Below are positions 1-64,000 of a stretch of 64,000 bases of DNA, piece after piece. The notes under the pieces were generated by a model that saw nothing but the letters and a program-made list of their open reading frames with translations, made no database searches and was not told where the DNA came from. The DNA is taken from assembly GCF_025165815.1 (NCBI RefSeq), contig NZ_JAFFZE010000015.1, positions 124,001 through 188,000 of the forward strand, in the 5' to 3' direction. The stretch is from Actinophytocola gossypii. GTDB taxonomy: Bacteria; Actinomycetota; Actinomycetes; Mycobacteriales; Pseudonocardiaceae. The translations under genes and the position numbers were made by a program. The first letter of the stretch is position 1; every line of letters begins with the position of its first letter.

Positions 1-381
1 GGCCTGCTGGTGCGGATGGACGAGCACGGCGGCACCCTCGCCGACGTCGCCTGGTCGATCGGCGCGCCGGTGCTGATCGTCGCGGACGCCGGGCTCGGCA
101 CGCTCAACGCCACCGCGCTCACCGCCGAGGCACTGCGCGTCCGGGGGATCGCCTGCGCGGGGGTCGTCGTCGGCTCCTGGCCGGCCGAGCCCGACCTCGC
201 CGCCCGCTGCAACCTCGACGACCTGCCGGTGGTCGCGGAGGCTCCGCTGGTCGGGGCCGTTCCGGCGGGCGCGGGCACGCTGGGCCGGGAGGAGTTCCTG
301 ACCGTCGCCAGGGCCTCGCTCGCTCCCTCGTTGGGGGGCGAGTTCGACGCGACCGGGTTCGCCGCCGAACACGCGGCGTGA
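1..381 (+). CDS. bioD: Dethiobiotin synthetase, C-terminal part (cut by window edge)
   Basis: The reading frame is open from the first base, so the gene starts outside the window; 126 residues are visible. BioD closes the ureido ring of dethiobiotin from DAPA, CO2 and ATP in the cytoplasm. The visible part has the GAPVLIVADAGLGTLN strand-loop of the P-loop NTPase fold seen in BioD (normally IVxxxGLGTINH) and the later VVGSWP segment. bioB follows 109 bases downstream on the same strand, which supports the assignment. The P-loop itself is outside the window. Confidence 0.85.
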   Translation, partial: GLLVRMDEHGGTLADVAWSIGAPVLIVADAGLGTLNATALTAEALRVRGIACAGVVVGSWPAEPDLAARCNLDDLPVVAEAPLVGAVPAGAGTLGREEFLTVARASLAPSLGGEFDATGFAAEHAA

Positions 382-490
382 TGACGGCCGGCTCGAGGGC
401 CGGTAAGCGCGTGAGATACATCGCCTTCGTCACGCGGCCTCGTGCGGCAGACTTGCCCGGAGGTCCATCACCACGAGCGAGGAGGCATTC

Positions 491-1543
491 GTGACCGCTG
501 CCGCTGAACGGACTGGCGCCGACCGGACCGAGGCCGACCGCACGCCCGCCGACGTGTTGGCGGTGGCCCGCGAGCAGGTGCTGGAGCGCGGCGCCGGCCT
601 GGACGAGCCGCGGGTGCTCGAGATCCTCCGGCTGCCCGACGAGCGCATGCCGGAGCTGCTGGAACTCGCGCACGAGGTACGGATGCGCTGGTGCGGCCCG
701 GAGGTCGAGGTCGAGGGCATCGTCAGCCTGAAGACCGGCGGCTGCCCCGAGGACTGCCACTTCTGCTCGCAGTCCGGCCAGTTCCCCTCGCCGGTGCGCT
801 CGGCGTGGCTGGACATCCCCGGCCTGGTGAAGGCCGCGCGGGAGACCGCCGCGACCGGCGCGAGCGAGTTCTGCATCGTCGCCGCCGTGCGCGGCCCGGA
901 CAAGCGGCTGATGTCCCAGGTCCGCGACGGCATCAAGGCGATCCGCGAGGACGGCAACGACATCCAGATCGCCTGCTCGCTCGGCATGCTGACCCAGGAG
1001 CAGGTGGACGAGCTCGTCGGGATGGGCGTGCACCGCTACAACCACAACCTGGAGACCGCCCGGTCCCACTTCCCGAGTGTGGTCACCACCCACACCTGGG
1101 AGGAGCGCTGGGAGACCCTGCGGATGGTGCACGAGGCGGGCATGGAGGTCTGCTGCGGCGGCATCATCGGCATGGGGGAGACCGTCGAGCAGCGCGCCGA
1201 GTTCGCCGTCCAGCTCGCCGAGCTGGACCCGCACGAGGTGCCGATGAACTTCCTCATCCCGCAGCCCGGCACCCCCTACGAGGACTTCGAGCTGGTCGAG
1301 GGCCCGGACGCGCTGCGCACGGTGGCCGCGTTCCGGCTGGCGATGCCGCGCACGATGCTCCGCTTCGCCGGCGGCCGCGAGCTGACCCTCGGCGACCTGG
1401 GCGCGGAGAAGGGCATGCTCGGCGGCATCAACGCGATCATCGTCGGGAACTACCTGACCAACCTGGGCCGCCCGGCGCAGCAGGACCTCGACATGTTGAC
1501 CGAGCTGAACATGCCGATCAAGGCACTCAGCGACACCCTCTGA
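491..1543 (+). CDS. bioB: Biotin synthase (radical SAM)
   Basis: BioB inserts sulfur into dethiobiotin, the last step of biotin synthesis, using a radical-SAM [4Fe-4S] cluster and an auxiliary cluster. The 350-residue product has the cluster motif C85-PED-C89-HF-C92 followed by SQSGQF, and the later YNHNLET and [10 protein letters not shown] blocks typical of BioB. The GTG start has GGAGG five bases upstream (481-485). Its stop overlaps the start of the next small gene (ATGA), so the two are probably translationally coupled. The N-terminal 20 residues are rich in Thr, Arg and Asp and are probably disordered. Confidence 0.97.
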
Positions 1544-1746
1544 TGTACTGCGTGCACTGCGGCAGGCCGCCGGGGGAGGGTGAGCACACCCGCTGTCAGG
1601 GCGCGCGCGGGGCGATCGACCCGCCGCGCTTCTGCCCGGAGTGTGCCCGCCGGATGGTGGTCCAGGTGACCCCGTCCGGGTGGTCGGCGCGCTGCAGCCG
1701 GCACGGCGACCGCTCTTCGTTCAACACCGCGTCGGCGACCGACTAG
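1543..1746 (+). CDS. bsaP: Biotin synthase auxiliary protein BsaP
   Basis: A 67-residue Cys-rich protein whose ATG overlaps the bioB stop. Cysteines lie at 3, 6, 18, 31, 34 and 51, in two CxxC pairs (YCVHCG and FCPEC), which suggests a metal or Fe-S site. In mycobacteria the equivalent small gene (Rv1590) directly after bioB encodes a protein that actinobacterial-type BioB needs for activity. Position, size and Cys pattern match that family; the assignment rests on these, not on a search. Being short and overlapping, it is easily missed in automatic annotation. Confidence 0.85.
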   Translation: MYCVHCGRPPGEGEHTRCQGARGAIDPPRFCPECARRMVVQVTPSGWSARCSRHGDRSSFNTASATD

Positions 1747-1789
1747 GCTCTGACCACGGACTGTTGGCGGTACTGAGCGGGAGGTCGGC

Positions 1790-2422
1790 GTGACGGAGCA
1801 ACCCGGTGCGGCACAGGACGCCGCACCGCTCCGAGAGGATCACGCCGAGCCGAACGGGCAGGTGCCGCCCACCTACCCGGCCTACCTGCCGCCCCCGTGG
1901 CGCCAGGAGCGGCCGAGGGTGGTGGTGCGGGCCGACCTGCTGCCGGCGGTCACCGTGCTGTCCACGGTGTCGCTGCTCGGCCTGCCGGTCGCCTGGCTGT
2001 GGTCGGTGCTCGCGCCCCCGCAGCGGCAGGTGGTCGGCGGGGACGGGCAGGCGTTCCCGCTGCCGGCGGAGAGCTACCACCGGGCCGACGCCCTGGTGAT
2101 CTTCCTGCTGCTCTGCCTGGCTGCCGGCCTGTGCACCGGGCTGGCGGTGTGGTTCCTGCGCGAACGCCGCGGCCCGGTGATCATGCTCGCGGCGGTGCTC
2201 GGATCGGTGGTCGCCGGCTGGCTCGCCGCCCAGGTCGGTGAGTCCTGGGCGGCCGGTCGCTACCCGGTGCCCGGCGACGTCCAGGTGCTGGACGTGGTCG
2301 AGACCGCCCCGGAGCTGGAGAGCCTGGGCGTGCTGCTGGCCTGGCCGCTGACCGCCGCGCTGGTCTACGGCGTGATGGCGGCGTGGAACAGCATGGACGA
2401 CCTCGGCCGCCGGCTCGGCTAG
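1790..2422 (+). CDS. DUF2567 family membrane protein
   Basis: A 210-residue protein of unknown function. After a Pro-rich cytoplasmic N-terminus (about 1-45) there are four likely membrane segments: about 50-72, 103-125, 130-148 and 182-203. The GTG start has GGGAGG five bases upstream. A TAGGCT box at 1744-1749, overlapping the bsaP stop, could be a promoter. The same order, bioB-bsaP-DUF2567 membrane protein, exists in mycobacteria (Rv1589-Rv1591), so the gene belongs to the conserved neighbourhood, though no role in biotin metabolism is visible. Confidence 0.8.
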   Translation: MTEQPGAAQDAAPLREDHAEPNGQVPPTYPAYLPPPWRQERPRVVVRADLLPAVTVLSTVSLLGLPVAWLWSVLAPPQRQVVGGDGQAFPLPAESYHRADALVIFLLLCLAAGLCTGLAVWFLRERRGPVIMLAAVLGSVVAGWLAAQVGESWAAGRYPVPGDVQVLDVVETAPELESLGVLLAWPLTAALVYGVMAAWNSMDDLGRRLG

Positions 2423-2440
2423 TTCTCGGCTGGTTCTCGG

Positions 2441-3214
2441 TTAGTTGAAGCCTCCGGCGACGGTGACGAGTTCGCCGGTGATGTTGCCGTTGGCCGGCGA
2501 GCCGAGGAACAGCACCGCCCGCGCGATGTCGTCCGGCGTGGACAGCCTGCGCGTCGCCGTCCGGGCGATCTGCTGGTCGCGCACCGGTTGCGGCATCTCG
2601 GTGAGGTTGCGCTCGGTCGTGGTGAGCCCCGGCGAGACGATGTTCACCAGTACCTCGCCCGCGAGGTCGGAGATGAGACCGTTCGCGAGTCCCACGAGAG
2701 CGGCCTTGGCGGCGCTGTAGAAGCCGAGGCCGTGCAGCGCGGGGTCGCGGTGCCGGACCAGGTCCGATGAGATGAGGACGATGCGGGCGTCCGCGCGCCC
2801 GCGCATCGCCGGCAGGACCGCCTGGAGCAGTGCGATCAGGCCCTCGACGTTGGCGCGCAGCATGCCCTGCCACTCCGTGTCGGGCACGTGCTCGAAGCGC
2901 CTGCTCTGGTCCGGCAGCTCGTCCGGCCAGCGCACGGCGTTGGCCACGAACACGTCGACCCCACCCCACCGCCGCCCGATCGCCGTGACGGCCGCCGCGC
3001 CGGACGACGGCTCGTCGAGGTCGACGCGGACCGGCAGCGCTTCCGCGCCCAGGTCCCTGATCGCCGCGGCCGTCTGGTCGGCCAGTTCCCTGTGGCTGTG
3101 ATAGCTGAACGCGACCCGGGCACCCTCGCCGGCGTAACCGAGCGCGATGGCGCGTCCGATGCCGCGCGAACCACCGGTGACGAAGACTGTTCTGCCGAGG
3201 AGCTGAAGATCCAT
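2441..3214 (-). CDS. Short-chain dehydrogenase/reductase
   Basis: A 257-residue classical SDR with the NAD(P)-binding TGGSRGIG motif near residue 12, a catalytic Ser in VLISSD, the YSAAK Tyr/Lys pair and the SPG segment. The substrate is unknown. The ATG at 3214 has GGGAG five bases upstream; a longer frame runs to 3235 but has no such site. Where most SDRs have NNAG it reads VANAVR. It lies downstream of the MarR gene on the same strand, with a double palindrome in the gap, so the regulator probably controls this enzyme. Confidence 0.9.
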   Translation of the reverse strand: MDLQLLGRTVFVTGGSRGIGRAIALGYAGEGARVAFSYHSHRELADQTAAAIRDLGAEALPVRVDLDEPSSGAAAVTAIGRRWGGVDVFVANAVRWPDELPDQSRRFEHVPDTEWQGMLRANVEGLIALLQAVLPAMRGRADARIVLISSDLVRHRDPALHGLGFYSAAKAALVGLANGLISDLAGEVLVNIVSPGLTTTERNLTEMPQPVRDQQIARTATRRLSTPDDIARAVLFLGSPANGNITGELVTVAGGFN

Positions 3215-3235
3215 GGGGACTCCCGGGTCGGCCAC

Positions 3236-3279
3236 AAGTACTAAGCCAGCTTAGCAGTTAGTAAGCAGGCTTAGTACTT
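3236..3279. promoter_or_regulatory. Double palindromic operator, probably for the adjacent MarR protein
   Basis: The whole block is bounded by a perfect 12-bp inverted repeat (AAGTACTAAGCC at 3236-3247, its complement at 3268-3279). Inside are two smaller palindromes, CTAAGC-CA-GCTTAG (3241-3254) and TAAGC-AG-GCTTA (3262-3273), with centres about 20 bp apart, or two helical turns. The stretch is AT-rich compared with its surroundings and ends 21 bases before the SDR start. This fits two MarR dimers on one DNA face over the SDR promoter. Function is inferred from position and symmetry. Confidence 0.75.
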
Positions 3280-3288
3280 TCGTGGTCC

Positions 3289-3711
3289 TTACTGACCCCG
3301 GAGCCCGGTCGTCATCTTCGCCAGCAGTGCCGCGAACGTCGCCGTCTCGTCCTCGGTGAGCAGGCGCACGGCGTCCCGCTGCAGCTGCCCGATCGTCGCG
3401 TGCACCGGATCCCGGAGCGCGGCGCCGTGCTCGGTGAGCCAGGTGCGGATCCGGCGTTTGTCCTGCTCGTCGTCGCGCCGCAGAACGAGCCCGGCGTCCT
3501 CCATGCGACGCAGCAGCCGGGTCAGCGTGGCCGGCTCGACGCCGATGCGGCGGGCGAGCTCGGTGGGGGTCAGTCCGTCCTCGTCCCACAGGCACTCCAG
3601 CACGAACTGCTGGCCGATGTGCACGCCGTGCGCGCTCAGCCGCCGCTCGGTCTCGAGCTTCGACGCGCGGGACGCCTCGTAGAACCGGTCCCACACCAAC
3701 TTCGCTGTCAC
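3289..3711 (-). CDS. MarR family transcriptional regulator
   Basis: A 140-residue winged-helix regulator with the MarR helix-turn-helix LTPTELARRIGVEPATLTRLLRRMEDAGLV (cut here only by name, residues about 47-76) and the wing DEQDKRRIRTWLTEHG. It precedes the SDR gene on the same strand, and a double palindrome lies between them. A TAGCGT box (3719-3724) sits seven bases before the GTG start, suggesting a leaderless transcript. MarR proteins usually respond to small aromatic ligands; the ligand here is unknown. Confidence 0.92.
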   Translation of the reverse strand: MTAKLVWDRFYEASRASKLETERRLSAHGVHIGQQFVLECLWDEDGLTPTELARRIGVEPATLTRLLRRMEDAGLVLRRDDEQDKRRIRTWLTEHGAALRDPVHATIGQLQRDAVRLLTEDETATFAALLAKMTTGLRGQ

Positions 3712-3721
3712 CCGGGTGACG

Positions 3722-4414
3722 CTAGTTCTTGCTGGCGTGCCGGCGCAGCTCGGCCGGCGGACCCGGGACCGCCCGCAGGGTGGACAGGATGCCCGCCTCC
3801 CGGTTCAGCAGCCGGCCGGCCAGGCGCAGCCGGTGCAGCGGACGGGTCTCCTCCAGCAGCCGCTGCCGGTCCTCCAACGGGAGCAGGCAGTCGGTGGCCA
3901 GCAGGTGCGCGAGCTTCTCGATCTCCACGTCCTCGTCCGGTTCGCGCCAGTCGCCCTGCTGCCAGGCGGCCTGGCAGTAGCGGCGGTAGGCGGCGCGCGC
4001 CGCGTCGACCAGCGAGCCGATCGCGTCGGCGGCGTTGCGCTGGCCGGGCACCATCGCCGGGGTGTCTGGCACCCACTCGACGGCGCCCATCAGGTAGGGG
4101 GCGCTCGTGGCGTCGACAGCCAGGAGCCGGAAGCGGCGCTCGCCGGCGGTGACGATGTCGAAGCGGCCGTCTGGCAGGCGCGTTGCCTGGCGCAGCAGGG
4201 CCGCGCAGCCGATCTCCTGGAGCTGGTCGCGCGAGGTCACCTCCGCCTCGTGCGACGGGGCGAGGGCGACCACGCCGAACCGCTTGTCGGGCAGCGTGCC
4301 GGTGATCAGGTCGACGGTCAGCTGCCGGTAGCGCGGCTCGAAGATGTGCAGCGGCAGCGTCGTGCCCGGCAGCAGCACCGTCTGCAGCGGGAAGAGCGGA
4401 AGCGTCTCGGGCAC
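3722..4414 (-). CDS. LON peptidase substrate-binding domain protein
   Basis: A 230-residue protein that starts with LPLFPLQTVLLPGTTLPLHI, the hallmark of the N-terminal substrate-binding domain of Lon protease, followed by FEPRYRQL and GERRFRLL. The ATPase and peptidase domains of Lon are absent and the length is normal for these stand-alone proteins, so it is not a truncated Lon. The GTG start has a TAGGTT box six bases upstream (4421-4426) that overlaps the end of the NUDIX gene. The role of stand-alone LON-N proteins is not well established. Confidence 0.88.
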   Translation of the reverse strand: MPETLPLFPLQTVLLPGTTLPLHIFEPRYRQLTVDLITGTLPDKRFGVVALAPSHEAEVTSRDQLQEIGCAALLRQATRLPDGRFDIVTAGERRFRLLAVDATSAPYLMGAVEWVPDTPAMVPGQRNAADAIGSLVDAARAAYRRYCQAAWQQGDWREPDEDVEIEKLAHLLATDCLLPLEDRQRLLEETRPLHRLRLAGRLLNREAGILSTLRAVPGPPAELRRHASKN

Positions 4415-4423
4415 CGTCCCAAC

Positions 4424-5140
4424 CTACGACGGTGCGCCGCCGCGCGCTTGGTTCGGCGGCCGGAGCACCGCGAACGGGTCGGTCACCGCCATGCTGCGCT
4501 CGACGAACCGGAACAGCGCCGCCGGCCGTCCGCCCGCGCGGCCGGATGGAGCGGTCTCCCCGGTCGGTTCCAGCAGGCCCCGGCGGGCGAGCACGCGCTG
4601 CAGGTTGGTCGCCGAGACCGTGTAGCCGAGCGCGGCGGAGTAGAGGCCGCGCAGCGCCGAGATCGTGAACTCGGGCGGCGCGAGCGCGAACCCGATGTTG
4701 GTGTAGGAGAGCTTCGAGCGCAGCCGGTGCCGCGCTCGCCGCACGATCGACTCGTGGTCGAACGCCGTCGACGGCAGGTCGTCGACCGGGTGCCAGCGGG
4801 TGTCGTCCGGCAGGCCGGGGTCGACGTCGGAGGGCACCAGGCCGAGGAACGCGGTCGCCACGACTCGCTCGCCCGGTACCCGCGTGGGCGCGCTGAACAC
4901 CGCCAGCTGCTCGACGTGCGACAACTGCCGCACGTCGACCTTCTCGGCGAGTTGGCGCCTGATCGAGGCCTCCACGTCCTCCGCCGCGCCGAGCCGGCCG
5001 CCGGGCAGTGACCACCGGTGCGCGTGTGGTTCCAGTGCGCGTTCCCAGAGCAGGACCTGGAGTGAGCCTGCTCGCACCTGGAGCACCGCGGCCAGCACTT
5101 CGTGGGCCGCGGGCGGGGGTGCGGTGGTAGCATCGGCCAT
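4424..5140 (-). CDS. nrtR: NUDIX-winged-helix regulator of NAD synthesis (NrtR-like)
   Basis: A 238-residue protein with a NUDIX fold ([18 protein letters not shown], about residues 44-61) and a C-terminal winged helix (about 150-210), the NrtR architecture. The NUDIX box is degenerate: where active enzymes have REL-EE it reads RRQLAEKV, so it probably senses ADP-ribose-type ligands rather than hydrolysing them. It is transcribed divergently from nadA, with a palindrome over its own -10 box. The same arrangement occurs in mycobacteria (Rv1593c beside nadABC). Confidence 0.85.
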
Positions 5141-5163
5141 GTTTTCGATCCTAAGGCGAAAAC
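5141..5163. promoter_or_regulatory. Candidate NrtR operator over the nrtR -10 box
   Basis: An inverted repeat GTTTTCG (5141-5147) / CGAAAAC (5157-5163) surrounds the sequence read on the minus strand as TAGGAT (5148-5153), which lies seven bases before the nrtR ATG. Binding here would block nrtR transcription and could also affect nadA, whose start is 47 bases to the right. The site is AT-rich in an otherwise GC-rich region. No comparison with known NrtR sites was possible. Confidence 0.55.
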
Positions 5164-5209
5164 CTCGGGATGGGAAATCGGGACTGCGCGCCGACGCGAG
5201 GAGGACGAG

Positions 5210-6235
5210 ATGCCAGTGACCGCCGCTGCCGCCGAGCCGGCCGGGGACCTGACGCCGTACGGCGGCGTCGAGGCAGACAGCGCGTGGCGCGACGAGGTGC
5301 GCCGGCTGGCCGGGGAGCGCGACGCCGTGCTGCTGGCGCACAACTACCAGCTGCCGGAGATCCAGGACATCGCGGATCACACCGGCGACTCCCTGGCGTT
5401 GAGCCGAATCGCCGCCGAGAGTGATGCGTCGACGATCGTGTTCTGCGGCGTGCACTTCATGGCCGAGACCGCGAAGATCCTCAGCCCGCACAAGACCGTG
5501 CTGATCCCGGACGCCCGCGCGGGCTGCTCCCTCGCCGACTCCATCGACGCCGCGCAACTGCGCGCGTGGAAGGCCGAGCACCCCGGCGCGGTGGTCGTCT
5601 CGTACGTGAACACGACAGCCGAGGTCAAGGCCGAGACCGACATCTGCTGCACCTCGTCGAACGCGGTCGACGTGGTCGCGTCGATCCCGGCCGACCGCGA
5701 GGTGCTGTTCCTGCCGGACCAGTTCCTCGGCGCCCACGTCAAGCGCGAGACGGGCCGGGACAACCTGCACGTGTGGGCGGGCGAGTGTCACGTGCACGCC
5801 GGCATCAACGGCCCGGAGCTCGCGGCGCGGGCCGCGGCCGACCCCGACGCGGATCTGTTCGTGCACCCGGAGTGCGGCTGCGCGACGTCCGCGCTGTACC
5901 TGGCGGGGGAGGGCGTGGTCCCCGCCGACCAGGTCAAGATCCTGTCGACGGGCGACATGGTGACCGAGGCCAGGTCGACCCGGGCCCGCACCGTGCTCGT
6001 GGCGACCGAGGTCGGCATGCTGCACCAGCTGCGCCGCGCGGCCCCCGAGGTCGACTTCCGCGCCGTCAACGACCGGGCGTCCTGCCGCTACATGAAGATG
6101 ATCACGCCGGCCGCGCTCCTGCGCTCGTTGCGCGAGGGCGCCGACGAGGTCCACGTCGACCCCGCCGTCGCCGAACGAGCCCGAGGCGCCGTCCGCCGCA
6201 TGATCGAGATCGGCAAGCCGGGGAGCGGCGAGTGA
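5210..6235 (+). CDS. nadA: Quinolinate synthase A
   Basis: NadA condenses iminoaspartate with DHAP to quinolinate using an oxygen-sensitive [4Fe-4S] cluster. The 341-residue protein has the three expected Cys-containing blocks: [12 protein letters not shown] (Cys79), [10 protein letters not shown] (Cys146/147) and HPECGC. LAHNYQ at residues 42-47 is also typical. The ATG follows GAGGAGG at the right distance; the frame is open further upstream but that part reads through the nrtR promoter. It is the first gene of nadABC. Confidence 0.97.
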
Positions 6236-6356
6236 CCCCCCACCCTGCCCACAGCGGCCCCAAACCCCCGTACGACAACCCCCACCCGATCCCGGGGGCG
6301 TCCCGCCTTGCCAGTCTATCGGTCGGAGGTGTCGGGGCGGGTACGCAAGATCAAGA

Positions 6357-6384
6357 TGTGGACAACCGGGACGGCTGTGGACAA
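6357..6384 (+). repeat. Two TGTGGACAA boxes (DnaA-box-like) at the nadA/nadB junction
   Basis: Perfect copies of TGTGGACAA lie at 6357-6365 and 6376-6384, 19 bp apart and in the same orientation. The complement, TTGTCCACA, is the DnaA-box consensus of high-GC actinobacteria such as Streptomyces. The pair is in a poorly conserved stretch before the nadB core. A second pair occurs at 11067-11104. Two boxes are too few for an origin; a DnaA-binding or titration role is only a possibility. Confidence 0.45.
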
Positions 6385-7998
6385 GTCGGGTCGGGCGAGT
6401 GGGAGGCGCGGGCCGATCTGGTAGTGGTGGGCAGTGGGGTCGCCGGGTTGACGGCCGCGTTGCGGGCGCGGGAGTTGGGTCTGCGGGTGCTCGTGGTGAC
6501 CAAGGGCGCGGCCGACGGGGGCAACACGCGCTGGGCGCAGGGCGGGGTCGCGGTCGTGCTCGGCGACACCCCCGACGACTCCGTGCACCGGCACGTCGAG
6601 GACACGCTCGTCGCCGGCGGTGGGCTCTGCGATCCCGACGCCACGGCCCGGATCATCGCCGACGGGCCGGGTGCGGTGGCGCGGCTACGGGAGCGTGGCG
6701 CCGTGTTCGACACCGGCTCGGGCGGCCGGTTGGCCAGGACCCGCGAGGGCGGGCACACCGCGTTCCGCGTGGTGCACGCCGGCGGGGACGCGACCGGCGC
6801 GGAGGTCGAGCGCGCCCTGCTGGCAGCCTCCCGCGACGGGCTGGTGCCCATGCTGGAGCACCACGTCGCCGTCGACACGCTGCGCACGCCGGCCGGCGAG
6901 GTCGCCGGGCTGCGAGTGCTCGACGGCGACGGGGTGCCGGGCGTGCTCATCGCGCCGGCGGTGCTGCTGGCCACCGGCGGGCTCGGACAGCTGTACCAGG
7001 CGACGTCGAACCCCGAGGTCGCCACCGCCGACGGGGTCGCGATCGCGCTGCGGGCCGGGGCGCCGGTGATGGACCTGGAGTTCGTGCAGTTCCACCCCAC
7101 CGTCCTCTACACCGGCCACGGCGCGCGCGGACGGTGCCCGCTGGTGACCGAGGCGGTGCGCGGGGAGGGCGCCGTCCTGATCGACTCCCGCGGCGCGCGA
7201 GTGATGGACGGCGTGCACCCGCTCGGCGACCTCGCGCCCCGGGACGTCGTGTCGGCGGCGATCACCCGGCGCCTGGCCGACCTCGGCGACGACCACGTGT
7301 TCCTGGACGCCACCCACCTGGACCGGCCGACGTTCTCCCGGAGGTTCCCGACCGTGCTGGCGGCCTGCCTCGCGGCGGGAGTCGACCCGGTCGTCGCGCC
7401 GATCCCGGTGTCGCCCGCGGCGCACTTCGCCTGCGGCGGCGTCGTGTCCACTGTGGATGGACGTACGCGGGTGCCAGGGCTGTACGCGGCCGGCGAGGTC
7501 GCCCGCACCGGTCTGCACGGCGCGAACCGGCTGGCGTCCAACAGCCTGCTCGAAGGGCTCGTGGTCGGCACCAGGGCCGCCGAGGCGGTGGCCGCCGACC
7601 TCGCGGTGGGAGTGCTGACCGAACGCCGGCTCGCCGCCTGCCAGCCGGTGACCACCGCGCCGGTGGCCGACCGCGACACCCTACAGCGCGTGATGAGCCG
7701 CTACGCCGGCATCGGCCGCGACGCCGAAGGGCTCGCGGTGGTCGGCTCGGTGCTGGACGTGTCAGCTGTGGACAGCGCACTGACCACGCGTCGCCTGGTG
7801 GAGGACGCCGCGATGACGCTGACCGCCCGCGCGCTGATCGCCGCGGCCGCCGCCCGCACCGAGTCGCGGGGCTGCCAGGTGCGCACCGACCACCCGACCA
7901 CCGACCCGGCGCTCACCCACGGCCTGACCGTGCGCCTCACCCCGTCCGGCCAACCCATGCTGGACCGCCCCACCCACCCCGTCCGAGGAGCCGCATGA
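6358..7998 (+). CDS. nadB: L-aspartate oxidase
   Basis: NadB is the FAD enzyme that oxidises L-aspartate to iminoaspartate for NadA. Visible features are the FAD-binding DLVVVGSGVAGLTAALRA, the NTRWAQGGVAVV block, the active-site region of the succinate dehydrogenase/aspartate oxidase family (EFVQFHPTVLY, HFACGGV) and GLHGANRLASNSLLEG. Start is uncertain. GTG at 6358 leaves about 18 residues before the FAD motif, as in homologues. GTG at 6232 overlaps the nadA stop and has GGGGAG six bases upstream, but adds 42 low-complexity Pro-rich residues. Confidence 0.93.
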   Translation: MDNRDGCGQVGSGEWEARADLVVVGSGVAGLTAALRARELGLRVLVVTKGAADGGNTRWAQGGVAVVLGDTPDDSVHRHVEDTLVAGGGLCDPDATARIIADGPGAVARLRERGAVFDTGSGGRLARTREGGHTAFRVVHAGGDATGAEVERALLAASRDGLVPMLEHHVAVDTLRTPAGEVAGLRVLDGDGVPGVLIAPAVLLATGGLGQLYQATSNPEVATADGVAIALRAGAPVMDLEFVQFHPTVLYTGHGARGRCPLVTEAVRGEGAVLIDSRGARVMDGVHPLGDLAPRDVVSAAITRRLADLGDDHVFLDATHLDRPTFSRRFPTVLAACLAAGVDPVVAPIPVSPAAHFACGGVVSTVDGRTRVPGLYAAGEVARTGLHGANRLASNSLLEGLVVGTRAAEAVAADLAVGVLTERRLAACQPVTTAPVADRDTLQRVMSRYAGIGRDAEGLAVVGSVLDVSAVDSALTTRRLVEDAAMTLTARALIAAAAARTESRGCQVRTDHPTTDPALTHGLTVRLTPSGQPMLDRPTHPVRGAA

Positions 7999-8963
7999 CT
8001 CCCGACCCTCGGGGTCACAGCGATCCGAGGCCCCCCGCAACCGCACCCCAGGGGAACGTGATGCAAGCCAGCCACAGGTACGTGACCAACCAGGCCCCGA
8101 CTTCGACCAACGCCACCCACACGCGAGAACCGGACCACGCGGATCTGCGTCGTGTGGTGGCGACGGCGTTGGAGGAGGATCTGCGTTACGGCGTGGACGC
8201 GACCACCGTCGCCACCGTGCCGGCTGACGCGGTGGCCGTGGCGGAGCTGACGCCGCGGGTGCCGGGGACGATCGCCGGGATTCCGGCGGCGGTGGCCGTT
8301 TTCGAGGCCGTGCTGGCCGACGATGTCGAGATCGTGGCGCGGCGTGAGGACGGCGCACGCGTCGGTGCCGGTGAGCCGGTGCTGGTGGTGCGCGGACCGG
8401 TTCGCGGGCTGCTGACCGCGGAACGCACGGCACTGAACCTGCTCTGCCACCTGTCCGGCGTGGCGACGGCGACCGCCGCCTGGGTGTCGGCGATCGACGG
8501 CACCGGCGCGGTGGTCCGCGACTCCCGCAAGACGCTGCCGGGGCTGCGGCTGCTCGAGAAGTACGCGGTGCGGTGCGGTGGCGGTGTCAACCATCGCCTC
8601 GGTCTCGGCGACGCGGTGCTGATCAAGGACAACCACGTGCTGGCCGCCGGCTCGGTCACCGCGGCGCTGGCGGCGGCGCGCGCGCACGCGCCGGAACTGC
8701 CGTGCGAGGTGGAGGTGGACACGCTCGACCAACTCGACGAGGCCCTGGCCGCGGGCGCGGAGCTGGTGCTGCTGGACAACTTCACCGTCGAGTCCTGCGT
8801 GGCGGCCGTTCGGCGCCGGAGCGGGTCGACGAAGCTGGAGGTGAGCGGCGGCCTCACCCTTCCGAACGCCCGCGCCTACGCCGAGACCGGCGTCGACTAC
8901 CTGTCCGTGGGCGCCCTGACCCACTCCGCCCCGGCCCTCGACCTGGGCATGGACCTGCGCTGA
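7995..8963 (+). CDS. nadC: Nicotinate-nucleotide pyrophosphorylase (quinolinate phosphoribosyltransferase)
   Basis: NadC converts quinolinate and PRPP to nicotinate mononucleotide. Typical blocks are EDLRYGVDATT, TAERTALNLLCHLSGVAT, DSRKTLPGLRLLEKYAVRCGGG and LLDNFT. The ATG at 7995 overlaps the nadB stop and has GAGGAG four bases upstream. This gives 322 residues, about 35-40 longer than usual; the extra N-terminus is encoded by a dispersed repeat (8038-8090). ATG at 8061, inside the repeat, is the alternative. The conserved part starts near DLRRVVATALEEDL. Confidence 0.93.
   Translation: MTPDPRGHSDPRPPATAPQGNVMQASHRYVTNQAPTSTNATHTREPDHADLRRVVATALEEDLRYGVDATTVATVPADAVAVAELTPRVPGTIAGIPAAVAVFEAVLADDVEIVARREDGARVGAGEPVLVVRGPVRGLLTAERTALNLLCHLSGVATATAAWVSAIDGTGAVVRDSRKTLPGLRLLEKYAVRCGGGVNHRLGLGDAVLIKDNHVLAAGSVTAALAAARAHAPELPCEVEVDTLDQLDEALAAGAELVLLDNFTVESCVAAVRRRSGSTKLEVSGGLTLPNARAYAETGVDYLSVGALTHSAPALDLGMDLR
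8038..8090 (+). repeat. Intercistronic dispersed repeat, copy A (nadB/nadC)
   Basis: This 53-bp segment matches copy B (21642-21694) without gaps at 47 of 53 positions, and shares its 47-bp core with copy C (39150-39196, minus strand). Landmarks are CAGGGGAACGTGA and GCCACA(A/G)GTACGTG. It lies just after the nadB stop in the same direction as the operon and is in frame with nadC if translation starts at 7995. No terminal repeats or duplications were seen. Confidence 0.85.
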
Positions 8964-8994
8964 CCCCGCTCCCGGTGCGCGAGTCGTCCGTTCG

Positions 8995-9573
8995 CTACTC
9001 GGAGACGGCGCGCAGGTCGGCGAGGCCACGCGACAGGTGCTCGCCGGTCGGGGAGCCGGCCGGGTCGAGCAGCCACTGCAGCGACAGACCGTCGCACACG
9101 GCCATGACCCAGCTGGCGACCGCGGTGCAGCGCGGGTCGTCGGGGGTGACGTCCTCGCCCAGGGCGGCGGCGACCATCGTCGCCACCCGGTCGCGGGTGT
9201 TGCGGTACATGCCGGCGAGCTGTTCGCGCAGCACCGGGTCCCGGTCGGCCTGGGCGAGTGCCTCCACGAACGACACCAGCAGCGGACGCCGGCCCGACAG
9301 GCAACCCAGCAGCGTCGACCAGGTCAGGTGGGCGCGCTCGATCGGAGTGGCGTCCGGGTCGGCCATCGCGGCCTGGGCGAGCTGGGTGGTCCACTCCTCG
9401 AACACCGTTCCCAGCGCCGCGTTCAGCAGGCCGGCCTTCGAGCCGAAGTGGTACCCGATCGAGGCGAGGTTCGTCCCCGACGCGGCGACCAGGTCACGCG
9501 CGGTGATGTGCGCGTATCCCTTGTCCTCCAGTAGCTGCCGCGCGGCGGCGAGCAGCTGGTCCCGATGGCCCAC
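8995..9573 (-). CDS. TetR family transcriptional regulator
   Basis: A 192-residue regulator with the TetR DNA-binding helices near the N-terminus (ARDLVAASGTNLASIGYHFGSK shortened here; residues about 25-46) and an all-helical ligand domain. The GTG at 9573 has a TACCGT box six bases upstream (9580-9585), supporting this start over the longer open frame. It is divergent from the P450 gene, with a 14-bp palindrome between them, so it probably controls the P450 and itself. Confidence 0.92.
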   Translation of the reverse strand: MGHRDQLLAAARQLLEDKGYAHITARDLVAASGTNLASIGYHFGSKAGLLNAALGTVFEEWTTQLAQAAMADPDATPIERAHLTWSTLLGCLSGRRPLLVSFVEALAQADRDPVLREQLAGMYRNTRDRVATMVAAALGEDVTPDDPRCTAVASWVMAVCDGLSLQWLLDPAGSPTGEHLSRGLADLRAVSE

Positions 9574-9600
9574 CCGCTGACGGTACCTTGAGCGGTCGTC

Positions 9601-9614
9601 TATACGAGCGTATA
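9601..9614. promoter_or_regulatory. Palindromic operator between TetR and P450 genes
   Basis: TATACG-AG-CGTATA is a perfect palindrome 10 bases before the P450 ATG and 27 bases before the TetR start. It overlaps a TATAAA sequence (9610-9615) that could be the P450 -10 box. Position and symmetry suit a TetR operator; binding is inferred. Confidence 0.65.
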
Positions 9615-9624
9615 AATCAGAAGC

Positions 9625-10938
9625 ATGTCGACGCTCGAGACGACGAACACCACCCTCCCCCCGGGCCCGCGGCTGCCGTCGCTGGTGCAGACGCTGCTGT
9701 TCCTCGTCGCCCGCCGGCAGACCCACCAGCACCTGCAGCGCCGCTTCGGTGACGTGTTCACCACCCGCATCACCGGGCGCCAGATGTTGGTCACGCTCGC
9801 CGACCCGGAACACATCCGCGAGGTGTTCGCCGGCTCGCCCACGGTCTTCCACGCAGGTCAGGGCAACTCGATCCTCCGGCCGGTCATGGGCAAGCACTCG
9901 GTGCTGGTCACCGACGAGGACGAGCACCAGCGCGCCCGCAAGCTCCTCATGCCAGCGTTCAACGGCGCCGCCCTGCGCGGCTACGGCGACATGATGGCGT
10001 CGCTGGCCGCGGCGGACGCCGAGGCGTGGCCGGTCGGCCGCCCGTTCGCGGTGCACCGACGGATGAACGCGGTCACGCTCGAGATCATCCTGCGCGTCGT
10101 GTTCGGTCTCGGCGAGGGCGCTCGGCTGACCGACCTGCGCCCTCGGCTGCGGCGGATCTCCGACATCGGCCCGCTGACCGTCCTCGGTTGGAACTATCCG
10201 AACCTCGGCCGGTACGGCCCGTGGCGACGCAACCGGGAGAACCTGCGCGACGTCGACCGCCTGCTGTACGCCGAGATCGCCGACCGGCGCGGCGCGGGCG
10301 ACCTCGCCGACCGCGGTGACGTGCTGTCCCGCCTGCTGACCGCCGGTGGCGGCGACCTCGCCGACGCCGAGGTCCGCGACCAGATGATCACGCTCCTGCT
10401 GGCGGGTCACGAGACCACCGCGACCGCGCTGGCCTGGTCGTTCCACGAGCTGGCGCGGCGTCCGGCCGTGCAGCGCCGCGCCCAGCGAGCCGCCGACGAC
10501 GGCGACGAGGACTACCTGCAGGCGGTCGCGAAGGAGTCGATGCGCCGGCGGCCGGTGGTCCAGAACGTGGCCCGCGCTCTGACCGAGCCGACCGAGGTCG
10601 CCGGCTACCTGCTGCCCGCGGGCACGATCGTCGGTCCGTCGATCTTACTGGTGCACCGGAATCCGGGACTGCACGAGGATCCGGTGGACTTCCGCCCGGA
10701 GCGCTTCGTCGGCCGGGGCCCGGAGGCGGGAACGTGGATCCCGTTCGGCGGCGGTGTGCGGCGTTGTCTGGGTGCGGGGTTCTCGCTGCGGGAGGCGGGC
10801 GCGGTGCTGCGCGAGGTGCTGATCAGGTACGACCTCCGCCCGGACCGGGCCCGACCGGAGTTCCCGAAGCCGAGGAACGTCACCCTGGTACCGGCCAGGG
10901 GCGCCCGGATCATCGCCACGCCCCGATCTCAGGCGTGA
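9625..10938 (+). CDS. Cytochrome P450 monooxygenase
   Basis: A 437-residue soluble P450. The I-helix oxygen-activation motif AGHETTATA begins at residue 260, the ExxR motif is ESMRRRP, and the heme-binding loop FGGGVRRCLGAGF puts the heme ligand at Cys381. No membrane anchor is visible. No ferredoxin or reductase gene is nearby, so electrons must come from partners elsewhere. It is divergent from a TetR gene and probably induced by a ligand of that regulator. The substrate cannot be read from the sequence; the overall pattern is like the CYP135/138-type enzymes of mycobacteria. Confidence 0.95.
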   Translation: MSTLETTNTTLPPGPRLPSLVQTLLFLVARRQTHQHLQRRFGDVFTTRITGRQMLVTLADPEHIREVFAGSPTVFHAGQGNSILRPVMGKHSVLVTDEDEHQRARKLLMPAFNGAALRGYGDMMASLAAADAEAWPVGRPFAVHRRMNAVTLEIILRVVFGLGEGARLTDLRPRLRRISDIGPLTVLGWNYPNLGRYGPWRRNRENLRDVDRLLYAEIADRRGAGDLADRGDVLSRLLTAGGGDLADAEVRDQMITLLLAGHETTATALAWSFHELARRPAVQRRAQRAADDGDEDYLQAVAKESMRRRPVVQNVARALTEPTEVAGYLLPAGTIVGPSILLVHRNPGLHEDPVDFRPERFVGRGPEAGTWIPFGGGVRRCLGAGFSLREAGAVLREVLIRYDLRPDRARPEFPKPRNVTLVPARGARIIATPRSQA

Positions 10939-11066
10939 CCGCCACGAACACGCGCCGGTGCGATCGCAAACGCCCACGGACAGACGCCCCCCAACCGGGC
11001 AAGGGGGACCCCTGGATCACACACTACCCGCGGGTGCCGACGGTTCGGGGTGTCGCGAGTGGGGGC

Positions 11067-11104
11067 TGTGGACAACTGCGCGGCGTGGGGGCGGGTGTGG
11101 ACAA
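11067..11104 (+). repeat. Second pair of TGTGGACAA boxes
   Basis: Perfect copies at 11067-11075 and 11096-11104, same orientation, 29 bp apart, in the 174-bp gap between the convergent P450 and nitrilase genes. They match the actinobacterial DnaA-box consensus on the complementary strand and resemble the pair at 6357-6384. The rest of this gap is GC-rich with a small AGGGG-GA-CCCCT hairpin near 11010; no gene was seen in it. Confidence 0.45.
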
Positions 11105-11112
11105 CGGGGGTT

Positions 11113-11904
11113 TCAGAGCCGGCGGTTGGCCAGGACCGGGATAGACTCGCGGGTTCGGTTCACCAGCGGTAGGTCCAGGTCGACCACCAGCAGCTCCGGG
11201 GCGGCGCCGAGTTGGGCCGACACCTCGCCCGACGGGCCGGCGACCGTGCTGTACCCGATCCCGGTCGGCGCCTTCGGATGTACCGCCAGCCCCGACTCCG
11301 CCGGGTCGGCCTGCCCGCACGCGACCACCCAGCACGTCGAGTCCAACGCCCGCGCCCGCACCAGCAACTCCCACTGCGACAGCTTCCCCGGCCCCGCCCC
11401 CCACGACGCCCCGACCAGCACCGCCGACGCCCCGTGGTCGGCCAGGCGGGTGAACAGCTCCGGGAACCGCAGGTCGTAGCAGGTCGCGAGGCCGAGGGTG
11501 ACCTCGTCCACGGTCACCGTCACCACGTTCCCGCCGGGCGCCACCGTCCGGGATTCGGTGAACCCGAACGCGTCGAACAGGTGGATCTTGTCGTACCCGA
11601 CGTGCTGACCACGCCCCGTGGCGAGCAGCGTGTTGAACACCCTTCCGTCGTCAGAGGGGGTGAACATCCCCACCACCACGAGCACGTCGTGTGACGACGC
11701 GATCTCCGCCACCGCCGACGCCCACGGCCCGTCGACCGGCTCGGCCAGCGGCGCCAGCGACGTGCCGAAGCACGCCATCGTCGCCTCGGGGAACAGCACC
11801 ACCGAGGCCCCGGCCGCGGCCGCCTCCGCCACCGACGACCGGACGAGCGTCAGGTTGTCCGACGGCGACGGCGTGGACGTGATCTGGCTCAACGCGACCC
11901 GCAC
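11113..11904 (-). CDS. Carbon-nitrogen hydrolase (nitrilase superfamily amidase)
   Basis: A 263-residue member of the nitrilase fold with the full catalytic triad: Glu40 in LFPEATM, Lys106 in YDKIHLFD and Cys142 in ATCYDLRFPE. The WGAGPGK segment and the size resemble the Nit/omega-amidase type, which removes ammonia from omega-amides or deaminated glutathione. The GTG start has GGGAGG five bases upstream. It is divergent from the binding-protein gene. The exact substrate is not visible. Confidence 0.9.
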   Translation of the reverse strand: MRVALSQITSTPSPSDNLTLVRSSVAEAAAAGASVVLFPEATMACFGTSLAPLAEPVDGPWASAVAEIASSHDVLVVVGMFTPSDDGRVFNTLLATGRGQHVGYDKIHLFDAFGFTESRTVAPGGNVVTVTVDEVTLGLATCYDLRFPELFTRLADHGASAVLVGASWGAGPGKLSQWELLVRARALDSTCWVVACGQADPAESGLAVHPKAPTGIGYSTVAGPSGEVSAQLGAAPELLVVDLDLPLVNRTRESIPVLANRRL

Positions 11905-11955
11905 GCTGCCTCCCGAAGTCACCCGATCCACCGACACGAGGATAGGTCCCCCGAC

Positions 11956-11961
11956 TAGGGT
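11956..11961 (+). promoter_or_regulatory. -10 box of the binding-protein gene (leaderless layout)
   Basis: TAGGGT six bases before the GTG at 11968; transcription would start at or next to the start codon. Confidence 0.5.
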
Positions 11962-11967
11962 CGGCCC

Positions 11968-13503
11968 GTGCCCACCTTGTCGTTCCGCCGTCTCGTGCCG
12001 TCGCTGCTCGCGGTCGTGCTGCTGGCCGGCGCCTGCACCGGCGACCCGGCGCCCCCGGCCTCCGGCGACCCGGACGGCACCTCCCTGGTCATCGCGGTCG
12101 CCGAGGAGCCCACCGCGCTGAGCCCGCTCGCCGGCTACGGCCTGCACGGCGCGGCCAAGGTCTTCGACGGCCTGGTGGAGCACGCCGACGACCTCACCCT
12201 GCGCCCGGCACTCGCCACCGGCCTGCCGGCACCCTCCGCGAACGGTCGCACCTGGACGGTCCGGCTCCGGCCCGGCGTCACCTTCTCCGACGGCACCCCG
12301 TTCGACGCACAGGACGTCGTCGCCACCTACCGGGCCGTGCTCGACCAGCGCGACGGGTCGCCGCTGCGGCAACGGTTCTCGATGCTGGACCGGGTGGTCG
12401 CCGACGACTCCTCGACCGTCCACTTCGAACTCAGCGAGCCGTACGCGCCGTTCCCCGAGCTGCTCGTGCTCGGCATCGTGTCCAGCGAATCCGTCGGCGG
12501 CGACGATCCTCCCGTCGGCACCGGGCCCTACGTCCTCGCCGACTGGCAGCGCGGGACCCGCATGGTGCTCGAGGCCAACGAGGACCACTGGGACGGCACC
12601 CCCGCCATCACCGAGGTCACAGTCGAGTTCGTGCCCGGCGACGAGGCCCGCGCGGACCGGATGCGCGAGGGCAAGCTCGACGGGGCCGCGCTGCCCCCGG
12701 CGCTCGCCCGCGAGTTCGAGAACACCGACGGCCTGCAGATCGTGTCGCACAGCGCGGCCGACGTGCACGCGGTGGTGCTGCCGTCGAACCACCCGGTCAC
12801 CGGCGACCCGGCGGTGCGGCTCGCGCTCAACCACGCCATGGACCGCGCGACGCTGGTCGACGACGCGCTCGCCGGACAGGGCCGGGTCGCGCACACCCCG
12901 ATGCCCGGGGTGCTCGCCGAGTTCGTCGAGCCGGGCGCGGTGTTCGAGCACGACCTGACCCGCGCGCTCGACCAGCTGGAGTCCAGCGGTTGGGTCACCG
13001 GCGCGGACGGCATTCGGGTGCGCGACGGCCGGGTCGCCGAGTTCACCCTGACCTACCTCGCCGGCGACATGGTGGCCAGGCGGATGGCGGAGGCGTTCGC
13101 GGCCGGCGCGCGGTCGGTCGGCATCCAGGTGGAGCCCTCGCCGGTGGCCGCCGAGCAGCTGAGCGGCGCATCGCTGGTCGGCTTCGGCGACCCGTTCGAC
13201 CCGGACACGGCCCTCTACCGGTTGCTGCACTCCGGCGGGTCGCTCGGCGGGTACGCGAACGACACCGTCGACGAGGCGCTGGAGGTCGGCCGCACCGCGA
13301 CCGACCCGGCGCTCCGGGCGACCGCGTACCGGCGAATGCAGCGGGCCTACGTGCAGGCGCCCGGCATGGTCGTGCTGGCCGCCCCGAACCACACCTACGT
13401 CATGCGTGAGAGTTGGGACGGCTACGAGCCGGTGGTCGACGGATCGTCCGCCGGCGCGACCTGGGGAGCATGGTGGAACCTGGCGGAATGGACACCCCGA
13501 TGA
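11968..13503 (+). CDS. ABC transporter substrate-binding lipoprotein, family 5
   Basis: A 511-residue lipoprotein. The signal peptide has a lipobox (LLAGAC) with the lipidated Cys at residue 23. The body is that of the peptide/nickel/opine-binding family: VAEEPTALSPL at the mature start, WTVRLRPGVTFSDGTPFDAQDVV, and VGTGPYVL. No permease or ATPase is next to it, so it is an orphan binding protein or uses a remote transporter. Its stop overlaps the start of the aminotransferase gene, so the two are co-expressed. Confidence 0.92.
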   Translation: MPTLSFRRLVPSLLAVVLLAGACTGDPAPPASGDPDGTSLVIAVAEEPTALSPLAGYGLHGAAKVFDGLVEHADDLTLRPALATGLPAPSANGRTWTVRLRPGVTFSDGTPFDAQDVVATYRAVLDQRDGSPLRQRFSMLDRVVADDSSTVHFELSEPYAPFPELLVLGIVSSESVGGDDPPVGTGPYVLADWQRGTRMVLEANEDHWDGTPAITEVTVEFVPGDEARADRMREGKLDGAALPPALAREFENTDGLQIVSHSAADVHAVVLPSNHPVTGDPAVRLALNHAMDRATLVDDALAGQGRVAHTPMPGVLAEFVEPGAVFEHDLTRALDQLESSGWVTGADGIRVRDGRVAEFTLTYLAGDMVARRMAEAFAAGARSVGIQVEPSPVAAEQLSGASLVGFGDPFDPDTALYRLLHSGGSLGGYANDTVDEALEVGRTATDPALRATAYRRMQRAYVQAPGMVVLAAPNHTYVMRESWDGYEPVVDGSSAGATWGAWWNLAEWTPR

Positions 13504-14675
13504 TCGATCTGGCCGCGGTCCGCGCCGACACCCCGGGTTGCCGGCGCGGCGTGTTCCTGGACAGCGCAGGCTCGTCGCTGCCGCCGGTGCAGGTACTCGA
13601 CGAGGTGGTCGGCCACCTGCGGCGGGAGGCCGAGGTCGGCGGCTACGTCGCGCACGACGAGCGCCTGCCGGACCTCGAGGCCGGCTACGGGCTGATGGCG
13701 TCGCTGCTGGGCTGCGAGCCGGACGAGGTGGCGTTCACCGACAGCGCCACCCGTTCGTGGCTGGCCGCGTTCGACGCCGTGCCGCTGACGGCGGGCGACC
13801 GGGTGCTGGTGACCGAGGTCGAGTACGCGGGCAACGCGATCCCGCTGCTGCGCCGGGCCGCCGAGGTGGGCGCGACCGTCGAGCCGGTGCCGAGTACGCC
13901 GGCCGGCGAGATCGACGTCGCCGCGCTGCGGGAGATGCTGGACGAGCGCGTGGCGCTGGTGTCGCTGGTGCACGTGCCGACCAACGGCGGCCTGGTGAAC
14001 CCGGTCGCCGAGGTGGCCGAGGCCGCGCACGAGGTCGGCGCGCTGGTGCTGCTGGACGCGTGCCAGTCGGTGGGCCAGCTGCCGGTGCTCGCGTCCGAGC
14101 TGGGCGCGGACATCGTGTCGGGCACCGGCCGGAAGTGGCTGCGCGGCCCGAGGGGCACCGGTTTCCTGGTGGTCCGCCGGCCGGTACTCGAGCGACTGCG
14201 GCCTCGGCAGGTCGACCTGCGGTCGGGCACCTGGATCTCGCCGGACAGCTACGAGCTTCGGGCGGACGCGCGGGTGTTCGAGCTGTGGGAGTCGAGCACC
14301 GCCGACCGGCTCGGCCTGCTGGCGGCGGCCCGCTACGCGCTCGACCTGGGCGTCGACGCCATCGCCGACGCCGTGCTCGCCCGGGCCGAGCACCTGCGCG
14401 CCGGGCTGGCCGAGGTGCCCGGCGTCGAGGTCCACGACCTGGGCACGAACCGCTGCGGCATCGTGAGCTTCACGGTGGCGGACCGGGAGCCGGAGCAGGT
14501 CCGGGCCGAGTTGGCCGCCCGCGACGTCACGGTCACGGTCACCGGCGTCGGCTCGACCCAGTACGACATGACGCGCCGGGGCCTGCCGGAGGTCGTGCGC
14601 GCCTCGCCGCACTACTTCACGTCACCGGACCAGCTCGACGAGGCGGTCGCCGCCGTGGCGGCACTGAAGCGCTGA
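13488..14675 (+). CDS. Class V aminotransferase (PLP-dependent)
   Basis: A protein of about 395 residues with the class V fold. The PLP lysine is Lys216 in GTGRKWLRGPRGTG, and the Asp/Gln pair LLDACQSVGQ precedes it. The family includes cysteine desulfurases, isopenicillin N epimerases and EgtE-like lyases; this one resembles the epimerase/EgtE side, but the reaction is not determined. ATG at 13488 and ATG at 13500 (overlapping the upstream stop) are both possible starts. Coupling to a family-5 binding protein hints at handling of an imported amino acid or peptide, which is inference. Confidence 0.85.
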   Translation: MDTPMIDLAAVRADTPGCRRGVFLDSAGSSLPPVQVLDEVVGHLRREAEVGGYVAHDERLPDLEAGYGLMASLLGCEPDEVAFTDSATRSWLAAFDAVPLTAGDRVLVTEVEYAGNAIPLLRRAAEVGATVEPVPSTPAGEIDVAALREMLDERVALVSLVHVPTNGGLVNPVAEVAEAAHEVGALVLLDACQSVGQLPVLASELGADIVSGTGRKWLRGPRGTGFLVVRRPVLERLRPRQVDLRSGTWISPDSYELRADARVFELWESSTADRLGLLAAARYALDLGVDAIADAVLARAEHLRAGLAEVPGVEVHDLGTNRCGIVSFTVADREPEQVRAELAARDVTVTVTGVGSTQYDMTRRGLPEVVRASPHYFTSPDQLDEAVAAVAALKR

Positions 14676-14708
14676 GACCTGGCTGAGAAGCGTCACGGAA
14701 CTGTCGGT

Positions 14709-14737
14709 GGCCCCCGGTACGCTGGTGACCGGGGGCC
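14709..14737. terminator. Bidirectional hairpin between convergent genes
   Basis: A perfect 10-bp stem (GGCCCCCGGT with ACCGGGGGCC) and a 9-base loop sits between the aminotransferase and carboxypeptidase stops. There is no T-run, as is common for actinobacterial terminators. Confidence 0.75.
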
Positions 14738-14755
14738 GGAGGCCAACCGACCCGG

Positions 14756-16003
14756 TCAGCCGGCGTTGGTGAGCAGGATGTCGACGGCCGCGTCGTTGCG
14801 GGCGGTCTGCGGGCCGATCTCCTCGTCCGGCGGGTAGAAGCCGTCGATGCCCCCGCTCGCCGGGTACATCTCGAAGCAGAAGCTGAGCACCTTGTGGGTG
14901 CCCCACATCCAGTCGTTGATGTCACCGTCGGTGATGTACAGGCTGCTCGACTGGCCCGGGGTGTAGCCGTTCGATTCGGCCATCCGGGTGCCGACGTCCT
15001 CGAACCGCGCGTACTCCTCCTCGGTCATCCCCTCGGTGACCTGGTCGTTCGTGTGCCCGAACGGCCACAGCACCAGCTCGCTGAACGTGTGGAAGTCGAT
15101 GTGCGCGGTGATCTGCTGCTCGCCGCCGACCACGCGCGAGTTCACCCAGTTCTGTACGTTCGTCACTTCCGGTGCCGACGCCGCGGACGCGCCCCGGTAG
15201 GTCTCGGCCGACGGCGTGCCGCTCGAACCGCCGCAGCAGCCCCACTTGTAGGAGAAGTTGCGGTTCAGGTCCGTCCCCACCGACCCGTCCTCGTTCGGCT
15301 GGCGGTTCTTGCGCCAGCCCTGGTACTCCCCGCCGGAGATGTCGAACTCGGCGCCGTCCGGGTTCTGCGACGGGATCACCCAGATCTCCCGGGTGTCCAC
15401 GAAACCGGTGACCGTCTCGTCCGAGCCGTAACCGTCCGTGAACCGGTTGACGATCCGGAGGCACATCTCCGTGGTCAGGTGCTCGCGGGCGTGCATGGTG
15501 CAGGTGAACAGCACCTCTGGCTCGTCCTCGTCGGTCGCGGCGTTGTCGCTGATCTTGACGATCGGCATGTCGCGGCCCTCGTACGAGCTGCCGACGCTGG
15601 ACAGCGACGCGATCTCGGCGTGCTCGTCCGCCGCCGCCCGCAGCTCGGCCACCATTTCGTCGTAGGTGTGGTAGCCCTCGTCGCCGGCCGGGAAGTCGGC
15701 GACGGACCGGGGGCCGGACCGCGACGTGAGCGCCGCCGCCACGTCGCCGGTCAGCTCGACGTCGAAACCACGCGCACGCAGGGCCGACGCCTGCGCCGGG
15801 CTCGCCACCACCTCGACCGCGCCGCCGCGGACGCCCAGGACGTCCACCCCGGAGCGGGCCACCTCGGTGCGCGCCTCGGCGTCGGCGGCGGTCACGCGAT
15901 AGAGCCCACGATCGGGCGATTCCTGGGCGGAAGCCGACCATCCGGTGACGAGCGCCAACGCGCCCACGACCGCGACCAGCGCCAGCCGGCGACGTGTCCT
16001 CAT
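14756..16003 (-). CDS. Secreted zinc carboxypeptidase, family M14
   Basis: A 415-residue exported enzyme. The signal peptide is residues 1-27 ([20 protein letters not shown] core). A propeptide-like region reaches about residue 105. The catalytic domain shows zinc ligands His171 and Glu174 ([11 protein letters not shown]), the third ligand in [17 protein letters not shown], the TDLNRNF substrate block and the catalytic Glu in FCFEMYP. The ATG at 16003 has a strong GGGAGGGG site; the longer frame lacks one. It probably trims C-terminal residues from peptides outside the cell. Confidence 0.95.
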
Positions 16004-16145
16004 GTCCCCTCCCGGGTCCGTGCCTGCGCGGTCGAGCCTGCTGCGCGTGCCCGACCAGCGACAACCCGTCGTTGGTCGGAGATCGGACACCACCGCCGAC
16101 CGCCAGCCGAAGGTAGTGGGCCGTTCGGCCGCGCGCCGGACGGCT

Positions 16146-16151
16146 TAGGCT
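16146..16151 (+). promoter_or_regulatory. Probable -10 box for hisDCB
   Basis: TAGGCT about 35 bases before the hisD ATG, followed by an AGAGGAAG ribosome site (16175-16182). Here a normal leader is present, unlike the detached his genes further on. The 183-bp gap to the divergent carboxypeptidase holds no other clear signal. Confidence 0.45.
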
Positions 16152-16186
16152 GGAGACCCCCGGAGGAACGATCCAGAGGAAGCCCG

Positions 16187-19199
<3,013 letters not shown>

Positions 19200-19209
19200 G
19201 CTTCGGGTC

Positions 19210-19368
19210 GTGTCCAGGGAAGTCGTCGTCATCGGTCTGCTCGCGGTCGCCGGGATCCTGGTCGGCGGCGTCTACTCGACGTACAAGACGGCGAAGGTGA
19301 TGGCGGCCGTGCTCGGCGTCGCGGCCGTGTTGGCGCTCGGCGGCGCGATCGTGTGGCTGGTCAGCTGA
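19210..19368 (+). CDS. Small two-helix membrane protein in the his locus
   Basis: A 52-residue frame directly after hisB. It has two hydrophobic segments: VVVIGLLAVAGILVGGVY (about residues 5-22) and AAVLGVAAVLALGGAIVWLV (about 33-51), linked by the short polar STYKTAK. This gives a hairpin in the membrane. There is no Shine-Dalgarno site, but a TAGGCT box seven bases upstream fits a leaderless start. I recall similar small membrane proteins at this place in other actinobacterial his loci, but its role is unknown. Its end overlaps the convergent TetR gene by eight bases. Confidence 0.65.
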   Translation: MSREVVVIGLLAVAGILVGGVYSTYKTAKVMAAVLGVAAVLALGGAIVWLVS

Positions 19369-19921
19369 GGATCCGGTCCAGCTGCTCGTCCAGCGCGGCG
19401 AGCGCGTCGGCCGGCGTCAGGTAGCCGGAGACCAGGTACGCCGAGAGCCCGGTGCCCAGCGCCAGCAGGCTGGTCGCGGTGCGTTCCGGGTGGACGGCGG
19501 GGGCGGCGTCGGCGAGGAGCGCGGCCAGCACGGGCTGGAGCTCGTCCGGCCCGGCGGTGTGCGGTTGCGCGGCGAGCGCCGGGTCGGTGAACGCGAGCGC
19601 GGCGTACGCGGCGTGGAGCCGGTAGAGGTCGGTACTCGTGTCGTCGGTGGGGAGCAGGGCGCGCAGGATCGCGCGGATCCGGTCGGCCGGCGAGCCGTCG
19701 TGTTCGGTACGCGGGCGCAGCAGCTCACGCAGGTGGAGCAGGCCGCCCGCGAGCAACTCGGCCTTGGTGGGGAAGTAGTACTGGACGAGGTTGACCGAGA
19801 CGCCCGCCTCCGCGGCCACCTCCCGGAACCCGGTCGCGTGCAGTCCGCTGGTCCTGGCGCGGCGGACGAGGGCGTCGGCGAGCTCACGCCGCCGCTCGTC
19901 GTGGTCGACTCGTTTCGGCAC
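19361..19921 (-). CDS. TetR family transcriptional regulator
   Basis: A 186-residue regulator with the N-terminal helix-turn-helix [20 protein letters not shown] (about residues 27-46) and a helical ligand domain. The GTG at 19921 starts 30 bases from the divergent DUF1992 gene. The short gap holds GTAC-CGCT-GTAC (19931-19942), a possible weak operator that overlaps the DUF1992 -10 box. The gene separates the small his membrane protein from the rest of the his locus. Confidence 0.88.
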   Translation of the reverse strand: MPKRVDHDERRRELADALVRRARTSGLHATGFREVAAEAGVSVNLVQYYFPTKAELLAGGLLHLRELLRPRTEHDGSPADRIRAILRALLPTDDTSTDLYRLHAAYAALAFTDPALAAQPHTAGPDELQPVLAALLADAAPAVHPERTATSLLALGTGLSAYLVSGYLTPADALAALDEQLDRILS

Positions 19922-19939
19922 AGGTTCATCGTACCGCTG

Positions 19940-19945
19940 TACTAT
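19940..19945 (+). promoter_or_regulatory. -10 box of the DUF1992 gene (leaderless layout)
   Basis: TACTAT six bases before the GTG at 19952, in a short AT-rich patch and overlapping a GTAC-N4-GTAC element. Confidence 0.45.
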
Positions 19946-19951
19946 AAAAAC

Positions 19952-20350
19952 GTGACGGAGCGGAAACCACGGGGAATGCCGGCCGAGGACTGGGTGGAGC
20001 GGCAGATCCGCATGGCCCAGGAACGCGGCGAGTTCGACGACCTGCCGGGCGCCGGCAAGCCGATCCCGAAGCGGCGCGGCGGGACGATGGAGTGGGTCGC
20101 GCGGAAGCTGCGCGAGGAGAACGCGGACACCGCGGCGCTGCTGCCCCCGTCGCTCGCGCTGCCCAAGGAGGTCGCTGAGCTGCCGGAACGGCTGGCGAAG
20201 GAACGCTCGGAGCACCGGGTACGCGAGATCGTGGCGGACCTGAACGAGCGGATCGCCGCGGCCCACCGGGCGCCCCAGGTGGGCCCGCCGCTGCGGGTGG
20301 GCGAGGTGGACGTGGAGGACGCCGTCGCGACCTGGCGCACCGCGCGGTGA
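19952..20350 (+). CDS. DUF1992 (DnaJ-C28-like conserved domain) protein
   Basis: A 132-residue protein with the DUF1992 signature: PAEDWVERQIRMAQERGEFDDLPGAGKPI near the N-terminus, then the KLREENADTAALLPPSLAL region. The domain occurs in human DNAJC28 and in many bacteria; no J-domain is present here. It is charged and predicted to be cytoplasmic. The function is not known. It faces the TetR gene across a 30-bp gap and ends 10 bases before the convergent SoxR stop. Confidence 0.85.
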   Translation: MTERKPRGMPAEDWVERQIRMAQERGEFDDLPGAGKPIPKRRGGTMEWVARKLREENADTAALLPPSLALPKEVAELPERLAKERSEHRVREIVADLNERIAAAHRAPQVGPPLRVGEVDVEDAVATWRTAR

Positions 20351-20360
20351 CCGGGCGGCG

Positions 20361-20837
20361 TCAGCCGATCCCGCCCTCGGACCTCGCGCGGAGCCGAGGA
20401 GCCCCTGGCCCGTAGGCGGCCAACTCGTCGTCCTTGTTCATCAGGTTGCACGACTTCAGCGAGAGACAGCCGCAGCCGATGCACGCGGTGAGCCGGTCTC
20501 GGAGGCGTTGCATCGCGTCGATCCGGGCGTCCAGCTCGCCCCGCCACAGGTTGGACAGGCGGGTCCAGTCGGTCTTGGTGGGGGTGCGGCCGGCCGGCAG
20601 CGTGGCCAGCGCGTCCCGGATCTCCTCGAGCGAGAGGCCGACCCGCTGCGCGGTGCGGATGAACGCGAGCCGCCGCAGCACGGCGCGCGCGTACTTCCGC
20701 TGGTTGCCGGCGGTCCGCTCCGACGTGATCAGGCCCCGTTCCTCGTAGAACCGCAGCGCCGTGTGCGGCACCCCGCTACGCCTCGACACCTCACCGATCG
20801 TCAGCACATTCGGCAGTTTCCCCACGCCGCCGACCAT
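20361..20837 (-). CDS. soxR: SoxR-type redox-sensing MerR regulator
   Basis: A 158-residue MerR-family protein. The N-terminal DNA-binding part is LTIGEVSRRSGVPHTALRFY; the C-terminal cluster C119-IG-C122-G-C124-LSLKS-C130 is the [2Fe-2S] motif CxxCxCx5C of SoxR. In actinobacteria SoxR usually responds to redox-active compounds and controls a few nearby or remote genes rather than soxS. Here it is divergent from the split transketolase. ATG at 20837 was chosen because the MerR domain starts soon after; upstream in-frame starts exist. Confidence 0.92.
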   Translation of the reverse strand: MVGGVGKLPNVLTIGEVSRRSGVPHTALRFYEERGLITSERTAGNQRKYARAVLRRLAFIRTAQRVGLSLEEIRDALATLPAGRTPTKTDWTRLSNLWRGELDARIDAMQRLRDRLTACIGCGCLSLKSCNLMNKDDELAAYGPGAPRLRARSEGGIG

Positions 20838-20884
20838 ACAGAAGAACCTCGACATAAGTGGAGGAGTTGCTCCAACTTCAACTT

Positions 20885-20924
20885 GACCTCGACCGAACTC
20901 GAGGTCGCATGCTCGCAAGCATGC
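20885..20924. promoter_or_regulatory. Tandem inverted repeats at the soxR/tktN divergence
   Basis: GACCTCGA (20885-20892) and TCGAGGTC (20899-20906) form a perfect 8-bp inverted repeat with a 6-base spacer. It is followed at once by GCATGCT-CGCA-AGCATGC (20907-20924), a 7-bp stem hairpin containing two candidate tktN ATGs. Just left, TCCAACTTCAACTTGA (20873-20888) is a loose match to the alternating symmetry of SoxR sites. Operator and translation-control roles are inferred only. Confidence 0.4.
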
Positions 20925-21595
20925 GAAACGAGCTGGCCGGTCTCATCGAACGGATGACCGGCGACGAGAAACACGACTGGGCCGCCGGGTCCACAATAGA
21001 CGTCCTGTGGGTCCTCTACGACCGGGTGCTGAACGTCACCCCGGACACCGTCGACGACCCGGACCGCGACCGGTTCCTGCTCTCCAAGGGCCACGGACCC
21101 ATGTCCTACTACGCCGTCCTGGCCGCCAAGGGCTTCCTCGACCACGACCTGCTCGACACCTGGACGAGCTTCGGCTCACCGCTCGGCCAGCACCCCGACC
21201 GGGTCCTGGTGCCCGGGGTCGAGATCGGCTCCGGCTCCCTCGGCCACGGGCTCGGGCTCGGCGTCGGCACCGCGCTCGGCCTCCGCGCGCGACGACGCCG
21301 CGGCCGGGTCTTCGTGCTGGTCGGGGACGGGGAGCTCGACGAGGGCAGCAACCACGAGGCCATCGCCATCGCCGGGCGGCTCGGCCTCGACCGGCTCACC
21401 ACCGTCGTGGTCGACAACTCCTCCGCGAGCCACGGCTGGCCGGGCGGCATCGCCCGCCGGTTCGACGTCGAGGGCTGGCACACCGCCACCGTCGACGGCC
21501 GCGACCACGACGCCCTGCACCGCGCCTTCACCGCCGCCCACCCCGGCCGCCCGTCCGCGGTCGTGGCCACCATCGAACCCGAGGAGTACACATGA
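20909..21595 (+). CDS. Transketolase, N-terminal (TPP-binding) subunit
   Basis: A 228-residue subunit of a two-gene transketolase. It carries the thiamine pyrophosphate motif GDGELDEGSNHEA...DNSS (about residues 139-172) and LSKGHGPMSYYAVLAAKGFL. The frame is open from GTG 20858, but its first 16 codons have low GC at third positions, unlike the rest, so ATG 20909 (with CGAGG upstream) or 20921 is preferred. The partner subunit follows after a repeat-containing gap. Split enzymes of this kind often serve in secondary sugar or cofactor pathways rather than the central pentose pathway. Confidence 0.88.
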   Translation: MLASMRNELAGLIERMTGDEKHDWAAGSTIDVLWVLYDRVLNVTPDTVDDPDRDRFLLSKGHGPMSYYAVLAAKGFLDHDLLDTWTSFGSPLGQHPDRVLVPGVEIGSGSLGHGLGLGVGTALGLRARRRRGRVFVLVGDGELDEGSNHEAIAIAGRLGLDRLTTVVVDNSSASHGWPGGIARRFDVEGWHTATVDGRDHDALHRAFTAAHPGRPSAVVATIEPEEYT

Positions 21596-21641
21596 CACGA
21601 CACGCGCCGACCTCGCCTTCGAACCAACCCCACCCCCTCGT

Positions 21642-21694
21642 CAACCGCACCTCAGGGGAACGTGACGCGACCCAGCCACAAGTACGTGAGCAAC
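21642..21694 (+). repeat. Intercistronic dispersed repeat, copy B (tktN/tktC)
   Basis: Gap-free match to copy A over 53 bp with six differences, and to copy C over 47 bp with five. It lies in the 149-bp gap between the two transketolase genes, in the direction of transcription. An ATGA start at 21592 with GAGGAG upstream would read through it in frame into tktC. The residue frame that changes least between copies reads SGERDATQPQVR. Confidence 0.85.
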
Positions 21695-21744
21695 TGAACC
21701 CTCTTTCCCATCGTGACCACCGCATAGAAACGCGGGGAGGCGGG

Positions 21745-22623
21745 ATGCGCGATGTGTTCGTGCACACCGTGACCGACGCGCTGGACACCGACCCGCGGCT
21801 CGCCGTCGTCACCGCGGACATCTCCTCGGCCGCGTTCGACGACGCGCGGGCGCGGCACCCGGACCGCGTGGTCAACCTCGGCATCCGGGAGCAGGCGATG
21901 ATCGGCGTCGCCGGCGGGCTCGCGCTCACCGGGCTGCGGCCGGTGGTGCACAGCTACGCCCCGTTCCTCGTGGAGCGCCCGTTCGAGCAGCTCAAGCTCG
22001 ACCTCGGGCACCAGGACGTCGGCGCGGTGCTGGTCAGCATCGGCGGCTCCTACGACGCCCCGGCCAGCGGCCGGACCCACCAGAGCCCGGCCGACGTCGC
22101 GCTGCTCGACACCCTGCCCGGCTGGACCGTGCACGTGCCGGGACACCCCGACGAGGTGGAGCCGCTGTTGCGGGACGCCATCGCCGGCACCGGCCGGGTC
22201 TACCTGCGACTGTCCACCCGGGAGAACACCACCGCCCACCCGATCGGGCGGTTCTCCCCGCTGCGGCAGGGCAGCCGCGGCGTGGTGCTGGCCGTCGGAC
22301 CGACGCTGGACACCGTGCTCGACGTCACGTCCACCCTGGACGTCACGGTGCTGTACGCGAGCACGATCCGGCCGTTCGACCACGCCGGGCTCCTGGCCGC
22401 GGTGGCGGGCTCCCGGCCGAACGTCGTGCTGGTCGAGCCGTACCTGGCGGGCACGTCCGCGCACGGCGTGGGGGAGGCGCTCGCCGACGTGCCGCACCGG
22501 GTGCGCTCGCTCGGGGTCCGCCGCGACGTCGAGGTGCGGGCGTACGGCACCCCGCCCGAGCACGACGTCGTGCACGGCCTGGACGCCGACGGGATAGCGG
22601 CGTCGATCCGGGCGTTCCTCTAG
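21745..22623 (+). CDS. Transketolase, C-terminal subunit
   Basis: A 292-residue subunit with the pyrimidine-binding domain of transketolase (VTADISSAAF, VVNLGIREQAMIGVAGGLAL with the catalytic Glu, HSYAPFLVERPFEQLK) and the C-terminal transketolase domain. The ATG at 21745 has GGGGAGG upstream. A second coupled start at 21592 would add 51 residues from the repeat region. It must pair with the N-subunit upstream to be active. Its TAG stop is part of a -10 box for hisH. Confidence 0.9.
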   Translation: MRDVFVHTVTDALDTDPRLAVVTADISSAAFDDARARHPDRVVNLGIREQAMIGVAGGLALTGLRPVVHSYAPFLVERPFEQLKLDLGHQDVGAVLVSIGGSYDAPASGRTHQSPADVALLDTLPGWTVHVPGHPDEVEPLLRDAIAGTGRVYLRLSTRENTTAHPIGRFSPLRQGSRGVVLAVGPTLDTVLDVTSTLDVTVLYASTIRPFDHAGLLAAVAGSRPNVVLVEPYLAGTSAHGVGEALADVPHRVRSLGVRRDVEVRAYGTPPEHDVVHGLDADGIAASIRAFL

Positions 22624-22626
22624 CCT
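22621..22626 (+). promoter_or_regulatory. -10 box of hisH (leaderless layout)
   Basis: TAGCCT overlaps the tktC stop and lies six bases before the hisH GTG at 22633. Confidence 0.45.
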
Positions 22627-22632
22627 GGTGGG

Positions 22633-23265
22633 GTGGCACGAGTCGTCGTACTGGACTACGGATCCGGCAACCTGCGGTCCGCGGAGCGTGCGCTCCGGCG
22701 GGTGGGCGCGGACGTCGAGGTGACCGCCGACCCGACGGCGGCGCTGGAGTGCGACGGGCTGGTCGTGCCCGGGGTCGGCGCGTTCGCCGCGTGCATGGCG
22801 GGGCTGTCCTCGGTCAACGGGGAGCGGCTGATCGGCCAGCGGCTGGCCGGGGGACGCCCGGTGCTCGGCGTGTGCGTCGGGATGCAGATCCTGTTCGAGC
22901 GGGGGATCGAGCACGGTGTGGAGTCGGCGGGCTGCGGACAGTGGCCCGGCGCGGTGACCCGGCTGGCCGCCGAGGTCGTGCCGCACATGGGGTGGAACAC
23001 GGTGCGCGCGCCCGAGGGGTCGGTGTTGTTCGACGGGCTGGACGCGGACACCCGGTTCTACTTCGTGCACTCGTACGCCGTTCGCGAGTGGGAGCTGAAC
23101 CCGGAGCCGCCGATGCGCGCGCCCCGGGTCACCTGGGCCACCCACGGCGGCGACTTCGTGGCGGCAGCGGAGAACGGGCCACTGTCGGCGACCCAGTTCC
23201 ACCCGGAGAAGTCCGGTGACGCGGGCGCCCAGCTGCTGACGAACTGGGTCAAGAGCCTGAACTGA
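22633..23265 (+). CDS. hisH: Imidazole glycerol phosphate synthase, glutaminase subunit
   Basis: HisH supplies ammonia from glutamine to HisF. The 210-residue class I glutamine amidotransferase has the nucleophile Cys81 in [12 protein letters not shown] and the His/Glu pair in [16 protein letters not shown] and YFVHSY are typical. It is cut off from hisB by the TetR-DUF1992-SoxR-transketolase insert and appears to have its own promoter. Its last 17 bases overlap the convergent AraC-type gene. Confidence 0.96.
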
Positions 23266-24199
23266 CGCGGAAGGTCCTGCGGTACGCGCCGGGGGTCACC
23301 CCGACTGTCTGCGCGAACTGGGCGCGGAAGTTGCTGGTACTGGGAAAGCCGGTCTGCGCGGCGACCCGGTCGACGGTGTGGTCGGTGGTCTCCAGCAGTT
23401 CCTGGGCGTGCCGGATGCGCACGCCGGCGAGCCACTGCACCGGGCTCTGCCCGACCTCGGCGGTGAACCGGCGGGTGAGCGTCCGGACGCTCATGCCGGC
23501 CGCCGCGGCGATGTCGGCGAGCGAGAGGCCGCGGTGCGCGTTCTCCTCGATCCACGCCAGCACGTGCTCCAGCGTCGCCGTCCGGTACGTCGGCCGGTTG
23601 CGGAGGATGTACTGCGCCTGCCCGCCGCCGCGGTGCGGTGGCGCCACGGCGAGCCGGGCCGCGTCGGCGGCGACGGCCACCCCGTAGTCGGTGCGCACGA
23701 TGTGCAGGCACAGGTCCAGCCCGGAGGCGGCGCCCGCGGAGGTGAGGACCCGCCCGTTGTCGGTGTAGAGCACGTCGGGATCGACCCGGACGGCCGGGTG
23801 GCGGCGGGCGAGCTCGTCGGCGGCGAGCCAGTGGGTGGTGGCGTCCCGGCCGTCGAGCAGGCCCGCCTCGGCGAGGGTGAACGCGCCGACGCAGATCGAG
23901 GCGACCCGGGATCCCCGGTCCACGGCGGAGCGGAGCACGTCCAGCACCTCGGGCGGAGCCGGCCGGGAGATGTCGTTCCTGCCCGGCACGACGATGAGGT
24001 CGGCGCGTGCGACGGCGTCCAGGCCCTCCGCGACCGCGATCCGCAGCGGCCCGGCGTCGATCACCCGCTCCGGCCCGGCGACGACGACCCGGTAGCCGGC
24101 GCGCCCGTCGGGCAGCCTGACCCGGGCGAAGACCTCGATCGGCGTGGCCAGATCGAAGGCGATCGCATCGTCGAGCGAGAGCACCGCCACCGTGTACAT
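23249..24199 (-). CDS. GlxA-like AraC regulator with a DJ-1/PfpI domain
   Basis: A 316-residue protein with an N-terminal DJ-1/PfpI (class I GATase-like) domain, about residues 1-185 ([24 protein letters not shown]), and a C-terminal AraC double helix-turn-helix with [24 protein letters not shown]. This is the GlxA/FtrA layout, where the first domain probably senses a ligand. It is divergent from a gene for a stand-alone DJ-1 domain protein, its likely target. TAGCAT six bases before its ATG suggests a leaderless transcript. Confidence 0.93.
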
Positions 24200-24205
24200 G
24201 CGCTG

Positions 24206-24211
24206 ATGCTA
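24206..24211 (-). promoter_or_regulatory. -10 box of the AraC-type gene (leaderless layout)
   Basis: TAGCAT on the minus strand, six bases before the ATG at 24199. Confidence 0.45.
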
Positions 24212-24305
24212 GCTGGCCAGATTCAGGCGGAACATGACGTGATAGCCACTGGGACGCGTGCGCCGGGCCGCGCAGCATAGGACTCCTCCGACAGGAAGGA
24301 CACCC

Positions 24306-24947
24306 ATGCGCGCGCAGTTCGTGCTCTTCGACGGCTTCGACCCGCTCGACGTCGTCGCCCCCTTCGAGGTGCTCTCCGCCGGGAGCGAGATCCTCGGCGG
24401 CGGCATCGACGTCCAGCTCGTCACGGCCGACGGAGCACGCACGGTGACCTCCGGCACCGCCGGGCTGGCCCTGACCGCGACCGGCACCCTGGACCCGTCG
24501 ACACCCGGGTACGTCGTGGTCCCCGGCGCGTCCGGCCCGGTCGACGGCGACCCGGACGAGGGAGCCGAGACGATCCAGGTCCTGCTCTCCCGGTTCGCCA
24601 CCGGCGACGCGGCGCCCCTGCTCCGCCGGGCGCTCGAGGACCCCGCGGTGACCGTCGCGACCGTCTGCGGCGGGTCCCTCGCCCTGGCCATGGCCGGCCT
24701 GCTGGACGGGCGGACCGCCACCACGCACGTGCTCGGCATCGACCTGCTCGACGCCACGGGTGCCACCGCGGTCCGGGCGCGGGTCGTCGACGACGGGGAC
24801 CTCGTCTCCGCCGGCGGCGTCACCTCCGGTCTCGATCTGGCGCTCTACCTGCTGGAACGCGACTTCGGGCCGCGGGTCGCGCACGCCGTCGAGCGGCTGT
24901 TCGAGTACGAACGCCGCGGCACCGTCTGGAAGGACGCGCGCGGATGA
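24306..24947 (+). CDS. DJ-1/PfpI family protein
   Basis: A 213-residue stand-alone DJ-1/PfpI domain. The nucleophile-elbow cysteine is in TVCGGSLALAMAGLLDGRTATTH, and the N-terminal LFDGFDPLDVVAPFEVL block is shared with isonitrile hydratase and GlxA-type sensors. The ATG has AGGAAGGA upstream. It begins a three-gene coupled cassette (ATGA overlap into the next gene) and is divergent from the AraC/DJ-1 regulator. Isonitrile hydratase or glyoxalase-like activity is possible but not shown. Confidence 0.88.
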   Translation: MRAQFVLFDGFDPLDVVAPFEVLSAGSEILGGGIDVQLVTADGARTVTSGTAGLALTATGTLDPSTPGYVVVPGASGPVDGDPDEGAETIQVLLSRFATGDAAPLLRRALEDPAVTVATVCGGSLALAMAGLLDGRTATTHVLGIDLLDATGATAVRARVVDDGDLVSAGGVTSGLDLALYLLERDFGPRVAHAVERLFEYERRGTVWKDARG

Positions 24948-25390
24948 CGGCGTTCCTCCTGTCCGTCCACGTCCTCGCCGCGATCGTGACCGTCGGCCCG
25001 GTCGCCGTCGCGGCCAGCATGTTCCCGCCGGCGGCCCGCGCCGCCCCCGCGGCCACGGTCCGGGTCCTGCACCGCGTCACCCGGGTGTACGCCGTGATCG
25101 GGATCCTCGTGCCGGTGTTCGGGCTCGCCACCGGCGCCGCTCTCGGTGTCCTCGGCGACGCGTGGCTGATCGTGTCGATGGTCCTCACCGCGGGCGCGGC
25201 GGCCGTCCTCGTCGGCCTCGTCCTCCCCGCCCAGCGCCGCACGCTCACCGCACTCGACGTGGGCGAGGCGATCCCCGACGGAATCGGCAGGCGTCTCGCC
25301 ATGCACACCGGGGTCTTCAACGTCCTCTGGGCCGTCGTGGTCGTCCTGATGATCTACCGCCCGGGATCGACGACGGGCGTGGGCCCGTGA
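24944..25390 (+). CDS. Four-helix membrane protein (DUF2269-like)
   Basis: A 148-residue membrane protein with hydrophobic segments at about 5-27, 50-69, 75-95 and 122-139. The first begins LLSVHVLAAIVTVGP, as in DUF2269-type proteins with a conserved His in helix 1 and another later (MHTGVFN), so metal or heme binding is conceivable. It overlaps both neighbours (ATGA and GTGA). The function is unknown. Confidence 0.7.
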   Translation: MTAFLLSVHVLAAIVTVGPVAVAASMFPPAARAAPAATVRVLHRVTRVYAVIGILVPVFGLATGAALGVLGDAWLIVSMVLTAGAAAVLVGLVLPAQRRTLTALDVGEAIPDGIGRRLAMHTGVFNVLWAVVVVLMIYRPGSTTGVGP

Positions 25391-25626
25391 ACCCGCTCCG
25401 CCTGGCCGGCACGGTCGAACTGGCGACGCTGGTGGTGTTGCTGCTGAACCTGGTCACCGTGCACGAGCCGGCCGTCTCCGGCGTCGTCGGTCCGCTGCAC
25501 GGCCTGGCCTACACCGCGACGGTCATCGCCTCGGTCCTGCTCATGAACGGGCACCATCGGGTCTGGCTGCTCGCGATCGTGCCCGGTATCGGCGGGCTGC
25601 TCGCCGCGCGGGTACTGCCGGACTGA
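25387..25626 (+). CDS. Small membrane protein (DUF3817-like)
   Basis: A 79-residue protein with three hydrophobic segments and the internal VVGPLHGLAYT, resembling DUF3817 proteins (VxGPLHGxxF). The GTG start overlaps the previous stop (GTGA), so it is made together with the DJ-1 and four-helix proteins. Being small and overlapping, it is easily missed. No function is known. Confidence 0.7.
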   Translation: MNPLRLAGTVELATLVVLLLNLVTVHEPAVSGVVGPLHGLAYTATVIASVLLMNGHHRVWLLAIVPGIGGLLAARVLPD

Positions 25627-25716
25627 TCAGCGGAATGCCGTTCGGCGATATTCCGGGGGGCATTGCGGAAATCGCACGATGGTGGATTTCGTGTGCTTTG
25701 TCCAATGGGCAAAGAA

Positions 25717-25722
25717 TAGCGT
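25717..25722 (+). promoter_or_regulatory. -10 box of the XRE gene (leaderless layout)
   Basis: TAGCGT seven bases before the ATG at 25730, at the end of a 100-bp AT-rich stretch that follows the small membrane protein. It favours this start over the upstream GTG at 25679. Confidence 0.5.
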
Positions 25723-25729
25723 TCGCGTC

Positions 25730-26596
25730 ATGCATGATCGGGAACCAACGGTGCGGAGCCGGGAGCTCGGGGACGGGCTCCGACGGGCCATGGAGGGCGG
25801 CGGCTACCACGCCAGCGGCGTCGCGCGCGAGCTGGGCTGGAGTCCCAGCCGCGTGTCGCGCATCCTGTCCGGGAAGCGGGGCGGGTCCAGCCACGACGTG
25901 GCGGCCTTCATCGCCGTCTGCGGGGTGCGCGGTGACGAGCGCGAACGGCTGATGGGACTCAGCTTCGACCACGGGCCGGGGTGGCGGGTGCGCCACCACC
26001 CCGGCCTGCCCCGGCGCTCGCGGACGACGCTCGAGCACGAGGAGCGCGCGAGTGCCATCGGCGGGTACTCGGGTGCCGTCGTGCCCGAACTCCTGCAGAC
26101 CGACGCCTACGCCGCCGCGGTGCTCGCCGGCGGGGCGAACGTGCCGGAGTGGGACGCCGGCGCGCGCGTCGAGGCGGTCGCGGAACGGCAGCGGGTGCTC
26201 GACCGGGACGACCCGCCGCGGTGCGTCTTCTACCTGCACGAGTTCGTGCTACACACGCCGGTCGGCGGGTCCTCGGTGATGTCGGAGCAGCTGCACGTGC
26301 TGCTCCGGCGCTCGGTGCGGCCCAACCTCACGGTGCGCGTCGTGCCCCGGACGGCCGGCGCGCACCCCGGGATGGCCGGGACGTTCACCCTGCTCGACGT
26401 GCTCGACTTCAAGCGCGTCGTCCACCTCGAGGGCGAGACGGCCTCCGACTTCCTCGAGACCTCCGCCGAGGTGCTCGCCTACCAGCGCGTGCTGGACGCC
26501 CTGGCCCGCGTCGCGCTCGACGACGTGCGGTCGCGGGAGCTGATCGCCACGCTGGCGACCAGGCTCTACGGCGCGGCCGATACCCTGCCACGGTGA
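25730..26596 (+). CDS. XRE helix-turn-helix / DUF5753 regulator
   Basis: A 288-residue regulator of the type that is abundant in filamentous actinobacteria. The N-terminal Cro/CI-like helix-turn-helix is at about residues 12-65 ([19 protein letters not shown]). The DUF5753 domain follows ([39 protein letters not shown], and [21 protein letters not shown]). Such genes often sit next to a small DUF397 partner, but none is seen here. Its last bases overlap the priA start. Confidence 0.9.
26581..26586 (+). promoter_or_regulatory. -10 box of priA inside the XRE gene (leaderless layout)
   Basis: TACCCT lies within the last codons of the XRE gene, six bases before the priA GTG at 26593, giving priA a possible promoter of its own. 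Confidence 0.4.
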
Positions 26597-27333
26597 CCTT
26601 CACGCTTCTGCCAGCCGTCGACGTTCGCGACGGCAAGGCCGTCCGGCTGCTTCAGGGCCGGTCGGGCACCGAGACCGGCTACGGCGACCCGTGGGACGCC
26701 GCCCTCGCCTGGCAGCGGGACGGGGCCGAGTGGATCCACCTGGTCGACCTCGACGCCGCCTTCGGCACCGGGGACAACCGGGCCCGCCTCGCCGACATCG
26801 TGGGGCGGCTGGACGTCGAGGTCGAGCTGTCCGGCGGCATCCGTGACGACGACTCGCTCGCCGCCGCACTGGCCACCGGGTGCGCCCGGGTCAACCTCGG
26901 CACCGCGGCGCTGGAGCACCCCGAGTGGTGCTCCCGGGTCATCGGCGAGTTCGGCGACCGGGTGGCCGTCGGGCTCGACGTGCGGATCGACGACGCGGGG
27001 GAGCACCGGCTGGCCGCGCGCGGCTGGACCCAGGACGGCGGTCTCCTGTGGGACGTGCTCGACCGGCTGGAGCGGGACGGCTGCGCGCGCTACGTGGTGA
27101 CCGACGTGTCCAAGGACGGCACCCTGAACGGGCCCAACCTGGGGCTGCTGCGGGACGTCTGCGCCAGGACGAAGGCGCCGGTGGTCGCGTCCGGCGGCGT
27201 GTCCAGTTTGGACGACCTCACCGCGCTGGCGGGTCTCGCGGACGACGGCGTGGAGGGCACGATCATCGGAAAGGCCTTGTACACCAGGGCGTTCACGCTG
27301 CCGGAGGCGCTGGCGCGGGTCAGTTCACGCTGA
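26593..27333 (+). CDS. priA: Phosphoribosyl isomerase A (HisA, probably also TrpF)
   Basis: The 246-residue (beta-alpha)8 barrel isomerises ProFAR in histidine synthesis. Catalytic Asp10 in [15 protein letters not shown] and the second Asp in [16 protein letters not shown] are present. In actinobacteria this enzyme (PriA) also isomerises PRA in tryptophan synthesis. The trp cluster downstream has no trpF, which fits the dual role; trpF elsewhere in the genome cannot be excluded. Its 3' end overlaps the convergent PPOX gene by 14 bases. Confidence 0.94.
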
Positions 27334-27700
27334 TCGCCAGGCACAACGTGCCGTCCCGGCCACGGAACCGGGTGCTGGAGCCGATCACGACCCGGCCGGT
27401 GAGACCGTACTTCTTCTTGAGCAGGCGCCGGCCGTGCTCGGTGCCGTCCGCGTCGAGGATCCGGGCGGTGCCGCGCACGGACGTGCCGCGGGGCCGGCCG
27501 CGGAAGTCGCACTCGGCGAGCTCGACCTCGGGGTTCCGGCGGACCCGCTTGACCTTGCCGGCGGTGGTCTGGGTCCAGATGATCAGCTCGTCGCCGTCCC
27601 GGCCCACCCAGACCGGCGTCGGCACCGGCGTGCCGTCCCGCCGGAACGTGGTGACCAGCAGGTAGCTGGCCCTACCCAGGCGCTCTACATCGGACGTCAT
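27320..27700 (-). CDS. PPOX-class flavin/F420-dependent oxidoreductase
   Basis: A 126-residue split-beta-barrel protein ([21 protein letters not shown], then [24 protein letters not shown]), a pattern of the short F420-dependent PPOX family (Rv2061-like). These reduce or bind small substrates with F420 or FMN; the substrate is unknown. A TAGCGT box lies seven bases before the ATG. It is convergent with priA. Confidence 0.85.
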
Positions 27701-27707
27701 GTCGACG

Positions 27708-27713
27708 ACGCTA
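27708..27713 (-). promoter_or_regulatory. -10 box of the PPOX gene (leaderless layout)
   Basis: TAGCGT on the minus strand, seven bases before the ATG at 27700. Confidence 0.45.
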
Positions 27714-27736
27714 CCGACCGTTCGCTGTGACCGCTC

Positions 27737-28306
27737 TCAGTACAGGTCGTCCAGGTCGATCCTCAGCGACAGCGGATCGGTCACGGTGACGAGACCGGTG
27801 TCCTTGCCCACCAGGACGTACGCGCGGTCGCCCGGACCGAGCCGGTACCGGTACAGGACCGGCGAGGAGTCCAGTAGTTCGAGCCGCCAGAAGTGCTCGA
27901 TACCGGCCGCCGCGTACTCGGCGGGTTTGGCGATTTGGTCCATGGAGATCGACTGTGGCGACATGACTTCCACGACCAGCAGGCAGTGTTCCGGCCGAAG
28001 CACCGAGTCGACGGGCAGCGCCGCCTCGTACACGGCGATGTCCGGTCGCCGGCTCAGCAGTGGGACGTCGCGCAGGCGTAGCTCGACATCCGTGTCGACG
28101 GCGTACCGTGCGCCGTCGAGGTGGTTCGCGAGACGGCGAGTTGCCCGCTGGTGGAAGCGAGGAGGATCGAGCCTGGTGACGACGCCTCCGTCGACGACCT
28201 CGATCCGCCGGCGACGCTCCTCCGGCAGTGCGTCGTAGTCCCCTGCGGACAAGCCGTCGGGAAAGTGGGCCACCCAGTGGTTCACCCAGTCCTCGAGCGT
28301 GATCAC
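27737..28306 (-). CDS. Uma2 family (DUF820) putative endonuclease
   Basis: A 189-residue protein with the PD-(D/E)XK-like core of Uma2: LSRRPDIAVYE, LLVVEVMSPQS and the Lys in KPAEYAAAGIEHFW. Uma2 proteins are numerous in cyanobacteria and actinobacteria; a nuclease role is predicted from the fold, and cellular function is unclear. GTG at 28306 is chosen since TATGTT lies six bases upstream and the upstream ABC gene ends at 28324; the longer frame would overlap it. Confidence 0.85.
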   Translation of the reverse strand: MITLEDWVNHWVAHFPDGLSAGDYDALPEERRRRIEVVDGGVVTRLDPPRFHQRATRRLANHLDGARYAVDTDVELRLRDVPLLSRRPDIAVYEAALPVDSVLRPEHCLLVVEVMSPQSISMDQIAKPAEYAAAGIEHFWRLELLDSSPVLYRYRLGPGDRAYVLVGKDTGLVTVTDPLSLRIDLDDLY

Positions 28307-28312
28307 GAGCGC

Positions 28313-28318
28313 AACATA
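28313..28318 (-). promoter_or_regulatory. -10 box of the Uma2 gene (leaderless layout)
   Basis: TATGTT on the minus strand, six bases before the GTG at 28306. It decides the start of this gene. Confidence 0.45.
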
Positions 28319-28323
28319 CCTGG

Positions 28324-29061
28324 TCAGGGGGTGCGGCGGCGGAGCGTCGCGGCGCCGAGGACCAGGGCCAGGACCACGCAACCGGCGACGATGGCGAGGT
28401 TCCTGAGCAGCGTCCCGTCGACTTCAGCCGTTCGGGTGACGGTGGTGAGGGCGTCGACCGCGTAGGACAACGGCATCACCGCGGACAGCCACTCCAGTAC
28501 CGGGGTCATCGCCTCGCGGGGGGCGAACAGGCCGCACAGCAGCACCTGCGGCATCACCACCGCGGGCATGAACTGGACGGCCTGGAATTCGGTCCTGGCG
28601 AACGCGCTCGCCAGCAGGCCCAGTGCCGTGCCGAGCAGCGCGTCGAGCACGGCGATGAGCAGCAGCAGCCAGACCGATCCGCTGATCTCCAGCCCCAGCC
28701 AGGTCAGCGAGATCGCCGCCGCCACCAGCACCTGCACCACCGCGACCAGGCCGAACGCCAGCGCGTACCCGAGCAGCAGATCGAACTTGCCGATCGGCAG
28801 CGTCATCAGGCGTTCCAGCGTCGCCGTCGTCCGCTCGCGCAGCGTGGTGATCGAGGTGACGATGAACATGATCGCGAACGGGAACACCGCCAGCAGCGCC
28901 GGCGCCGCGGCGCTGAACGCCCGCTCGTCGTTGAACACGTAGCGCAGCAGGACCAGCAGCAGCGACGGGAGCAGCACCATCAGCGCCACCGTCCGGTGGT
29001 CGTGCCGCAGCTGGGTCAGGATCCGGCCCGCGGTCGCGCCGGCGAACGTCATCGTGCTCAT
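28324..29061 (-). CDS. ABC-2 type transporter permease
   Basis: A 245-residue membrane protein with six likely helices and the ABC-2 features: a soluble N-terminal stretch, FPFAIMFIVTSITTLRERTTATLERLMTLPI-type loop (about residues 66-97), and CGLFAPREAMTPVLEWLSAVMPLSYAVDAL near the end. It forms an exporter with the ATPase upstream (ATGA overlap). Drug or lipid export is usual for this class when a TetR gene is adjacent; the cargo is unknown. Confidence 0.92.
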   Translation of the reverse strand: MSTMTFAGATAGRILTQLRHDHRTVALMVLLPSLLLVLLRYVFNDERAFSAAAPALLAVFPFAIMFIVTSITTLRERTTATLERLMTLPIGKFDLLLGYALAFGLVAVVQVLVAAAISLTWLGLEISGSVWLLLLIAVLDALLGTALGLLASAFARTEFQAVQFMPAVVMPQVLLCGLFAPREAMTPVLEWLSAVMPLSYAVDALTTVTRTAEVDGTLLRNLAIVAGCVVLALVLGAATLRRRTP

Positions 29062-29780
29062 GCGACGGCTCCCTGTTCCCGGACCAGGCGGAGGAACGCC
29101 TGTTCCAGGTCGGCGGTGTCGGTCCTGGCGCGCAGCGCGTCCGGCGTGTCGTCGGCCAGGATGTCGCCGTCGCGCATCAGCAGGAGGCGTTGGCAGCGGG
29201 CGGCCTCGTCCATCACGTGGCTGGAGACGATCAGCGTGACGCCCCGGCCGGCGAGCCGGTTGAACAGGTCCCACAGCTCCTCGCGCAGCACCGGGTCGAG
29301 GCCGACCGTCGGTTCGTCGAGGACCAGCAGCTCGGGACGCCCGAGCAGGGCCACGGCGAGGCTCGCGCGGCTCAGCTGGCCGCCGGACAGCTCGCCGATG
29401 ACGTGGTCGGTGTGGCTGCCGAGCCCGACCTCCTCGATCACCCGGTCGACGTCGCCCTTGGGGGCGCGCAGGATCGCGGCGAAGTAACGGAGGCTCTCGC
29501 GAACCGTGAGATCCGCGTACACCGCCGGGTTCTGCGTCGCGTAGCCGATCCGGTTCCGCAGCCCCCGGCTGCCGGCCGGCTCGCCGAGCACGGTGACCCG
29601 GCCGGCGGCCACCACCTGCACGCCGACCACACAGCGCAGCAGGGTCGTCTTGCCGCAGCCCGACGGACCGAGCAGCCCGGTGATCGATCCGCGCGGTACG
29701 GCGAAACCCACGTCGTGCAACACCTCGCGAGAGCCGCGCCGGACGCGCAGGCCCTCGGCCACGACGGCGTAATTATCCAT
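29058..29780 (-). CDS. ABC transporter ATP-binding protein
   Basis: A 240-residue ATPase with Walker A GPSGCGKTT (about residue 39), Q-loop, signature ELSGGQLSRASLAVALL (usual LSGGQ), Walker B LLVLDEPTVGLD and the switch His in IVSSHVMDEA. It is the DrrA/CcmA type that pairs with ABC-2 permeases. A good promoter lies directly upstream, placing transcription at the start codon. A TetR gene on the same strand lies 51 bases upstream and probably represses it. Confidence 0.94.
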   Translation of the reverse strand: MDNYAVVAEGLRVRRGSREVLHDVGFAVPRGSITGLLGPSGCGKTTLLRCVVGVQVVAAGRVTVLGEPAGSRGLRNRIGYATQNPAVYADLTVRESLRYFAAILRAPKGDVDRVIEEVGLGSHTDHVIGELSGGQLSRASLAVALLGRPELLVLDEPTVGLDPVLREELWDLFNRLAGRGVTLIVSSHVMDEAARCQRLLLMRDGDILADDTPDALRARTDTADLEQAFLRLVREQGAVA

Positions 29781-29787
29781 GCGTTTA

Positions 29788-29816
29788 ATTCTGCGCGCCT
29801 GACGGACCCGCGTCAA
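29788..29816 (-). promoter_or_regulatory. Promoter of the ABC-2 exporter operon
   Basis: Minus-strand TTGACG (29811-29816), a 17-base spacer and CAGAAT (29788-29793), with the ATG seven bases further on. This is the most complete -35/-10 pair among the leaderless layouts in the window. Confidence 0.6.
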
Positions 29817-29830
29817 GTCGACGGGAGGGC

Positions 29831-30403
29831 TCAGACGTCGAAGTAGTGCTGGATCACCGGCGCCACCAGCGCCACCATCTCGTCCTCGTCGGCCGAGGCC
29901 ATCGGCTCGGCGCCGATGACGTGGCGCATCATCACCACGCCGACCATCTGGGACGCGGCGCCGAGCACCCGCAGTCGAGGCACGCCCAGCGCGGCGGCCA
30001 CCCGCGCCAGCACCGCCGACTCCATGAACCCGCGCAGCTGGGCGGCCACTTCCGGGCTGCTCGACACCGAGCGCACCAGGGCGAAGAACGGCGCCCGGGT
30101 GTCCGGCTCCCGCCACAGGCTCAGGAACAGCCGCAGGATCCGCTCGCCGATCCCGGACCTCGGACCGTCCACCACGGTCTCCACCAGCACCGCCGGGTCG
30201 AACGGGAGGTTCATCGCGGCCACGAACACCTTGTCCTTGGAGCCGAAGAAGTGGTGCACCAGCGCCGCGTTGACGCCCGCCTCCGCCGCGATGCCGCGGA
30301 TCGTCGCCCCGCCGTAGCCCCGCTCGGCGAACTGGCTCCGCGCCGCGGCGAGGATCGCCTCCCTGGTCTGGGTCGGGCCCGGCCGCCTACCGGTACGCGC
30401 CAC
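29831..30403 (-). CDS. TetR family transcriptional regulator (exporter-linked)
   Basis: A 190-residue regulator; helix-turn-helix [20 protein letters not shown] (about residues 36-55). The GTG start has GGAAGGAG upstream. It probably controls the ABC-2 genes downstream on the same strand. Its whole sequence resembles the TetR protein at 31531-32136: same spacing, (H/N)xFGSK(D/E), P-F-(D/N)-P-A, ALVRS, and the last 40 residues. The two appear to be paralogues on either side of hisF-hisI. Confidence 0.92.
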
Positions 30404-30428
30404 CTCGGCTCCTTCCGTCCGCTGCCAG

Positions 30429-30434
30429 TATCCT
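30429..30434 (+). promoter_or_regulatory. -10 box of hisF (leaderless layout)
   Basis: TATCCT seven bases before the hisF ATG at 30442. Confidence 0.45.
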
Positions 30435-30441
30435 CGACGGC

Positions 30442-31200
30442 ATGTCGGTCGCCGTGCGCGTGATCCCGTGCCTGGACGTCGACGCCGGGCGCGTCGTCAA
30501 GGGGGTCAACTTCACCAACCTGGTCGACGCGGGCGATCCGGTCGAGTTGGCCGCCGCCTACGACGCCGAGGGCGCCGACGAGCTGACCTTCCTCGACGTC
30601 ACGGCGTCCTCTTCGGACCGGGAGACCACGTTCGACGTGGTGCGCCGCACCGCAGAGCAGGTGTTCATCCCGCTGACCGTCGGCGGCGGCGTGCGCGCGG
30701 TGTCCGATGTGGACAGGCTGCTGCGGGCGGGCGCGGACAAGGTCTCGGTCAACACCGCCGCGATCGCCCGGCCCGAACTGCTGCGCGAGTGCTCGGAGCG
30801 GTTCGGCGCGCAGTGCGTCGTGCTGTCGGTGGACGCGCGGCGCGCCGCGACCCCGTCCGGGTTCGAGGTCACCACGCACGGCGGGCGCACCGGCACCGGC
30901 ATCGACGCGGTCGAGTGGGCGGCGCGGGGCCAGGAGCTCGGCGTGGGGGAGATCCTGCTGAACTCGATGGACGCCGACGGCACCAGGGCGGGCTTCGACC
31001 TGGAGCTGATCAAGCTGGTGCGCGCCGTGGTCGACGTGCCGCTGATCGCCAGCGGCGGCGCGGGCGCCGTCGACCACTTCCCGCCCGCGGTGGACGCCGG
31101 CGCCGACGCGGTGCTCGCCGCCAGCGTCTTCCACTTCGGACAGCTGCGGATCGGCGAGGTCAAGGACTCCCTACGAGCGCACGGAGCGGTGGTCCGGTGA
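30442..31200 (+). CDS. hisF: Imidazole glycerol phosphate synthase, cyclase subunit
   Basis: The 252-residue barrel joins ammonia from HisH to PRFAR, giving IGP and AICAR. The N-terminal [18 protein letters not shown] holds the first catalytic Asp; [26 protein letters not shown] with the second Asp, and [12 protein letters not shown] are present. It is detached from hisA by the PPOX-Uma2-ABC-TetR insert and seems to have its own promoter. The hisI GTG overlaps its stop. Confidence 0.97.
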
Positions 31201-31538
31201 CCGCGTTGGACCCCGGGATCGCGGGGCGGCTCAAGCGCAACGCGGACGGGCTGGTGTGCGCGGTGGCGCAGCGGCGCGGCACCGGCGAGGTGCTGATGGT
31301 CGCCTGGATGGACGACGAGGCGCTGCACCGCACGCTCACCACCCGGCGCGCGACGTACTTCTCCCGCAGCCGGGGACGCCTGTGGGTGAAGGGGGAGACC
31401 TCCGGTCACACGCAGTACGTGCACGAGGTGCGCCTCGACTGTGACGGCGACACCGTGCTGCTCGTCGTCGACCAGGAGGGTGCGGCCTGTCACACCGGTG
31501 CGGCCACCTGCTTCGACGAGGACGTCCTGCTCACCTGA
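31197..31538 (+). CDS. hisI: Phosphoribosyl-AMP cyclohydrolase
   Basis: HisI opens the ring of PR-AMP. The 113-residue protein contains only the cyclohydrolase domain, without a fused HisE, as is usual in actinobacteria. The zinc Cys residues are in [12 protein letters not shown] and [23 protein letters not shown] and [18 protein letters not shown] are typical. Its stop is shared in an 8-base TCANNTGA overlap with the convergent TetR gene. Confidence 0.97.
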
Positions 31539-32136
31539 TCGTGTCGGTGATGTAGCGCTGCAGGGTGGGCGCGACCGCGGCGACCATCGTGTCGACGTCC
31601 GCCGAGGCCAGCGGCTCGAACCGGGCGACGTAGCGCACCAGGCCCATGCCGACCAGCTGCGAGGCGACCAGCGTCGCGCGGAACTCCGCGTCGTCCGGCG
31701 CGACCGGCGCCAGGACCTTCCCCACCACGTTCCTGACGAGGAAGTCCCGCAGCGCGTGCACGGCCAGCTCGTGGCTGGTGATGCTCCGCACCAGCGCGGT
31801 GAACACGCCACCGCCGGTGGTGTCCCAGATGCCGATGAACGTGCGCACGATCCGCTCGCCGAGCCCGTCGACGTCACCGTCGAGCAGCCGCTCGACCACG
31901 TCCGCCGGGTTGAACGGCAGCTTGAGCACCGCCTCCGCGAACAGGCCCTCCTTGCTGCCGAACCAGTGGTTCACCATGGCCGCGTCGACCTCCGCCCGCG
32001 CGGCGATCGCGCGCACGGTGGCGCCGTCGTAGCCCTGCTCGCTGAACACCGCCCGTGCCGCGTCGAGCAGGGCCGCGCGCGTGTCCGTGCCTCCGGGCCG
32101 CCGCCCCCGGCGCCGAGGAACATCCTGGTGTCGCAC
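31531..32136 (-). CDS. TetR family regulator (paralogue of the one at 29831-30403)
   Basis: A 201-residue regulator; helix-turn-helix [20 protein letters not shown] (about residues 45-64). A basic, Arg-rich tail precedes it. The GTG at 32136 has CATGAT six bases upstream, a weak leaderless layout. It is divergent from trpE with a gap of about 65 bases. The target is unknown; trpE regulation is possible from position but not supported by a clear operator. Confidence 0.88.
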
Positions 32137-32201
32137 CGGCTCATCATGCCCGACCCGGCCCTGAGGACGCCCGCGGCCGAGCTGGCGGGACAATGGCCGG
32201 C

Positions 32202-33740
32202 ATGGTCAGCGTGATGGAGCCCGAGGCCGTCCGGCGCGGGCTCGGGGTGGTCAGTCCCACCCGTGCGGAGTTCCACCGGCTGGCGGCCGACCACCGGGTC
32301 ATCCCGGTCGTGCGGCGCCTGCTCGCGGACGCCGAGACCCCCGTCGGGGTCTACCGCAAGCTCGCCCAGGGCAGGCCCAACACCTACCTCCTCGAGTCCG
32401 CCGAGAACGGGCGCTCCTGGTCGCGCTGGTCGTTCGTCGGCGTGCACAGTGCCGCCGTACTCACCGAGCGTGATGGCAAGGCGCACTGGACGGGTACCCC
32501 GCCGGTCGGGCTGCCGGAGTCCGGGGACCCGCTGGCGGCCCTGCGGGAGACCATGGCGATTCTGCACACCGAGCGACTGCCCGGCCTCCCGCCGCTGACC
32601 GGCGGCATGGTCGGCTACCTCGGCTACGACGCCGTGCGCCGGCTCGAACGGCTCCCCGACCGCACCGACGACGACCTGCGGCTGCCCGAGCTGGCGATGC
32701 TGCTGGCCACCGACCTCGCCGCGCTGGACCACCACGAGGGCACCATCACCCTCATCTCCAACGCGGTGAACTGGGACGACAGCCCGGAGCGGGTGGACGC
32801 CGCCTACGACGCCGCCGTCGCGCGGCTCACCGAGATGACCGAGCGGCTGCAGCAGTCCGCGCCGCCGACGGTCGCCGTGTTCGACCACCCCACGCCCGAG
32901 TACCTGCGCCGCCGCGACCGCGCCGACTACACCGCCGCCGTGCGGACCGCCAAGGAGGCGATCCACGCCGGTGAGGCGTTCCAGGTGGTGCTCTCCCAGC
33001 GGTTCGAGCTCGAGACCGAGGCCGATCCGCTGGACGTCTACCGGGTGCTGCGGACCACCAACCCCAGCCCGTACATGTACCTGCTGCGGCTCGACGGGTT
33101 CGACGTCGTCGGCTCCAGCCCCGAGGCACTGGTCACCGTCCGCGACGGAGTGGCCACGACTCACCCGATCGCCGGCACCCGGTGGCGTGGCGTCGACCCG
33201 GACGAGGACGCGATCCTCGAGAAGGACATGCTGGCCGACGAGAAGGAGCGCGCGGAGCACGTCATGCTCGTCGATCTGGGCCGCAACGACCTCGGCCGGG
33301 TGTGCCGGCCGGGCACCGTTCGGGTCGTCGACTTCTTCCGGGTCGAGCGCTACAGCCACGTCATGCACATCGTGTCCACGGTCACCGGCGTCCTCGACGA
33401 CGACCGCACGGCGTTCGACGCGGTCAAGGCCTGCTTCCCGGCCGGCACGCTCTCCGGCGCGCCGAAGCCGCGCGCGATGGAGCTCATCGAGGAGTTGGAA
33501 CCCACCCGCCGCGGCCTCTACGGCGGCGTCGTCGGCTACCTGGACTTCGCCGGCGACGCCGACACCGCCATCGCCATCCGAACCGCGCTGATGCGCGACG
33601 GCGTGGCCTACGTGCAGGCCGGCGCCGGGATCGTGGCCGACTCCGACCCGGTCGCCGAGGACACCGAGTGCGTGAACAAGGCCCGTGCCGTGCTCGCCGC
33701 GATCGCCACCGCCCAGTCGATGCGACCGGCCGATGGCTGA
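32202..33740 (+). CDS. trpE: Anthranilate synthase component I
   Basis: TrpE makes anthranilate from chorismate with ammonia from a TrpG subunit that is not in this window. The protein of about 512 residues has the feedback site ([16 protein letters not shown]), [27 protein letters not shown]-type, [21 protein letters not shown], and [23 protein letters not shown]. ATGs at 32193, 32202 and 32214 are possible starts. No leader peptide with Trp codons or other attenuator was found in the short upstream gap. Confidence 0.96.
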
Positions 33741-34206
33741 GCAGCCCGATCGCCGTCCACTCTGGATGGTCCTGCTGCCGCTCCTCGGCGCGGCGGCGGC
33801 ACTGTGGGGCTCGACCAGGCTCGACGGCGGCCCGGGGTCGGGCACCGGGCTGGCCCTGGTGGCGCTCGCCGGCGCGGGCGGCGCGATCGCCGTCGGCGGC
33901 TGGGGCAGGCGGGTCGTCGGCGCGCTCGTGGCGGTCGCCGGTCTGCTCGCGGGCTGGCGGGCACTCGCCGCCGACGGCGCGGGCGCCGGCAGGTGGGTGG
34001 CGCTGCTCGGCGCGGTCCTGCTGGTCGTCGCCGGGGTCCTGGTGGTCCGGCTCGCCACGCGGCTGCCGACGATGGGCGCGAGGTACGCGTCGCCCGCCGC
34101 CCGCCGGGCTTCCGGCGACCCGGACGGTGACCCGGACAAGGACCTGTGGGACGGGCTGTCCGAGGGCCGTGATCCCACCGCCGCCGAGGTCGAGGATGAA
34201 CGGTGA
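33733..34206 (+). CDS. Trp-operon-associated membrane protein (TIGR02234 type)
   Basis: A 157-residue protein with four hydrophobic segments between about residues 12 and 110, then an acidic hydrophilic tail rich in Asp and Glu. Actinobacterial trp operons carry a conserved membrane protein between trpE and trpC (Rv1610-like, family TIGR02234), and this gene has the same place and shape. It overlaps the trpE stop. Function is not established. Confidence 0.82.
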
Positions 34207-34270
34207 ACGTGGACCCGGTAACGAGTCGTCGTGCGGGACGGAGTTAGCATTCCTTGGGCGGGAAGGGGCA

Positions 34271-34354
34271 ATGCTGGTGACTGATAGCACCTGCGACACA
34301 TCGGAAGTGGCGTTCGCGCCGCTACCGGACGACGCCGGCGAGCGTGTGCGGTGA
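34271..34354 (+). CDS. 27-residue ORF coupled to trpC
   Basis: An ATG frame with a strong GGAAGGGG site (34261-34268) that ends in a TGA overlapping the trpC GTG (GTGA). The predicted peptide is acidic with one Cys and no Trp, so it is not a classic attenuator leader. It may be a real micro-protein or a device that couples ribosome entry to trpC. The 64 bases between the membrane protein gene and this ORF show no terminator. I do not recognise it. Confidence 0.45.
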
Positions 34355-35156
34355 GTGTTCTCGAGTCGATCATCGAAGGGGTCCGGGCGGACCTCGCGGT
34401 GCGTGAGTCCGCGCTCCCGTTCGAGACCGTGAAGGAGCGCGCGGCGAAGGCGGCGCCGCCACGCGACGCCGTGGCCGCGCTGCGCGGTTCCGGCATCGGC
34501 GTGATCGCCGAGGTGAAGCGGCGTAGCCCGTCCAAGGGCGACCTCGCGTCGATCGCCGACCCGGCGTCGCTGGCCAGGGACTACGCCGACGCCGGTGCTC
34601 GGGTGATCAGCGTGCTCACCGAGGAACGGCGGTTCGGCGGCTCGCTCGCCGACTTCGACGCGGTGCGCGCCGTGGTGGACGTCCCCTTGCTGCGCAAGGA
34701 CTTCGTGGTCAGCCCGTACCAGGTGCACGAGGCCCGGATGCACGGCGCCGACCTGGTGCTGCTGATCGTGGCCGCCCTGGAGCAGAACGCGCTGGTCGCC
34801 CTGCTCGACCGGGTCGAGTCGCTCGGCATGACCGCGCTGGTCGAGGTGCACACCGCCGAGGAGGCCGACCGCGCGCTGGAGGCGGGCGCGTCGGTCATCG
34901 GCATCAACGCCCGCGACCTGCACACCCTCGAGGTCGACCGGGAGGTGTTCGGCCGGCTCGCGCCCGGCCTGCCGTTCGAGGTGCTCAAGATCGCCGAGTC
35001 CGGCGTCCGCGGCCCCGGCGACCTGATGACCCACGCCGGCGCTGGTGCCGACGCGGTCCTGGTCGGCGAGAGCCTGGTCGCGAGCCCCGACCCGAAGGCG
35101 GCGCTGGTCCAGCTGGTCACCGCCGGTTCGCACCCCGCCTGCCCGAGGCCGAGCCG

Positions 35157-35160
<4 letters not shown>
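34351..35160 (+). CDS. trpC: Indole-3-glycerol phosphate synthase
   Basis: The 269-residue barrel closes the indole ring from CdRP. Motifs: [15 protein letters not shown] (catalytic Glu/Lys), [48 protein letters not shown] and [12 protein letters not shown]. It is a stand-alone enzyme with no fused TrpF, so PRA isomerase must come from another protein such as PriA. The GTG start overlaps the micro-ORF; the stop overlaps trpB. Confidence 0.96.
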
Positions 35161-36382
<1,222 letters not shown>

Positions 36383-36383
<1 letters not shown>

Positions 36384-37180
36384 TGGGACGCCTCGACCCG
36401 GTGTTCGCCCGTGCCCGCGCCGAGGGGCGCGCCGCCCTGGTCGGCTACCTGCCGGCCGGCTACCCGACCGTCGACGGCTCGGCCGAGCGGCTCGCCGCGA
36501 TGATCGACTCCGGCTGCGACGTCGTCGAGATCGGCGTGCCGTACTCCGATCCGGTGATCGACGGCCCGACCATCCAGGCAGCGGCCGACGTCGCGCTCAA
36601 GGGCGGGTTCCGGCTGCGTGACCTGTTCCGGGTGGTGGAGCACGTGGCGTCGGCGGGCGGGCACGCGGTCGTGATGACCTACTGGAACCCGGTGCACCGC
36701 TACGGCGTCGACCGCTTCGCCCGTGACCTGGCCGCCGCCGGTGGGCTCGGCATGATCACCCCGGACCTGATCCCGGACGAGGCGGAGGACTGGCTGGCCG
36801 CGTCGGCCGCCCACGACCTGGACCGGATCTTCCTGGTCGCGCCGTCCTCGTCGGCGGAACGGCTGACCTCGACGACCGCCGCGACCTCGGGCTTCCTGTA
36901 CGCGACGGCGGTGATGGGCGTGACCGGCGCGCGGGAGCGGGTCGGCAGCGCGGCCGCGGGCCTGGTCGCGCGGGCCAGGGAGCACACCGACCTGCCGATC
37001 GCCGTGGGTCTCGGCGTGCGGTCGGGCGACCAGGCGGCCGAGGTGGCCGGTTTCGCCGACGGCGTGGTCGTCGGCTCCGCGTTCGTGTCGAAGGCCGACG
37101 AGGTCGCCGGGGTGCGGGAGCTGGCCGAGGAACTCGCGGACGGGGTCCGCCGGCCGGTCGTGCCGGCCGCCCAGACGTAG
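36383..37180 (+). CDS. trpA: Tryptophan synthase alpha subunit
   Basis: The 265-residue barrel cleaves indole-3-glycerol phosphate and channels indole to TrpB. It has the catalytic Glu in CDVVEIGVPYSDPVIDGPTIQAA, MTYWNPVHRYG and ATAVMGVTGAR. VGLGVRSGDQA is the phosphate-binding end. The ATG shares one base with the trpB stop. The last visible gene of the trp run. Confidence 0.97.
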
Positions 37181-37230
37181 GTGCGGCGCCGGTAGGCCGC
37201 CCTGGTGTGTCCGGCGTCGCCGCCGACCGT

Positions 37231-37236
37231 TACGGT
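37231..37236 (+). promoter_or_regulatory. -10 box of lgt (leaderless layout)
   Basis: TACGGT seven bases before the lgt GTG at 37244. It supports this start; no Shine-Dalgarno site is visible. Confidence 0.45.
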
Positions 37237-37243
37237 GACGCGC

Positions 37244-38317
37244 GTGAACGTGGCGTCCAGTGTCTTCCTGGCGAACATCCCGAGCCCCGATCGTGGCGTG
37301 TGGGAGCTCGGTCCGATCCCGCTGCGGGCCTACGCGCTGTGCATCATCGCCGGCATCGTGGTGGCGATCTGGTGGGGCGAGCGGCGGTGGGTCGCGCGCG
37401 GCGGCCGGGCCGGCACGGTCACCGACATCGCGGTCTGGGCGGTGCCGTTCGGCCTGGTCGGCGGGCGCCTCTACCACGTGGCGACGGACTGGCACCGGTA
37501 CTTCGGCGAGGGCAAGAACCCGCTGGACGCGCTGCGGATCTGGGACGGCGGCCTCGGTATCTGGGGTGCGATCGCGTTCGGGGCGGTCGGCGCGTGGTTC
37601 GGCTGCCGGTCCAAGAAGGTGCCGCTGCCGGTGTTCGCCGACGCGATCGCGCCGGGCGTGGTCGTCGCCCAGGCGATCGGGCGAGTGGGCAACTACTTCA
37701 ACCAGGAGCTGTACGGCGGGCCGACGGACCTGCCGTGGGGCCTGGAGATCTACCAGCGCGTGAACGAGCTCGGCGACGCGGACAACCTCAACGGGGTGGC
37801 GGTCAACCACATCCCGATCGAGGTGGTGCACCCGACGTTCCTCTACGAGCTGCTGTGGAACCTCGCGGTGGCCGGGCTCGTGGTGTGGGCGGACCGCCGG
37901 TTCCGGCTCGGCCACGGGCGCGCGTTCGCCATCTACGTCGCCGGCTACACCCTCGGCCGCACCTGGATCGAGCTGATGCGCACCGACCCCGCCACGATGG
38001 TGTTCGGGGTGCGGGTCAACGTGTGGGTGTCGGTCCTGGTGTTCCTCGGCGCGGTCGTCTACCTGGTGCTGGCGAAGAAGCGGGGTCCGAGGGAGGACCT
38101 GGCCGCCATCCAGGGCACCGAACCGCCCACCGACGACACGTCCAGGGACGACGACGCCGCCGTCGCCGACAAGGACGCCGCCGATGCCGCCGATGCCGAC
38201 AAGGACGCCGAGGACGCCGAGGACGCCCACACGGACAAGGACAAGGACGCGGAGAAGGACGCCGAGCCCGGAACCGACGAGCCGGCCAAGGAGTCGACGC
38301 CGTCCGGCAAGGAGTGA
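37244..38317 (+). CDS. lgt: Prolipoprotein diacylglyceryl transferase
   Basis: Lgt attaches diacylglycerol to the lipobox Cys of prelipoproteins in the membrane, such as the three lipoproteins in this window. The 357-residue protein has seven predicted helices, the essential GRVGNYFNQELYGGPTDLPW block, HPTFLYELLWN and the conserved Arg/Gly of the Lgt fold. After about residue 285 there is a long hydrophilic tail of alternating Asp, Lys, Ala and Glu. Such tails are common in actinobacterial Lgt and are probably cytoplasmic. Confidence 0.95.
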   Translation: MNVASSVFLANIPSPDRGVWELGPIPLRAYALCIIAGIVVAIWWGERRWVARGGRAGTVTDIAVWAVPFGLVGGRLYHVATDWHRYFGEGKNPLDALRIWDGGLGIWGAIAFGAVGAWFGCRSKKVPLPVFADAIAPGVVVAQAIGRVGNYFNQELYGGPTDLPWGLEIYQRVNELGDADNLNGVAVNHIPIEVVHPTFLYELLWNLAVAGLVVWADRRFRLGHGRAFAIYVAGYTLGRTWIELMRTDPATMVFGVRVNVWVSVLVFLGAVVYLVLAKKRGPREDLAAIQGTEPPTDDTSRDDDAAVADKDAADAADADKDAEDAEDAHTDKDKDAEKDAEPGTDEPAKESTPSGKE

Positions 38318-38320
38318 GCC

Positions 38321-39094
38321 CTACCCGCGCGTCGGGGTCACCACGACGTTCCCGTCGCCGGTGCTGAGGATCTCGACGTTCGCCGCGTAGTGCCGGCGCA
38401 CGGTCTCGCGGGTCAGCACCTCGGCCGGGGTCCCGGTGGCGACCACCCGGCCACCGTCCATCAGCACCAGCCGGTCCGCGTACTGCGCCGACAGCGTCAG
38501 GTCGTGCAGGGTGCTCACCACCGTCGCGCCCTCCTCCGCGCGCAGCCGGTCGACCAGATCGAGCAGCGCCTGCGCGTGCCCGATGTCCAGGCCGGTCGTC
38601 GGCTCGTCCAGCAGCAACAGCCCCGCCTGCTGCGCCAGCACCCGCGCCAGCACCGCGCGCTGCCGCTCCCCGCCGGACAGCGTCCGCAGCGCGCGGCCGG
38701 CCAGCCCGGACAGGTCGAGCCGGTCGAGCACCTGCTCCACCACCGCCAGGTCCGAGCGCCGCTCCCTGGCCAACGGGGCCAGGTGCGGGGTCCGGCCAAG
38801 CAGCACGTAGTCGGTCACCGTCAGCCGCTCCGGCAGCTCCGGGGTCTGCGGCGCGTACGCGACGGCCCGCGCCCGCTCCCGCGCCGACAGCCCGGACACC
38901 GGCGCCCCGTCCAGCAGGATCTCGCCGTCGTGCGCCACCACCCCGACGATCGACTTCAGCAGCGACGACTTGCCGGCCCCGTTCGGCCCGATCACCGCCA
39001 CCCACGCGCCGGCCGGCACGTCCAGCGACACCGACGACGCCACCACGCGCGTCCCGTACCGCGCCGACACCGAGCGCAACGCCAACGCGGTCAC
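38321..39094 (-). CDS. btuD: ABC transporter ATPase, cobalamin type (BtuD-like)
   Basis: A 257-residue FecE/BtuD-family ATPase: Walker A GPNGAGKSSLL, signature TLSGGERQRAVLARVLAQ, Walker B LLLLDEPTTGLD and switch His in VVSTLHDLTL. The GTG start has GGGGAGG seven bases upstream. It is the last gene of the btuF-btuC-btuD run; cobalamin as substrate is inferred from the riboswitch at the head of the operon. A dispersed repeat separates it from btuC. Confidence 0.9.
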   Translation of the reverse strand: MTALALRSVSARYGTRVVASSVSLDVPAGAWVAVIGPNGAGKSSLLKSIVGVVAHDGEILLDGAPVSGLSARERARAVAYAPQTPELPERLTVTDYVLLGRTPHLAPLARERRSDLAVVEQVLDRLDLSGLAGRALRTLSGGERQRAVLARVLAQQAGLLLLDEPTTGLDIGHAQALLDLVDRLRAEEGATVVSTLHDLTLSAQYADRLVLMDGGRVVATGTPAEVLTRETVRRHYAANVEILSTGDGNVVVTPTRG

Positions 39095-39149
39095 TGTTCC
39101 GCCTCCCCGGATTTTTCCCTGTTGGTCGCGTTGAGAAGGGAGGGTCCGG

Positions 39150-39196
39150 CTTGGGCACGTACTTGTGGCCGGGTTGCGTCACGTTCCCCTGAGGTG
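39150..39196 (-). repeat. Intercistronic dispersed repeat, copy C (btuC/btuD)
   Basis: On the minus strand this 47-bp core matches copy B at 42 of 47 positions. It starts 29 bases after the btuC stop and ends 56 bases before the btuD start, again in the sense direction of its operon. Unlike copies A and B it is not read as part of the downstream protein, since no in-frame start lies before it. Confidence 0.85.
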
Positions 39197-39224
39197 ACGG
39201 TCGTGGACGTTGACAGCAGGTGCC

Positions 39225-40271
39225 TCACCGCAGCTGGCCTCGGTTCATCCGCAGGACGAGCAGGAAGAACGGCGCCCCGGTGAACGCCGTGATCACCCCG
39301 ATCGGCAGCTCGGCCGGCGCGAACGCGGTCCGCGCGACGTGGTCGGCCACGATCAGGAACATCGCCCCGCCGACCAGCGACAGCGGCACGATCACCCGGT
39401 AGCTCGCCCCGGCGAGCAGCCGCACCACGTGCGGCACCACGATGCCGACGAACCCGATCAGCCCGCTCACCGCGACCGCAGCGGCCGTCGCCAGCGACGC
39501 CGCGAGCAGCACCGCGATCCGCACCCGGCCGGGGTTGATGCCGAGCGACGCCGCCTCGTCGTCGCCGACCGCCAGTACGTCCAGCAGCCGCCCGCACAGG
39601 CACAGCACGACCGCGGCGAGCCCGATGTAGGGCACGGTGATGAGCACCTCGCGCCACCCGGCGGTGTTCAGCCCGCCCAGCATCCAGCTGTAGACCTGCT
39701 TGATCGTGTCGGTGTTCAGCTGTTGCACGAACGTCTGGATCGCGGTCAGGAACGACGCCACCGCGACCCCGGCCAGCAGCAGCACCGCCGTGCCGCCGCC
39801 GGCCGACCGGCCGAGCAGCCAGGTCAGCGTCACCCCGCCGACCGCCCCGGCGAACGCGGCGAGCGGCAGCGGACCGATGACCCAGCCGGTCACCGACGGC
39901 GCCGCGACCACCACGATCGTCGCCGCCATCCCGGCGCCGGCGGCCGCGCCGAGCAGGAACGGGTCGGCCAGCGGGTTGCGGAACACCCCCTGGAACGCCG
40001 CGCCGGCCATGGCCAGCGCCCCGCCGACCAGCCCGGCCAGCACGACCCGGGGCAGCCGCACCTCCCACACGATCGCCGCCTCGGACGCCGACAGCGGGGA
40101 CACCCCGCCGGTGACCTGCGCCCAGACCTCCCGCAGGACCCGCCCGGCGCCCAGGTTCGCCGCGCCGAGCAGGGTGGACACGGACACCACCAGGACGAGC
40201 CCGAGCACCGCCGCGACCAGGACGCCGGGGGCGAGCCTGGTCGGGCGGACACGGGGACGCTGCTTGAGCAT
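39225..40271 (-). CDS. btuC: FecCD-family permease, cobalamin type (BtuC-like)
   Basis: A 348-residue permease of the BtuC/FecCD family with about ten helices. Landmarks: VRLPRVVLAGLVGGALAMAGAAFQ-type segment (about residues 69-92), NPLADPFLLG, SLGINPGRVR and the coupling helix region GLIGFVGIVVPHVVRLL. The ATG at 40271 overlaps the btuF stop; the frame is open far upstream but only as a shadow of btuF. Confidence 0.92.
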   Translation of the reverse strand: MLKQRPRVRPTRLAPGVLVAAVLGLVLVVSVSTLLGAANLGAGRVLREVWAQVTGGVSPLSASEAAIVWEVRLPRVVLAGLVGGALAMAGAAFQGVFRNPLADPFLLGAAAGAGMAATIVVVAAPSVTGWVIGPLPLAAFAGAVGGVTLTWLLGRSAGGGTAVLLLAGVAVASFLTAIQTFVQQLNTDTIKQVYSWMLGGLNTAGWREVLITVPYIGLAAVVLCLCGRLLDVLAVGDDEAASLGINPGRVRIAVLLAASLATAAAVAVSGLIGFVGIVVPHVVRLLAGASYRVIVPLSLVGGAMFLIVADHVARTAFAPAELPIGVITAFTGAPFFLLVLRMNRGQLR

Positions 40272-41233
40272 CAGCCGCCCTGGCCGGCCTTCGCGACGGC
40301 GTCGGCGACCGACCGGGCCAGGTCGACCACGCGCGGCCCCCAGCGGGAGGCCAGGTCGTCGTCCAGTTCGACCACGTTGCCGTTCTTGACCGCCGACAAC
40401 GCGCTCCACCCGGGGCGGGCGGCGACGGTCTCGGCGCTCTGGCCGCAGCACTCCACGTCGGCCAGGAAGATCAGGTCCGGGTCGGCGGCGAGGATGTGCT
40501 CCACGGACAGCTGCGGGTAGCCGCCGGCGTCCTTGTCCGCCGGGTCGGCGATGTTCTCCAGCCCGAACAGGCCGTACACCTGCCCGATGAACGTCTTCGA
40601 CGTCGCGCTGTAGTAGGTGGTGTCGAGCTCGTGGTAGTAGGTCAGCGGCTCGCTCGGCTTCGGCGCGTCCGCGACGACCTTGTCCAGGTCGGTGCGCATC
40701 CGGTCGGCGAGGTCGGCGGCCTCGTCCGCGTGCCCGGTGGCCTTGCCGAGCAGCTCCATGCCGGCGTAGACGTCGTCGATGGTCCGCGCGGCCGGCACGA
40801 TCAGCACCGGGTGGTCGAGCCGGGTGAGCGCGGCCGCGACGTCGTCGACGTCGTCGGACAGGACCACCAGGTCGGGGTCGTACCCGGCGATCGCCTCGAC
40901 GTTCGGGGTCAGCCCGGACAGGTCGGTGCGCGGCGCGTCGGCCGGGAAGTCCGACTGCTCGTCGACGGCCACCACCTGCTCGCCGGCGCCGACCGCGAAC
41001 AGCGTCTCGGTGTTGCTCGCCGACAGCGACACGATCCGCTCCGGCCGGGCGTCGAGCGTGACCGGCTCGCCCTCGGCGGGCGTGAGCGTCACCGGAAACG
41101 CTTGCGCCTCCTGGTTTCCGCTCGCTCGCGGGTTCTCCTCGGCACGTTCGGCGCCGCAGCCGGCGAGCACCAGCGTGCCGGCGAGGGTGATGGCCGCCAG
41201 GCGTCGCGCGCGCCTGCGGAGGGGTAAGGACAT
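40271..41233 (-). CDS. btuF: Periplasmic-type binding lipoprotein for cobalamin (BtuF-like)
   Basis: A 320-residue lipoprotein with signal peptide and lipobox LVLAGC (Cys26). The fold is the helical-backbone (class III) binding protein of the BtuF/FecB family: RIVSLSASNTETLFAVGAGEQVVAVDE and YDPDLVVLSDD. The ATG has AGGTGG five bases upstream, close to a hairpin that could hide it. The cobalamin riboswitch lies 100 bases further upstream, so corrinoid uptake is the likely role. Confidence 0.9.
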   Translation of the reverse strand: MSLPLRRRARRLAAITLAGTLVLAGCGAERAEENPRASGNQEAQAFPVTLTPAEGEPVTLDARPERIVSLSASNTETLFAVGAGEQVVAVDEQSDFPADAPRTDLSGLTPNVEAIAGYDPDLVVLSDDVDDVAAALTRLDHPVLIVPAARTIDDVYAGMELLGKATGHADEAADLADRMRTDLDKVVADAPKPSEPLTYYHELDTTYYSATSKTFIGQVYGLFGLENIADPADKDAGGYPQLSVEHILAADPDLIFLADVECCGQSAETVAARPGWSALSAVKNGNVVELDDDLASRWGPRVVDLARSVADAVAKAGQGG

Positions 41234-41330
41234 CGGACCACCTAGGGTGTCGGCCGGCGAGGCACGGCGCGTCCACAGCGGTGGCGGACGCCGCATCCCT
41301 GCACCGGGGCGGTTGGCGTCGACGCGGGGA

Positions 41331-41420
41331 GTGGTAGGCGACCTGGCTCGGGCGCCGCTTCGCGCGGGGCCTCCACAGTTGCGGGACAGCGCCGGGTTCG
41401 CACCGGACTTCGCTACCACC
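41331..41420 (-). promoter_or_regulatory. Cobalamin (AdoCbl) riboswitch upstream of btuFCD
   Basis: Read on the minus strand, 41410-41374 contains the invariant core of cobalamin riboswitches: AAGTCCGGTGCGAACCCGGC, then GCTGTCCCGCAACTGTG. A GAGCCAGGTCGCCTACC closing segment (41351-41335) pairs with GGTGGTAGCG (41420-41411). A variable GC-rich arm lies between. Downstream, GCGTCC/GGACGC (41269-41291) can form a hairpin before the btuF ribosome site, a possible translation switch. High cobalamin should lower transporter expression. No other gene was seen in 41234-41515. Confidence 0.9.
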
Positions 41421-41515
41421 TGCCGCGGCCCCGGATGGACCGCGAACTGTTCGCGTCACCGGTCAGCACGCTGACCAGCAAAAGGACGCTACCACCCCGG
41501 CGCGGCGGGGCCGGG

Positions 41516-42538
41516 CTAGGCCGAGCCTCGTTCCACCAGTTCGGTGGGCAGCACCACCGGTTCACCGACCGGGTCGCCGCCGATCTGGGTGAGCAGGAGC
41601 TCGGTCATCGTGCGGGCCTGGTCGATGACGGGCTGGTGGATGGTGGTCAGTGGGGGCTCGGTGTGCCGGGCCATCTCGATGTCGTCGTAGCCGACCACGG
41701 CGACGTCCGCCGGGACCGCGCGGCCGGCGGCGCGCAGGGCGCGGAGCGCGCCCATGGCCATCAGGTCGTTGGCGACGAACACGCCGTCCAGGTCGGGGTG
41801 GCGGGACAGCAGCGTCGCCATCGCCTGTTCGCCGGACTCGCGGGTGAAGTCGCCGTGGGCCACCCGGTCGGCCTTGCGGCCGGCGGCGGCCACCGCGCGC
41901 TGGTAGCCGGTGAGGCGGTCCGCGCCCGCGGTCATGTCCTGCGGGCCGGCGATGGTCGCGATCCGGCGCCTGCCACGCGCCAGCAGGTGCTCGGCGGCCA
42001 GTTGGGCGCCGCCGACGTTGTCCACGTCGACGTAGGACAGGCCGGGCATGTGCCGCTGCGGGCGGCCGCCCACCACCGTGGGGATGCCGGCGTCGAGCAG
42101 CAGCCGGGGGAGCGGGTCGTCGTCGTGCATGGAGGCCAGCAGGACGCCGTCGACGTGTCCGCTGCGGACGTAGTCGGCCAGCCGCGAGTGTTCCGCGTCG
42201 TTCCGTGCGTTCACCAGCACCAGCTGCACGCCGGTGCCGACCAGCGCCTGGCTGGTGGCGATGATGATGTTGCCCAGGTACGGGTCGGCCAGCACGGTGG
42301 CGTCCGGCTCGCGCATCACCAGCGCGATCGAGTCCGTGCGGCGCATCGCGAGGCTGCGCGCTGCCCGGTTGGGCACGTAGCCGAGGCGGCCGATCGCGGA
42401 CTCCACCGCGTCCTTCACCTCCGGCGAGACCCGGGGCGAGCCGTTGATCACCCTGGACACGGTCGCGCGGGAGACCCCCGCCTCCGCGGCGACCGTGTCC
42501 AGGGTCGGCTTCCGCCGCCCGGTCGTGACCTCACTCAT
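41516..42538 (-). CDS. LacI family repressor, CebR-like
   Basis: A 340-residue repressor with the LacI helix-turn-helix [20 protein letters not shown] (residues about 13-32), hinge helix [12 protein letters not shown] and a sugar-binding core ([24 protein letters not shown]). It is last in the cebEFG-bgl operon; its ATG overlaps the bgl stop by eight bases. The palindromes at 47149 and 48818 are of the type TGRRAGCGCTYYCA used by CebR proteins of streptomycetes. It probably represses both units until a beta-glucan oligosaccharide binds. Confidence 0.9.
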
Positions 42539-43907
42539 GCACATCGATGCCGTTCGTCGTGATCACCTCGCGGTACCAGTACGCGCTGTCCTTCCACACC
42601 CGGCGCTGGGTCGGGTAGTCCACGTGGACGATGCCGAACCGCTTCGAGTACCCGTACGCCCACTCGAAATTGTCCAGCAGCGACCACACGAAGTATCCAC
42701 GAAGGTCGACGCCGGACTCGATCGCTTCGTGTACCACGGCCAGGTGATCACGCAGGTAGGAGATCCGCTCGGCGTCCCGCACCCCGTCCGCGGCGAGCTG
42801 GTCGTCGAACGCGGCACCGTTCTCGGTGATCATCAGCGGCACCGGCGCGTACTCCTCGTGCACGCGGTGCACCACCGCGCGCAGGCCCTTCGCGTCGATC
42901 GCCCAGCCCATCGCGGTGGTCGGCCCCGGCTGGTGCACGAACCGCACGTCCTCGCACGCCGGCCACGGCGACGGCCCCGCCTGGGGCTCGCCGACATCGA
43001 CCAGCGTGGGGGAGTAGTAGTTGATGCCCAGCATGTCCAGCGGCTGGGAGATCACGTCCAGGTCGCCGTCGCGCACGAACGACCAGTCGGTCAGCCGGGC
43101 CGTGTCGCGCCGCACGTCGACCGGGTACTGGCCGCGGAACAGCGGGTCCAGGAACAGCCGGTTGCCGAGCCCGTCGATCCGGCGTACCGCGTCGGTGGCC
43201 TCCGGGGAGGTGGCACCGGGCATCACCGCGCACAGGTTCAGCGTGATCGACACCTCGGCCGAGGACGGCAGCGCGGACCGCAGCGCGGCGGTGCCCTGGC
43301 CGTGCGCCAGGAGCAGGTGGTGCGCCGCCCGCAGCGCCAGCGCCGGGTCGGTGTGACCGGGGGCGTGCTCGCCGGAGGCGTAGCCGAGGAACGCCGCGCA
43401 CCACGGCTCGTTCAGCGTGGTCCACATCGGCACCCGGTCACCCAGCCTGGCCGCGACCAGGCCGGCGTACTCGGCGAACCGGGCGGCCGTGTCCCGGTTC
43501 CCCCAGCCGCCGGCGTCCTCCAGCTCCTGCGGCAGGTCCCAGTGGTACAGGGTGAGCACCGGTGTGATGCCGTGCGCCAGCAGCTCGTCCACCAGGCGCG
43601 AGTAGTGGTCCAGCCCGGCCTGGTTCGCCGGACCGCTCCCACCCGGCTGCACCCTCGGCCAGGACACCGAGAACCGGTACGCCGGCAGCCCGAGCTCGGC
43701 CATCAGCGCGACGTCGGAGCGGAACTCCTTGTAGTGCTCGGCCGCCACGTCGCCGGTGTCGCCGCCCCGCACCCGGCCCGGCGTGTGCGCGAAGGTGTCC
43801 CAGATGGACCGACCGCGGCCGTCCGCGGTGGGCGAACCCTCGATCTGGTAGGCGGCGGTCGCCGCGCCCCACAGGAAGTCCGCCGGGAACTTCAGCCGCT
43901 CGCTCAT
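42531..43907 (-). CDS. Beta-glucosidase, GH1 family
   Basis: A 458-residue cytoplasmic enzyme (no signal peptide). The acid/base Glu167 is in WTTLNEPW and the nucleophile Glu362 in [24 protein letters not shown] is the GH1 N-terminal signature. It would split imported cellobiose, laminaribiose or longer oligomers to glucose. It is coupled to the upstream permease gene (ATGA) and to the regulator gene downstream. Confidence 0.95.
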
Positions 43908-44791
43908 CCTTTTACCGCCCCTTGCATGATTCCTCCAATGATCTGCCGCCCGAGCAGCAGGAACACGATCAGCATCGGGAAGGTGGCGATCACCGTGCCC
44001 GCGAGCACCAGCGAGTAGTCCACCTCGATGCCGCTCTTCGTGTTCGCGATCGCGACCTGGACCGTCGGGTTCTGCGTGTTGAGCAGGATCAGCGGCCAGA
44101 ACAGGTCGTTCCAGTAGGTGATGAACGTGAGCAGCCCGAGCACCGCCGCGCCAGGACGGGCCACCGGCAGCACCACGCTCCAGTAGATCCGCATCGTCGA
44201 CGCGCCGTCGACCCGTCCTGCCTCCAGCAGTTCGGTCGGCATCGCCGAGGTCAGGTACTGGCGCATGAAGAACACGCCGAACGCGCTCATCAGCGCCGGC
44301 ACGATGACCCCGCGCAGGTCGTTGGCCCAGCCGAACCACTGGGTCACCATGATGTAGAGCGGGATGATCGCCAGCTGGGTCGGCACCAGCATCGTCGCCA
44401 CCACGGTGGTGAACAGCGCGTTGCGCCCCCGGAACGTCAGCTTGGCGAAGGCGAACCCGGCCAGCGTGGAGGTGAACACCACCGCCGCGGTGATGGTGCC
44501 GGCCACGATCACCGAGTTCGTCAGCGCCAGCCCGAAGTTGCCCTGCTCGTAGGCGGCCGACAGGTTGTCCCACAGGTTCCCACCCGGTACCAGCGGCGGC
44601 GGGTAGCGCCCGATCGCCGACTGGTCCCGCGAGGAGACCACGATCGACCAGTACAGCGGGAAGATCGAGAACACGATGATCGCGAACAGCACCGCGTAGG
44701 TGCCCCAGCGCGCCGACGACGGGTCCTTGGCGCGCCCGCGCTTCTCCCGGGCCGGAGCCGGCGCGGGGGACGGAGTGAGCACAGTGGACAT
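43904..44791 (-). CDS. Sugar ABC transporter permease, MalG/CebG-like
   Basis: A 295-residue permease with six helices and the cytoplasmic coupling motif [25 protein letters not shown] (EAA loop, about residues 195-220). It forms the channel with the other permease. No ATPase gene is in the operon; CUT1 sugar transporters in actinobacteria often share a distant MsiK-type ATPase. Start 3 bases after the previous stop. Confidence 0.93.
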
Positions 44792-44794
44792 ACG

Positions 44795-45796
44795 TCAGTC
44801 CTCCGCCGACCTGATCCGGCGCACCAGCAGGAAGTTCACCAGTGCGATCACCACCGTCACCAGGAACAGGGTCCAGGCGATCGCGGCCGCGTAGCCGTAG
44901 CGGCCGTTGGTCCAGAACTGCTGGTACAGGTACAGCACGACGGTCTGGAACTGTCTCTCCGAGCCGCCGTTGCTGTTGCGGGTCGTGTCGAACAGGAACG
45001 GTTCGGCGAACAGCTGCAGGGCGCCGATCGTCGACACGATCACGGTGAAGATGATCGTCGGCCGCAGGCTCGGGATCGTGATGTACCAGAACTGCTGCCA
45101 GCGGCTCGCGCCGTCGATCGACGCCGACTCGTACAGCTCGTACGGGATCGTCTGCATGGCGGCCAGGTAGATCAGCGCGTTGTACCCGGTCCAGTGCCAG
45201 ATCACCATGCTCGACACGGCGAGCCAGGACGACCACTTCTCCGCCCGCCAGTCGATCGGGTTCTCCATGAACGGCTGGAGGAACCAGTTCAGCAGGCCGA
45301 AGTCGCGGGCGAAGATCTGGTTGAAGATCAGCGCGACCGCCGCCACCGACGTGATGTAGGGGACCAGCACGCCCATCCGCAGGAACAGCCGGCCGCGCAG
45401 CTTGTAGTTCAGCAGGTGCGCGATGCCCAGCGCCAGCAGCAGCTGCGGCACCGTGGACACCAGCCCGATGCCGAACGTGTTGATCAGCGCGTTGTGGAAG
45501 TTCTCGTCGCCCAGCAGGTTCTGGTAGTTCTCCAGGCCGATCGACTCGTCCTGGCTGCCCGGCTGCCGGGGGCTCCACGGTGTGGTCGAGATGACCGCCG
45601 TGTACACCAGCGGGAACAGCCCGAACACCGCGAACAGCCCGAAGAACGGGAAGATGTAGAGGTAGGGCGAGCCCTTGAGGTCCAGGCGGTAGAGCCGCGA
45701 GCGCCACCGCTGCCGGCGCGGCGAGGGTGCGCCCGCGGGGCGCCGCCGGGATTCCTCCTCCGGCGACGCCCCACGGTGGTCCAGGTCGGTCGACAT
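44795..45796 (-). CDS. Sugar ABC transporter permease, MalF/CebF-like
   Basis: A 333-residue permease with a hydrophilic Arg-rich N-terminus (1-40), six helices and the EAA loop [25 protein letters not shown] (about residues 231-255). It is placed between the binding protein and the second permease, the standard CUT1 order. Other in-frame starts upstream overlap the binding-protein stop region. Confidence 0.93.
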
Positions 45797-45804
45797 CCGG
45801 GTGC

Positions 45805-47079
45805 TCAGCCCTCGCCCGCGGCTGCCTTGATGTCGGTCATCGCCGCGTCCCACGCCTCGTCCGGATCGGTGCCCTGCTCGACGCTGTTCAGCGCGCCGGC
45901 GAACGTGGTGCCGATGACGGTGCTCTGCGGGCCGTAGATCTGCGCGGGTGCGTCCTCCAGCGACGCCGGAAAGATCTTGCCGGCGGGCGCGTTGGAGAAG
46001 AACTCCGAGGTGTAGTTCGCGACTTCGGGTTCGGTCCAGGTGCTGGTCTGGCTCGGGAAGTTGCCGATCGTCTTGAACAGCTTGATGTTCTGCTCCGGCG
46101 CGGTCAGCCACTTCGCCAGCTCGACGGCCGCCTCGGTGTTGGCGCCCTGCGACGGCACGCTCAGGTAGGAGCCGCCCCAGTTGCCGGAGCCGCCGGGAAT
46201 GGTGGCGATGTCCCACTTGCCGGCGGTGTCCGCGGCGTTGGCCTGGATGTAGCCCATCATCCAGGCGGGGCAGGTGATCGTGGCGAACTGGCCCTGCTGG
46301 AAGCCGGTGTTCCACTCGGGCGAGAACTCGGGCAGCGCGGCGGACTGGCCGTTCTGGATCGCCTGGACCGACGTGTCCCACGCCTCGCGCACGGCCTGGT
46401 TGTCCTCGACGACGAGGTCGCCCTCGGCGTTGTAGTAGGTCTCCTCCTCGTTGCCGAGGATGCCGGAGAACACGTGCCCGGCGGCGTCGAACCACTTCAC
46501 GTCCGGGGTGGCCTCGACGAACTTGTCACCGGTGGCGACGTAGTCCTCCCAGGTCGGCCAGAGCGCGGAGACCGCCTCCCGGTCGGTGGGCAGGCCGGCG
46601 GCCTCGAACAGGTCGGTGCGGTAGCAGATCGCGAGGCCGCCGATGTCGGTCGGCAGGCCGATCAGGCTGCTGCCGTCCGGCGTGGAGGCGCGCTGGATCG
46701 TGGAGTCGGTCCACTGGGCGGTGTCGACGTCCTGCTCGTTGAAGTTGACGAACTTGTCCGGCTGGCCGATGAAGCCGGAGACCTGGCCGACCTCGATCAC
46801 CTCGAGGTCCGCTGTGCCGGAGCCCGCGGTGAGCCGGGCCTGCAGGTTCTGGTGGTGGGTGCCGATGTCGCTCCGGTTCTCCACGATCGTGATGTTGTCG
46901 TGCATGCGCTCGTACTCGTCGTAGAGCTCCCGGTTGTCCGGCAGCGAGAAGTTGTCGCCGAACACGTTGATCGTCAGGGTGATCTCGCCGTTCGGATCGG
47001 CGGCCTCGTCGCCGCCTCCGCACGCGGCGAGCGCGAGGGCGCTCACCGCCGTCAGCGCCACCAGTCGTGACGTACGCAT
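45805..47079 (-). CDS. Sugar-binding lipoprotein, family 1 (CebE-like)
   Basis: A 424-residue lipoprotein; the lipobox LALAAC places the lipidated Cys near residue 20. Family 1 features include [39 protein letters not shown] and [21 protein letters not shown]. The ATG has AGGAGG six bases upstream. It is the first gene of the operon, behind a consensus -35 box and a perfect 18-bp palindrome. Substrate is likely a beta-glucan oligosaccharide, judged from the GH1 and GH16 genes. Confidence 0.93.
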
Positions 47080-47148
47080 GTGGGCCTCCTGCGGCCGGGG
47101 CAACCGGCCACGTCGCTGTGGGTTGTTGTGCCGCGGTTGGGTCGCTCC

Positions 47149-47204
47149 CATGAGAGCGCTCTCATGAGATTCCGAAGGATCTCGTCCTGCCCTCGCGGTG
47201 TCAA
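47149..47204 (-). promoter_or_regulatory. Promoter and CebR-type operator of the cebEFG-bgl operon
   Basis: Minus-strand TTGACA (47199-47204), a 17-base spacer and GATCCT (47176-47181). Starting nine bases after the -10 box is the perfect 18-bp palindrome CATGAGAGCGCTCTCATG (47149-47166). The central TGAGAGCGCTCTCA has the CebR/LacI form. Bound repressor would cover the transcription start. Confidence 0.8.
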
Positions 47205-47254
47205 GACCTCGTAATCAGCACGTTGCGGACGAAAAGTGGACACAAGGGGTAAGT

Positions 47255-47295
47255 GCGGGCCCCTCGCACCAGGGACGGGGTGCGAGGGGACCCGC
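47255..47295 (-). terminator. Strong hairpin terminator after the GH16 gene
   Basis: CCCCTCGCACC (47260-47270) pairs with GGTGCGAGGGG (47279-47289), extended by GCGGG/CCCGC across one bulged A: a 16-bp stem with an 8-base loop. It insulates the ceb promoter from GH16 transcription. Confidence 0.8.
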
Positions 47296-47348
47296 GCGAT
47301 CCGCTCCGTGTGGCCGGCTGGTCGAGGCGGATCGCCGTCATACCCCGG

Positions 47349-48740
47349 TCAGCGAACGAAGGTGAACCAGTTGACGTTGACGAAATCCGCCGGTTGGCCG
47401 CTGGTGAACGTCAGGTACACGTCGTGCACCCCGGTCGTCGGGCTGATGTTCGCCGGCACCGTGCGCCAGCTCTCCCAGCCGCCGGTGTTGCCGATCGCGA
47501 AGCTGCCGATCGGCGGCGCCGTCCGCGACCCGAGCCGGACCTCGACCAGGCCGCTCACCCCGCCGCCCGCGCCAGAGGACACCCTGGCCTCGAACTGCCG
47601 CGCCGGCGTCGACCCGAAGTCGATGTCGTCGTAGCGCGCCCAGTCGCCGTTGGCCGCCCAGCCGACGTAGCTGCCGCCGCCGGCGTCGGTCGTGCCGCCG
47701 GTCTGCAACCCGGTCTGCTGGGTGAAACCCTCGGCCTGGATGCGGTCGTAGGCGCTGCCGCCGTCACCGGGCGGGTCACCGGGGTCGCCGCCGTCCCCGC
47801 CGCCCCGGCTGAACACCGCGACGTAGTCGACCAGCATCGGGTGACCCGGCACGGTCTCGGGCACCGGCGTGCCCCGGCCGGCCACGCCGTTCGGGAACGC
47901 GCCGCCCATCGCGACGTTGAGGATGATGAAGTAGCCGGCGTGCGTGGTCATCTGGTTCCACGCGTCCGCGCCGATCTGGCTCTCGCTCACCGAGTGGTAC
48001 TGCTGGCCGTCGACGTACCAGCGCAGTTCGTTGGCGCCGTCGTCCCACTCGAACCGGTAGGTGTGGAAGGCCGACTGGCAGCTCGCGCCTGGGCACGGCC
48101 GGCTCGCGCCGAGGCCGTTGTTCTCGTTGCACGGCCCGCCCGGTGCCACTCCACAGTGGAGCACGCCCCACACGGAGTTGATCCCGTTGACGTTCTCCAT
48201 GATGTCGTACTCGCCGATGCCCGGCCAGTTCCAGTAGTTGCCCCGGTACGGCGCGCCGAGCGCCCAGAACGCGGGCCAGTAGCCGAGCGCGGCGTCCCCG
48301 GTGACGTTGGGCATCTGGATCCGGCCCTCGATGCGCAGCACGCCGCCGGACGGCGGGCGGAAGTCGGCGCGCTGGGTCTCGATGCGCGCGGAGGTCCAGT
48401 TGCCGGCGCCGTCGCGCAGCGGGGTGATCCGCAGGTTGCCCTGGCCGTCGGTGCTCACGTTGGCCGGGTTGTCGGTGTGGTAGGCGATCTCGCCGGTGCC
48501 CCAGTTCGGCGGGCCGCCGGGGTAGCCGTGGCCGATGTCGAGGATCCAGTTGTCCCGCGACGGCAACGCACCGGCGGCGCCGTCGAAGTCGTCAGACCAG
48601 ACCTCGGACCATCCGCTGTCCGGCGGGGGGACGTCGGCCTGCGCGGGATTGGTCAGCGGGACCACGGCGACGGCGGCCGCCACGGCGGCGCCGATGGCGA
48701 GCAACCGTTTCCGGCGGGGGACAGGTGGGGAGACAGGCAT
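47349..48740 (-). CDS. Secreted beta-glucanase, GH16 with C-terminal CBM6
   Basis: A 463-residue exported enzyme. The signal peptide is about residues 1-35 (ends NPAQA-D). The GH16 domain spans about 45-300; the catalytic motif GEYDIMENVN gives Glu177, Asp179 and Glu182. A Gly/Asp/Pro linker (about 305-323) leads to a CBM6-like domain (about 325-463, YDRIQAEGFTQQTGLQ, ending VNVNWFTFVR). The EYDIME form suits a laminarinase (beta-1,3-glucanase). A CebR-type operator in its promoter ties it to the transporter operon. Confidence 0.93.
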   Translation of the reverse strand: MPVSPPVPRRKRLLAIGAAVAAAVAVVPLTNPAQADVPPPDSGWSEVWSDDFDGAAGALPSRDNWILDIGHGYPGGPPNWGTGEIAYHTDNPANVSTDGQGNLRITPLRDGAGNWTSARIETQRADFRPPSGGVLRIEGRIQMPNVTGDAALGYWPAFWALGAPYRGNYWNWPGIGEYDIMENVNGINSVWGVLHCGVAPGGPCNENNGLGASRPCPGASCQSAFHTYRFEWDDGANELRWYVDGQQYHSVSESQIGADAWNQMTTHAGYFIILNVAMGGAFPNGVAGRGTPVPETVPGHPMLVDYVAVFSRGGGDGGDPGDPPGDGGSAYDRIQAEGFTQQTGLQTGGTTDAGGGSYVGWAANGDWARYDDIDFGSTPARQFEARVSSGAGGGVSGLVEVRLGSRTAPPIGSFAIGNTGGWESWRTVPANISPTTGVHDVYLTFTSGQPADFVNVNWFTFVR

Positions 48741-49110
48741 GGGCGGTGACCTCCTCGTCACGCTCGGGCAGGGGTTCCGAGTGCCCGCGAACGGGCCGCA
48801 GATATTGCCGCGTGTTATGGAAGCGCTCTCACGCCTGATTGTCAACAGGTCGTCAGGTTGGACAGGGCTTCCCTCAGGGCCTCGGTCGGTTACCCTGATC
48901 CCGGGCAAACCCGGCGCCGACGGTCCTCACCAGGGCGAACGGCGTCTATCGCGTGGATCACGCAAATCGTTACTTCCGACGCGGAAAATCCATGCTCGAT
49001 GCGTAGCTCACGGGTTTCGGGACTGTTAAGCTCGCGTCAACATGCGGGCCACCGCCGTCCCGCGCCCAGGTACCACCACTGAGCGCGAGGACGACGAGGG
49101 AGGTCGACGC
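48741..49110. other. 370-bp divergent non-coding region (GH16 / gltB)
   Basis: The left part holds the GH16 leader, operator and promoter. From about 48850 to 49110 is the gltB leader. It contains CCCGGG and a GTTACCCTGATCCCGGG stretch but no convincing GlnR site, riboswitch or small gene. TAAGCT at 49027-49032 may be a gltB -10 box. The frame upstream of the gltB GTG is open from 49042 but lacks a ribosome site. Confidence 0.5.
48818..48845 (-). promoter_or_regulatory. Promoter and CebR-type operator of the GH16 gene
   Basis: TGGAAGCGCTCTCA (48818-48831) matches the ceb operator with one half-site change. Minus-strand TTGACA lies directly upstream (48840-48845), so the operator fills the spacer of the promoter. 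A repressor bound here would compete with RNA polymerase. Confidence 0.75.
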
Positions 49111-52100
49111 GTGATTTTTTCTGCCATTCCCACCGCGCAGGGTCTCTACGACCCCAGTGCCGAGCGTGATGCGTGTGGCGTGGCCATGGTCGCCGACATT
49201 CAGGGCCGCCGGTCCCACGGGATCGTCAACGACGCCCTGGTCGCGCTGGCCAACCTCGAACACCGCGGCGCAGCGGGCGCCGAGCCGACCAGCGGCGACG
49301 GGGCCGGCATCCTGCTCCAGCTCCCGGACGCCCTGCTCCGCGACGTCGTCGACTTCGACCTGCCGGCTCCCGACGAGCGGGGTCGGCACACCTACGCCAC
49401 CGGCCTGGCGTTCCTGCCCCGCGACCCAGAGGAGCGGGGAAACGCGGTCGCGATGATCGAGCGCATCGCCGCCGAGGAAGGCCTCGACCTGCTCGGCTGG
49501 CGGGACGTCCCGATCGCGCCGGAGGCCGCCGGGGTCGGCCCGACCGCGCTGTCGGTGATGCCGCACTTCTCGATGCCGTTCCTCGCCGCGCACGCCGACG
49601 CCGGCGGCCGCCGGCCGGCCGGGGTCGCGCTCGACCGGCTGACCTTCTGCCTGCGCAAGCGTGCCGAGCACGAGAGCGTCGCCGCCGGCTGCGGGGTCTA
49701 CTTCCCCTCGCTGTCCGCGCGCACCATGGTCTACAAGGGAATGTTGACCACCGCGCAGCTGCCGGTGTTCTTCGCCGACCTCACCGACGAGCGGCTGGCC
49801 AGCGCGATCGCCCTGGTGCACAGCCGGTTCTCCACCAACACGTTCCCGTCCTGGCCGCTCGCGCACCCGTTCCGGTTCGTCGCGCACAACGGCGAGATCA
49901 ACACGATCCGCGGCAACCGCAACCGGATGCGCGCCCGCGAGGCACTGCTGGCCAGCGACCTCGTCCCGGGCGACCTCACTCGCCTGTACCCGGTCTGCGA
50001 CCCGGACGGTTCCGACTCCGCCTCGTTCGACGAGGTGCTCGAACTGCTCCACCTCGGCGGCCGGTCGCTGCCGCACGCGGTGCTGATGATGATCCCCGAG
50101 GCGTGGGAGAACAACACCACGATGGACCCGCGCCGGCGGGCCTTCTACCAGTTCCACTCCAGCCTGATGGAGCCGTGGGACGGCCCGGCCAGCGTGACGT
50201 TCTCCGACGGCACGCTCGTCGGCGCGGTGCTCGACCGCAACGGCCTGCGCCCAGCGCGCTGGTGGCGCACCACCGACGACCGCGTGGTGTTCGCCAGCGA
50301 GACCGGCGTGCTGGACCTGCCGCCGGAGCGGGTGGTGGCCAAGGGCCGCCTGCAGCCGGGCCGGATGTTCCTGGTGGACACCGAGGCGGGCGTGATCGTC
50401 GACGACGACGAGATCAAGACCGCGTTGGCCGAGGAGCACCCGTACGAGGAGTGGCTGCACGCCGGCCTGCTCAAGATCGCCGACCTGCCCGACCGCGAGC
50501 ACGTGGTGCAGACCAACGAGTCCGTGCTGCGCCGCCAGCTCTCCTTCGGCTACACCGAGGAGGAGCTCAAGATCCTGCTCGCGCCGATGGCGCTGACCGG
50601 CGCGGAGCCGATCGGCTCGATGGGCAGCGACACCCCGCCGGCCGCGCTGTCCCAGCGTTCCCGGCTGCTCTACGACTACTTCAAGCAGAACTTCGCCCAG
50701 GTGACCAACCCGCCGCTGGACGCGATCCGCGAGGAGATCGTCACCTCGGTGCAGCGCATCATGGGCCCAGAGCAGAACCTGCTCGACCCCGGTCCCGCGT
50801 CCTGCCGGCACATCCAGCTGCCGTACCCGGTCATCGACAACGACGAGCTGGCCAAGCTCATCCACGTCAACGACGACGGCGACATGCCCGGCTACGCCTG
50901 CACCGTCCTCTCCGGACTGTACGAAGTGGATGGTGACGGCGACGCGCTGGTGACGGCGATCGCACGGGTGCGCCGGGAGGCGTCCGAGGCGATCGCCGCC
51001 GGCGCGCGGATCCTGGTGCTGTCCGACCGGGACTCCGACCACCGGATGGCGCCGATCCCGTCGTTGCTGCTGGTCGCGGCGGTGCACCACCACCTGGTGC
51101 GCACCAAGGAGCGGCTGCGGGTCGCGCTCGTGGTCGAGACCGGCGACGCGCGCGAGGTGCACCACATCGCCCTGCTGCTCGGCTACGGCGCCGCGGCCGT
51201 CAACCCCTACCTGGCGTTCGAGACGATCGAGAACCAGATCCGCCGCGGCACCATCACCGGCATCGAGCCGGCCCAGGCGATCCGCAACTACGTCACCGCG
51301 CTGGTCAAGGGCGTCCTCAAGATCATGTCCAAGATGGGCATCTCGACCGTCGGCGCCTACACCGCGGCCCAGGTGTTCGAGGCGTTCGGGCTCGCCGGCG
51401 ACGTGCTGGACGAGTACTTCACCGGCACCAGCTCCAAGCTCGGCGGCGTCGGCCTCGACGTGATCGCCGAGGAGGTCGCCGCGCGCCACCGCCGCGCCTA
51501 CCCGGAGAACCCGACCGACCGGGTGCACCGGCGGCTGGAGTCCGGCGGCGAGTACGCCTTCCGTCGCGACGGCGAGCTGCACCTGTTCACCCCGGAGACC
51601 GTCTTCCTGTTACAGCACGCGACGAAGACCCGCCGCGAGGACGTCTACCGGTCCTATGTGGACGAGGTGGAGCGGCTCAACCGCGAGGGCGGTGCGCTGC
51701 GCGGGCTGTTCAAGCTCCGCAAGGAGGGTCGCACCCCGGTTCCGCTGGACGAGGTTGAGCCGGTCGAGTCGATCCTGACCAGGTTCAACACCGGCGCCAT
51801 GTCCTACGGCTCGATCAGCGCCGAGGCGCACGAGACCCTGGCCATCGCGATGAACCGGATCGGCGGCCGGTCCAACACGGGCGAGGGCGGCGAGGACACC
51901 GACCGCCTCTACGACCCGGAGCGGCGCTCGGCCATCAAGCAGATCGCCAGCGGCCGGTTCGGCGTCACCAGCGAGTACCTGGTGAACGCGAGCGACCTGC
52001 AGATCAAGATGGCGCAGGGCGCGAAGCCGGGGGAGGGCGGCCAGCTGCCACCGAACAAGGTGTGGCCGTGGATCGCCCGCACCCGGCACTCGACGGCGGG

Positions 52101-53683
52101 CGTCGGCCTGATCTCCCCGCCGCCGCACCACGACATCTACTCCATCGAGGACCTCGCGCAGCTCATCCACGACCTCAAGAACGCCAACGAGCACGCCCGC
52201 GTGCACGTGAAACTGGTCAGCGAGCTCGGCGTCGGCACGGTCGCGGCCGGGGTGTCCAAGGCGCACGCGGACGTGGTGCTGATCTCCGGGCACGACGGCG
52301 GCACCGGCGCCTCGCCGCTGAACTCGCTCAAGCACGCCGGCACGCCGTGGGAGGTCGGCCTCGCCGAGACCCAGCAGACGCTGCTGCTCAACGGCCTGCG
52401 CGACCGGATCACCGTGCAGGTGGACGGTGCGATGAAGACCGGGCGGGACGTGGTGGTCGCCGCGCTGCTCGGCGCCGAGGAGTACGGCTTCGCCACCGCG
52501 CCGCTGATCGTCGCCGGTTGCGTGATGATGCGGGTGTGCCACCTGGACACCTGCCCGGTCGGCGTCGCAACCCAGAACCCGACCCTGCGCGAGCGGTACA
52601 CCGGGCAGGCCGAGCACGTGGTCAACTTCTTCCACTTCGTCGCCAACGAGGTGCGGGAGATGTTGGCGGAGCTGGGTTTCCGCACCATGGACGAGGCGAT
52701 CGGCCACGCCGAGCTGCTCGACGTCGACGACGCGGTCGAGCACTGGAAGGCCAAGGGGCTCGACCTCTCGCCGGTGTTCGCCGTGCCGGAGAGCAGCTAC
52801 GGCGGCGCCCGGCGGCGGGTCCGCGCCCAGGACCACGGCCTGGCCGAGGCGCTGGACCGCACGCTGATCCAGCTCGCCGAGGCGTCGCTGGAGGACGCGC
52901 ACCCGATCCGGCTGGAACTGCCGGTGCGCAACGTGAACCGCACCGTCGGCACGCTGCTCGGCTCGGAGGTCACCCGCCGCTACGGCGGCGACGGCCTGCC
53001 GGACGACACGATCCACATCGGACTCCAGGGCTCGGCCGGCCAGTCGCTCGGCGCGTTCCTGCCGGCGGGCATCACCATCGACCTGGTCGGCGACGCCAAC
53101 GACTACGTCGGCAAGGGCCTGTCCGGCGGCCGGATCGTGGTCCGCCCGCACCCGGACGCGGCGTTCGCGGCCGAGCAGCAGGTGATCGCCGGCAACGTGA
53201 TCGGCTACGGCGCGACCGGCGGTGAGGTCTTCCTCCGCGGCCGGGTCGGGGAACGGTTCTGTGTCAGGAACTCCGGCGCGGTCGCGGTCGCGGAGGGCGT
53301 CGGCGACCACGCGTTCGAGTACATGACCGGCGGCCGCGCGGTGGTGCTCGGACCGACCGGCCGCAACCTCGCGGCCGGCATGTCCGGCGGCATCGCCTAC
53401 GTGCTCGACCTGGACGAGAAGCTGGTCAACCCCGCCATGGTCGACCTGCAGCGCCCGAACGGCGAGGACCTGCGGTGGCTGCGGGAGACCGTCACCCGCC
53501 ACCACGAGCTCACCGGCTCCGCGGTGGCGGCGTCGCTGCTCGGCGACTGGACCCGGCGCGCGGCGTCCTTCACCAAGGTGATGCCGCGCGACTACCAGCG
53601 CGTGCTCGAGGCGATGCGGCTCGCCGCCGCCGAGGGCCGCGACATCGACGAGGCGGTCATGGCGGCCGCGACGGGGGTGGGAC

Positions 53684-53691
<8 letters not shown>
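49111..53691 (+). CDS. gltB: Glutamate synthase, large subunit
   Basis: GltB transfers the amide of glutamine to 2-oxoglutarate. The 1526-residue protein starts with a 21-residue propeptide; Cys22 in [12 protein letters not shown] is the nucleophile exposed after cleavage. The amidotransferase domain is followed by the central domain, the FMN/3Fe-4S synthase domain ([24 protein letters not shown]) and the C-terminal beta-helix (GxxGG repeats such as GLSGGRIVV). The GTG has GGGAGG seven bases upstream. It overlaps gltD. Confidence 0.97.
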
Positions 53692-55198
<1,507 letters not shown>

Positions 55199-55204
55199 GT
55201 CCTG

Positions 55205-55239
55205 CCCGGGTGGTTCGGCAACGGCGCCGGCCACCCGGG
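55205..55239 (+). terminator. Hairpin terminator after gltBD
   Basis: CCCGGGTGG (55205-55213) pairs with CCACCCGGG (55231-55239), with inner CGGC/GCCG pairing. It starts six bases after the gltD stop. The rest of the gap to 55369 shows nothing recognisable. Confidence 0.75.
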
Positions 55240-55369
55240 TCGCCTTCCAGCGTCGCCGGGTCACCATCGACGTCGTGCGTCAGGTACCCGGGAGGTCGTG
55301 CACCCCGACGCGAACGGACGTCGGAGCGGTGTCGCGCGGCGGTCGCACAGATCCGCACTCTGTCGACCG

Positions 55370-56152
55370 TCACGCCGCCGTCGTGTCGGGCTGCAGCGCG
55401 GGGCCGAGTAGGAGCCCGCCGTCCGCGACGAACTCCGAGCCCGTGACGAATGCGGCGTCGGCCGAGGTGAGATAGAGGAGCAGAGCGGTGATGTCGGCCG
55501 GGGTGCCCATCCGGGGGACGGCGTACGGCTCGGGCGAGTAGAAGTCCGCGATGGGCGGCTGGCCCGCCATGGGCTCGGTGATCAACGGCGTGGAGATGAC
55601 GCCGGGGTGGATGGAGTTGACCCGGATGCCGTCCCGGCCCAGCTCCAGCGCGGCGGTCCTGGTGAGCCCGCGCAGCGCCCATTTGCTCGCGGCGTATGGC
55701 GCGTAGAGCGACGTGCCGACGTGGGCCATCGTGGAGGCGATGTTGACGATCACTCCGCCGCCGTTGTGGCGCAGTGACGGGGTCACGGCCTTGATGCCGA
55801 GGAACGTGCCGGTGAGGTTGACCTCGAGAACGCGGTCCCAGACCCGCCGTTCGATCGCCTCGATCGGCACCGCGGGGTTCTGGATGCCGGCGTTGTTGAC
55901 CAGCACCGCGATCGGCCCGAAACGGCGTTCGGTCTCGGTGACCGCCGCGGCCCAGGCGTCCTCATCGGTGACGTCCAGGCGGACGAACAAAGCCCGCTCG
56001 CCGAGCTCGGCGGCGAGTTCCTTGCCCGGCCCTTCGGAGAGCGCGGCGGCGACGACATTCGCCCCCTCCTGGTGGTAGGCCCGGACGTGGCTGGCGCCCT
56101 GCCCGCCGGTGCCGCCGGTGACGAGAACGGTCTGCTTGTCGAAGCGGCCCAT
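55370..56152 (-). CDS. Short-chain dehydrogenase/reductase (steroid-dehydrogenase-like)
   Basis: A 260-residue classical SDR: cofactor motif TGGTGGQGASH, NNAG, catalytic Ser in NIASTMAHVG and YAASK. The TGGTGGQG variant and the ITEPMAGQPP loop resemble 3-alpha(20-beta)-hydroxysteroid dehydrogenases of actinobacteria. The ATG has AAGGAGG upstream. It is divergent from a TetR gene, with a palindromic operator near each start, so it is probably induced by a substrate-like ligand. Confidence 0.92.
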   Translation of the reverse strand: MGRFDKQTVLVTGGTGGQGASHVRAYHQEGANVVAAALSEGPGKELAAELGERALFVRLDVTDEDAWAAAVTETERRFGPIAVLVNNAGIQNPAVPIEAIERRVWDRVLEVNLTGTFLGIKAVTPSLRHNGGGVIVNIASTMAHVGTSLYAPYAASKWALRGLTRTAALELGRDGIRVNSIHPGVISTPLITEPMAGQPPIADFYSPEPYAVPRMGTPADITALLLYLTSADAAFVTGSEFVADGGLLLGPALQPDTTAA

Positions 56153-56178
56153 GGCGCGGTCCTCCTTGCGAACAGTGG

Positions 56179-56242
56179 TGAGTCGAGCGACTCATCTCGC
56201 CATCAAGCTACGTCCGCGACGGGTGGTGAGTCAAGTGACTCG
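56179..56242. promoter_or_regulatory. Two near-identical palindromes serving divergent SDR and TetR promoters
   Basis: TGAGTCG-AG-CGACTCA (56179-56194) is a perfect 16-bp palindrome 27 bases from the SDR start. GAGTCA-AG-TGACTC (56228-56241) lies just before the TetR -10 box. Both sit in the same longer direct repeat that begins GGTGAGTC and ends TCTCGC, with centres 48 bp apart. One site per promoter is the classic layout for a divergent TetR pair. Confidence 0.8.
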
Positions 56243-56249
56243 TCTCGCG

Positions 56250-56255
56250 TATCAT
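56250..56255 (+). promoter_or_regulatory. -10 box of the TetR gene (leaderless layout)
   Basis: TATCAT seven bases before ATG 56263. It overlaps the upstream ATG at 56254 and therefore favours the second start. Confidence 0.45.
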
Positions 56256-56262
56256 GACGTCC

Positions 56263-56898
56263 ATGACGACGGAGCCATCGACCTACCACCGGCGCGTTGC
56301 CGAGCAGAAGCGGGCAGCCATCATCGAGGCCGCCACCCGACTGTTCCTCGACGCCGGGTACGCCGGCACGTCACTGGCCAAGGTCGCCGAGATGGCCGGG
56401 GTGTCGAAGGCGACCCTGTTCAAGCAGTTCCCGACCAAGGCTGCGCTGTTCGACGCGATCGTGACCGAGTCCTGGAAGGTCGAGGACGAAGGCGACCTCC
56501 GCCCACCGACGGGCGACCTGCGGGCGGGCCTGACGGCGATCGGCCGCCGGTACGTCGCCCTCCTCACCCGGCCCGGCATGGCCGCGCTCTTCCGCATCGT
56601 CATCGCCGAACTGCCGCGCTTCCCCGAGTTGGGCGAGGCCCACTTCGAGCGCGGCAAGATGCCCTACTTCGACTCGGTGCGCCGCTATCTCGAGACCGAG
56701 AACGCCATGGGAACGGCCAAGCTGGACGACACGGAGCTGGCGGCGACCCAGTTCCTCGGGATGATCTCCAACTACGTCTTCTGGCCCCGGATGCTGCTGA
56801 TGAACTGGTCTCCCGACGACGCATCGATGTCGAACGTCGTGGACGAGGCCGTACTGATGATGGAAGCCAGATACGGCGTCGCCAACACCACCGACTGA
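56263..56898 (+). CDS. TetR family transcriptional regulator
   Basis: A 211-residue regulator with the helix-turn-helix LAKVAEMAGVSKATLFKQFP (about residues 39-58) and a C-terminal domain of the TetR_C type (RLFRIVIAELPRFPELG-like segment). ATG 56254 would add three residues, but that codon is part of the likely -10 box. It faces the SDR gene and probably binds the two palindromes between them. Confidence 0.92.
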   Translation: MTTEPSTYHRRVAEQKRAAIIEAATRLFLDAGYAGTSLAKVAEMAGVSKATLFKQFPTKAALFDAIVTESWKVEDEGDLRPPTGDLRAGLTAIGRRYVALLTRPGMAALFRIVIAELPRFPELGEAHFERGKMPYFDSVRRYLETENAMGTAKLDDTELAATQFLGMISNYVFWPRMLLMNWSPDDASMSNVVDEAVLMMEARYGVANTTD

Positions 56899-56921
56899 GG
56901 ACAGGAACTGCCCGTTGCGCG

Positions 56922-58415
56922 CTACGGCTCGTGCCGTAACGCATCGGCGAGCCAGTGGGTGAGTCGGGCGGGGTGGTCTCCGCGCCAGGCGAGGTGGGCG
57001 TCCGGGCGGATCAACCACGCGTCGTCTTGCTGCGAGGTGAGGGGCACGACGTCCTCGCCGAGGTGGGCGCGGGCCGCGGCGAGGTGGTCGGCGAAGCCGT
57101 CGGCCGGGGCGAGCAGTGCCCAGCGCGAGCCCAGTTCGGCGTGCAGGCGGGTTCGGGTGCCGTCCGCGCGCACGCAGGTCAGGTCCGGGACGCGATCACC
57201 GGGGCGTGATCCACGGGCCAGGCGCGACCGCGCGCTCCTCGCCAGCGGGCCACGGCGGTAGCTGACCCACAACTGCGACGCGAGGTGGCTGGCCCGCCGC
57301 TGCACGGACGGCAGGGCGGCGGCCGGGATCAACACCCGCCTGCGCAGGAACCGCGTCAGCGGGCCGTCGCCCACCTGCAACCGGGTCGCGGTCGTGGTGT
57401 GGCGGAGCACCTCGGTCGCCAGGGGCCTGCGTTCCGCCTCGTAGGTGTCGAGCAGCGACATCGCCGCGCGGCCGCGGATCACCATGGCCAGCTTCCACGC
57501 CAGGTTCTCCGCGTCACCCATTCCGGTGACCATGCCCTGCCCGCCCAGCGGACTGTGGATGTGCGCGGCGTCGCCGGCGAGGAAGACCCGGCCCCGGCGG
57601 TAGGTGTCGGCCAGCCGGCGGTGCACGCGGAACACCGACGTCCAGACCGCGTCCTCGATCGGGAGGTCGCGCCCGGTCCGCTCGGGCACCAGCCGGCGAA
57701 GGCGATCCAGGACGGCACCCTCGCCGCTCGGACCGCCCGGGTCGTAGGCCATCAGCCGCCAGAGGTCGCCCTCGCGGCCGCCGTCGCGCATCGGTAGGGC
57801 GAACAGCGGGCCGTCCGGGTGCGGCCAGCCGTGCCCGCCCGCGCGGTCGATCGGCCAGGCGGCGTGCACGTCGGCCAGCAGGAACTGCTCGGTGAGGCGA
57901 ACGCCGGGGAACTCGATCCCGGTCAGCTTGCGCACGGTGCTGTGCGCGCCGTCGCAGCCGGCCAGCCAGCGGCAGGTCACGGTGCCGGAACCGAGTACGG
58001 CGGTGACCCCGTCCTCGTCCTGCCGCAGGTCGGTCAGCACGGTGCCCCACTCGACCTCGACACCCGACTCGCGCAGCCGACGCCGCAGGCGCTCCTCGAT
58101 CTCGGCCTGCGAGACGTACAGCGCCGGCCGGGCCGTGCCGAGGCCGTGGTCGCCGAACCGGACCGTGATCGCCGGCCGGCCGTCGAGGTACTGGGTGACG
58201 GTGAGCGCGGTGAGCGCCCGGTCCGGCAGGTCGCCGAGCGCGCCGAGCCGGTCGAGCACCTCGACGCCCCGCGCGTGCAGGATGTTCGCCCGGGAGGTCG
58301 TCGCCGGTCCGGCAGCGCCGTCCACCACTCGCACCGCGACTCCGTGCAGGCGCAGCGCGCAGGCCAGCGTGAGCCCGCTCGGCCCGGCGCCGACCACCAC
58401 GACCTCGGTGTCCAT
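56922..58415 (-). CDS. FAD-dependent aromatic monooxygenase (PheA/TfdB type)
   Basis: A 497-residue flavoprotein hydroxylase. It has the FAD motif VVVGAGPSGLTLACALRLHG, the DG motif WLAGCDGAHSTVRK and the GD motif RVFLAGDAAHIHSPLGGQGM, then the C-terminal thioredoxin-like region. This is the family of polyketide hydroxylases and rifampicin monooxygenase, so a tailoring or detoxifying role is likely. A divergent TetR gene and tandem operators lie upstream, suggesting induction by an aromatic compound. Confidence 0.92.
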   Translation of the reverse strand: MDTEVVVVGAGPSGLTLACALRLHGVAVRVVDGAAGPATTSRANILHARGVEVLDRLGALGDLPDRALTALTVTQYLDGRPAITVRFGDHGLGTARPALYVSQAEIEERLRRRLRESGVEVEWGTVLTDLRQDEDGVTAVLGSGTVTCRWLAGCDGAHSTVRKLTGIEFPGVRLTEQFLLADVHAAWPIDRAGGHGWPHPDGPLFALPMRDGGREGDLWRLMAYDPGGPSGEGAVLDRLRRLVPERTGRDLPIEDAVWTSVFRVHRRLADTYRRGRVFLAGDAAHIHSPLGGQGMVTGMGDAENLAWKLAMVIRGRAAMSLLDTYEAERRPLATEVLRHTTTATRLQVGDGPLTRFLRRRVLIPAAALPSVQRRASHLASQLWVSYRRGPLARSARSRLARGSRPGDRVPDLTCVRADGTRTRLHAELGSRWALLAPADGFADHLAAARAHLGEDVVPLTSQQDDAWLIRPDAHLAWRGDHPARLTHWLADALRHEP

Positions 58416-58438
58416 CTCCAGCCCTCCTCAAGCAGATC

Positions 58439-58480
58439 GGAACGGTTCCGTTCCATTCAACCATGGAACGCTACCGTTCC
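58439..58480. promoter_or_regulatory. Tandem operators GGAACG-N4-CGTTCC
   Basis: Two perfect sites of identical form, GGAACG-GTTC-CGTTCC (58439-58454) and GGAACG-CTAC-CGTTCC (58465-58480), 26 bp centre to centre. They fill the gap between the monooxygenase start (24 bases left) and the TetR -10 box at 58490. They are strong candidates for binding by the adjacent TetR protein. Confidence 0.85.
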
Positions 58481-58489
58481 GTTCCGTAG

Positions 58490-58495
58490 TACGCT
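58490..58495 (+). promoter_or_regulatory. -10 box of the TetR gene (leaderless layout)
   Basis: TACGCT six bases before the ATG at 58502. Confidence 0.4.
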
Positions 58496-58501
58496 GCGGC
58501 C

Positions 58502-59107
58502 ATGGGCGAAGCGAACCGGCCCCGGCAGGCGCAGCTGCGGGAACACGTCACCGACGCGATCACCTCGGCCGTCGTGGACGAGCTCGTCGAGTCCGGCTTC
58601 GCCCGCATGTCCATGGACGCGGTGGCCCGGCGCGCCCGGGTGGGCAAGGCCGCCATCTACCGTCGCTGGTCGTCCAAGCAGGACATGGTCGAGCACGTCG
58701 TGGCCGAACTGGGGTGGACCAGCGTCCCGGTCCCCGACAACGGCACCCTCGCCGACGACGTCACCGCCTACGTCACCCACGCCACCGCGTTCCGCGAGGA
58801 CCTGCGCGTCACCCGCGTCATCGCCGACCTTGGCGCCGAGGCCATGCGCAACCCCGGGCTCGCCCGGTCCTTCTACGACGCCCTGCGCGAACCCCGGCGC
58901 GCGGCGGGCACCGCGATGCTGCGGAAGGCGATCGAGCGCGGCGAACTGCCCGCCGACCTCGACACCGACCTCGCCCTCGACTGCCTGGTCGGCCTCACCT
59001 ACGCCCGTCCGCAGACCCTCACCGCCTCGGGCGGGCTCGCCGACCCCTATCCCAGCCAACGGCTCGTCGAGGTCATCCTCACCGCGCTCGCCGCCTGCCG
59101 CCGGTGA
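58502..59107 (+). CDS. TetR family transcriptional regulator
   Basis: A 201-residue regulator with helix-turn-helix MDAVARRARVGKAAIYRRWS (about residues 38-57) and a TetR_C-type helical domain. It is divergent from the FAD monooxygenase and next to the two GGAACG-N4-CGTTCC sites, so it probably represses both genes. It ends four bases before the stop of the convergent lyase gene. Confidence 0.92.
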   Translation: MGEANRPRQAQLREHVTDAITSAVVDELVESGFARMSMDAVARRARVGKAAIYRRWSSKQDMVEHVVAELGWTSVPVPDNGTLADDVTAYVTHATAFREDLRVTRVIADLGAEAMRNPGLARSFYDALREPRRAAGTAMLRKAIERGELPADLDTDLALDCLVGLTYARPQTLTASGGLADPYPSQRLVEVILTALAACRR

Positions 59108-59111
59108 CCGG

Positions 59112-60563
59112 TCAGAAGTCGGCGATCGTGTCCAGGAGCGCCGCCGCCGCGTCCAGGTCGGCCGACAGCGGCCGGTCCGCCAGGTCCGGGTCCAGCTCGG
59201 CCTCGGCCACCTCGAACGCCGCCCGGACCGGCAGGTCCATCAGGTCGGCCGGACGCATCCGCAGCGCGCGCACCGCCGCCACCAGCTCACACGCCAGCAC
59301 CTTCCGGTAGGCCGCCGCCGCTTCGGTCGCCTGGCGCGCCGCCTGGGTGGCGAAGCTCGCGTGGTCCTCCACCCCGCGGGACACCACCGCCGTGCCAAGG
59401 GTCACCGGGAGCGCGGCCTGACGCAGCGATGCCAGCGCGTCGTGCGCCACGTACTCGAGGATCATCACCCCCGAGCTCCCGGGCGGGCCGGACGCCAGGA
59501 ACGCCGGCAGATCGGTGAACGACGGCTCCACCAGGTCGCCGAGCCGGGCCGCGGACAGCTCGGCGACGTGGTGGACCGTCGCCCTCGCCTGGTCGAGCGC
59601 CACCGCCACGTACGCGGTGTGGAAGTGCGCGTGGTGGAACACGTCACGGGCCGACAGCGACACCATCGGGTTCTCGGTCGCGGCGTTGATCTCCACCGTG
59701 AGGATCTCCCGCAGGTAGTCGAGCGCGTCCAGCGCCGGGCCCTGGACCTGCGGGAACGCGCGCAGACCGTACGGGTCCTGGATCCGCCTGCCCGGCTTGG
59801 GCAGCCCGGCCATGCCCAGCAGCCGGCGCAGCTCGGCCGCGCACCGGACCTGGCCGGGATGCGGCCGCGCCGCGTGCACGGGCGTCGCGTACGCCTCCGG
59901 CGAGCCACCGAGCACCACGTACGACAACGCCGCCACAACATGGCTCGCCCGCAGCAACCTGTCCAGGTCGAGGGCGGCCAGCACCGCCTCGGCCAGCGTG
60001 GCCGCGTTGCTGCTCATGAACGCCAGCGCGTCGCTGGTGTCCAGCGGCACGGGCGGCAGGCTCCCGCTCAGCCACGGGCGCTCCCCGGACAGCGTCAGCG
60101 CGGTCTCCGCCAGCACGGTCAGGTCGCCGGTGCCGATCGCGCCGGTCCGGTGCACGCGGGGGAGCGCCCCCGACGACAGCGTCGCCGCCAGCGCGGGCAG
60201 CAGGCGCGGGTGCGCGCCGGAACCACCGGCCGCCAGCTGGTTCAGCCGGATCAGCAGCATCGCGCGCACAGTGGGAGCCGGCAGCGGGCCGCCGGTGCCG
60301 CCGGCGTGGCTGCGCAGCAGCCGGTGTCCGTGCTCCGGGCCGGCGTCCTCCTCGACGGTCAGGTCGCGGTTCGCGCCGACGCCGGTCGTGCGGCCGTAGA
60401 TCTCCCGCTCGGCCGACAGCTCGGCGACCAGCCGCCACGCCGCCTCCGCCCGCTCCGCCGCGGCCGGTGCCACCTCCACCGCCACGTCGTGGCCGGCGAC
60501 CAGCGCCACGTCCGCGCACCGCAGCGTCCGGCCGTCCACCACCAGCACGTCCCGCACGGCCAT
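59112..60563 (-). CDS. Aromatic amino acid lyase family protein with altered MIO triad
   Basis: A 483-residue member of the histidine/phenylalanine ammonia-lyase fold. The active-site Tyr56 loop (EIYGRTTGVGAN) and the Asn/Gln-rich core (ENPMVS, with AHFHTAYVA) are present. The usual Ala-Ser-Gly that cyclises to the MIO cofactor is Gly144-Thr145-Gly146 (RTGAIGTGDLTVLAE). Whether Thr can form a methylated MIO here is open. The ATG at 60563 has GGGAGGACG upstream; a longer frame reaches 60644. The substrate is unknown. Confidence 0.85.
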   Translation of the reverse strand: MAVRDVLVVDGRTLRCADVALVAGHDVAVEVAPAAAERAEAAWRLVAELSAEREIYGRTTGVGANRDLTVEEDAGPEHGHRLLRSHAGGTGGPLPAPTVRAMLLIRLNQLAAGGSGAHPRLLPALAATLSSGALPRVHRTGAIGTGDLTVLAETALTLSGERPWLSGSLPPVPLDTSDALAFMSSNAATLAEAVLAALDLDRLLRASHVVAALSYVVLGGSPEAYATPVHAARPHPGQVRCAAELRRLLGMAGLPKPGRRIQDPYGLRAFPQVQGPALDALDYLREILTVEINAATENPMVSLSARDVFHHAHFHTAYVAVALDQARATVHHVAELSAARLGDLVEPSFTDLPAFLASGPPGSSGVMILEYVAHDALASLRQAALPVTLGTAVVSRGVEDHASFATQAARQATEAAAAYRKVLACELVAAVRALRMRPADLMDLPVRAAFEVAEAELDPDLADRPLSADLDAAAALLDTIADF

Positions 60564-60591
60564 TCGTCCTCCCGTCACCCGTCGCGCATGT

Positions 60592-60609
60592 GTCACTCGT
60601 TCGAGTAAC
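60592..60609. promoter_or_regulatory. Imperfect palindrome between lyase and protease genes
   Basis: GTCACTCG-TT-CGAGTAAC, with one mismatched pair, 28 bases upstream of the lyase start. It may be an operator; no regulator is clearly linked to it. The rest of the 132-bp gap shows no other signal. Confidence 0.35.
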
Positions 60610-60695
60610 CCCGGCGTTGCTCTGTCGTTGGTCATCATGACCACCTATCCCCTGCACGGATGACCACGAACGGGTGATCCGAAAGGTAGGTATCC

Positions 60696-61673
60696 ATGAA
60701 GAGTTACTGGCGGTCCGCCGTCACCCTCGCCGCGAGCGGTCTCGCGGTGGCGGCCCTCGCCGCACCGGCGAGCGCCGCACCCGCACCGGCGTCCTCCGTG
60801 GCAGTGCACCACGTCTCGGCCTCCGCCGAGTCGATCGCCGCCAAGTGGACGCCCGAGGCCATGCGCGCCGCGATCCCGCTCGACCGGCTGCTGCCGTCGG
60901 TGGACCCGTCGGCGTTGACCCAGGACGTCCGGCGCGCCGCGCCGCAGGTCGTCGAACCGACCACGTCCTTGCTCAACGACGTGCTGCCGATGGCGTTCCC
61001 CGAGGGCGGCGGTGAGTGGACCGGCGGCGGCGCGGTCGAGTCCACCGCCGGCCGCGTGTTCTTCACCTACGGCGGCCGGCAGGCCTCGTGCAGCGGCAAC
61101 GCGGTGACCAGCGGGAACAAGAGCGTCGTGATGACCGCGGGGCACTGCGTCAAGATGGACGGCGCCTGGCACACCGACTGGGTGTTCGTGCCCGCCTACG
61201 ACAACGGGAACGCCCCGCACGGCACCTGGACCGCGCGCGCCACGCTCGCCACCCCGCAGTGGGAGGCCAGTGAGGACATCAACTACGACGTCGGCGCGGC
61301 CGTGGTGAACCCGCTGGACGGGCAGAGCCTCACCGACGTCGTCGGTGGCCAGGGTGTTGCCTTCAACCAGCCGAAGATCCAGGACATGTACGCGTTCGGC
61401 TGGCCGGCGGCCGACCCGTACGACGGCACCCGGATGATCTACTGCAGCGGTCGCACGTTCAACGCGCTGATCAGCGACGGCATCGGCATGACCTGCGACA
61501 TGACCGGCGGCTCCAGCGGCGGGCCGTGGTTCCAGGAGTTCGACGAGGCCACCGGGGCCGGCATCCAGACCTCGGTGAACAGCTACAAGATCAACTTCGT
61601 TCCGACCTGGATGTTCGGCCCGTACTTCGGCGCCGACGCCCAGGGCGTCTACAACGCCGCGCAGGCGGCCTGA
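60696..61673 (+). CDS. Secreted trypsin-like serine protease
   Basis: A 325-residue exported protease. The signal peptide is about residues 1-28 (AALAAPASAA). A propeptide reaches roughly residue 105. The chymotrypsin-fold triad is His150 (MTAGHCV), Asp198 (NYDVGAAV) and Ser274 (TGGSSGGPW); Cys132 and Cys151 probably form the conserved disulfide. It resembles the V8/glutamyl-endopeptidase-like proteases of actinobacteria. A long hairpin follows the stop. Confidence 0.93.
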   Translation: MKSYWRSAVTLAASGLAVAALAAPASAAPAPASSVAVHHVSASAESIAAKWTPEAMRAAIPLDRLLPSVDPSALTQDVRRAAPQVVEPTTSLLNDVLPMAFPEGGGEWTGGGAVESTAGRVFFTYGGRQASCSGNAVTSGNKSVVMTAGHCVKMDGAWHTDWVFVPAYDNGNAPHGTWTARATLATPQWEASEDINYDVGAAVVNPLDGQSLTDVVGGQGVAFNQPKIQDMYAFGWPAADPYDGTRMIYCSGRTFNALISDGIGMTCDMTGGSSGGPWFQEFDEATGAGIQTSVNSYKINFVPTWMFGPYFGADAQGVYNAAQAA

Positions 61674-61683
61674 CCCGCGTGAC

Positions 61684-61720
61684 CCGGACGGGTGGCACCC
61701 GCAGGGTGTCACCCGTCCGG
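61684..61720 (+). terminator. Long hairpin terminator after the protease gene
   Basis: CCGGACGGGTG (61684-61694) pairs with CACCCGTCCGG (61710-61720); the stem continues through a G-U pair and CACCC/GGGTG to a 3-base loop, 17 pairs in all. It stops three bases before the next gene's -10 box. Confidence 0.85.
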
Positions 61721-61722
61721 CA

Positions 61723-61728
61723 TATCCT
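61723..61728 (+). promoter_or_regulatory. -10 box of the DUF2461 gene (leaderless layout)
   Basis: TATCCT eight bases before the ATG at 61737, directly after the terminator hairpin. Confidence 0.45.
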
Positions 61729-61736
61729 GACCCGCG

Positions 61737-62411
61737 ATGGACACCCGGTTCGAGGGCTTCGGCGAGCACGCCGTCGACTTCTACGACGGCCTGGCCGCCG
61801 ACAACTCACGGCCGTACTGGCTGGACAACAAGCACGTCTACCAGGCCGACGTGCGCGCGCCGATGGAAGCCCTGCTCGCCGAGTTGGCCGGTGAGTTCGC
61901 CACCGAGGACACCAGGGTCGCCGTGTTCCGCCCGTACCGCGACCTGCGGTTCGCCCGGGACAAGCGGCCGTACAAGGAACACTGTGGCGGCGTGATCGAG
62001 CCGGGCCGCGGCGCCGGGGCCTACTACGTCGAGGTCGGCACCGAGGGCCTGCGGGTCGGCGGCGGCTGCTTCCACCTCGAGTCCGACCAGCTCGCCCGCT
62101 ACCGCGCCGCGGTCGCCGAGGACCTGCACGGGCCCGAGCTGGCCCGGATCGTCGCCCGGCTGGCGAAGGCGGGCTGGGAGATCAGGGGCGACCGGCTGCG
62201 TACCCGACCGCGCGGCGTCGACCCCGACCACCCCCGGATCGACCTGCTGCGGCACCGGTCGGTGTACGCGATGCGGGTCTGGCCGCCGGACGACGTACTG
62301 CACGAGCGTGCCCTGATCGACCGGGTGCGCCGGGCCTTCCGCGCGGTGCGCCCGTTCAACGAGTGGGCCTGGAGCCATGTCGGAACCACCGAAAAGCGAA
62401 CAGGGCGATAA
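61737..62411 (+). CDS. DUF2461 family protein
   Basis: A 224-residue cytoplasmic protein of the DUF2461/TIGR02453 family. Typical blocks are FYDGLAADNSRPYWLDNKHVY, VFRPYRDLRFARDKRPYKEH and AYYVEVGTEGLRVGGGCF. The function of the family is not known. No partner gene is coupled to it; pyk follows after 75 bases with its own promoter. Confidence 0.88.
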   Translation: MDTRFEGFGEHAVDFYDGLAADNSRPYWLDNKHVYQADVRAPMEALLAELAGEFATEDTRVAVFRPYRDLRFARDKRPYKEHCGGVIEPGRGAGAYYVEVGTEGLRVGGGCFHLESDQLARYRAAVAEDLHGPELARIVARLAKAGWEIRGDRLRTRPRGVDPDHPRIDLLRHRSVYAMRVWPPDDVLHERALIDRVRRAFRAVRPFNEWAWSHVGTTEKRTGR

Positions 62412-62472
62412 CGTTCTGGATCGATCCGGTGGTTACTGACGGGTATCTCGGGATCGTTCCAGCGATCAGCGC

Positions 62473-62478
62473 TAGGCT
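62473..62478 (+). promoter_or_regulatory. -10 box of pyk (leaderless layout)
   Basis: TAGGCT eight bases before the pyk GTG at 62487. Confidence 0.45.
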
Positions 62479-62486
62479 GCGTACCC

Positions 62487-63911
62487 GTGAGTCGACGAGC
62501 AAAGATTGTATGCACTCTGGGACCGGCGACCGCGACCCCGGAAAAGGTGCGCGAACTGGTCGCGGCCGGCATGGACGTCGCCAGGATGAACTTCAGCCAC
62601 GGCAGCCAGAGCGACCACAAGCAGGTCTACGACCTGGTCCGGGCCGCCTCCGACGAGTCGGGCCGCGCGGTGGGCATCCTGGCCGACCTGCAGGGCCCCA
62701 AGATCCGTCTCGGCACGTTCGCCGGCGGGAAGGTCGACTGGCAGGTCGGTGACGTCGTCCGGATCACCGTCGAGGACGTCGAGGGCACCCACGGGCGCGT
62801 CTCCACCACCTACAAGGGCCTCGCCAGGGACGCGAAGGCTGGCGACCGCCTCCTGGTCGACGACGGCAACGTCGGGCTGACCGTCACCGCGGTCGAGGGG
62901 CCGGACGTGGTCTGCGAGGTCACCGAGGGCGGCAAGGTCAGCAACAACAAGGGCATCTCGCTGCCCGGCATGGACGTGTCGGTGCCGGCGATGTCGGAGA
63001 AGGACATCGAGGACCTGGAGTTCGCGCTCCAACTCGGCGTGGACTTCGTGGCGCTGTCCTTCGTGCGTTCCCCGGCCGACATCGACCTGGTGCACCAGGT
63101 GATGGACCGGGTCGGCAAGGGCAGGCTGCCGGTGATCGCGAAGCTGGAGAAGCCGGAGGCGGTCAGCAACCTCGAGGCGATCGTGCTGGCCTTCGACGGC
63201 GTGATGGTCGCCCGCGGCGACCTGGGTGTCGAGCTGCCCCTCGAGCAGGTCCCGCTGGTGCAGAAGCGGACCATCCAGATCGCGCGGGAGAACGCGAAGC
63301 CGGTGATCGTGGCGACCCAGATGCTGGAGTCCATGATCAACAACTCCCGCCCGACCCGCGCCGAGACCTCCGACGTGGCGAACGCGGTGCTCGACGGCGC
63401 CGACGCGGTGATGCTGTCCGGCGAGACCAGCGTCGGCCGGTACCCGATCGAGACGGTCCAGACGATGAGCCGGATCGTGGAGGCCGTGGAGAGCGAGTCC
63501 ACGGTGGTACCGCCGCTGACCCACGTGCCGCGCACCAAGCGGGGCGTGCTGTCCTACGCGGCGCGCGACATCGGCGAGCGGCTCAACGCCAAGGCCCTGG
63601 TCGCGTTCACCCAGTCGGGGGACACCGTCCGGCGGCTGGCCCGGCTGCACACGCACCTGCCGCTGCTGGCGTTCACCCCGGAGCCCGCCGTCCGCAGTCA
63701 GCTGGCGCTGACCTGGGGCGTGGAGACGTTCATGGTGCCGTCGGTCGACTCGACCGACCTGATGGTGCGCCAGGTGGACACGTCCATGCTCTCGATCGGG
63801 CGATACCAGCCGGGCGATCTGGTGGTCGTGGTCGCCGGGTCCCCGCCCGGCACGGTCGGCTCGACTAACCTCATCCGCGTGCACCGGCTGGGCGAGGAGG
63901 ACCACGCCTGA
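62487..63911 (+). CDS. pyk: Pyruvate kinase
   Basis: Pyruvate kinase converts phosphoenolpyruvate and ADP to pyruvate and ATP. The 474-residue protein has KIVCTLGPAT, MNFSHGS, the active-site IAKLEKPEAVSNLEAI, MVARGDLGVELP, VATQMLESMINNSRPTRAE and the C-terminal regulatory domain. The GTG start lacks a Shine-Dalgarno site and fits a leaderless transcript. A small GAGCC/GGCTC hairpin (63910-63925) follows the stop. Confidence 0.97.
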   Translation: MSRRAKIVCTLGPATATPEKVRELVAAGMDVARMNFSHGSQSDHKQVYDLVRAASDESGRAVGILADLQGPKIRLGTFAGGKVDWQVGDVVRITVEDVEGTHGRVSTTYKGLARDAKAGDRLLVDDGNVGLTVTAVEGPDVVCEVTEGGKVSNNKGISLPGMDVSVPAMSEKDIEDLEFALQLGVDFVALSFVRSPADIDLVHQVMDRVGKGRLPVIAKLEKPEAVSNLEAIVLAFDGVMVARGDLGVELPLEQVPLVQKRTIQIARENAKPVIVATQMLESMINNSRPTRAETSDVANAVLDGADAVMLSGETSVGRYPIETVQTMSRIVEAVESESTVVPPLTHVPRTKRGVLSYAARDIGERLNAKALVAFTQSGDTVRRLARLHTHLPLLAFTPEPAVRSQLALTWGVETFMVPSVDSTDLMVRQVDTSMLSIGRYQPGDLVVVVAGSPPGTVGSTNLIRVHRLGEEDHA

Positions 63912-63945
63912 GCCGAACCCGGCTCGAGGAGCGGCGGACCATCCC

Positions 63946-64000
63946 ATGACTGAAGCGGCGCGGCAGGCTGCCGCGGACCTGGCCGAGCTGCGTGCCGGGT
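63946..64000 (+). CDS. Start of an unidentified gene (cut by window edge)
   Basis: Eighteen codons from an ATG at 63946, after CGAGGAGCGG. The visible peptide is Ala-rich and helical (TEAARQAAADLAELRAG) and does not identify the family. In mycobacteria an acyl-CoA thioesterase gene (tesB1) follows pyruvate kinase, so that is the best guess from position only. Confidence 0.4.
   Translation, partial: MTEAARQAAADLAELRAG

Follow-up and report, generated by a model that had tools for sequence, protein, structure and literature searches.

A dispersed MIRU-like repeat, probably a non-autonomous mobile element with a putative translation relay, at gene starts within operons of Actinophytocola gossypii

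A repeat at three gene junctions of the window

The window analysed here, a 64-kb stretch of the 7.38-Mb genome of Actinophytocola gossypii (Pseudonocardiaceae), contains three gene pairs, nadB/nadC, tktN/tktC and btuC/btuD, that are each separated by one copy of the same repeat. Of the six flanking genes, Pfam backs five (nadC, tktN, tktC, a btuC-like FecCD gene and a btuD-like ABC ATPase), the nadB product having been left out of that scan. The copies and their parts are as follows:

7995 to 8144, plus strand: copy A, between nadB and nadC; match to the sequence model at 8031 to 8144
8050 to 8084, plus strand: conserved core of copy A, AGGGGAACGTGA-N9-GCCACANGTACGTG, from the core pattern search
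21592 to 21744, plus strand: copy B, between tktN and tktC; match to the sequence model at 21636 to 21744
21654 to 21688, plus strand: conserved core of copy B, from the core pattern search
39091 to 39228, minus strand: copy C, the intact form, between btuC and btuD
39156 to 39190, minus strand: conserved core of copy C, from the core pattern search
39095 to 39108, minus strand: right end of copy C, GGGGAGGCGGAACA, with a GGAGG Shine-Dalgarno sequence 7 nt ahead of the btuD GTG

A search of the window for the conserved core returned these three copies only, and 100 dinucleotide-preserving shuffles of the window gave 0 matches. On realignment, A and B agree at 47 of 53 positions and B and C at 42 of 47, exactly the identities given in the original prediction, which was also right in placing all three copies in sense orientation between cistrons, directly after the stop of the upstream gene. 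Its length of about 50 bp needs revision: in the window, the repeat covers about 130–160 nt between the upstream stop and the vicinity of the downstream start, at a G+C content of 63–67%. The spacing that it had proposed within the core (N12) gives 0 matches in the genome; the corrected spacing of N9 gives 25 with at most 3 mismatches, 13 of them without any mismatch.

Copy C displays the complete anatomy. A GTGA at 39228–39225 combines the btuC stop with the GTG of the element, the element body follows at 39224–39095 (130 nt), and a second GTGA at 39094–39091 combines the element stop with the GTG of btuD, so that a 45-codon open reading frame (ORF) extends from GTGA to GTGA. Copies A and B have kept the left ATGA and lost the right RTGA, and their frames continue into nadC and tktC, respectively. 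In copy A, the left ATGA (7995–7998) includes the nadB stop (7996–7998) and the right end is eroded, lacking GGAGG as well as RTGA; read from 7995, the element passes in frame into nadC. In copy B, the left ATGA (21592–21595) includes the tktN stop, GGAGG lies at 21737–21741 ahead of the tktC ATG at 21745, and no stop interrupts the frame from 21592 before it enters tktC. Because tktC keeps an ATG after a Shine-Dalgarno sequence, which may be its true start, nadC alone of the two is a reasonable candidate for N-terminal extension.

Copies across the genome and the family

Using a sequence model of 115 positions, we found 35 matches in the host genome at E ≤ 1e-3 (45 places are listed at E ≤ 10). 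The host-genome copies are fairly old, with 89% identity in the best pair and a median of 75% over 276 pairs. Matches occurred in 14 of 60 genomes, all of them in the family of the window (14 of 36 family genomes, 0 of 24 outside it); six belong to the same genus, with 3–63 matches each, and eight to other genera, with 1–27. The original prediction thus described a real repeat, and one of larger extent than its three copies showed. The spread within the family is patchy, covering Actinophytocola, Amycolatopsis and further genera; none of the convincing matches is mycobacterial. A coarser search of 298 genomes of the order, at reduced sensitivity, matched nine, seven of them in the family of the window. 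The two outside it (L280, L281) do not have the conserved right end, and we discounted them as chance matches. Adjacent tandem pairs were found at three places (G004:C35, L114 and G261:C12). Literature searches listed no earlier description of the repeat.

REP/REPIN and MITE repeats are small, dispersed and non-autonomous, and the present repeat resembles them in being small, dispersed and probably non-autonomous. If it were an ordinary repeat of the MITE or REP type, with terminal inverted repeats or palindromes on which a transposase acts and no link to translation, that would account for a dispersed, patchy, multi-copy and lineage-specific distribution. However, we see no palindrome and, by eye, no terminal inverted repeat; the consensus fold pairs no ends (in an alignment that lacks the leftmost part), and the repeat sits at stop/start junctions, in sites and frames that are non-random. 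We regard this explanation as quite improbable. Searches of plasmids and phages gave no match to the repeat, and hence no carrier was found, nor was a mobilising enzyme for it.

Insertion at stop/start overlaps and empty sites in relatives

At the junctions occupied by the repeat, the stop of the upstream gene typically overlaps the start of the downstream gene, mostly as ATGA or GTGA, and intact copies carry such a tetramer on both sides. In 35 coupled copies with both tetramers, the distance between tetramers is 122–176 nt (a range that describes a subset picked by having a coupled ORF). The left and right tetramers are identical in 25 of these 35 and different in 10, the identical ones being as expected for a duplicated target.

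We compared the junctions with those of five relatives in the genus, which are taken to include Actinophytocola xanthii (G004), A. algeriensis (G003), A. oryzae (G001) and a metagenome-assembled genome (G005). The btuC/btuD junction is empty in four of the five, showing a single ATGA or GTGA (G001, G002, G003, G005). At nadB/nadC there is an ATGA or GTGA overlap and no element in G001, G003 and G004, and a short gap, again with the element absent, in G002. The element is missing from all five at tktN/tktC, at senX3/regX3 and at cysD/cysN, where all read CTGATG. The paaA/paaB genes are joined by a simple ATGA or GTGA overlap in four of five relatives (G005 has ~30 nt of unrelated sequence), the junction at a CoxS-like gene is ATGA or GTGA in the four of four relatives retrieved, and element-free junctions were found at an aconitase-like gene and at a FecCD gene, each in two of two relatives. 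The presence of a copy in one species and its absence from the same junction in others are seen directly in the sequences, and the insertions look like gains in the lineage of the window. Less clear cases are an mce gene, at which four relatives lack the element and orthology is less sure; the gene at L018, at which five relatives lack it and the junction is not a simple RTGA; a symporter gene (L021), for which one relative lacks the element and one holds a short remnant; and the pxpA junction.

Two other kinds of short insert were noticed at these places. In G005, the nadB/nadC junction (L199, upstream of the NadC match) holds another tandem repeat, of two ~38-nt units that each read RTG...CGCGGAGGCGG..., possibly a second, shorter family of similar kind. 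In A. xanthii (G004), the btuC/btuD junction (L150) and the symporter junction (L252) carry inserts of ~26–30 nt that resemble the two ends of the element joined with the middle deleted; they occupy junctions that hold full copies in the host genome (G000) and look like scars or like insertions of old date that the two genomes share. When six genomes were searched by pattern for such short deletion derivatives, one match was returned (L252), and L150 was missed.

Orientation and gene context

The fetched loci allowed us to read 124 copies out of about 260 places in the 14 genomes, picked mostly from the best matches, so that divergent copies are under-represented. Gene context was assigned by a simple coding test based on GC by codon position rather than by a gene finder; the assignments are therefore approximate and some labels wrong (those of L069 and L080 are doubtful, the junctions being normal by eye). 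By this test, 92 of the 124 copies lie in sense between two co-directional coding-like frames, 10 are antisense, and 22 are elsewhere or unclear; for the host genome alone (n = 34), 25 are in sense between co-directional frames and one is antisense. The binomial probability of the sense bias is 9e-18 over all copies and 8e-7 for the host genome, with relatedness among copies ignored. Genome-wide placement at random, as an alternative to a preference for sense orientation inside operons, was not found; on the other hand, antisense copies do exist, and so do copies outside operons, some at convergent or divergent places. Upstream of pxpA, A. oryzae (G001; L310) has an antisense copy and the host genome (L002) a sense copy: these are independent insertions, in opposite directions, near one place.

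One half-copy was met among the fetched loci. At ~1485–1535 of L025 (minus strand), the element is represented by its left half alone, fused to a coding stretch that, we presume, resembles a photolyase end, and the place is probably a rearrangement breakpoint.

An open reading frame between the upstream stop and the downstream start

In its intact form, the element has an ORF whose start overlaps the upstream stop and whose stop overlaps the downstream start; a GGAGG Shine-Dalgarno sequence precedes the latter. For the frame analysis, partial copies were dropped (115 of 124 kept), and frames were counted in those 69 of the 115 near-full copies whose junction was recognised, the 46 without an RTGA or TTGA junction being excluded. 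Read in the frame set by the upstream stop, 62 of the 69 are free of stops to the element end, compared with 27 and 13 in the two shifted frames. In 40 of the 69 the ORF ends at the next start or beside it, in 22 it runs on for at least 100 codons, and in 7 it stops early; 9 of the 22 run-on copies have an in-frame start codon at most 12 nt from the element end. Besides NadC, the run-on cases include the CoxS-like and the aconitase-like protein. The distance from left to right tetramer is 2 modulo 3 in 34 of 41 copies, and with such a distance one ORF can end exactly on the next start.

For the ribosome-binding site, 133 of 145 copies were kept as near-full; GGAGG is present in 112 of them and GAGG alone in 14 more. 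An ATG or GTG most often follows 7 nt after ends of the GAGG+CGG type (37 copies), or 10 nt after them in 21, and 49 of the 126 copies with GAGG have no ATG or GTG within the next 16 nt. The right end reads GGCGG(A/T/G)CTAG in L055, L065, L067, L083, L090, L115, L278 and some others; there, a TAG stop can overlap a GTG start (TAGTG) in place of RTGA.

The core is read in all three frames, differing by subfamily, and two stops in it are mostly absent where they would fall in frame. Of the 14 copies reading the frame of the core TGA, 11 lack it and three retain it, against 9 lacking it among 60 others (P = 1e-5). A stop triplet just ahead of GGGG, which would block another frame, occurs in 1 of the 49 copies using the frame concerned and in 7 of 25 others (P = 0.002). 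The copies are related to one another; after thinning to 90, 85 and 80% identity, P is 0.005, 0.14 and 0.02 for the core TGA and 0.013, 0.028 and 0.017 for the stop before GGGG.

These data bear on a competing account, that of targeting alone. On this account, a short TGA-centred site is recognised, most instances of which, in genomes so densely packed with genes, are stop/start overlaps, and the apparent relay is a by-product on which nothing is selected later. The target at the empty sites is indeed short and TGA-centred, and the antisense and non-operon copies, with the opposite orientations at pxpA in G000 and G001, fit it. What such an account leaves unexplained are the in-frame lengths in 34 of 41 copies, the loss of stops at two different core sites in the frame actually used, and the retention of GGAGG at the downstream end, and we think it unlikely.

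Little sign of selection on a peptide or an RNA fold

The original prediction had read a frame SGERDATQPQVR in the repeat and considered selection on a short peptide. A conserved small protein would be in keeping with an ORF that is usually open and with the likeness of the type I peptides among themselves. Against it, the core is read in three frames among the copies, Pfam has no match for two representative element peptides, and neither of the two frame classes examined has an excess of diversity at third positions: codon positions 1, 2 and 3 have mean diversities of 0.12, 0.25 and 0.17 in one class (35 copies) and of 0.22, 0.15 and 0.14 in the other (9 copies). A selected peptide sequence is hardly credible on these figures.

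A structured or processed RNA element, such as a riboswitch, an attenuator or an RNase site, is suggested by a core that is strongly conserved in its nucleotide sequence. Yet in the consensus fold of 24 copies none of the 12 predicted pairs shows a compensatory change, which speaks against a conserved fold. Rfam holds no match to the repeat at the gathering score (at E ≤ 1, four loci gave two matches only, far below threshold), and the host operons are unrelated to one another. We take an RNA element to be very improbable. With no third-position excess and no covarying pair, it seems to be openness that is retained, not a peptide or an RNA shape. Open frames of such length are not rare at 63–67% GC, so that openness by itself would be weak evidence here; what carries the case is the combination of junctions, length classes and frame-specific stops.

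A putative translation relay

The explanation that we favour, with considerable confidence, is that the repeat is a MIRU-like, probably non-autonomous mobile element that inserts at gene starts within operons and keeps coupling by a translation relay. It would insert at a gene start inside an operon, typically at an ATGA or GTGA stop/start overlap, leaving the tetramer on both sides. A ribosome finishing the upstream gene would re-initiate on the element ORF, translate its 41–57 codons and then re-initiate on the downstream gene, ahead of which the element would supply GGAGG; translation would thus probably pass through the element to the next gene by means of its own small ORF and ribosome-binding site. 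In the alternative outcome, the downstream RTGA would be lost and the element frame would continue into the next gene. Insertion that keeps translational coupling would explain why copies are tolerated at these places, mostly in sense. We infer that ribosomes use this relay and that the bias arises from survival after insertion rather than from targeting. Of the possibilities first raised for the repeat, a translation element (probably) and a mobile sequence tolerated at operon junctions both fit the 92 of 124 sense copies and the empty sites.

Short dispersed repeats of this general layout in operons are familiar as mycobacterial interspersed repetitive units (MIRUs), reportedly described by Supply et al. 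in 1997. According to a recent review, MIRUs are apparently mobile, insert at start codons and have an internal ORF coupled to the gene with a spacing of -4 nt (PMC12548453); they are 40–100 bp long (PMC2734929), and both M. leprae and the M. tuberculosis complex have them at the senX3-regX3 junction (PMC4213456). One copy of the host genome occupies this known MIRU place, with a histidine kinase gene on one side and, on the other, the gene of a RegX3-like regulator (best PDB match 2oqr, regX3, E = 3e-65). Further points of likeness are the dispersal of a short repeat over many intergenic places (35 matches in the host genome), insertion at start codons with empty sites in relatives, an internal ORF that overlaps the next start (40 of 69 copies; in the window copy C and neither A nor B), and the three tandem pairs. 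Unlike MIRUs, the repeat belongs to Pseudonocardiaceae and not to mycobacteria, and its intact copies measure 122–176 nt against the 40–100 bp given there; the core read in three frames and the run-on into the next gene are features that the available MIRU text does not mention. Because length and host differ, and because the likeness seen is one of layout and place, we write "MIRU-like" and not "MIRU".

Extended to N-terminal additions, the comparison includes the Rickettsia palindromic elements, which are palindromic and mobile, insert within genes and can add in-frame residues to proteins. The present repeat would likewise be mobile and able to add in-frame protein residues, but these would lie at the N-terminus, at junctions.

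More tentatively, and with a good deal of reserve, we suggest a class of "translation-relay" mobile elements that would be targeted to start codons, have no terminal inverted repeats and have, as their only coding property under selection, openness in whichever of the three frames the site imposes on them. Such a class would comprise frame-adapted lineages with stops purged per frame, would hit the senX3-regX3 junction as MIRUs do, and would give operon proteins new N-terminal extensions. The favoured explanation would extend to another family of actinobacteria a mechanism that has so far been discussed for the MIRUs of mycobacteria, and the three frames, the lengths in steps of 3 and the frame-specific absence of stops form a natural experiment that makes translational coupling testable. 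Gene starts that adjoin the element may be misannotated. Insertion of this kind also raises the question of the machinery that inserts DNA at start codons, as some activity presumably moves the element. In G014, taken to be Amycolatopsis arida, copy pairs are up to 95% identical, which makes this species the best place to seek current activity.

Follow-up and report, generated by a model that had tools for sequence, protein, structure and literature searches.

The protein of 483 residues encoded at positions 59112 to 60563 of the window, meaning here the whole 64,000-nucleotide stretch of Actinophytocola gossypii DNA that was analyzed, belongs to a conserved clade of the aromatic-lyase fold from which the MIO-forming triad has been lost, and it very probably acts independently of MIO. 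The clade, called here the GTG clade after its Gly-Thr-Gly loop, is the sister of ergothionase, not a group of variant MIO enzymes or of dead genes, and it is probably mis-annotated. With regard to function, an active lyase that releases trimethylamine from an N-methylated histidine, with hercynine or one of its close relatives as the most likely substrate, is an explanation with roughly an even chance of being correct. The absence of MIO is well supported; the substrate, the leaving group and the roles of individual residues we infer. The lyase and its diagnostic residues are located as follows.

59112..60563, minus strand: predicted MIO-less aromatic-lyase-fold enzyme, 483 aa (PF00221, conserved clade, dN/dS, AlphaFold2 model)
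60396..60398, minus strand: Tyr56, equivalent of HAL Tyr53, the putative catalytic base (alignment; present in 121/123)
60126..60134, minus strand: Gly144-Thr145-Gly146, shortened cofactor loop (translation; one residue shorter than in HAL in 123/123 GTG-type sequences)
60003..60014, minus strand: Ser184-Ser185-Asn186-Ala187 in place of the MIO-supporting HAL Asn195-Gly-Thr (alignment)
59760..59762, minus strand: Arg268, equivalent of HAL Arg283, putatively facing the substrate carboxylate (alignment; invariant, 123/123)
59367..59369, minus strand: Glu399, equivalent of HAL Glu414, putatively facing the substrate imidazole (alignment; present in 120/123)

The reading frame runs from an ATG at 60563 to a stop codon at 59112. 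A longer frame could begin upstream at an in-frame GTG codon at 60644; the starts of homologues mostly cluster near the ATG, and the upstream codon appears to be the less likely start. The only Pfam match of the product is Lyase_aromatic (PF00221), which covers nearly its full length (E 2.5e-117; 392.9 bits vs. a curated cut-off of 27.3), and its score with the NCBIfam hutH equivalog model falls far below the cut-off (303.6 vs. 539.15 bits). Its nearest named homologues, from A. xanthii, A. xinjiangensis, A. algeriensis and A. oryzae, are 81-85% identical. The gene is under purifying selection, with dN/dS between 0.17 and 0.27 in comparisons with congeners and at 0.30 with Labedaea, GC contents of 79, 52 and 96% at the three codon positions, and about 95 near-invariant positions among 41 family homologues, the catalytic residues included. 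Two further PF00221 reading frames can be mentioned here. A copy in a genome of the same genus (G132, locus L019) is split by a change of frame between its GTGD and EDHAS blocks, which may be an assembly error, and the third PF00221 match of the query's own genome, on another contig (C50, locus L003, 459459-459752), spans about 100 residues of a 314-aa frame and is probably a remnant.

The cofactor loop is where the protein departs most clearly from histidine ammonia-lyase (HAL). The earlier note had read Gly144-Thr145-Gly146 as standing in place of the MIO-forming Ala-Ser-Gly, and while the three residues are real, the replacement is not one for one: HAL reads G-S-V-G-A-S-G-D-L, the query G-A-I-G-T-G-D-L and ergothionase S-S-I-G-E-G-D-I, so that the query loop equals that of ergothionase in length and is one residue shorter than that of HAL. 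The Ala/Cys-Ser-Gly triad from which MIO is made is thus absent through a one-residue deletion that leaves Gly-Thr-Gly. Alignment with the wider family, which the same note had proposed, indicates a conserved subfamily: (I/V)GTGD is found in 40 of 41 family homologues (49-100% identity), the single exception reading GTSD. In a wider alignment of 123 GTG-type sequences scored against HAL positions, 120 have Thr and two have Ile as the middle residue of the loop, the remaining row (Pro) being a misaligned fragment; at the next position, 118 have Gly, two Ser and two Ala. The Gly-Ile-Gly loops occur in two basal members (L079 and L084), which, judged by their residues, cannot form MIO; L079 retains the transporter neighbors of the clade.

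The site that supports MIO in HAL, which the earlier note did not mention, has been lost as well. All 123 GTG-type sequences have Ser at the HAL Asn195 position and the pair Ser-Ser there, and in at least 119 of them Ser-Ser-Asn replaces Asn195-Gly-Thr; Ser also occupies this position in five of seven ergothionase-clade rows. The position of HAL Tyr280 is Phe in 93 sequences and Tyr in 27, including the query, and that of Gln413 is hydrophobic. The equivalents of Tyr53, His83, Gln277, Arg283, Phe329 and Glu414 (HAL numbering) are kept, His83 corresponding to His86 of the query, and the earlier statement that the active-site Tyr is retained holds true, Tyr56 being its counterpart. As read from the alignment, the pattern is one in which the cofactor and its supports have been removed and the residues that would bind an imidazole amino acid and handle the beta proton have been retained.

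The AlphaFold2 model of the lyase (pLDDT 90.4) has its best fold match in the PDB with ergothionase, the ergothioneine trimethylamine-lyase of Treponema denticola (6s7j; TM 0.91), and HAL is almost equal. Ergothionase is reported to lack MIO (PMC13405746, which cites Maurer 2019). The two proteins share the short loop, Ser at the Asn195 position, the conserved Tyr, His, Arg and Glu residues and a common ancestor, yet they are only about 27% identical, the ergothionase loop reads Gly-Glu-Gly instead of Gly-Thr-Gly, and the signatures Arg-Thr-Thr-Gly-Val-Gly-Ala-Asn and Ser-Arg-Gly-x-Glu-Asp set the GTG clade apart. HutH of Pseudomonas putida (1gkm/1b8f) likewise shares the fold and the six conserved equivalents with the query, which differs in lacking Ala-Ser-Gly and Asn195 and in scoring below the hutH cut-off. 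In a tree rooted on a tyrosine aminomutase outgroup, separate support is obtained for the GTG clade, at 100/100, and for the ergothionase clade, at 90/83, and the two are joined at 100/99 to the exclusion of the MIO-bearing HALs; the joint group is still recovered (100/97) when the tree is repeated without the MIO and NGT columns. The query lies outside the clade that contains the characterized ergothionase, and in the simplest history the MIO residue would have been lost once, ahead of the split between the two sister clades. A MIO-independent role, one of the two options offered in the earlier note, is therefore favored by the short loop, the loss of Asn195, the occurrence of Ile for Thr and the ancestry shared with MIO-less ergothionase.

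Other lyases with altered loops were encountered alongside the clade. A second short-loop kind, clustered with the GTG lyase in two loci (L046:14259-15779 and L058:306-1853), has a Ser-Ile-Gly-Ala-Ser-Asp loop and Cys-Gly-Ala-Ser for Asn-Gly-Thr, and groups on a long branch with the ergothionase clade. A plasmid of Paracoccus saliphilus (L167) carries a short-loop lyase adjoining a complete hut operon with a HutH of its own; unlike the query, it has a Gly-Glu-Ala-Asp loop and belongs to the ergothionase clade. A third HAL-like kind (L045:10432-12246, L140 and L172:3833-5365) lacks a usable triad, reading Gly-Ser-Val-Gly-Tyr-Leu where HAL has Gly-Ser-Val-Gly-Ala-Ser-Gly-Asp-Leu, and its copy on a Klebsiella plasmid (L172) is accompanied by hutC, hutD and genes for a formimidoylglutamate deiminase and an ABC transporter.

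The GTG clade is present in 72 of 200 genomes sampled from one family, and 65 of these 72 carriers also encode a protein with a HutH-like PF00221 score. It is rarer in a sample drawn from the whole phylum, where 13 of 396 match at E 1e-60 and one of these 13, L085, is a true HAL. When genome contigs were scanned, at least 571 relatives were confirmed, of which the 80 that were kept come from Amycolatopsis, Streptomyces, Pseudonocardia, Saccharothrix, Lentzea, Actinomadura and others. In the open-licence papers searched, no description of the GTG clade or of a hercynine lyase was found, and this large actinobacterial family is seemingly unstudied.

In the window itself, the lyase gene is monocistronic and is surrounded by the following genes.

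49042-53691: gltB, inherited chromosomal context together with gltD
53684..55198, plus strand: GltD-like glutamate synthase small subunit (synteny common to 24 loci; inherited context)
56922..58415, minus strand: rifampin-monooxygenase/PRK06184-type FAD-dependent monooxygenase (scores under every named NCBIfam cut-off; not a conserved neighbor of the lyase)
58502..59107, plus strand: TetR-family regulator, convergent with the lyase, whose stop is 4 bp away (Pfam TetR_N/TetR_C_11; a generic gene with no tie to the lyase in congeners)
60696..61673, plus strand: secreted trypsin-like protease, divergent (weak Trypsin_2 match; cluster c22 in nine loci, synteny of Actinophytocola and Labedaea)
62487..63911, plus strand: pyruvate kinase, pyk (synteny common to 44 loci; inherited context)

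As in other Actinophytocola, the lyase sits between gltBD and pyk, an interval in which no pathway gene was found at the query locus, and this setting is inherited synteny that is little informative on function. The earlier suggestion that the lyase, standing beside a monooxygenase and a protease, could belong to an aromatic amino acid pathway is rejected: other Actinophytocola lack the monooxygenase gene next to the lyase, the protease, gltBD and pyk are a matter of synteny, and the functional neighbors of relatives are genes of histidine utilization or ergothioneine synthesis.

Among relatives, urocanate hydratase (HutU), imidazolonepropionase and formimidoylglutamate deiminase are frequent neighbors. 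Of 129 loci, 14 encode HutU within 10.5 kb of the lyase; these come from several lineages, and some are redundant copies of one genome. In Actinomycetospora (L150), HutU, HutF and HutI are followed by the lyase on the same strand, and an Arthrobacter plasmid (L170) encodes an ABC transporter, HutU and the lyase one after another, HutF and an M20 amidase being close by. Canonical HutH can also be part of the cluster: one genome (G240, L191) has a run of HutH, ABC transporter, GTG lyase and M20 amidase, and in Actinomadura (L160 and L164) HutH adjoins the lyase cluster. Genes for EgtD and EgtB lie within about 10 kb of the lyase in L160, L157 and L165, with EgtC also in L157, a linkage limited to the Actinomadura lineage. 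All five clade-linked HutU proteins that were scored are urocanate hydratases by NCBIfam models and fall below the thiourocanate-hydratase cut-offs, and the idea that thiourocanate is processed next door was rejected for this reason. The query genome itself encodes EgtD and, on another contig than the lyase, a canonical hut operon comprising HutH (Cys-Ser-Gly), HutU and HutI. In two genomes of one genus (G118 and G042), type III glutamine-synthetase and glutamate-synthase-like genes lie near the lyase; being of the kind used for methylamine, they are suggestive. Separately, the GTG lyase repeatedly has a small cysteine-dioxygenase-like protein (CDO_I) for a neighbor (L160:13626-14123, L058:6359-6937 and 11 further loci), usually accompanied by a LacI regulator and an unassigned amidohydrolase-like protein.

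The ABC transporter of these clusters belongs to the osmoprotectant/EgtU family (OpuC-like). The aromatic cage of EgtU is formed by Asn339, Tyr341 and Tyr443 (PMC9732360). In the GTG-linked binding proteins that were compared, Tyr341 is replaced by Asp and Tyr443 by Gln or Glu in all except that of L191, which keeps the cage. An OpuC-like transporter is also encoded upstream of the canonical hut operon of the query genome (contig C52, L185:301-2703), where it is possibly a histidine transporter; its binding protein lacks the quaternary-amine cage and has the same type of pocket as the GTG-linked proteins. The transporter had been considered as evidence for a betaine or ergothioneine substrate, and this was withdrawn; since the GTG-linked transporter may carry histidine, it is not used in the argument that follows.

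The preferred explanation, elimination from a trimethylated histidine, would proceed as follows. Arg268 would hold the carboxylate and Glu399 and His86 the imidazole, and Tyr56 would remove the beta proton. The quaternary ammonium group would already be a good leaving group, making a covalent MIO adduct unneeded. Hercynine (N,N,N-trimethylhistidine) would be converted to urocanate and trimethylamine, with urocanate entering the ordinary Hut pathway; alternatively, a close relative such as ergothioneine would yield thiourocanate and trimethylamine. Because a trimethylammonium group can leave without MIO and is unable to form the MIO adduct, a HAL-like pocket devoid of MIO would suit betaines, as it does in ergothionase. 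The urocanate-hydratase neighbors suggest urocanate as the product and thus hercynine as the substrate, and the presence of canonical HutH in the same cluster (L191, L160 and L164) leads one to expect a different substrate for the GTG enzyme.

An alternative that seems unlikely is that the protein is a MIO-free histidine ammonia-lyase, which would convert histidine, or mono- or dimethyl-histidine, to urocanate in a rearranged active site and substitute for HutH in some strains. In four genomes of one genus (G118, G165, G188 and G199), HutU is present and the GTG lyase is the sole PF00221 protein, the lyase closes the HutU/HutF/HutI run of Actinomycetospora, and the linked transporter has the pocket type of the query's own hut operon. 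On the other hand, most carriers have a HutH-scoring protein as well, canonical HutH can be clustered with the lyase, and one genome (G042) has the lyase with neither HutU nor HutH. Elimination of ammonia from histidine without MIO is, moreover, chemically poor, as is known from HAL mutants. That the clade includes some MIO-free histidine deaminators replacing HutH, for example in Actinomycetospora, is quite unlikely; if true, it would be an exception to the rule that ammonia is expelled by this fold only with the help of MIO. Also unlikely is a MIO-independent lyase or betaine lyase acting on a substrate outside the histidine family, for instance a different trimethylated or activated amino acid: in some branches the lyase is accompanied by an aromatic-acid-type MFS transporter or by no pathway genes, whereas the conservation of His86 and Glu399 and the linkage to hut and Egt genes argue against it.

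The other option of the earlier note, a methyl-substituted MIO formed from Gly-Thr-Gly in a conventional MIO ammonia-lyase, is very unlikely. The conservation of Thr would favor it, but the loop is short by one with a shifted order of residues, Asn195 is lost throughout, the Tyr280 position is mostly Phe, Ile replaces Thr in the two basal members, the third position is Ser or Ala in four sequences and the sister clade is MIO-less. A non-catalytic or decaying paralogue is equally improbable: despite the missing cofactor residues and the frameshifted copy in G132, the dN/dS values, the many near-invariant positions and the repeated linkage to catabolic genes reject a dead gene, and an isolated Gly-Thr-Gly with decay elsewhere in the active site, looked for as its mark, did not occur.

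The database labels HutH and aromatic amino acid ammonia-lyase are probably wrong for this clade. Ergothionase has been judged rare from BLAST searches with the Burkholderia enzyme, in a recent report which concedes that divergent homologues were possibly missed (PMC13405746); the GTG clade, found in more than a third of the genomes sampled from one family, is a candidate set of such homologues. It also provides a natural test of when the aromatic-lyase fold needs its MIO cofactor. Should the enzyme indeed be a betaine lyase, then actinobacteria, themselves producers of hercynine and ergothioneine, would also own a dedicated route for their breakdown to urocanate and trimethylamine.
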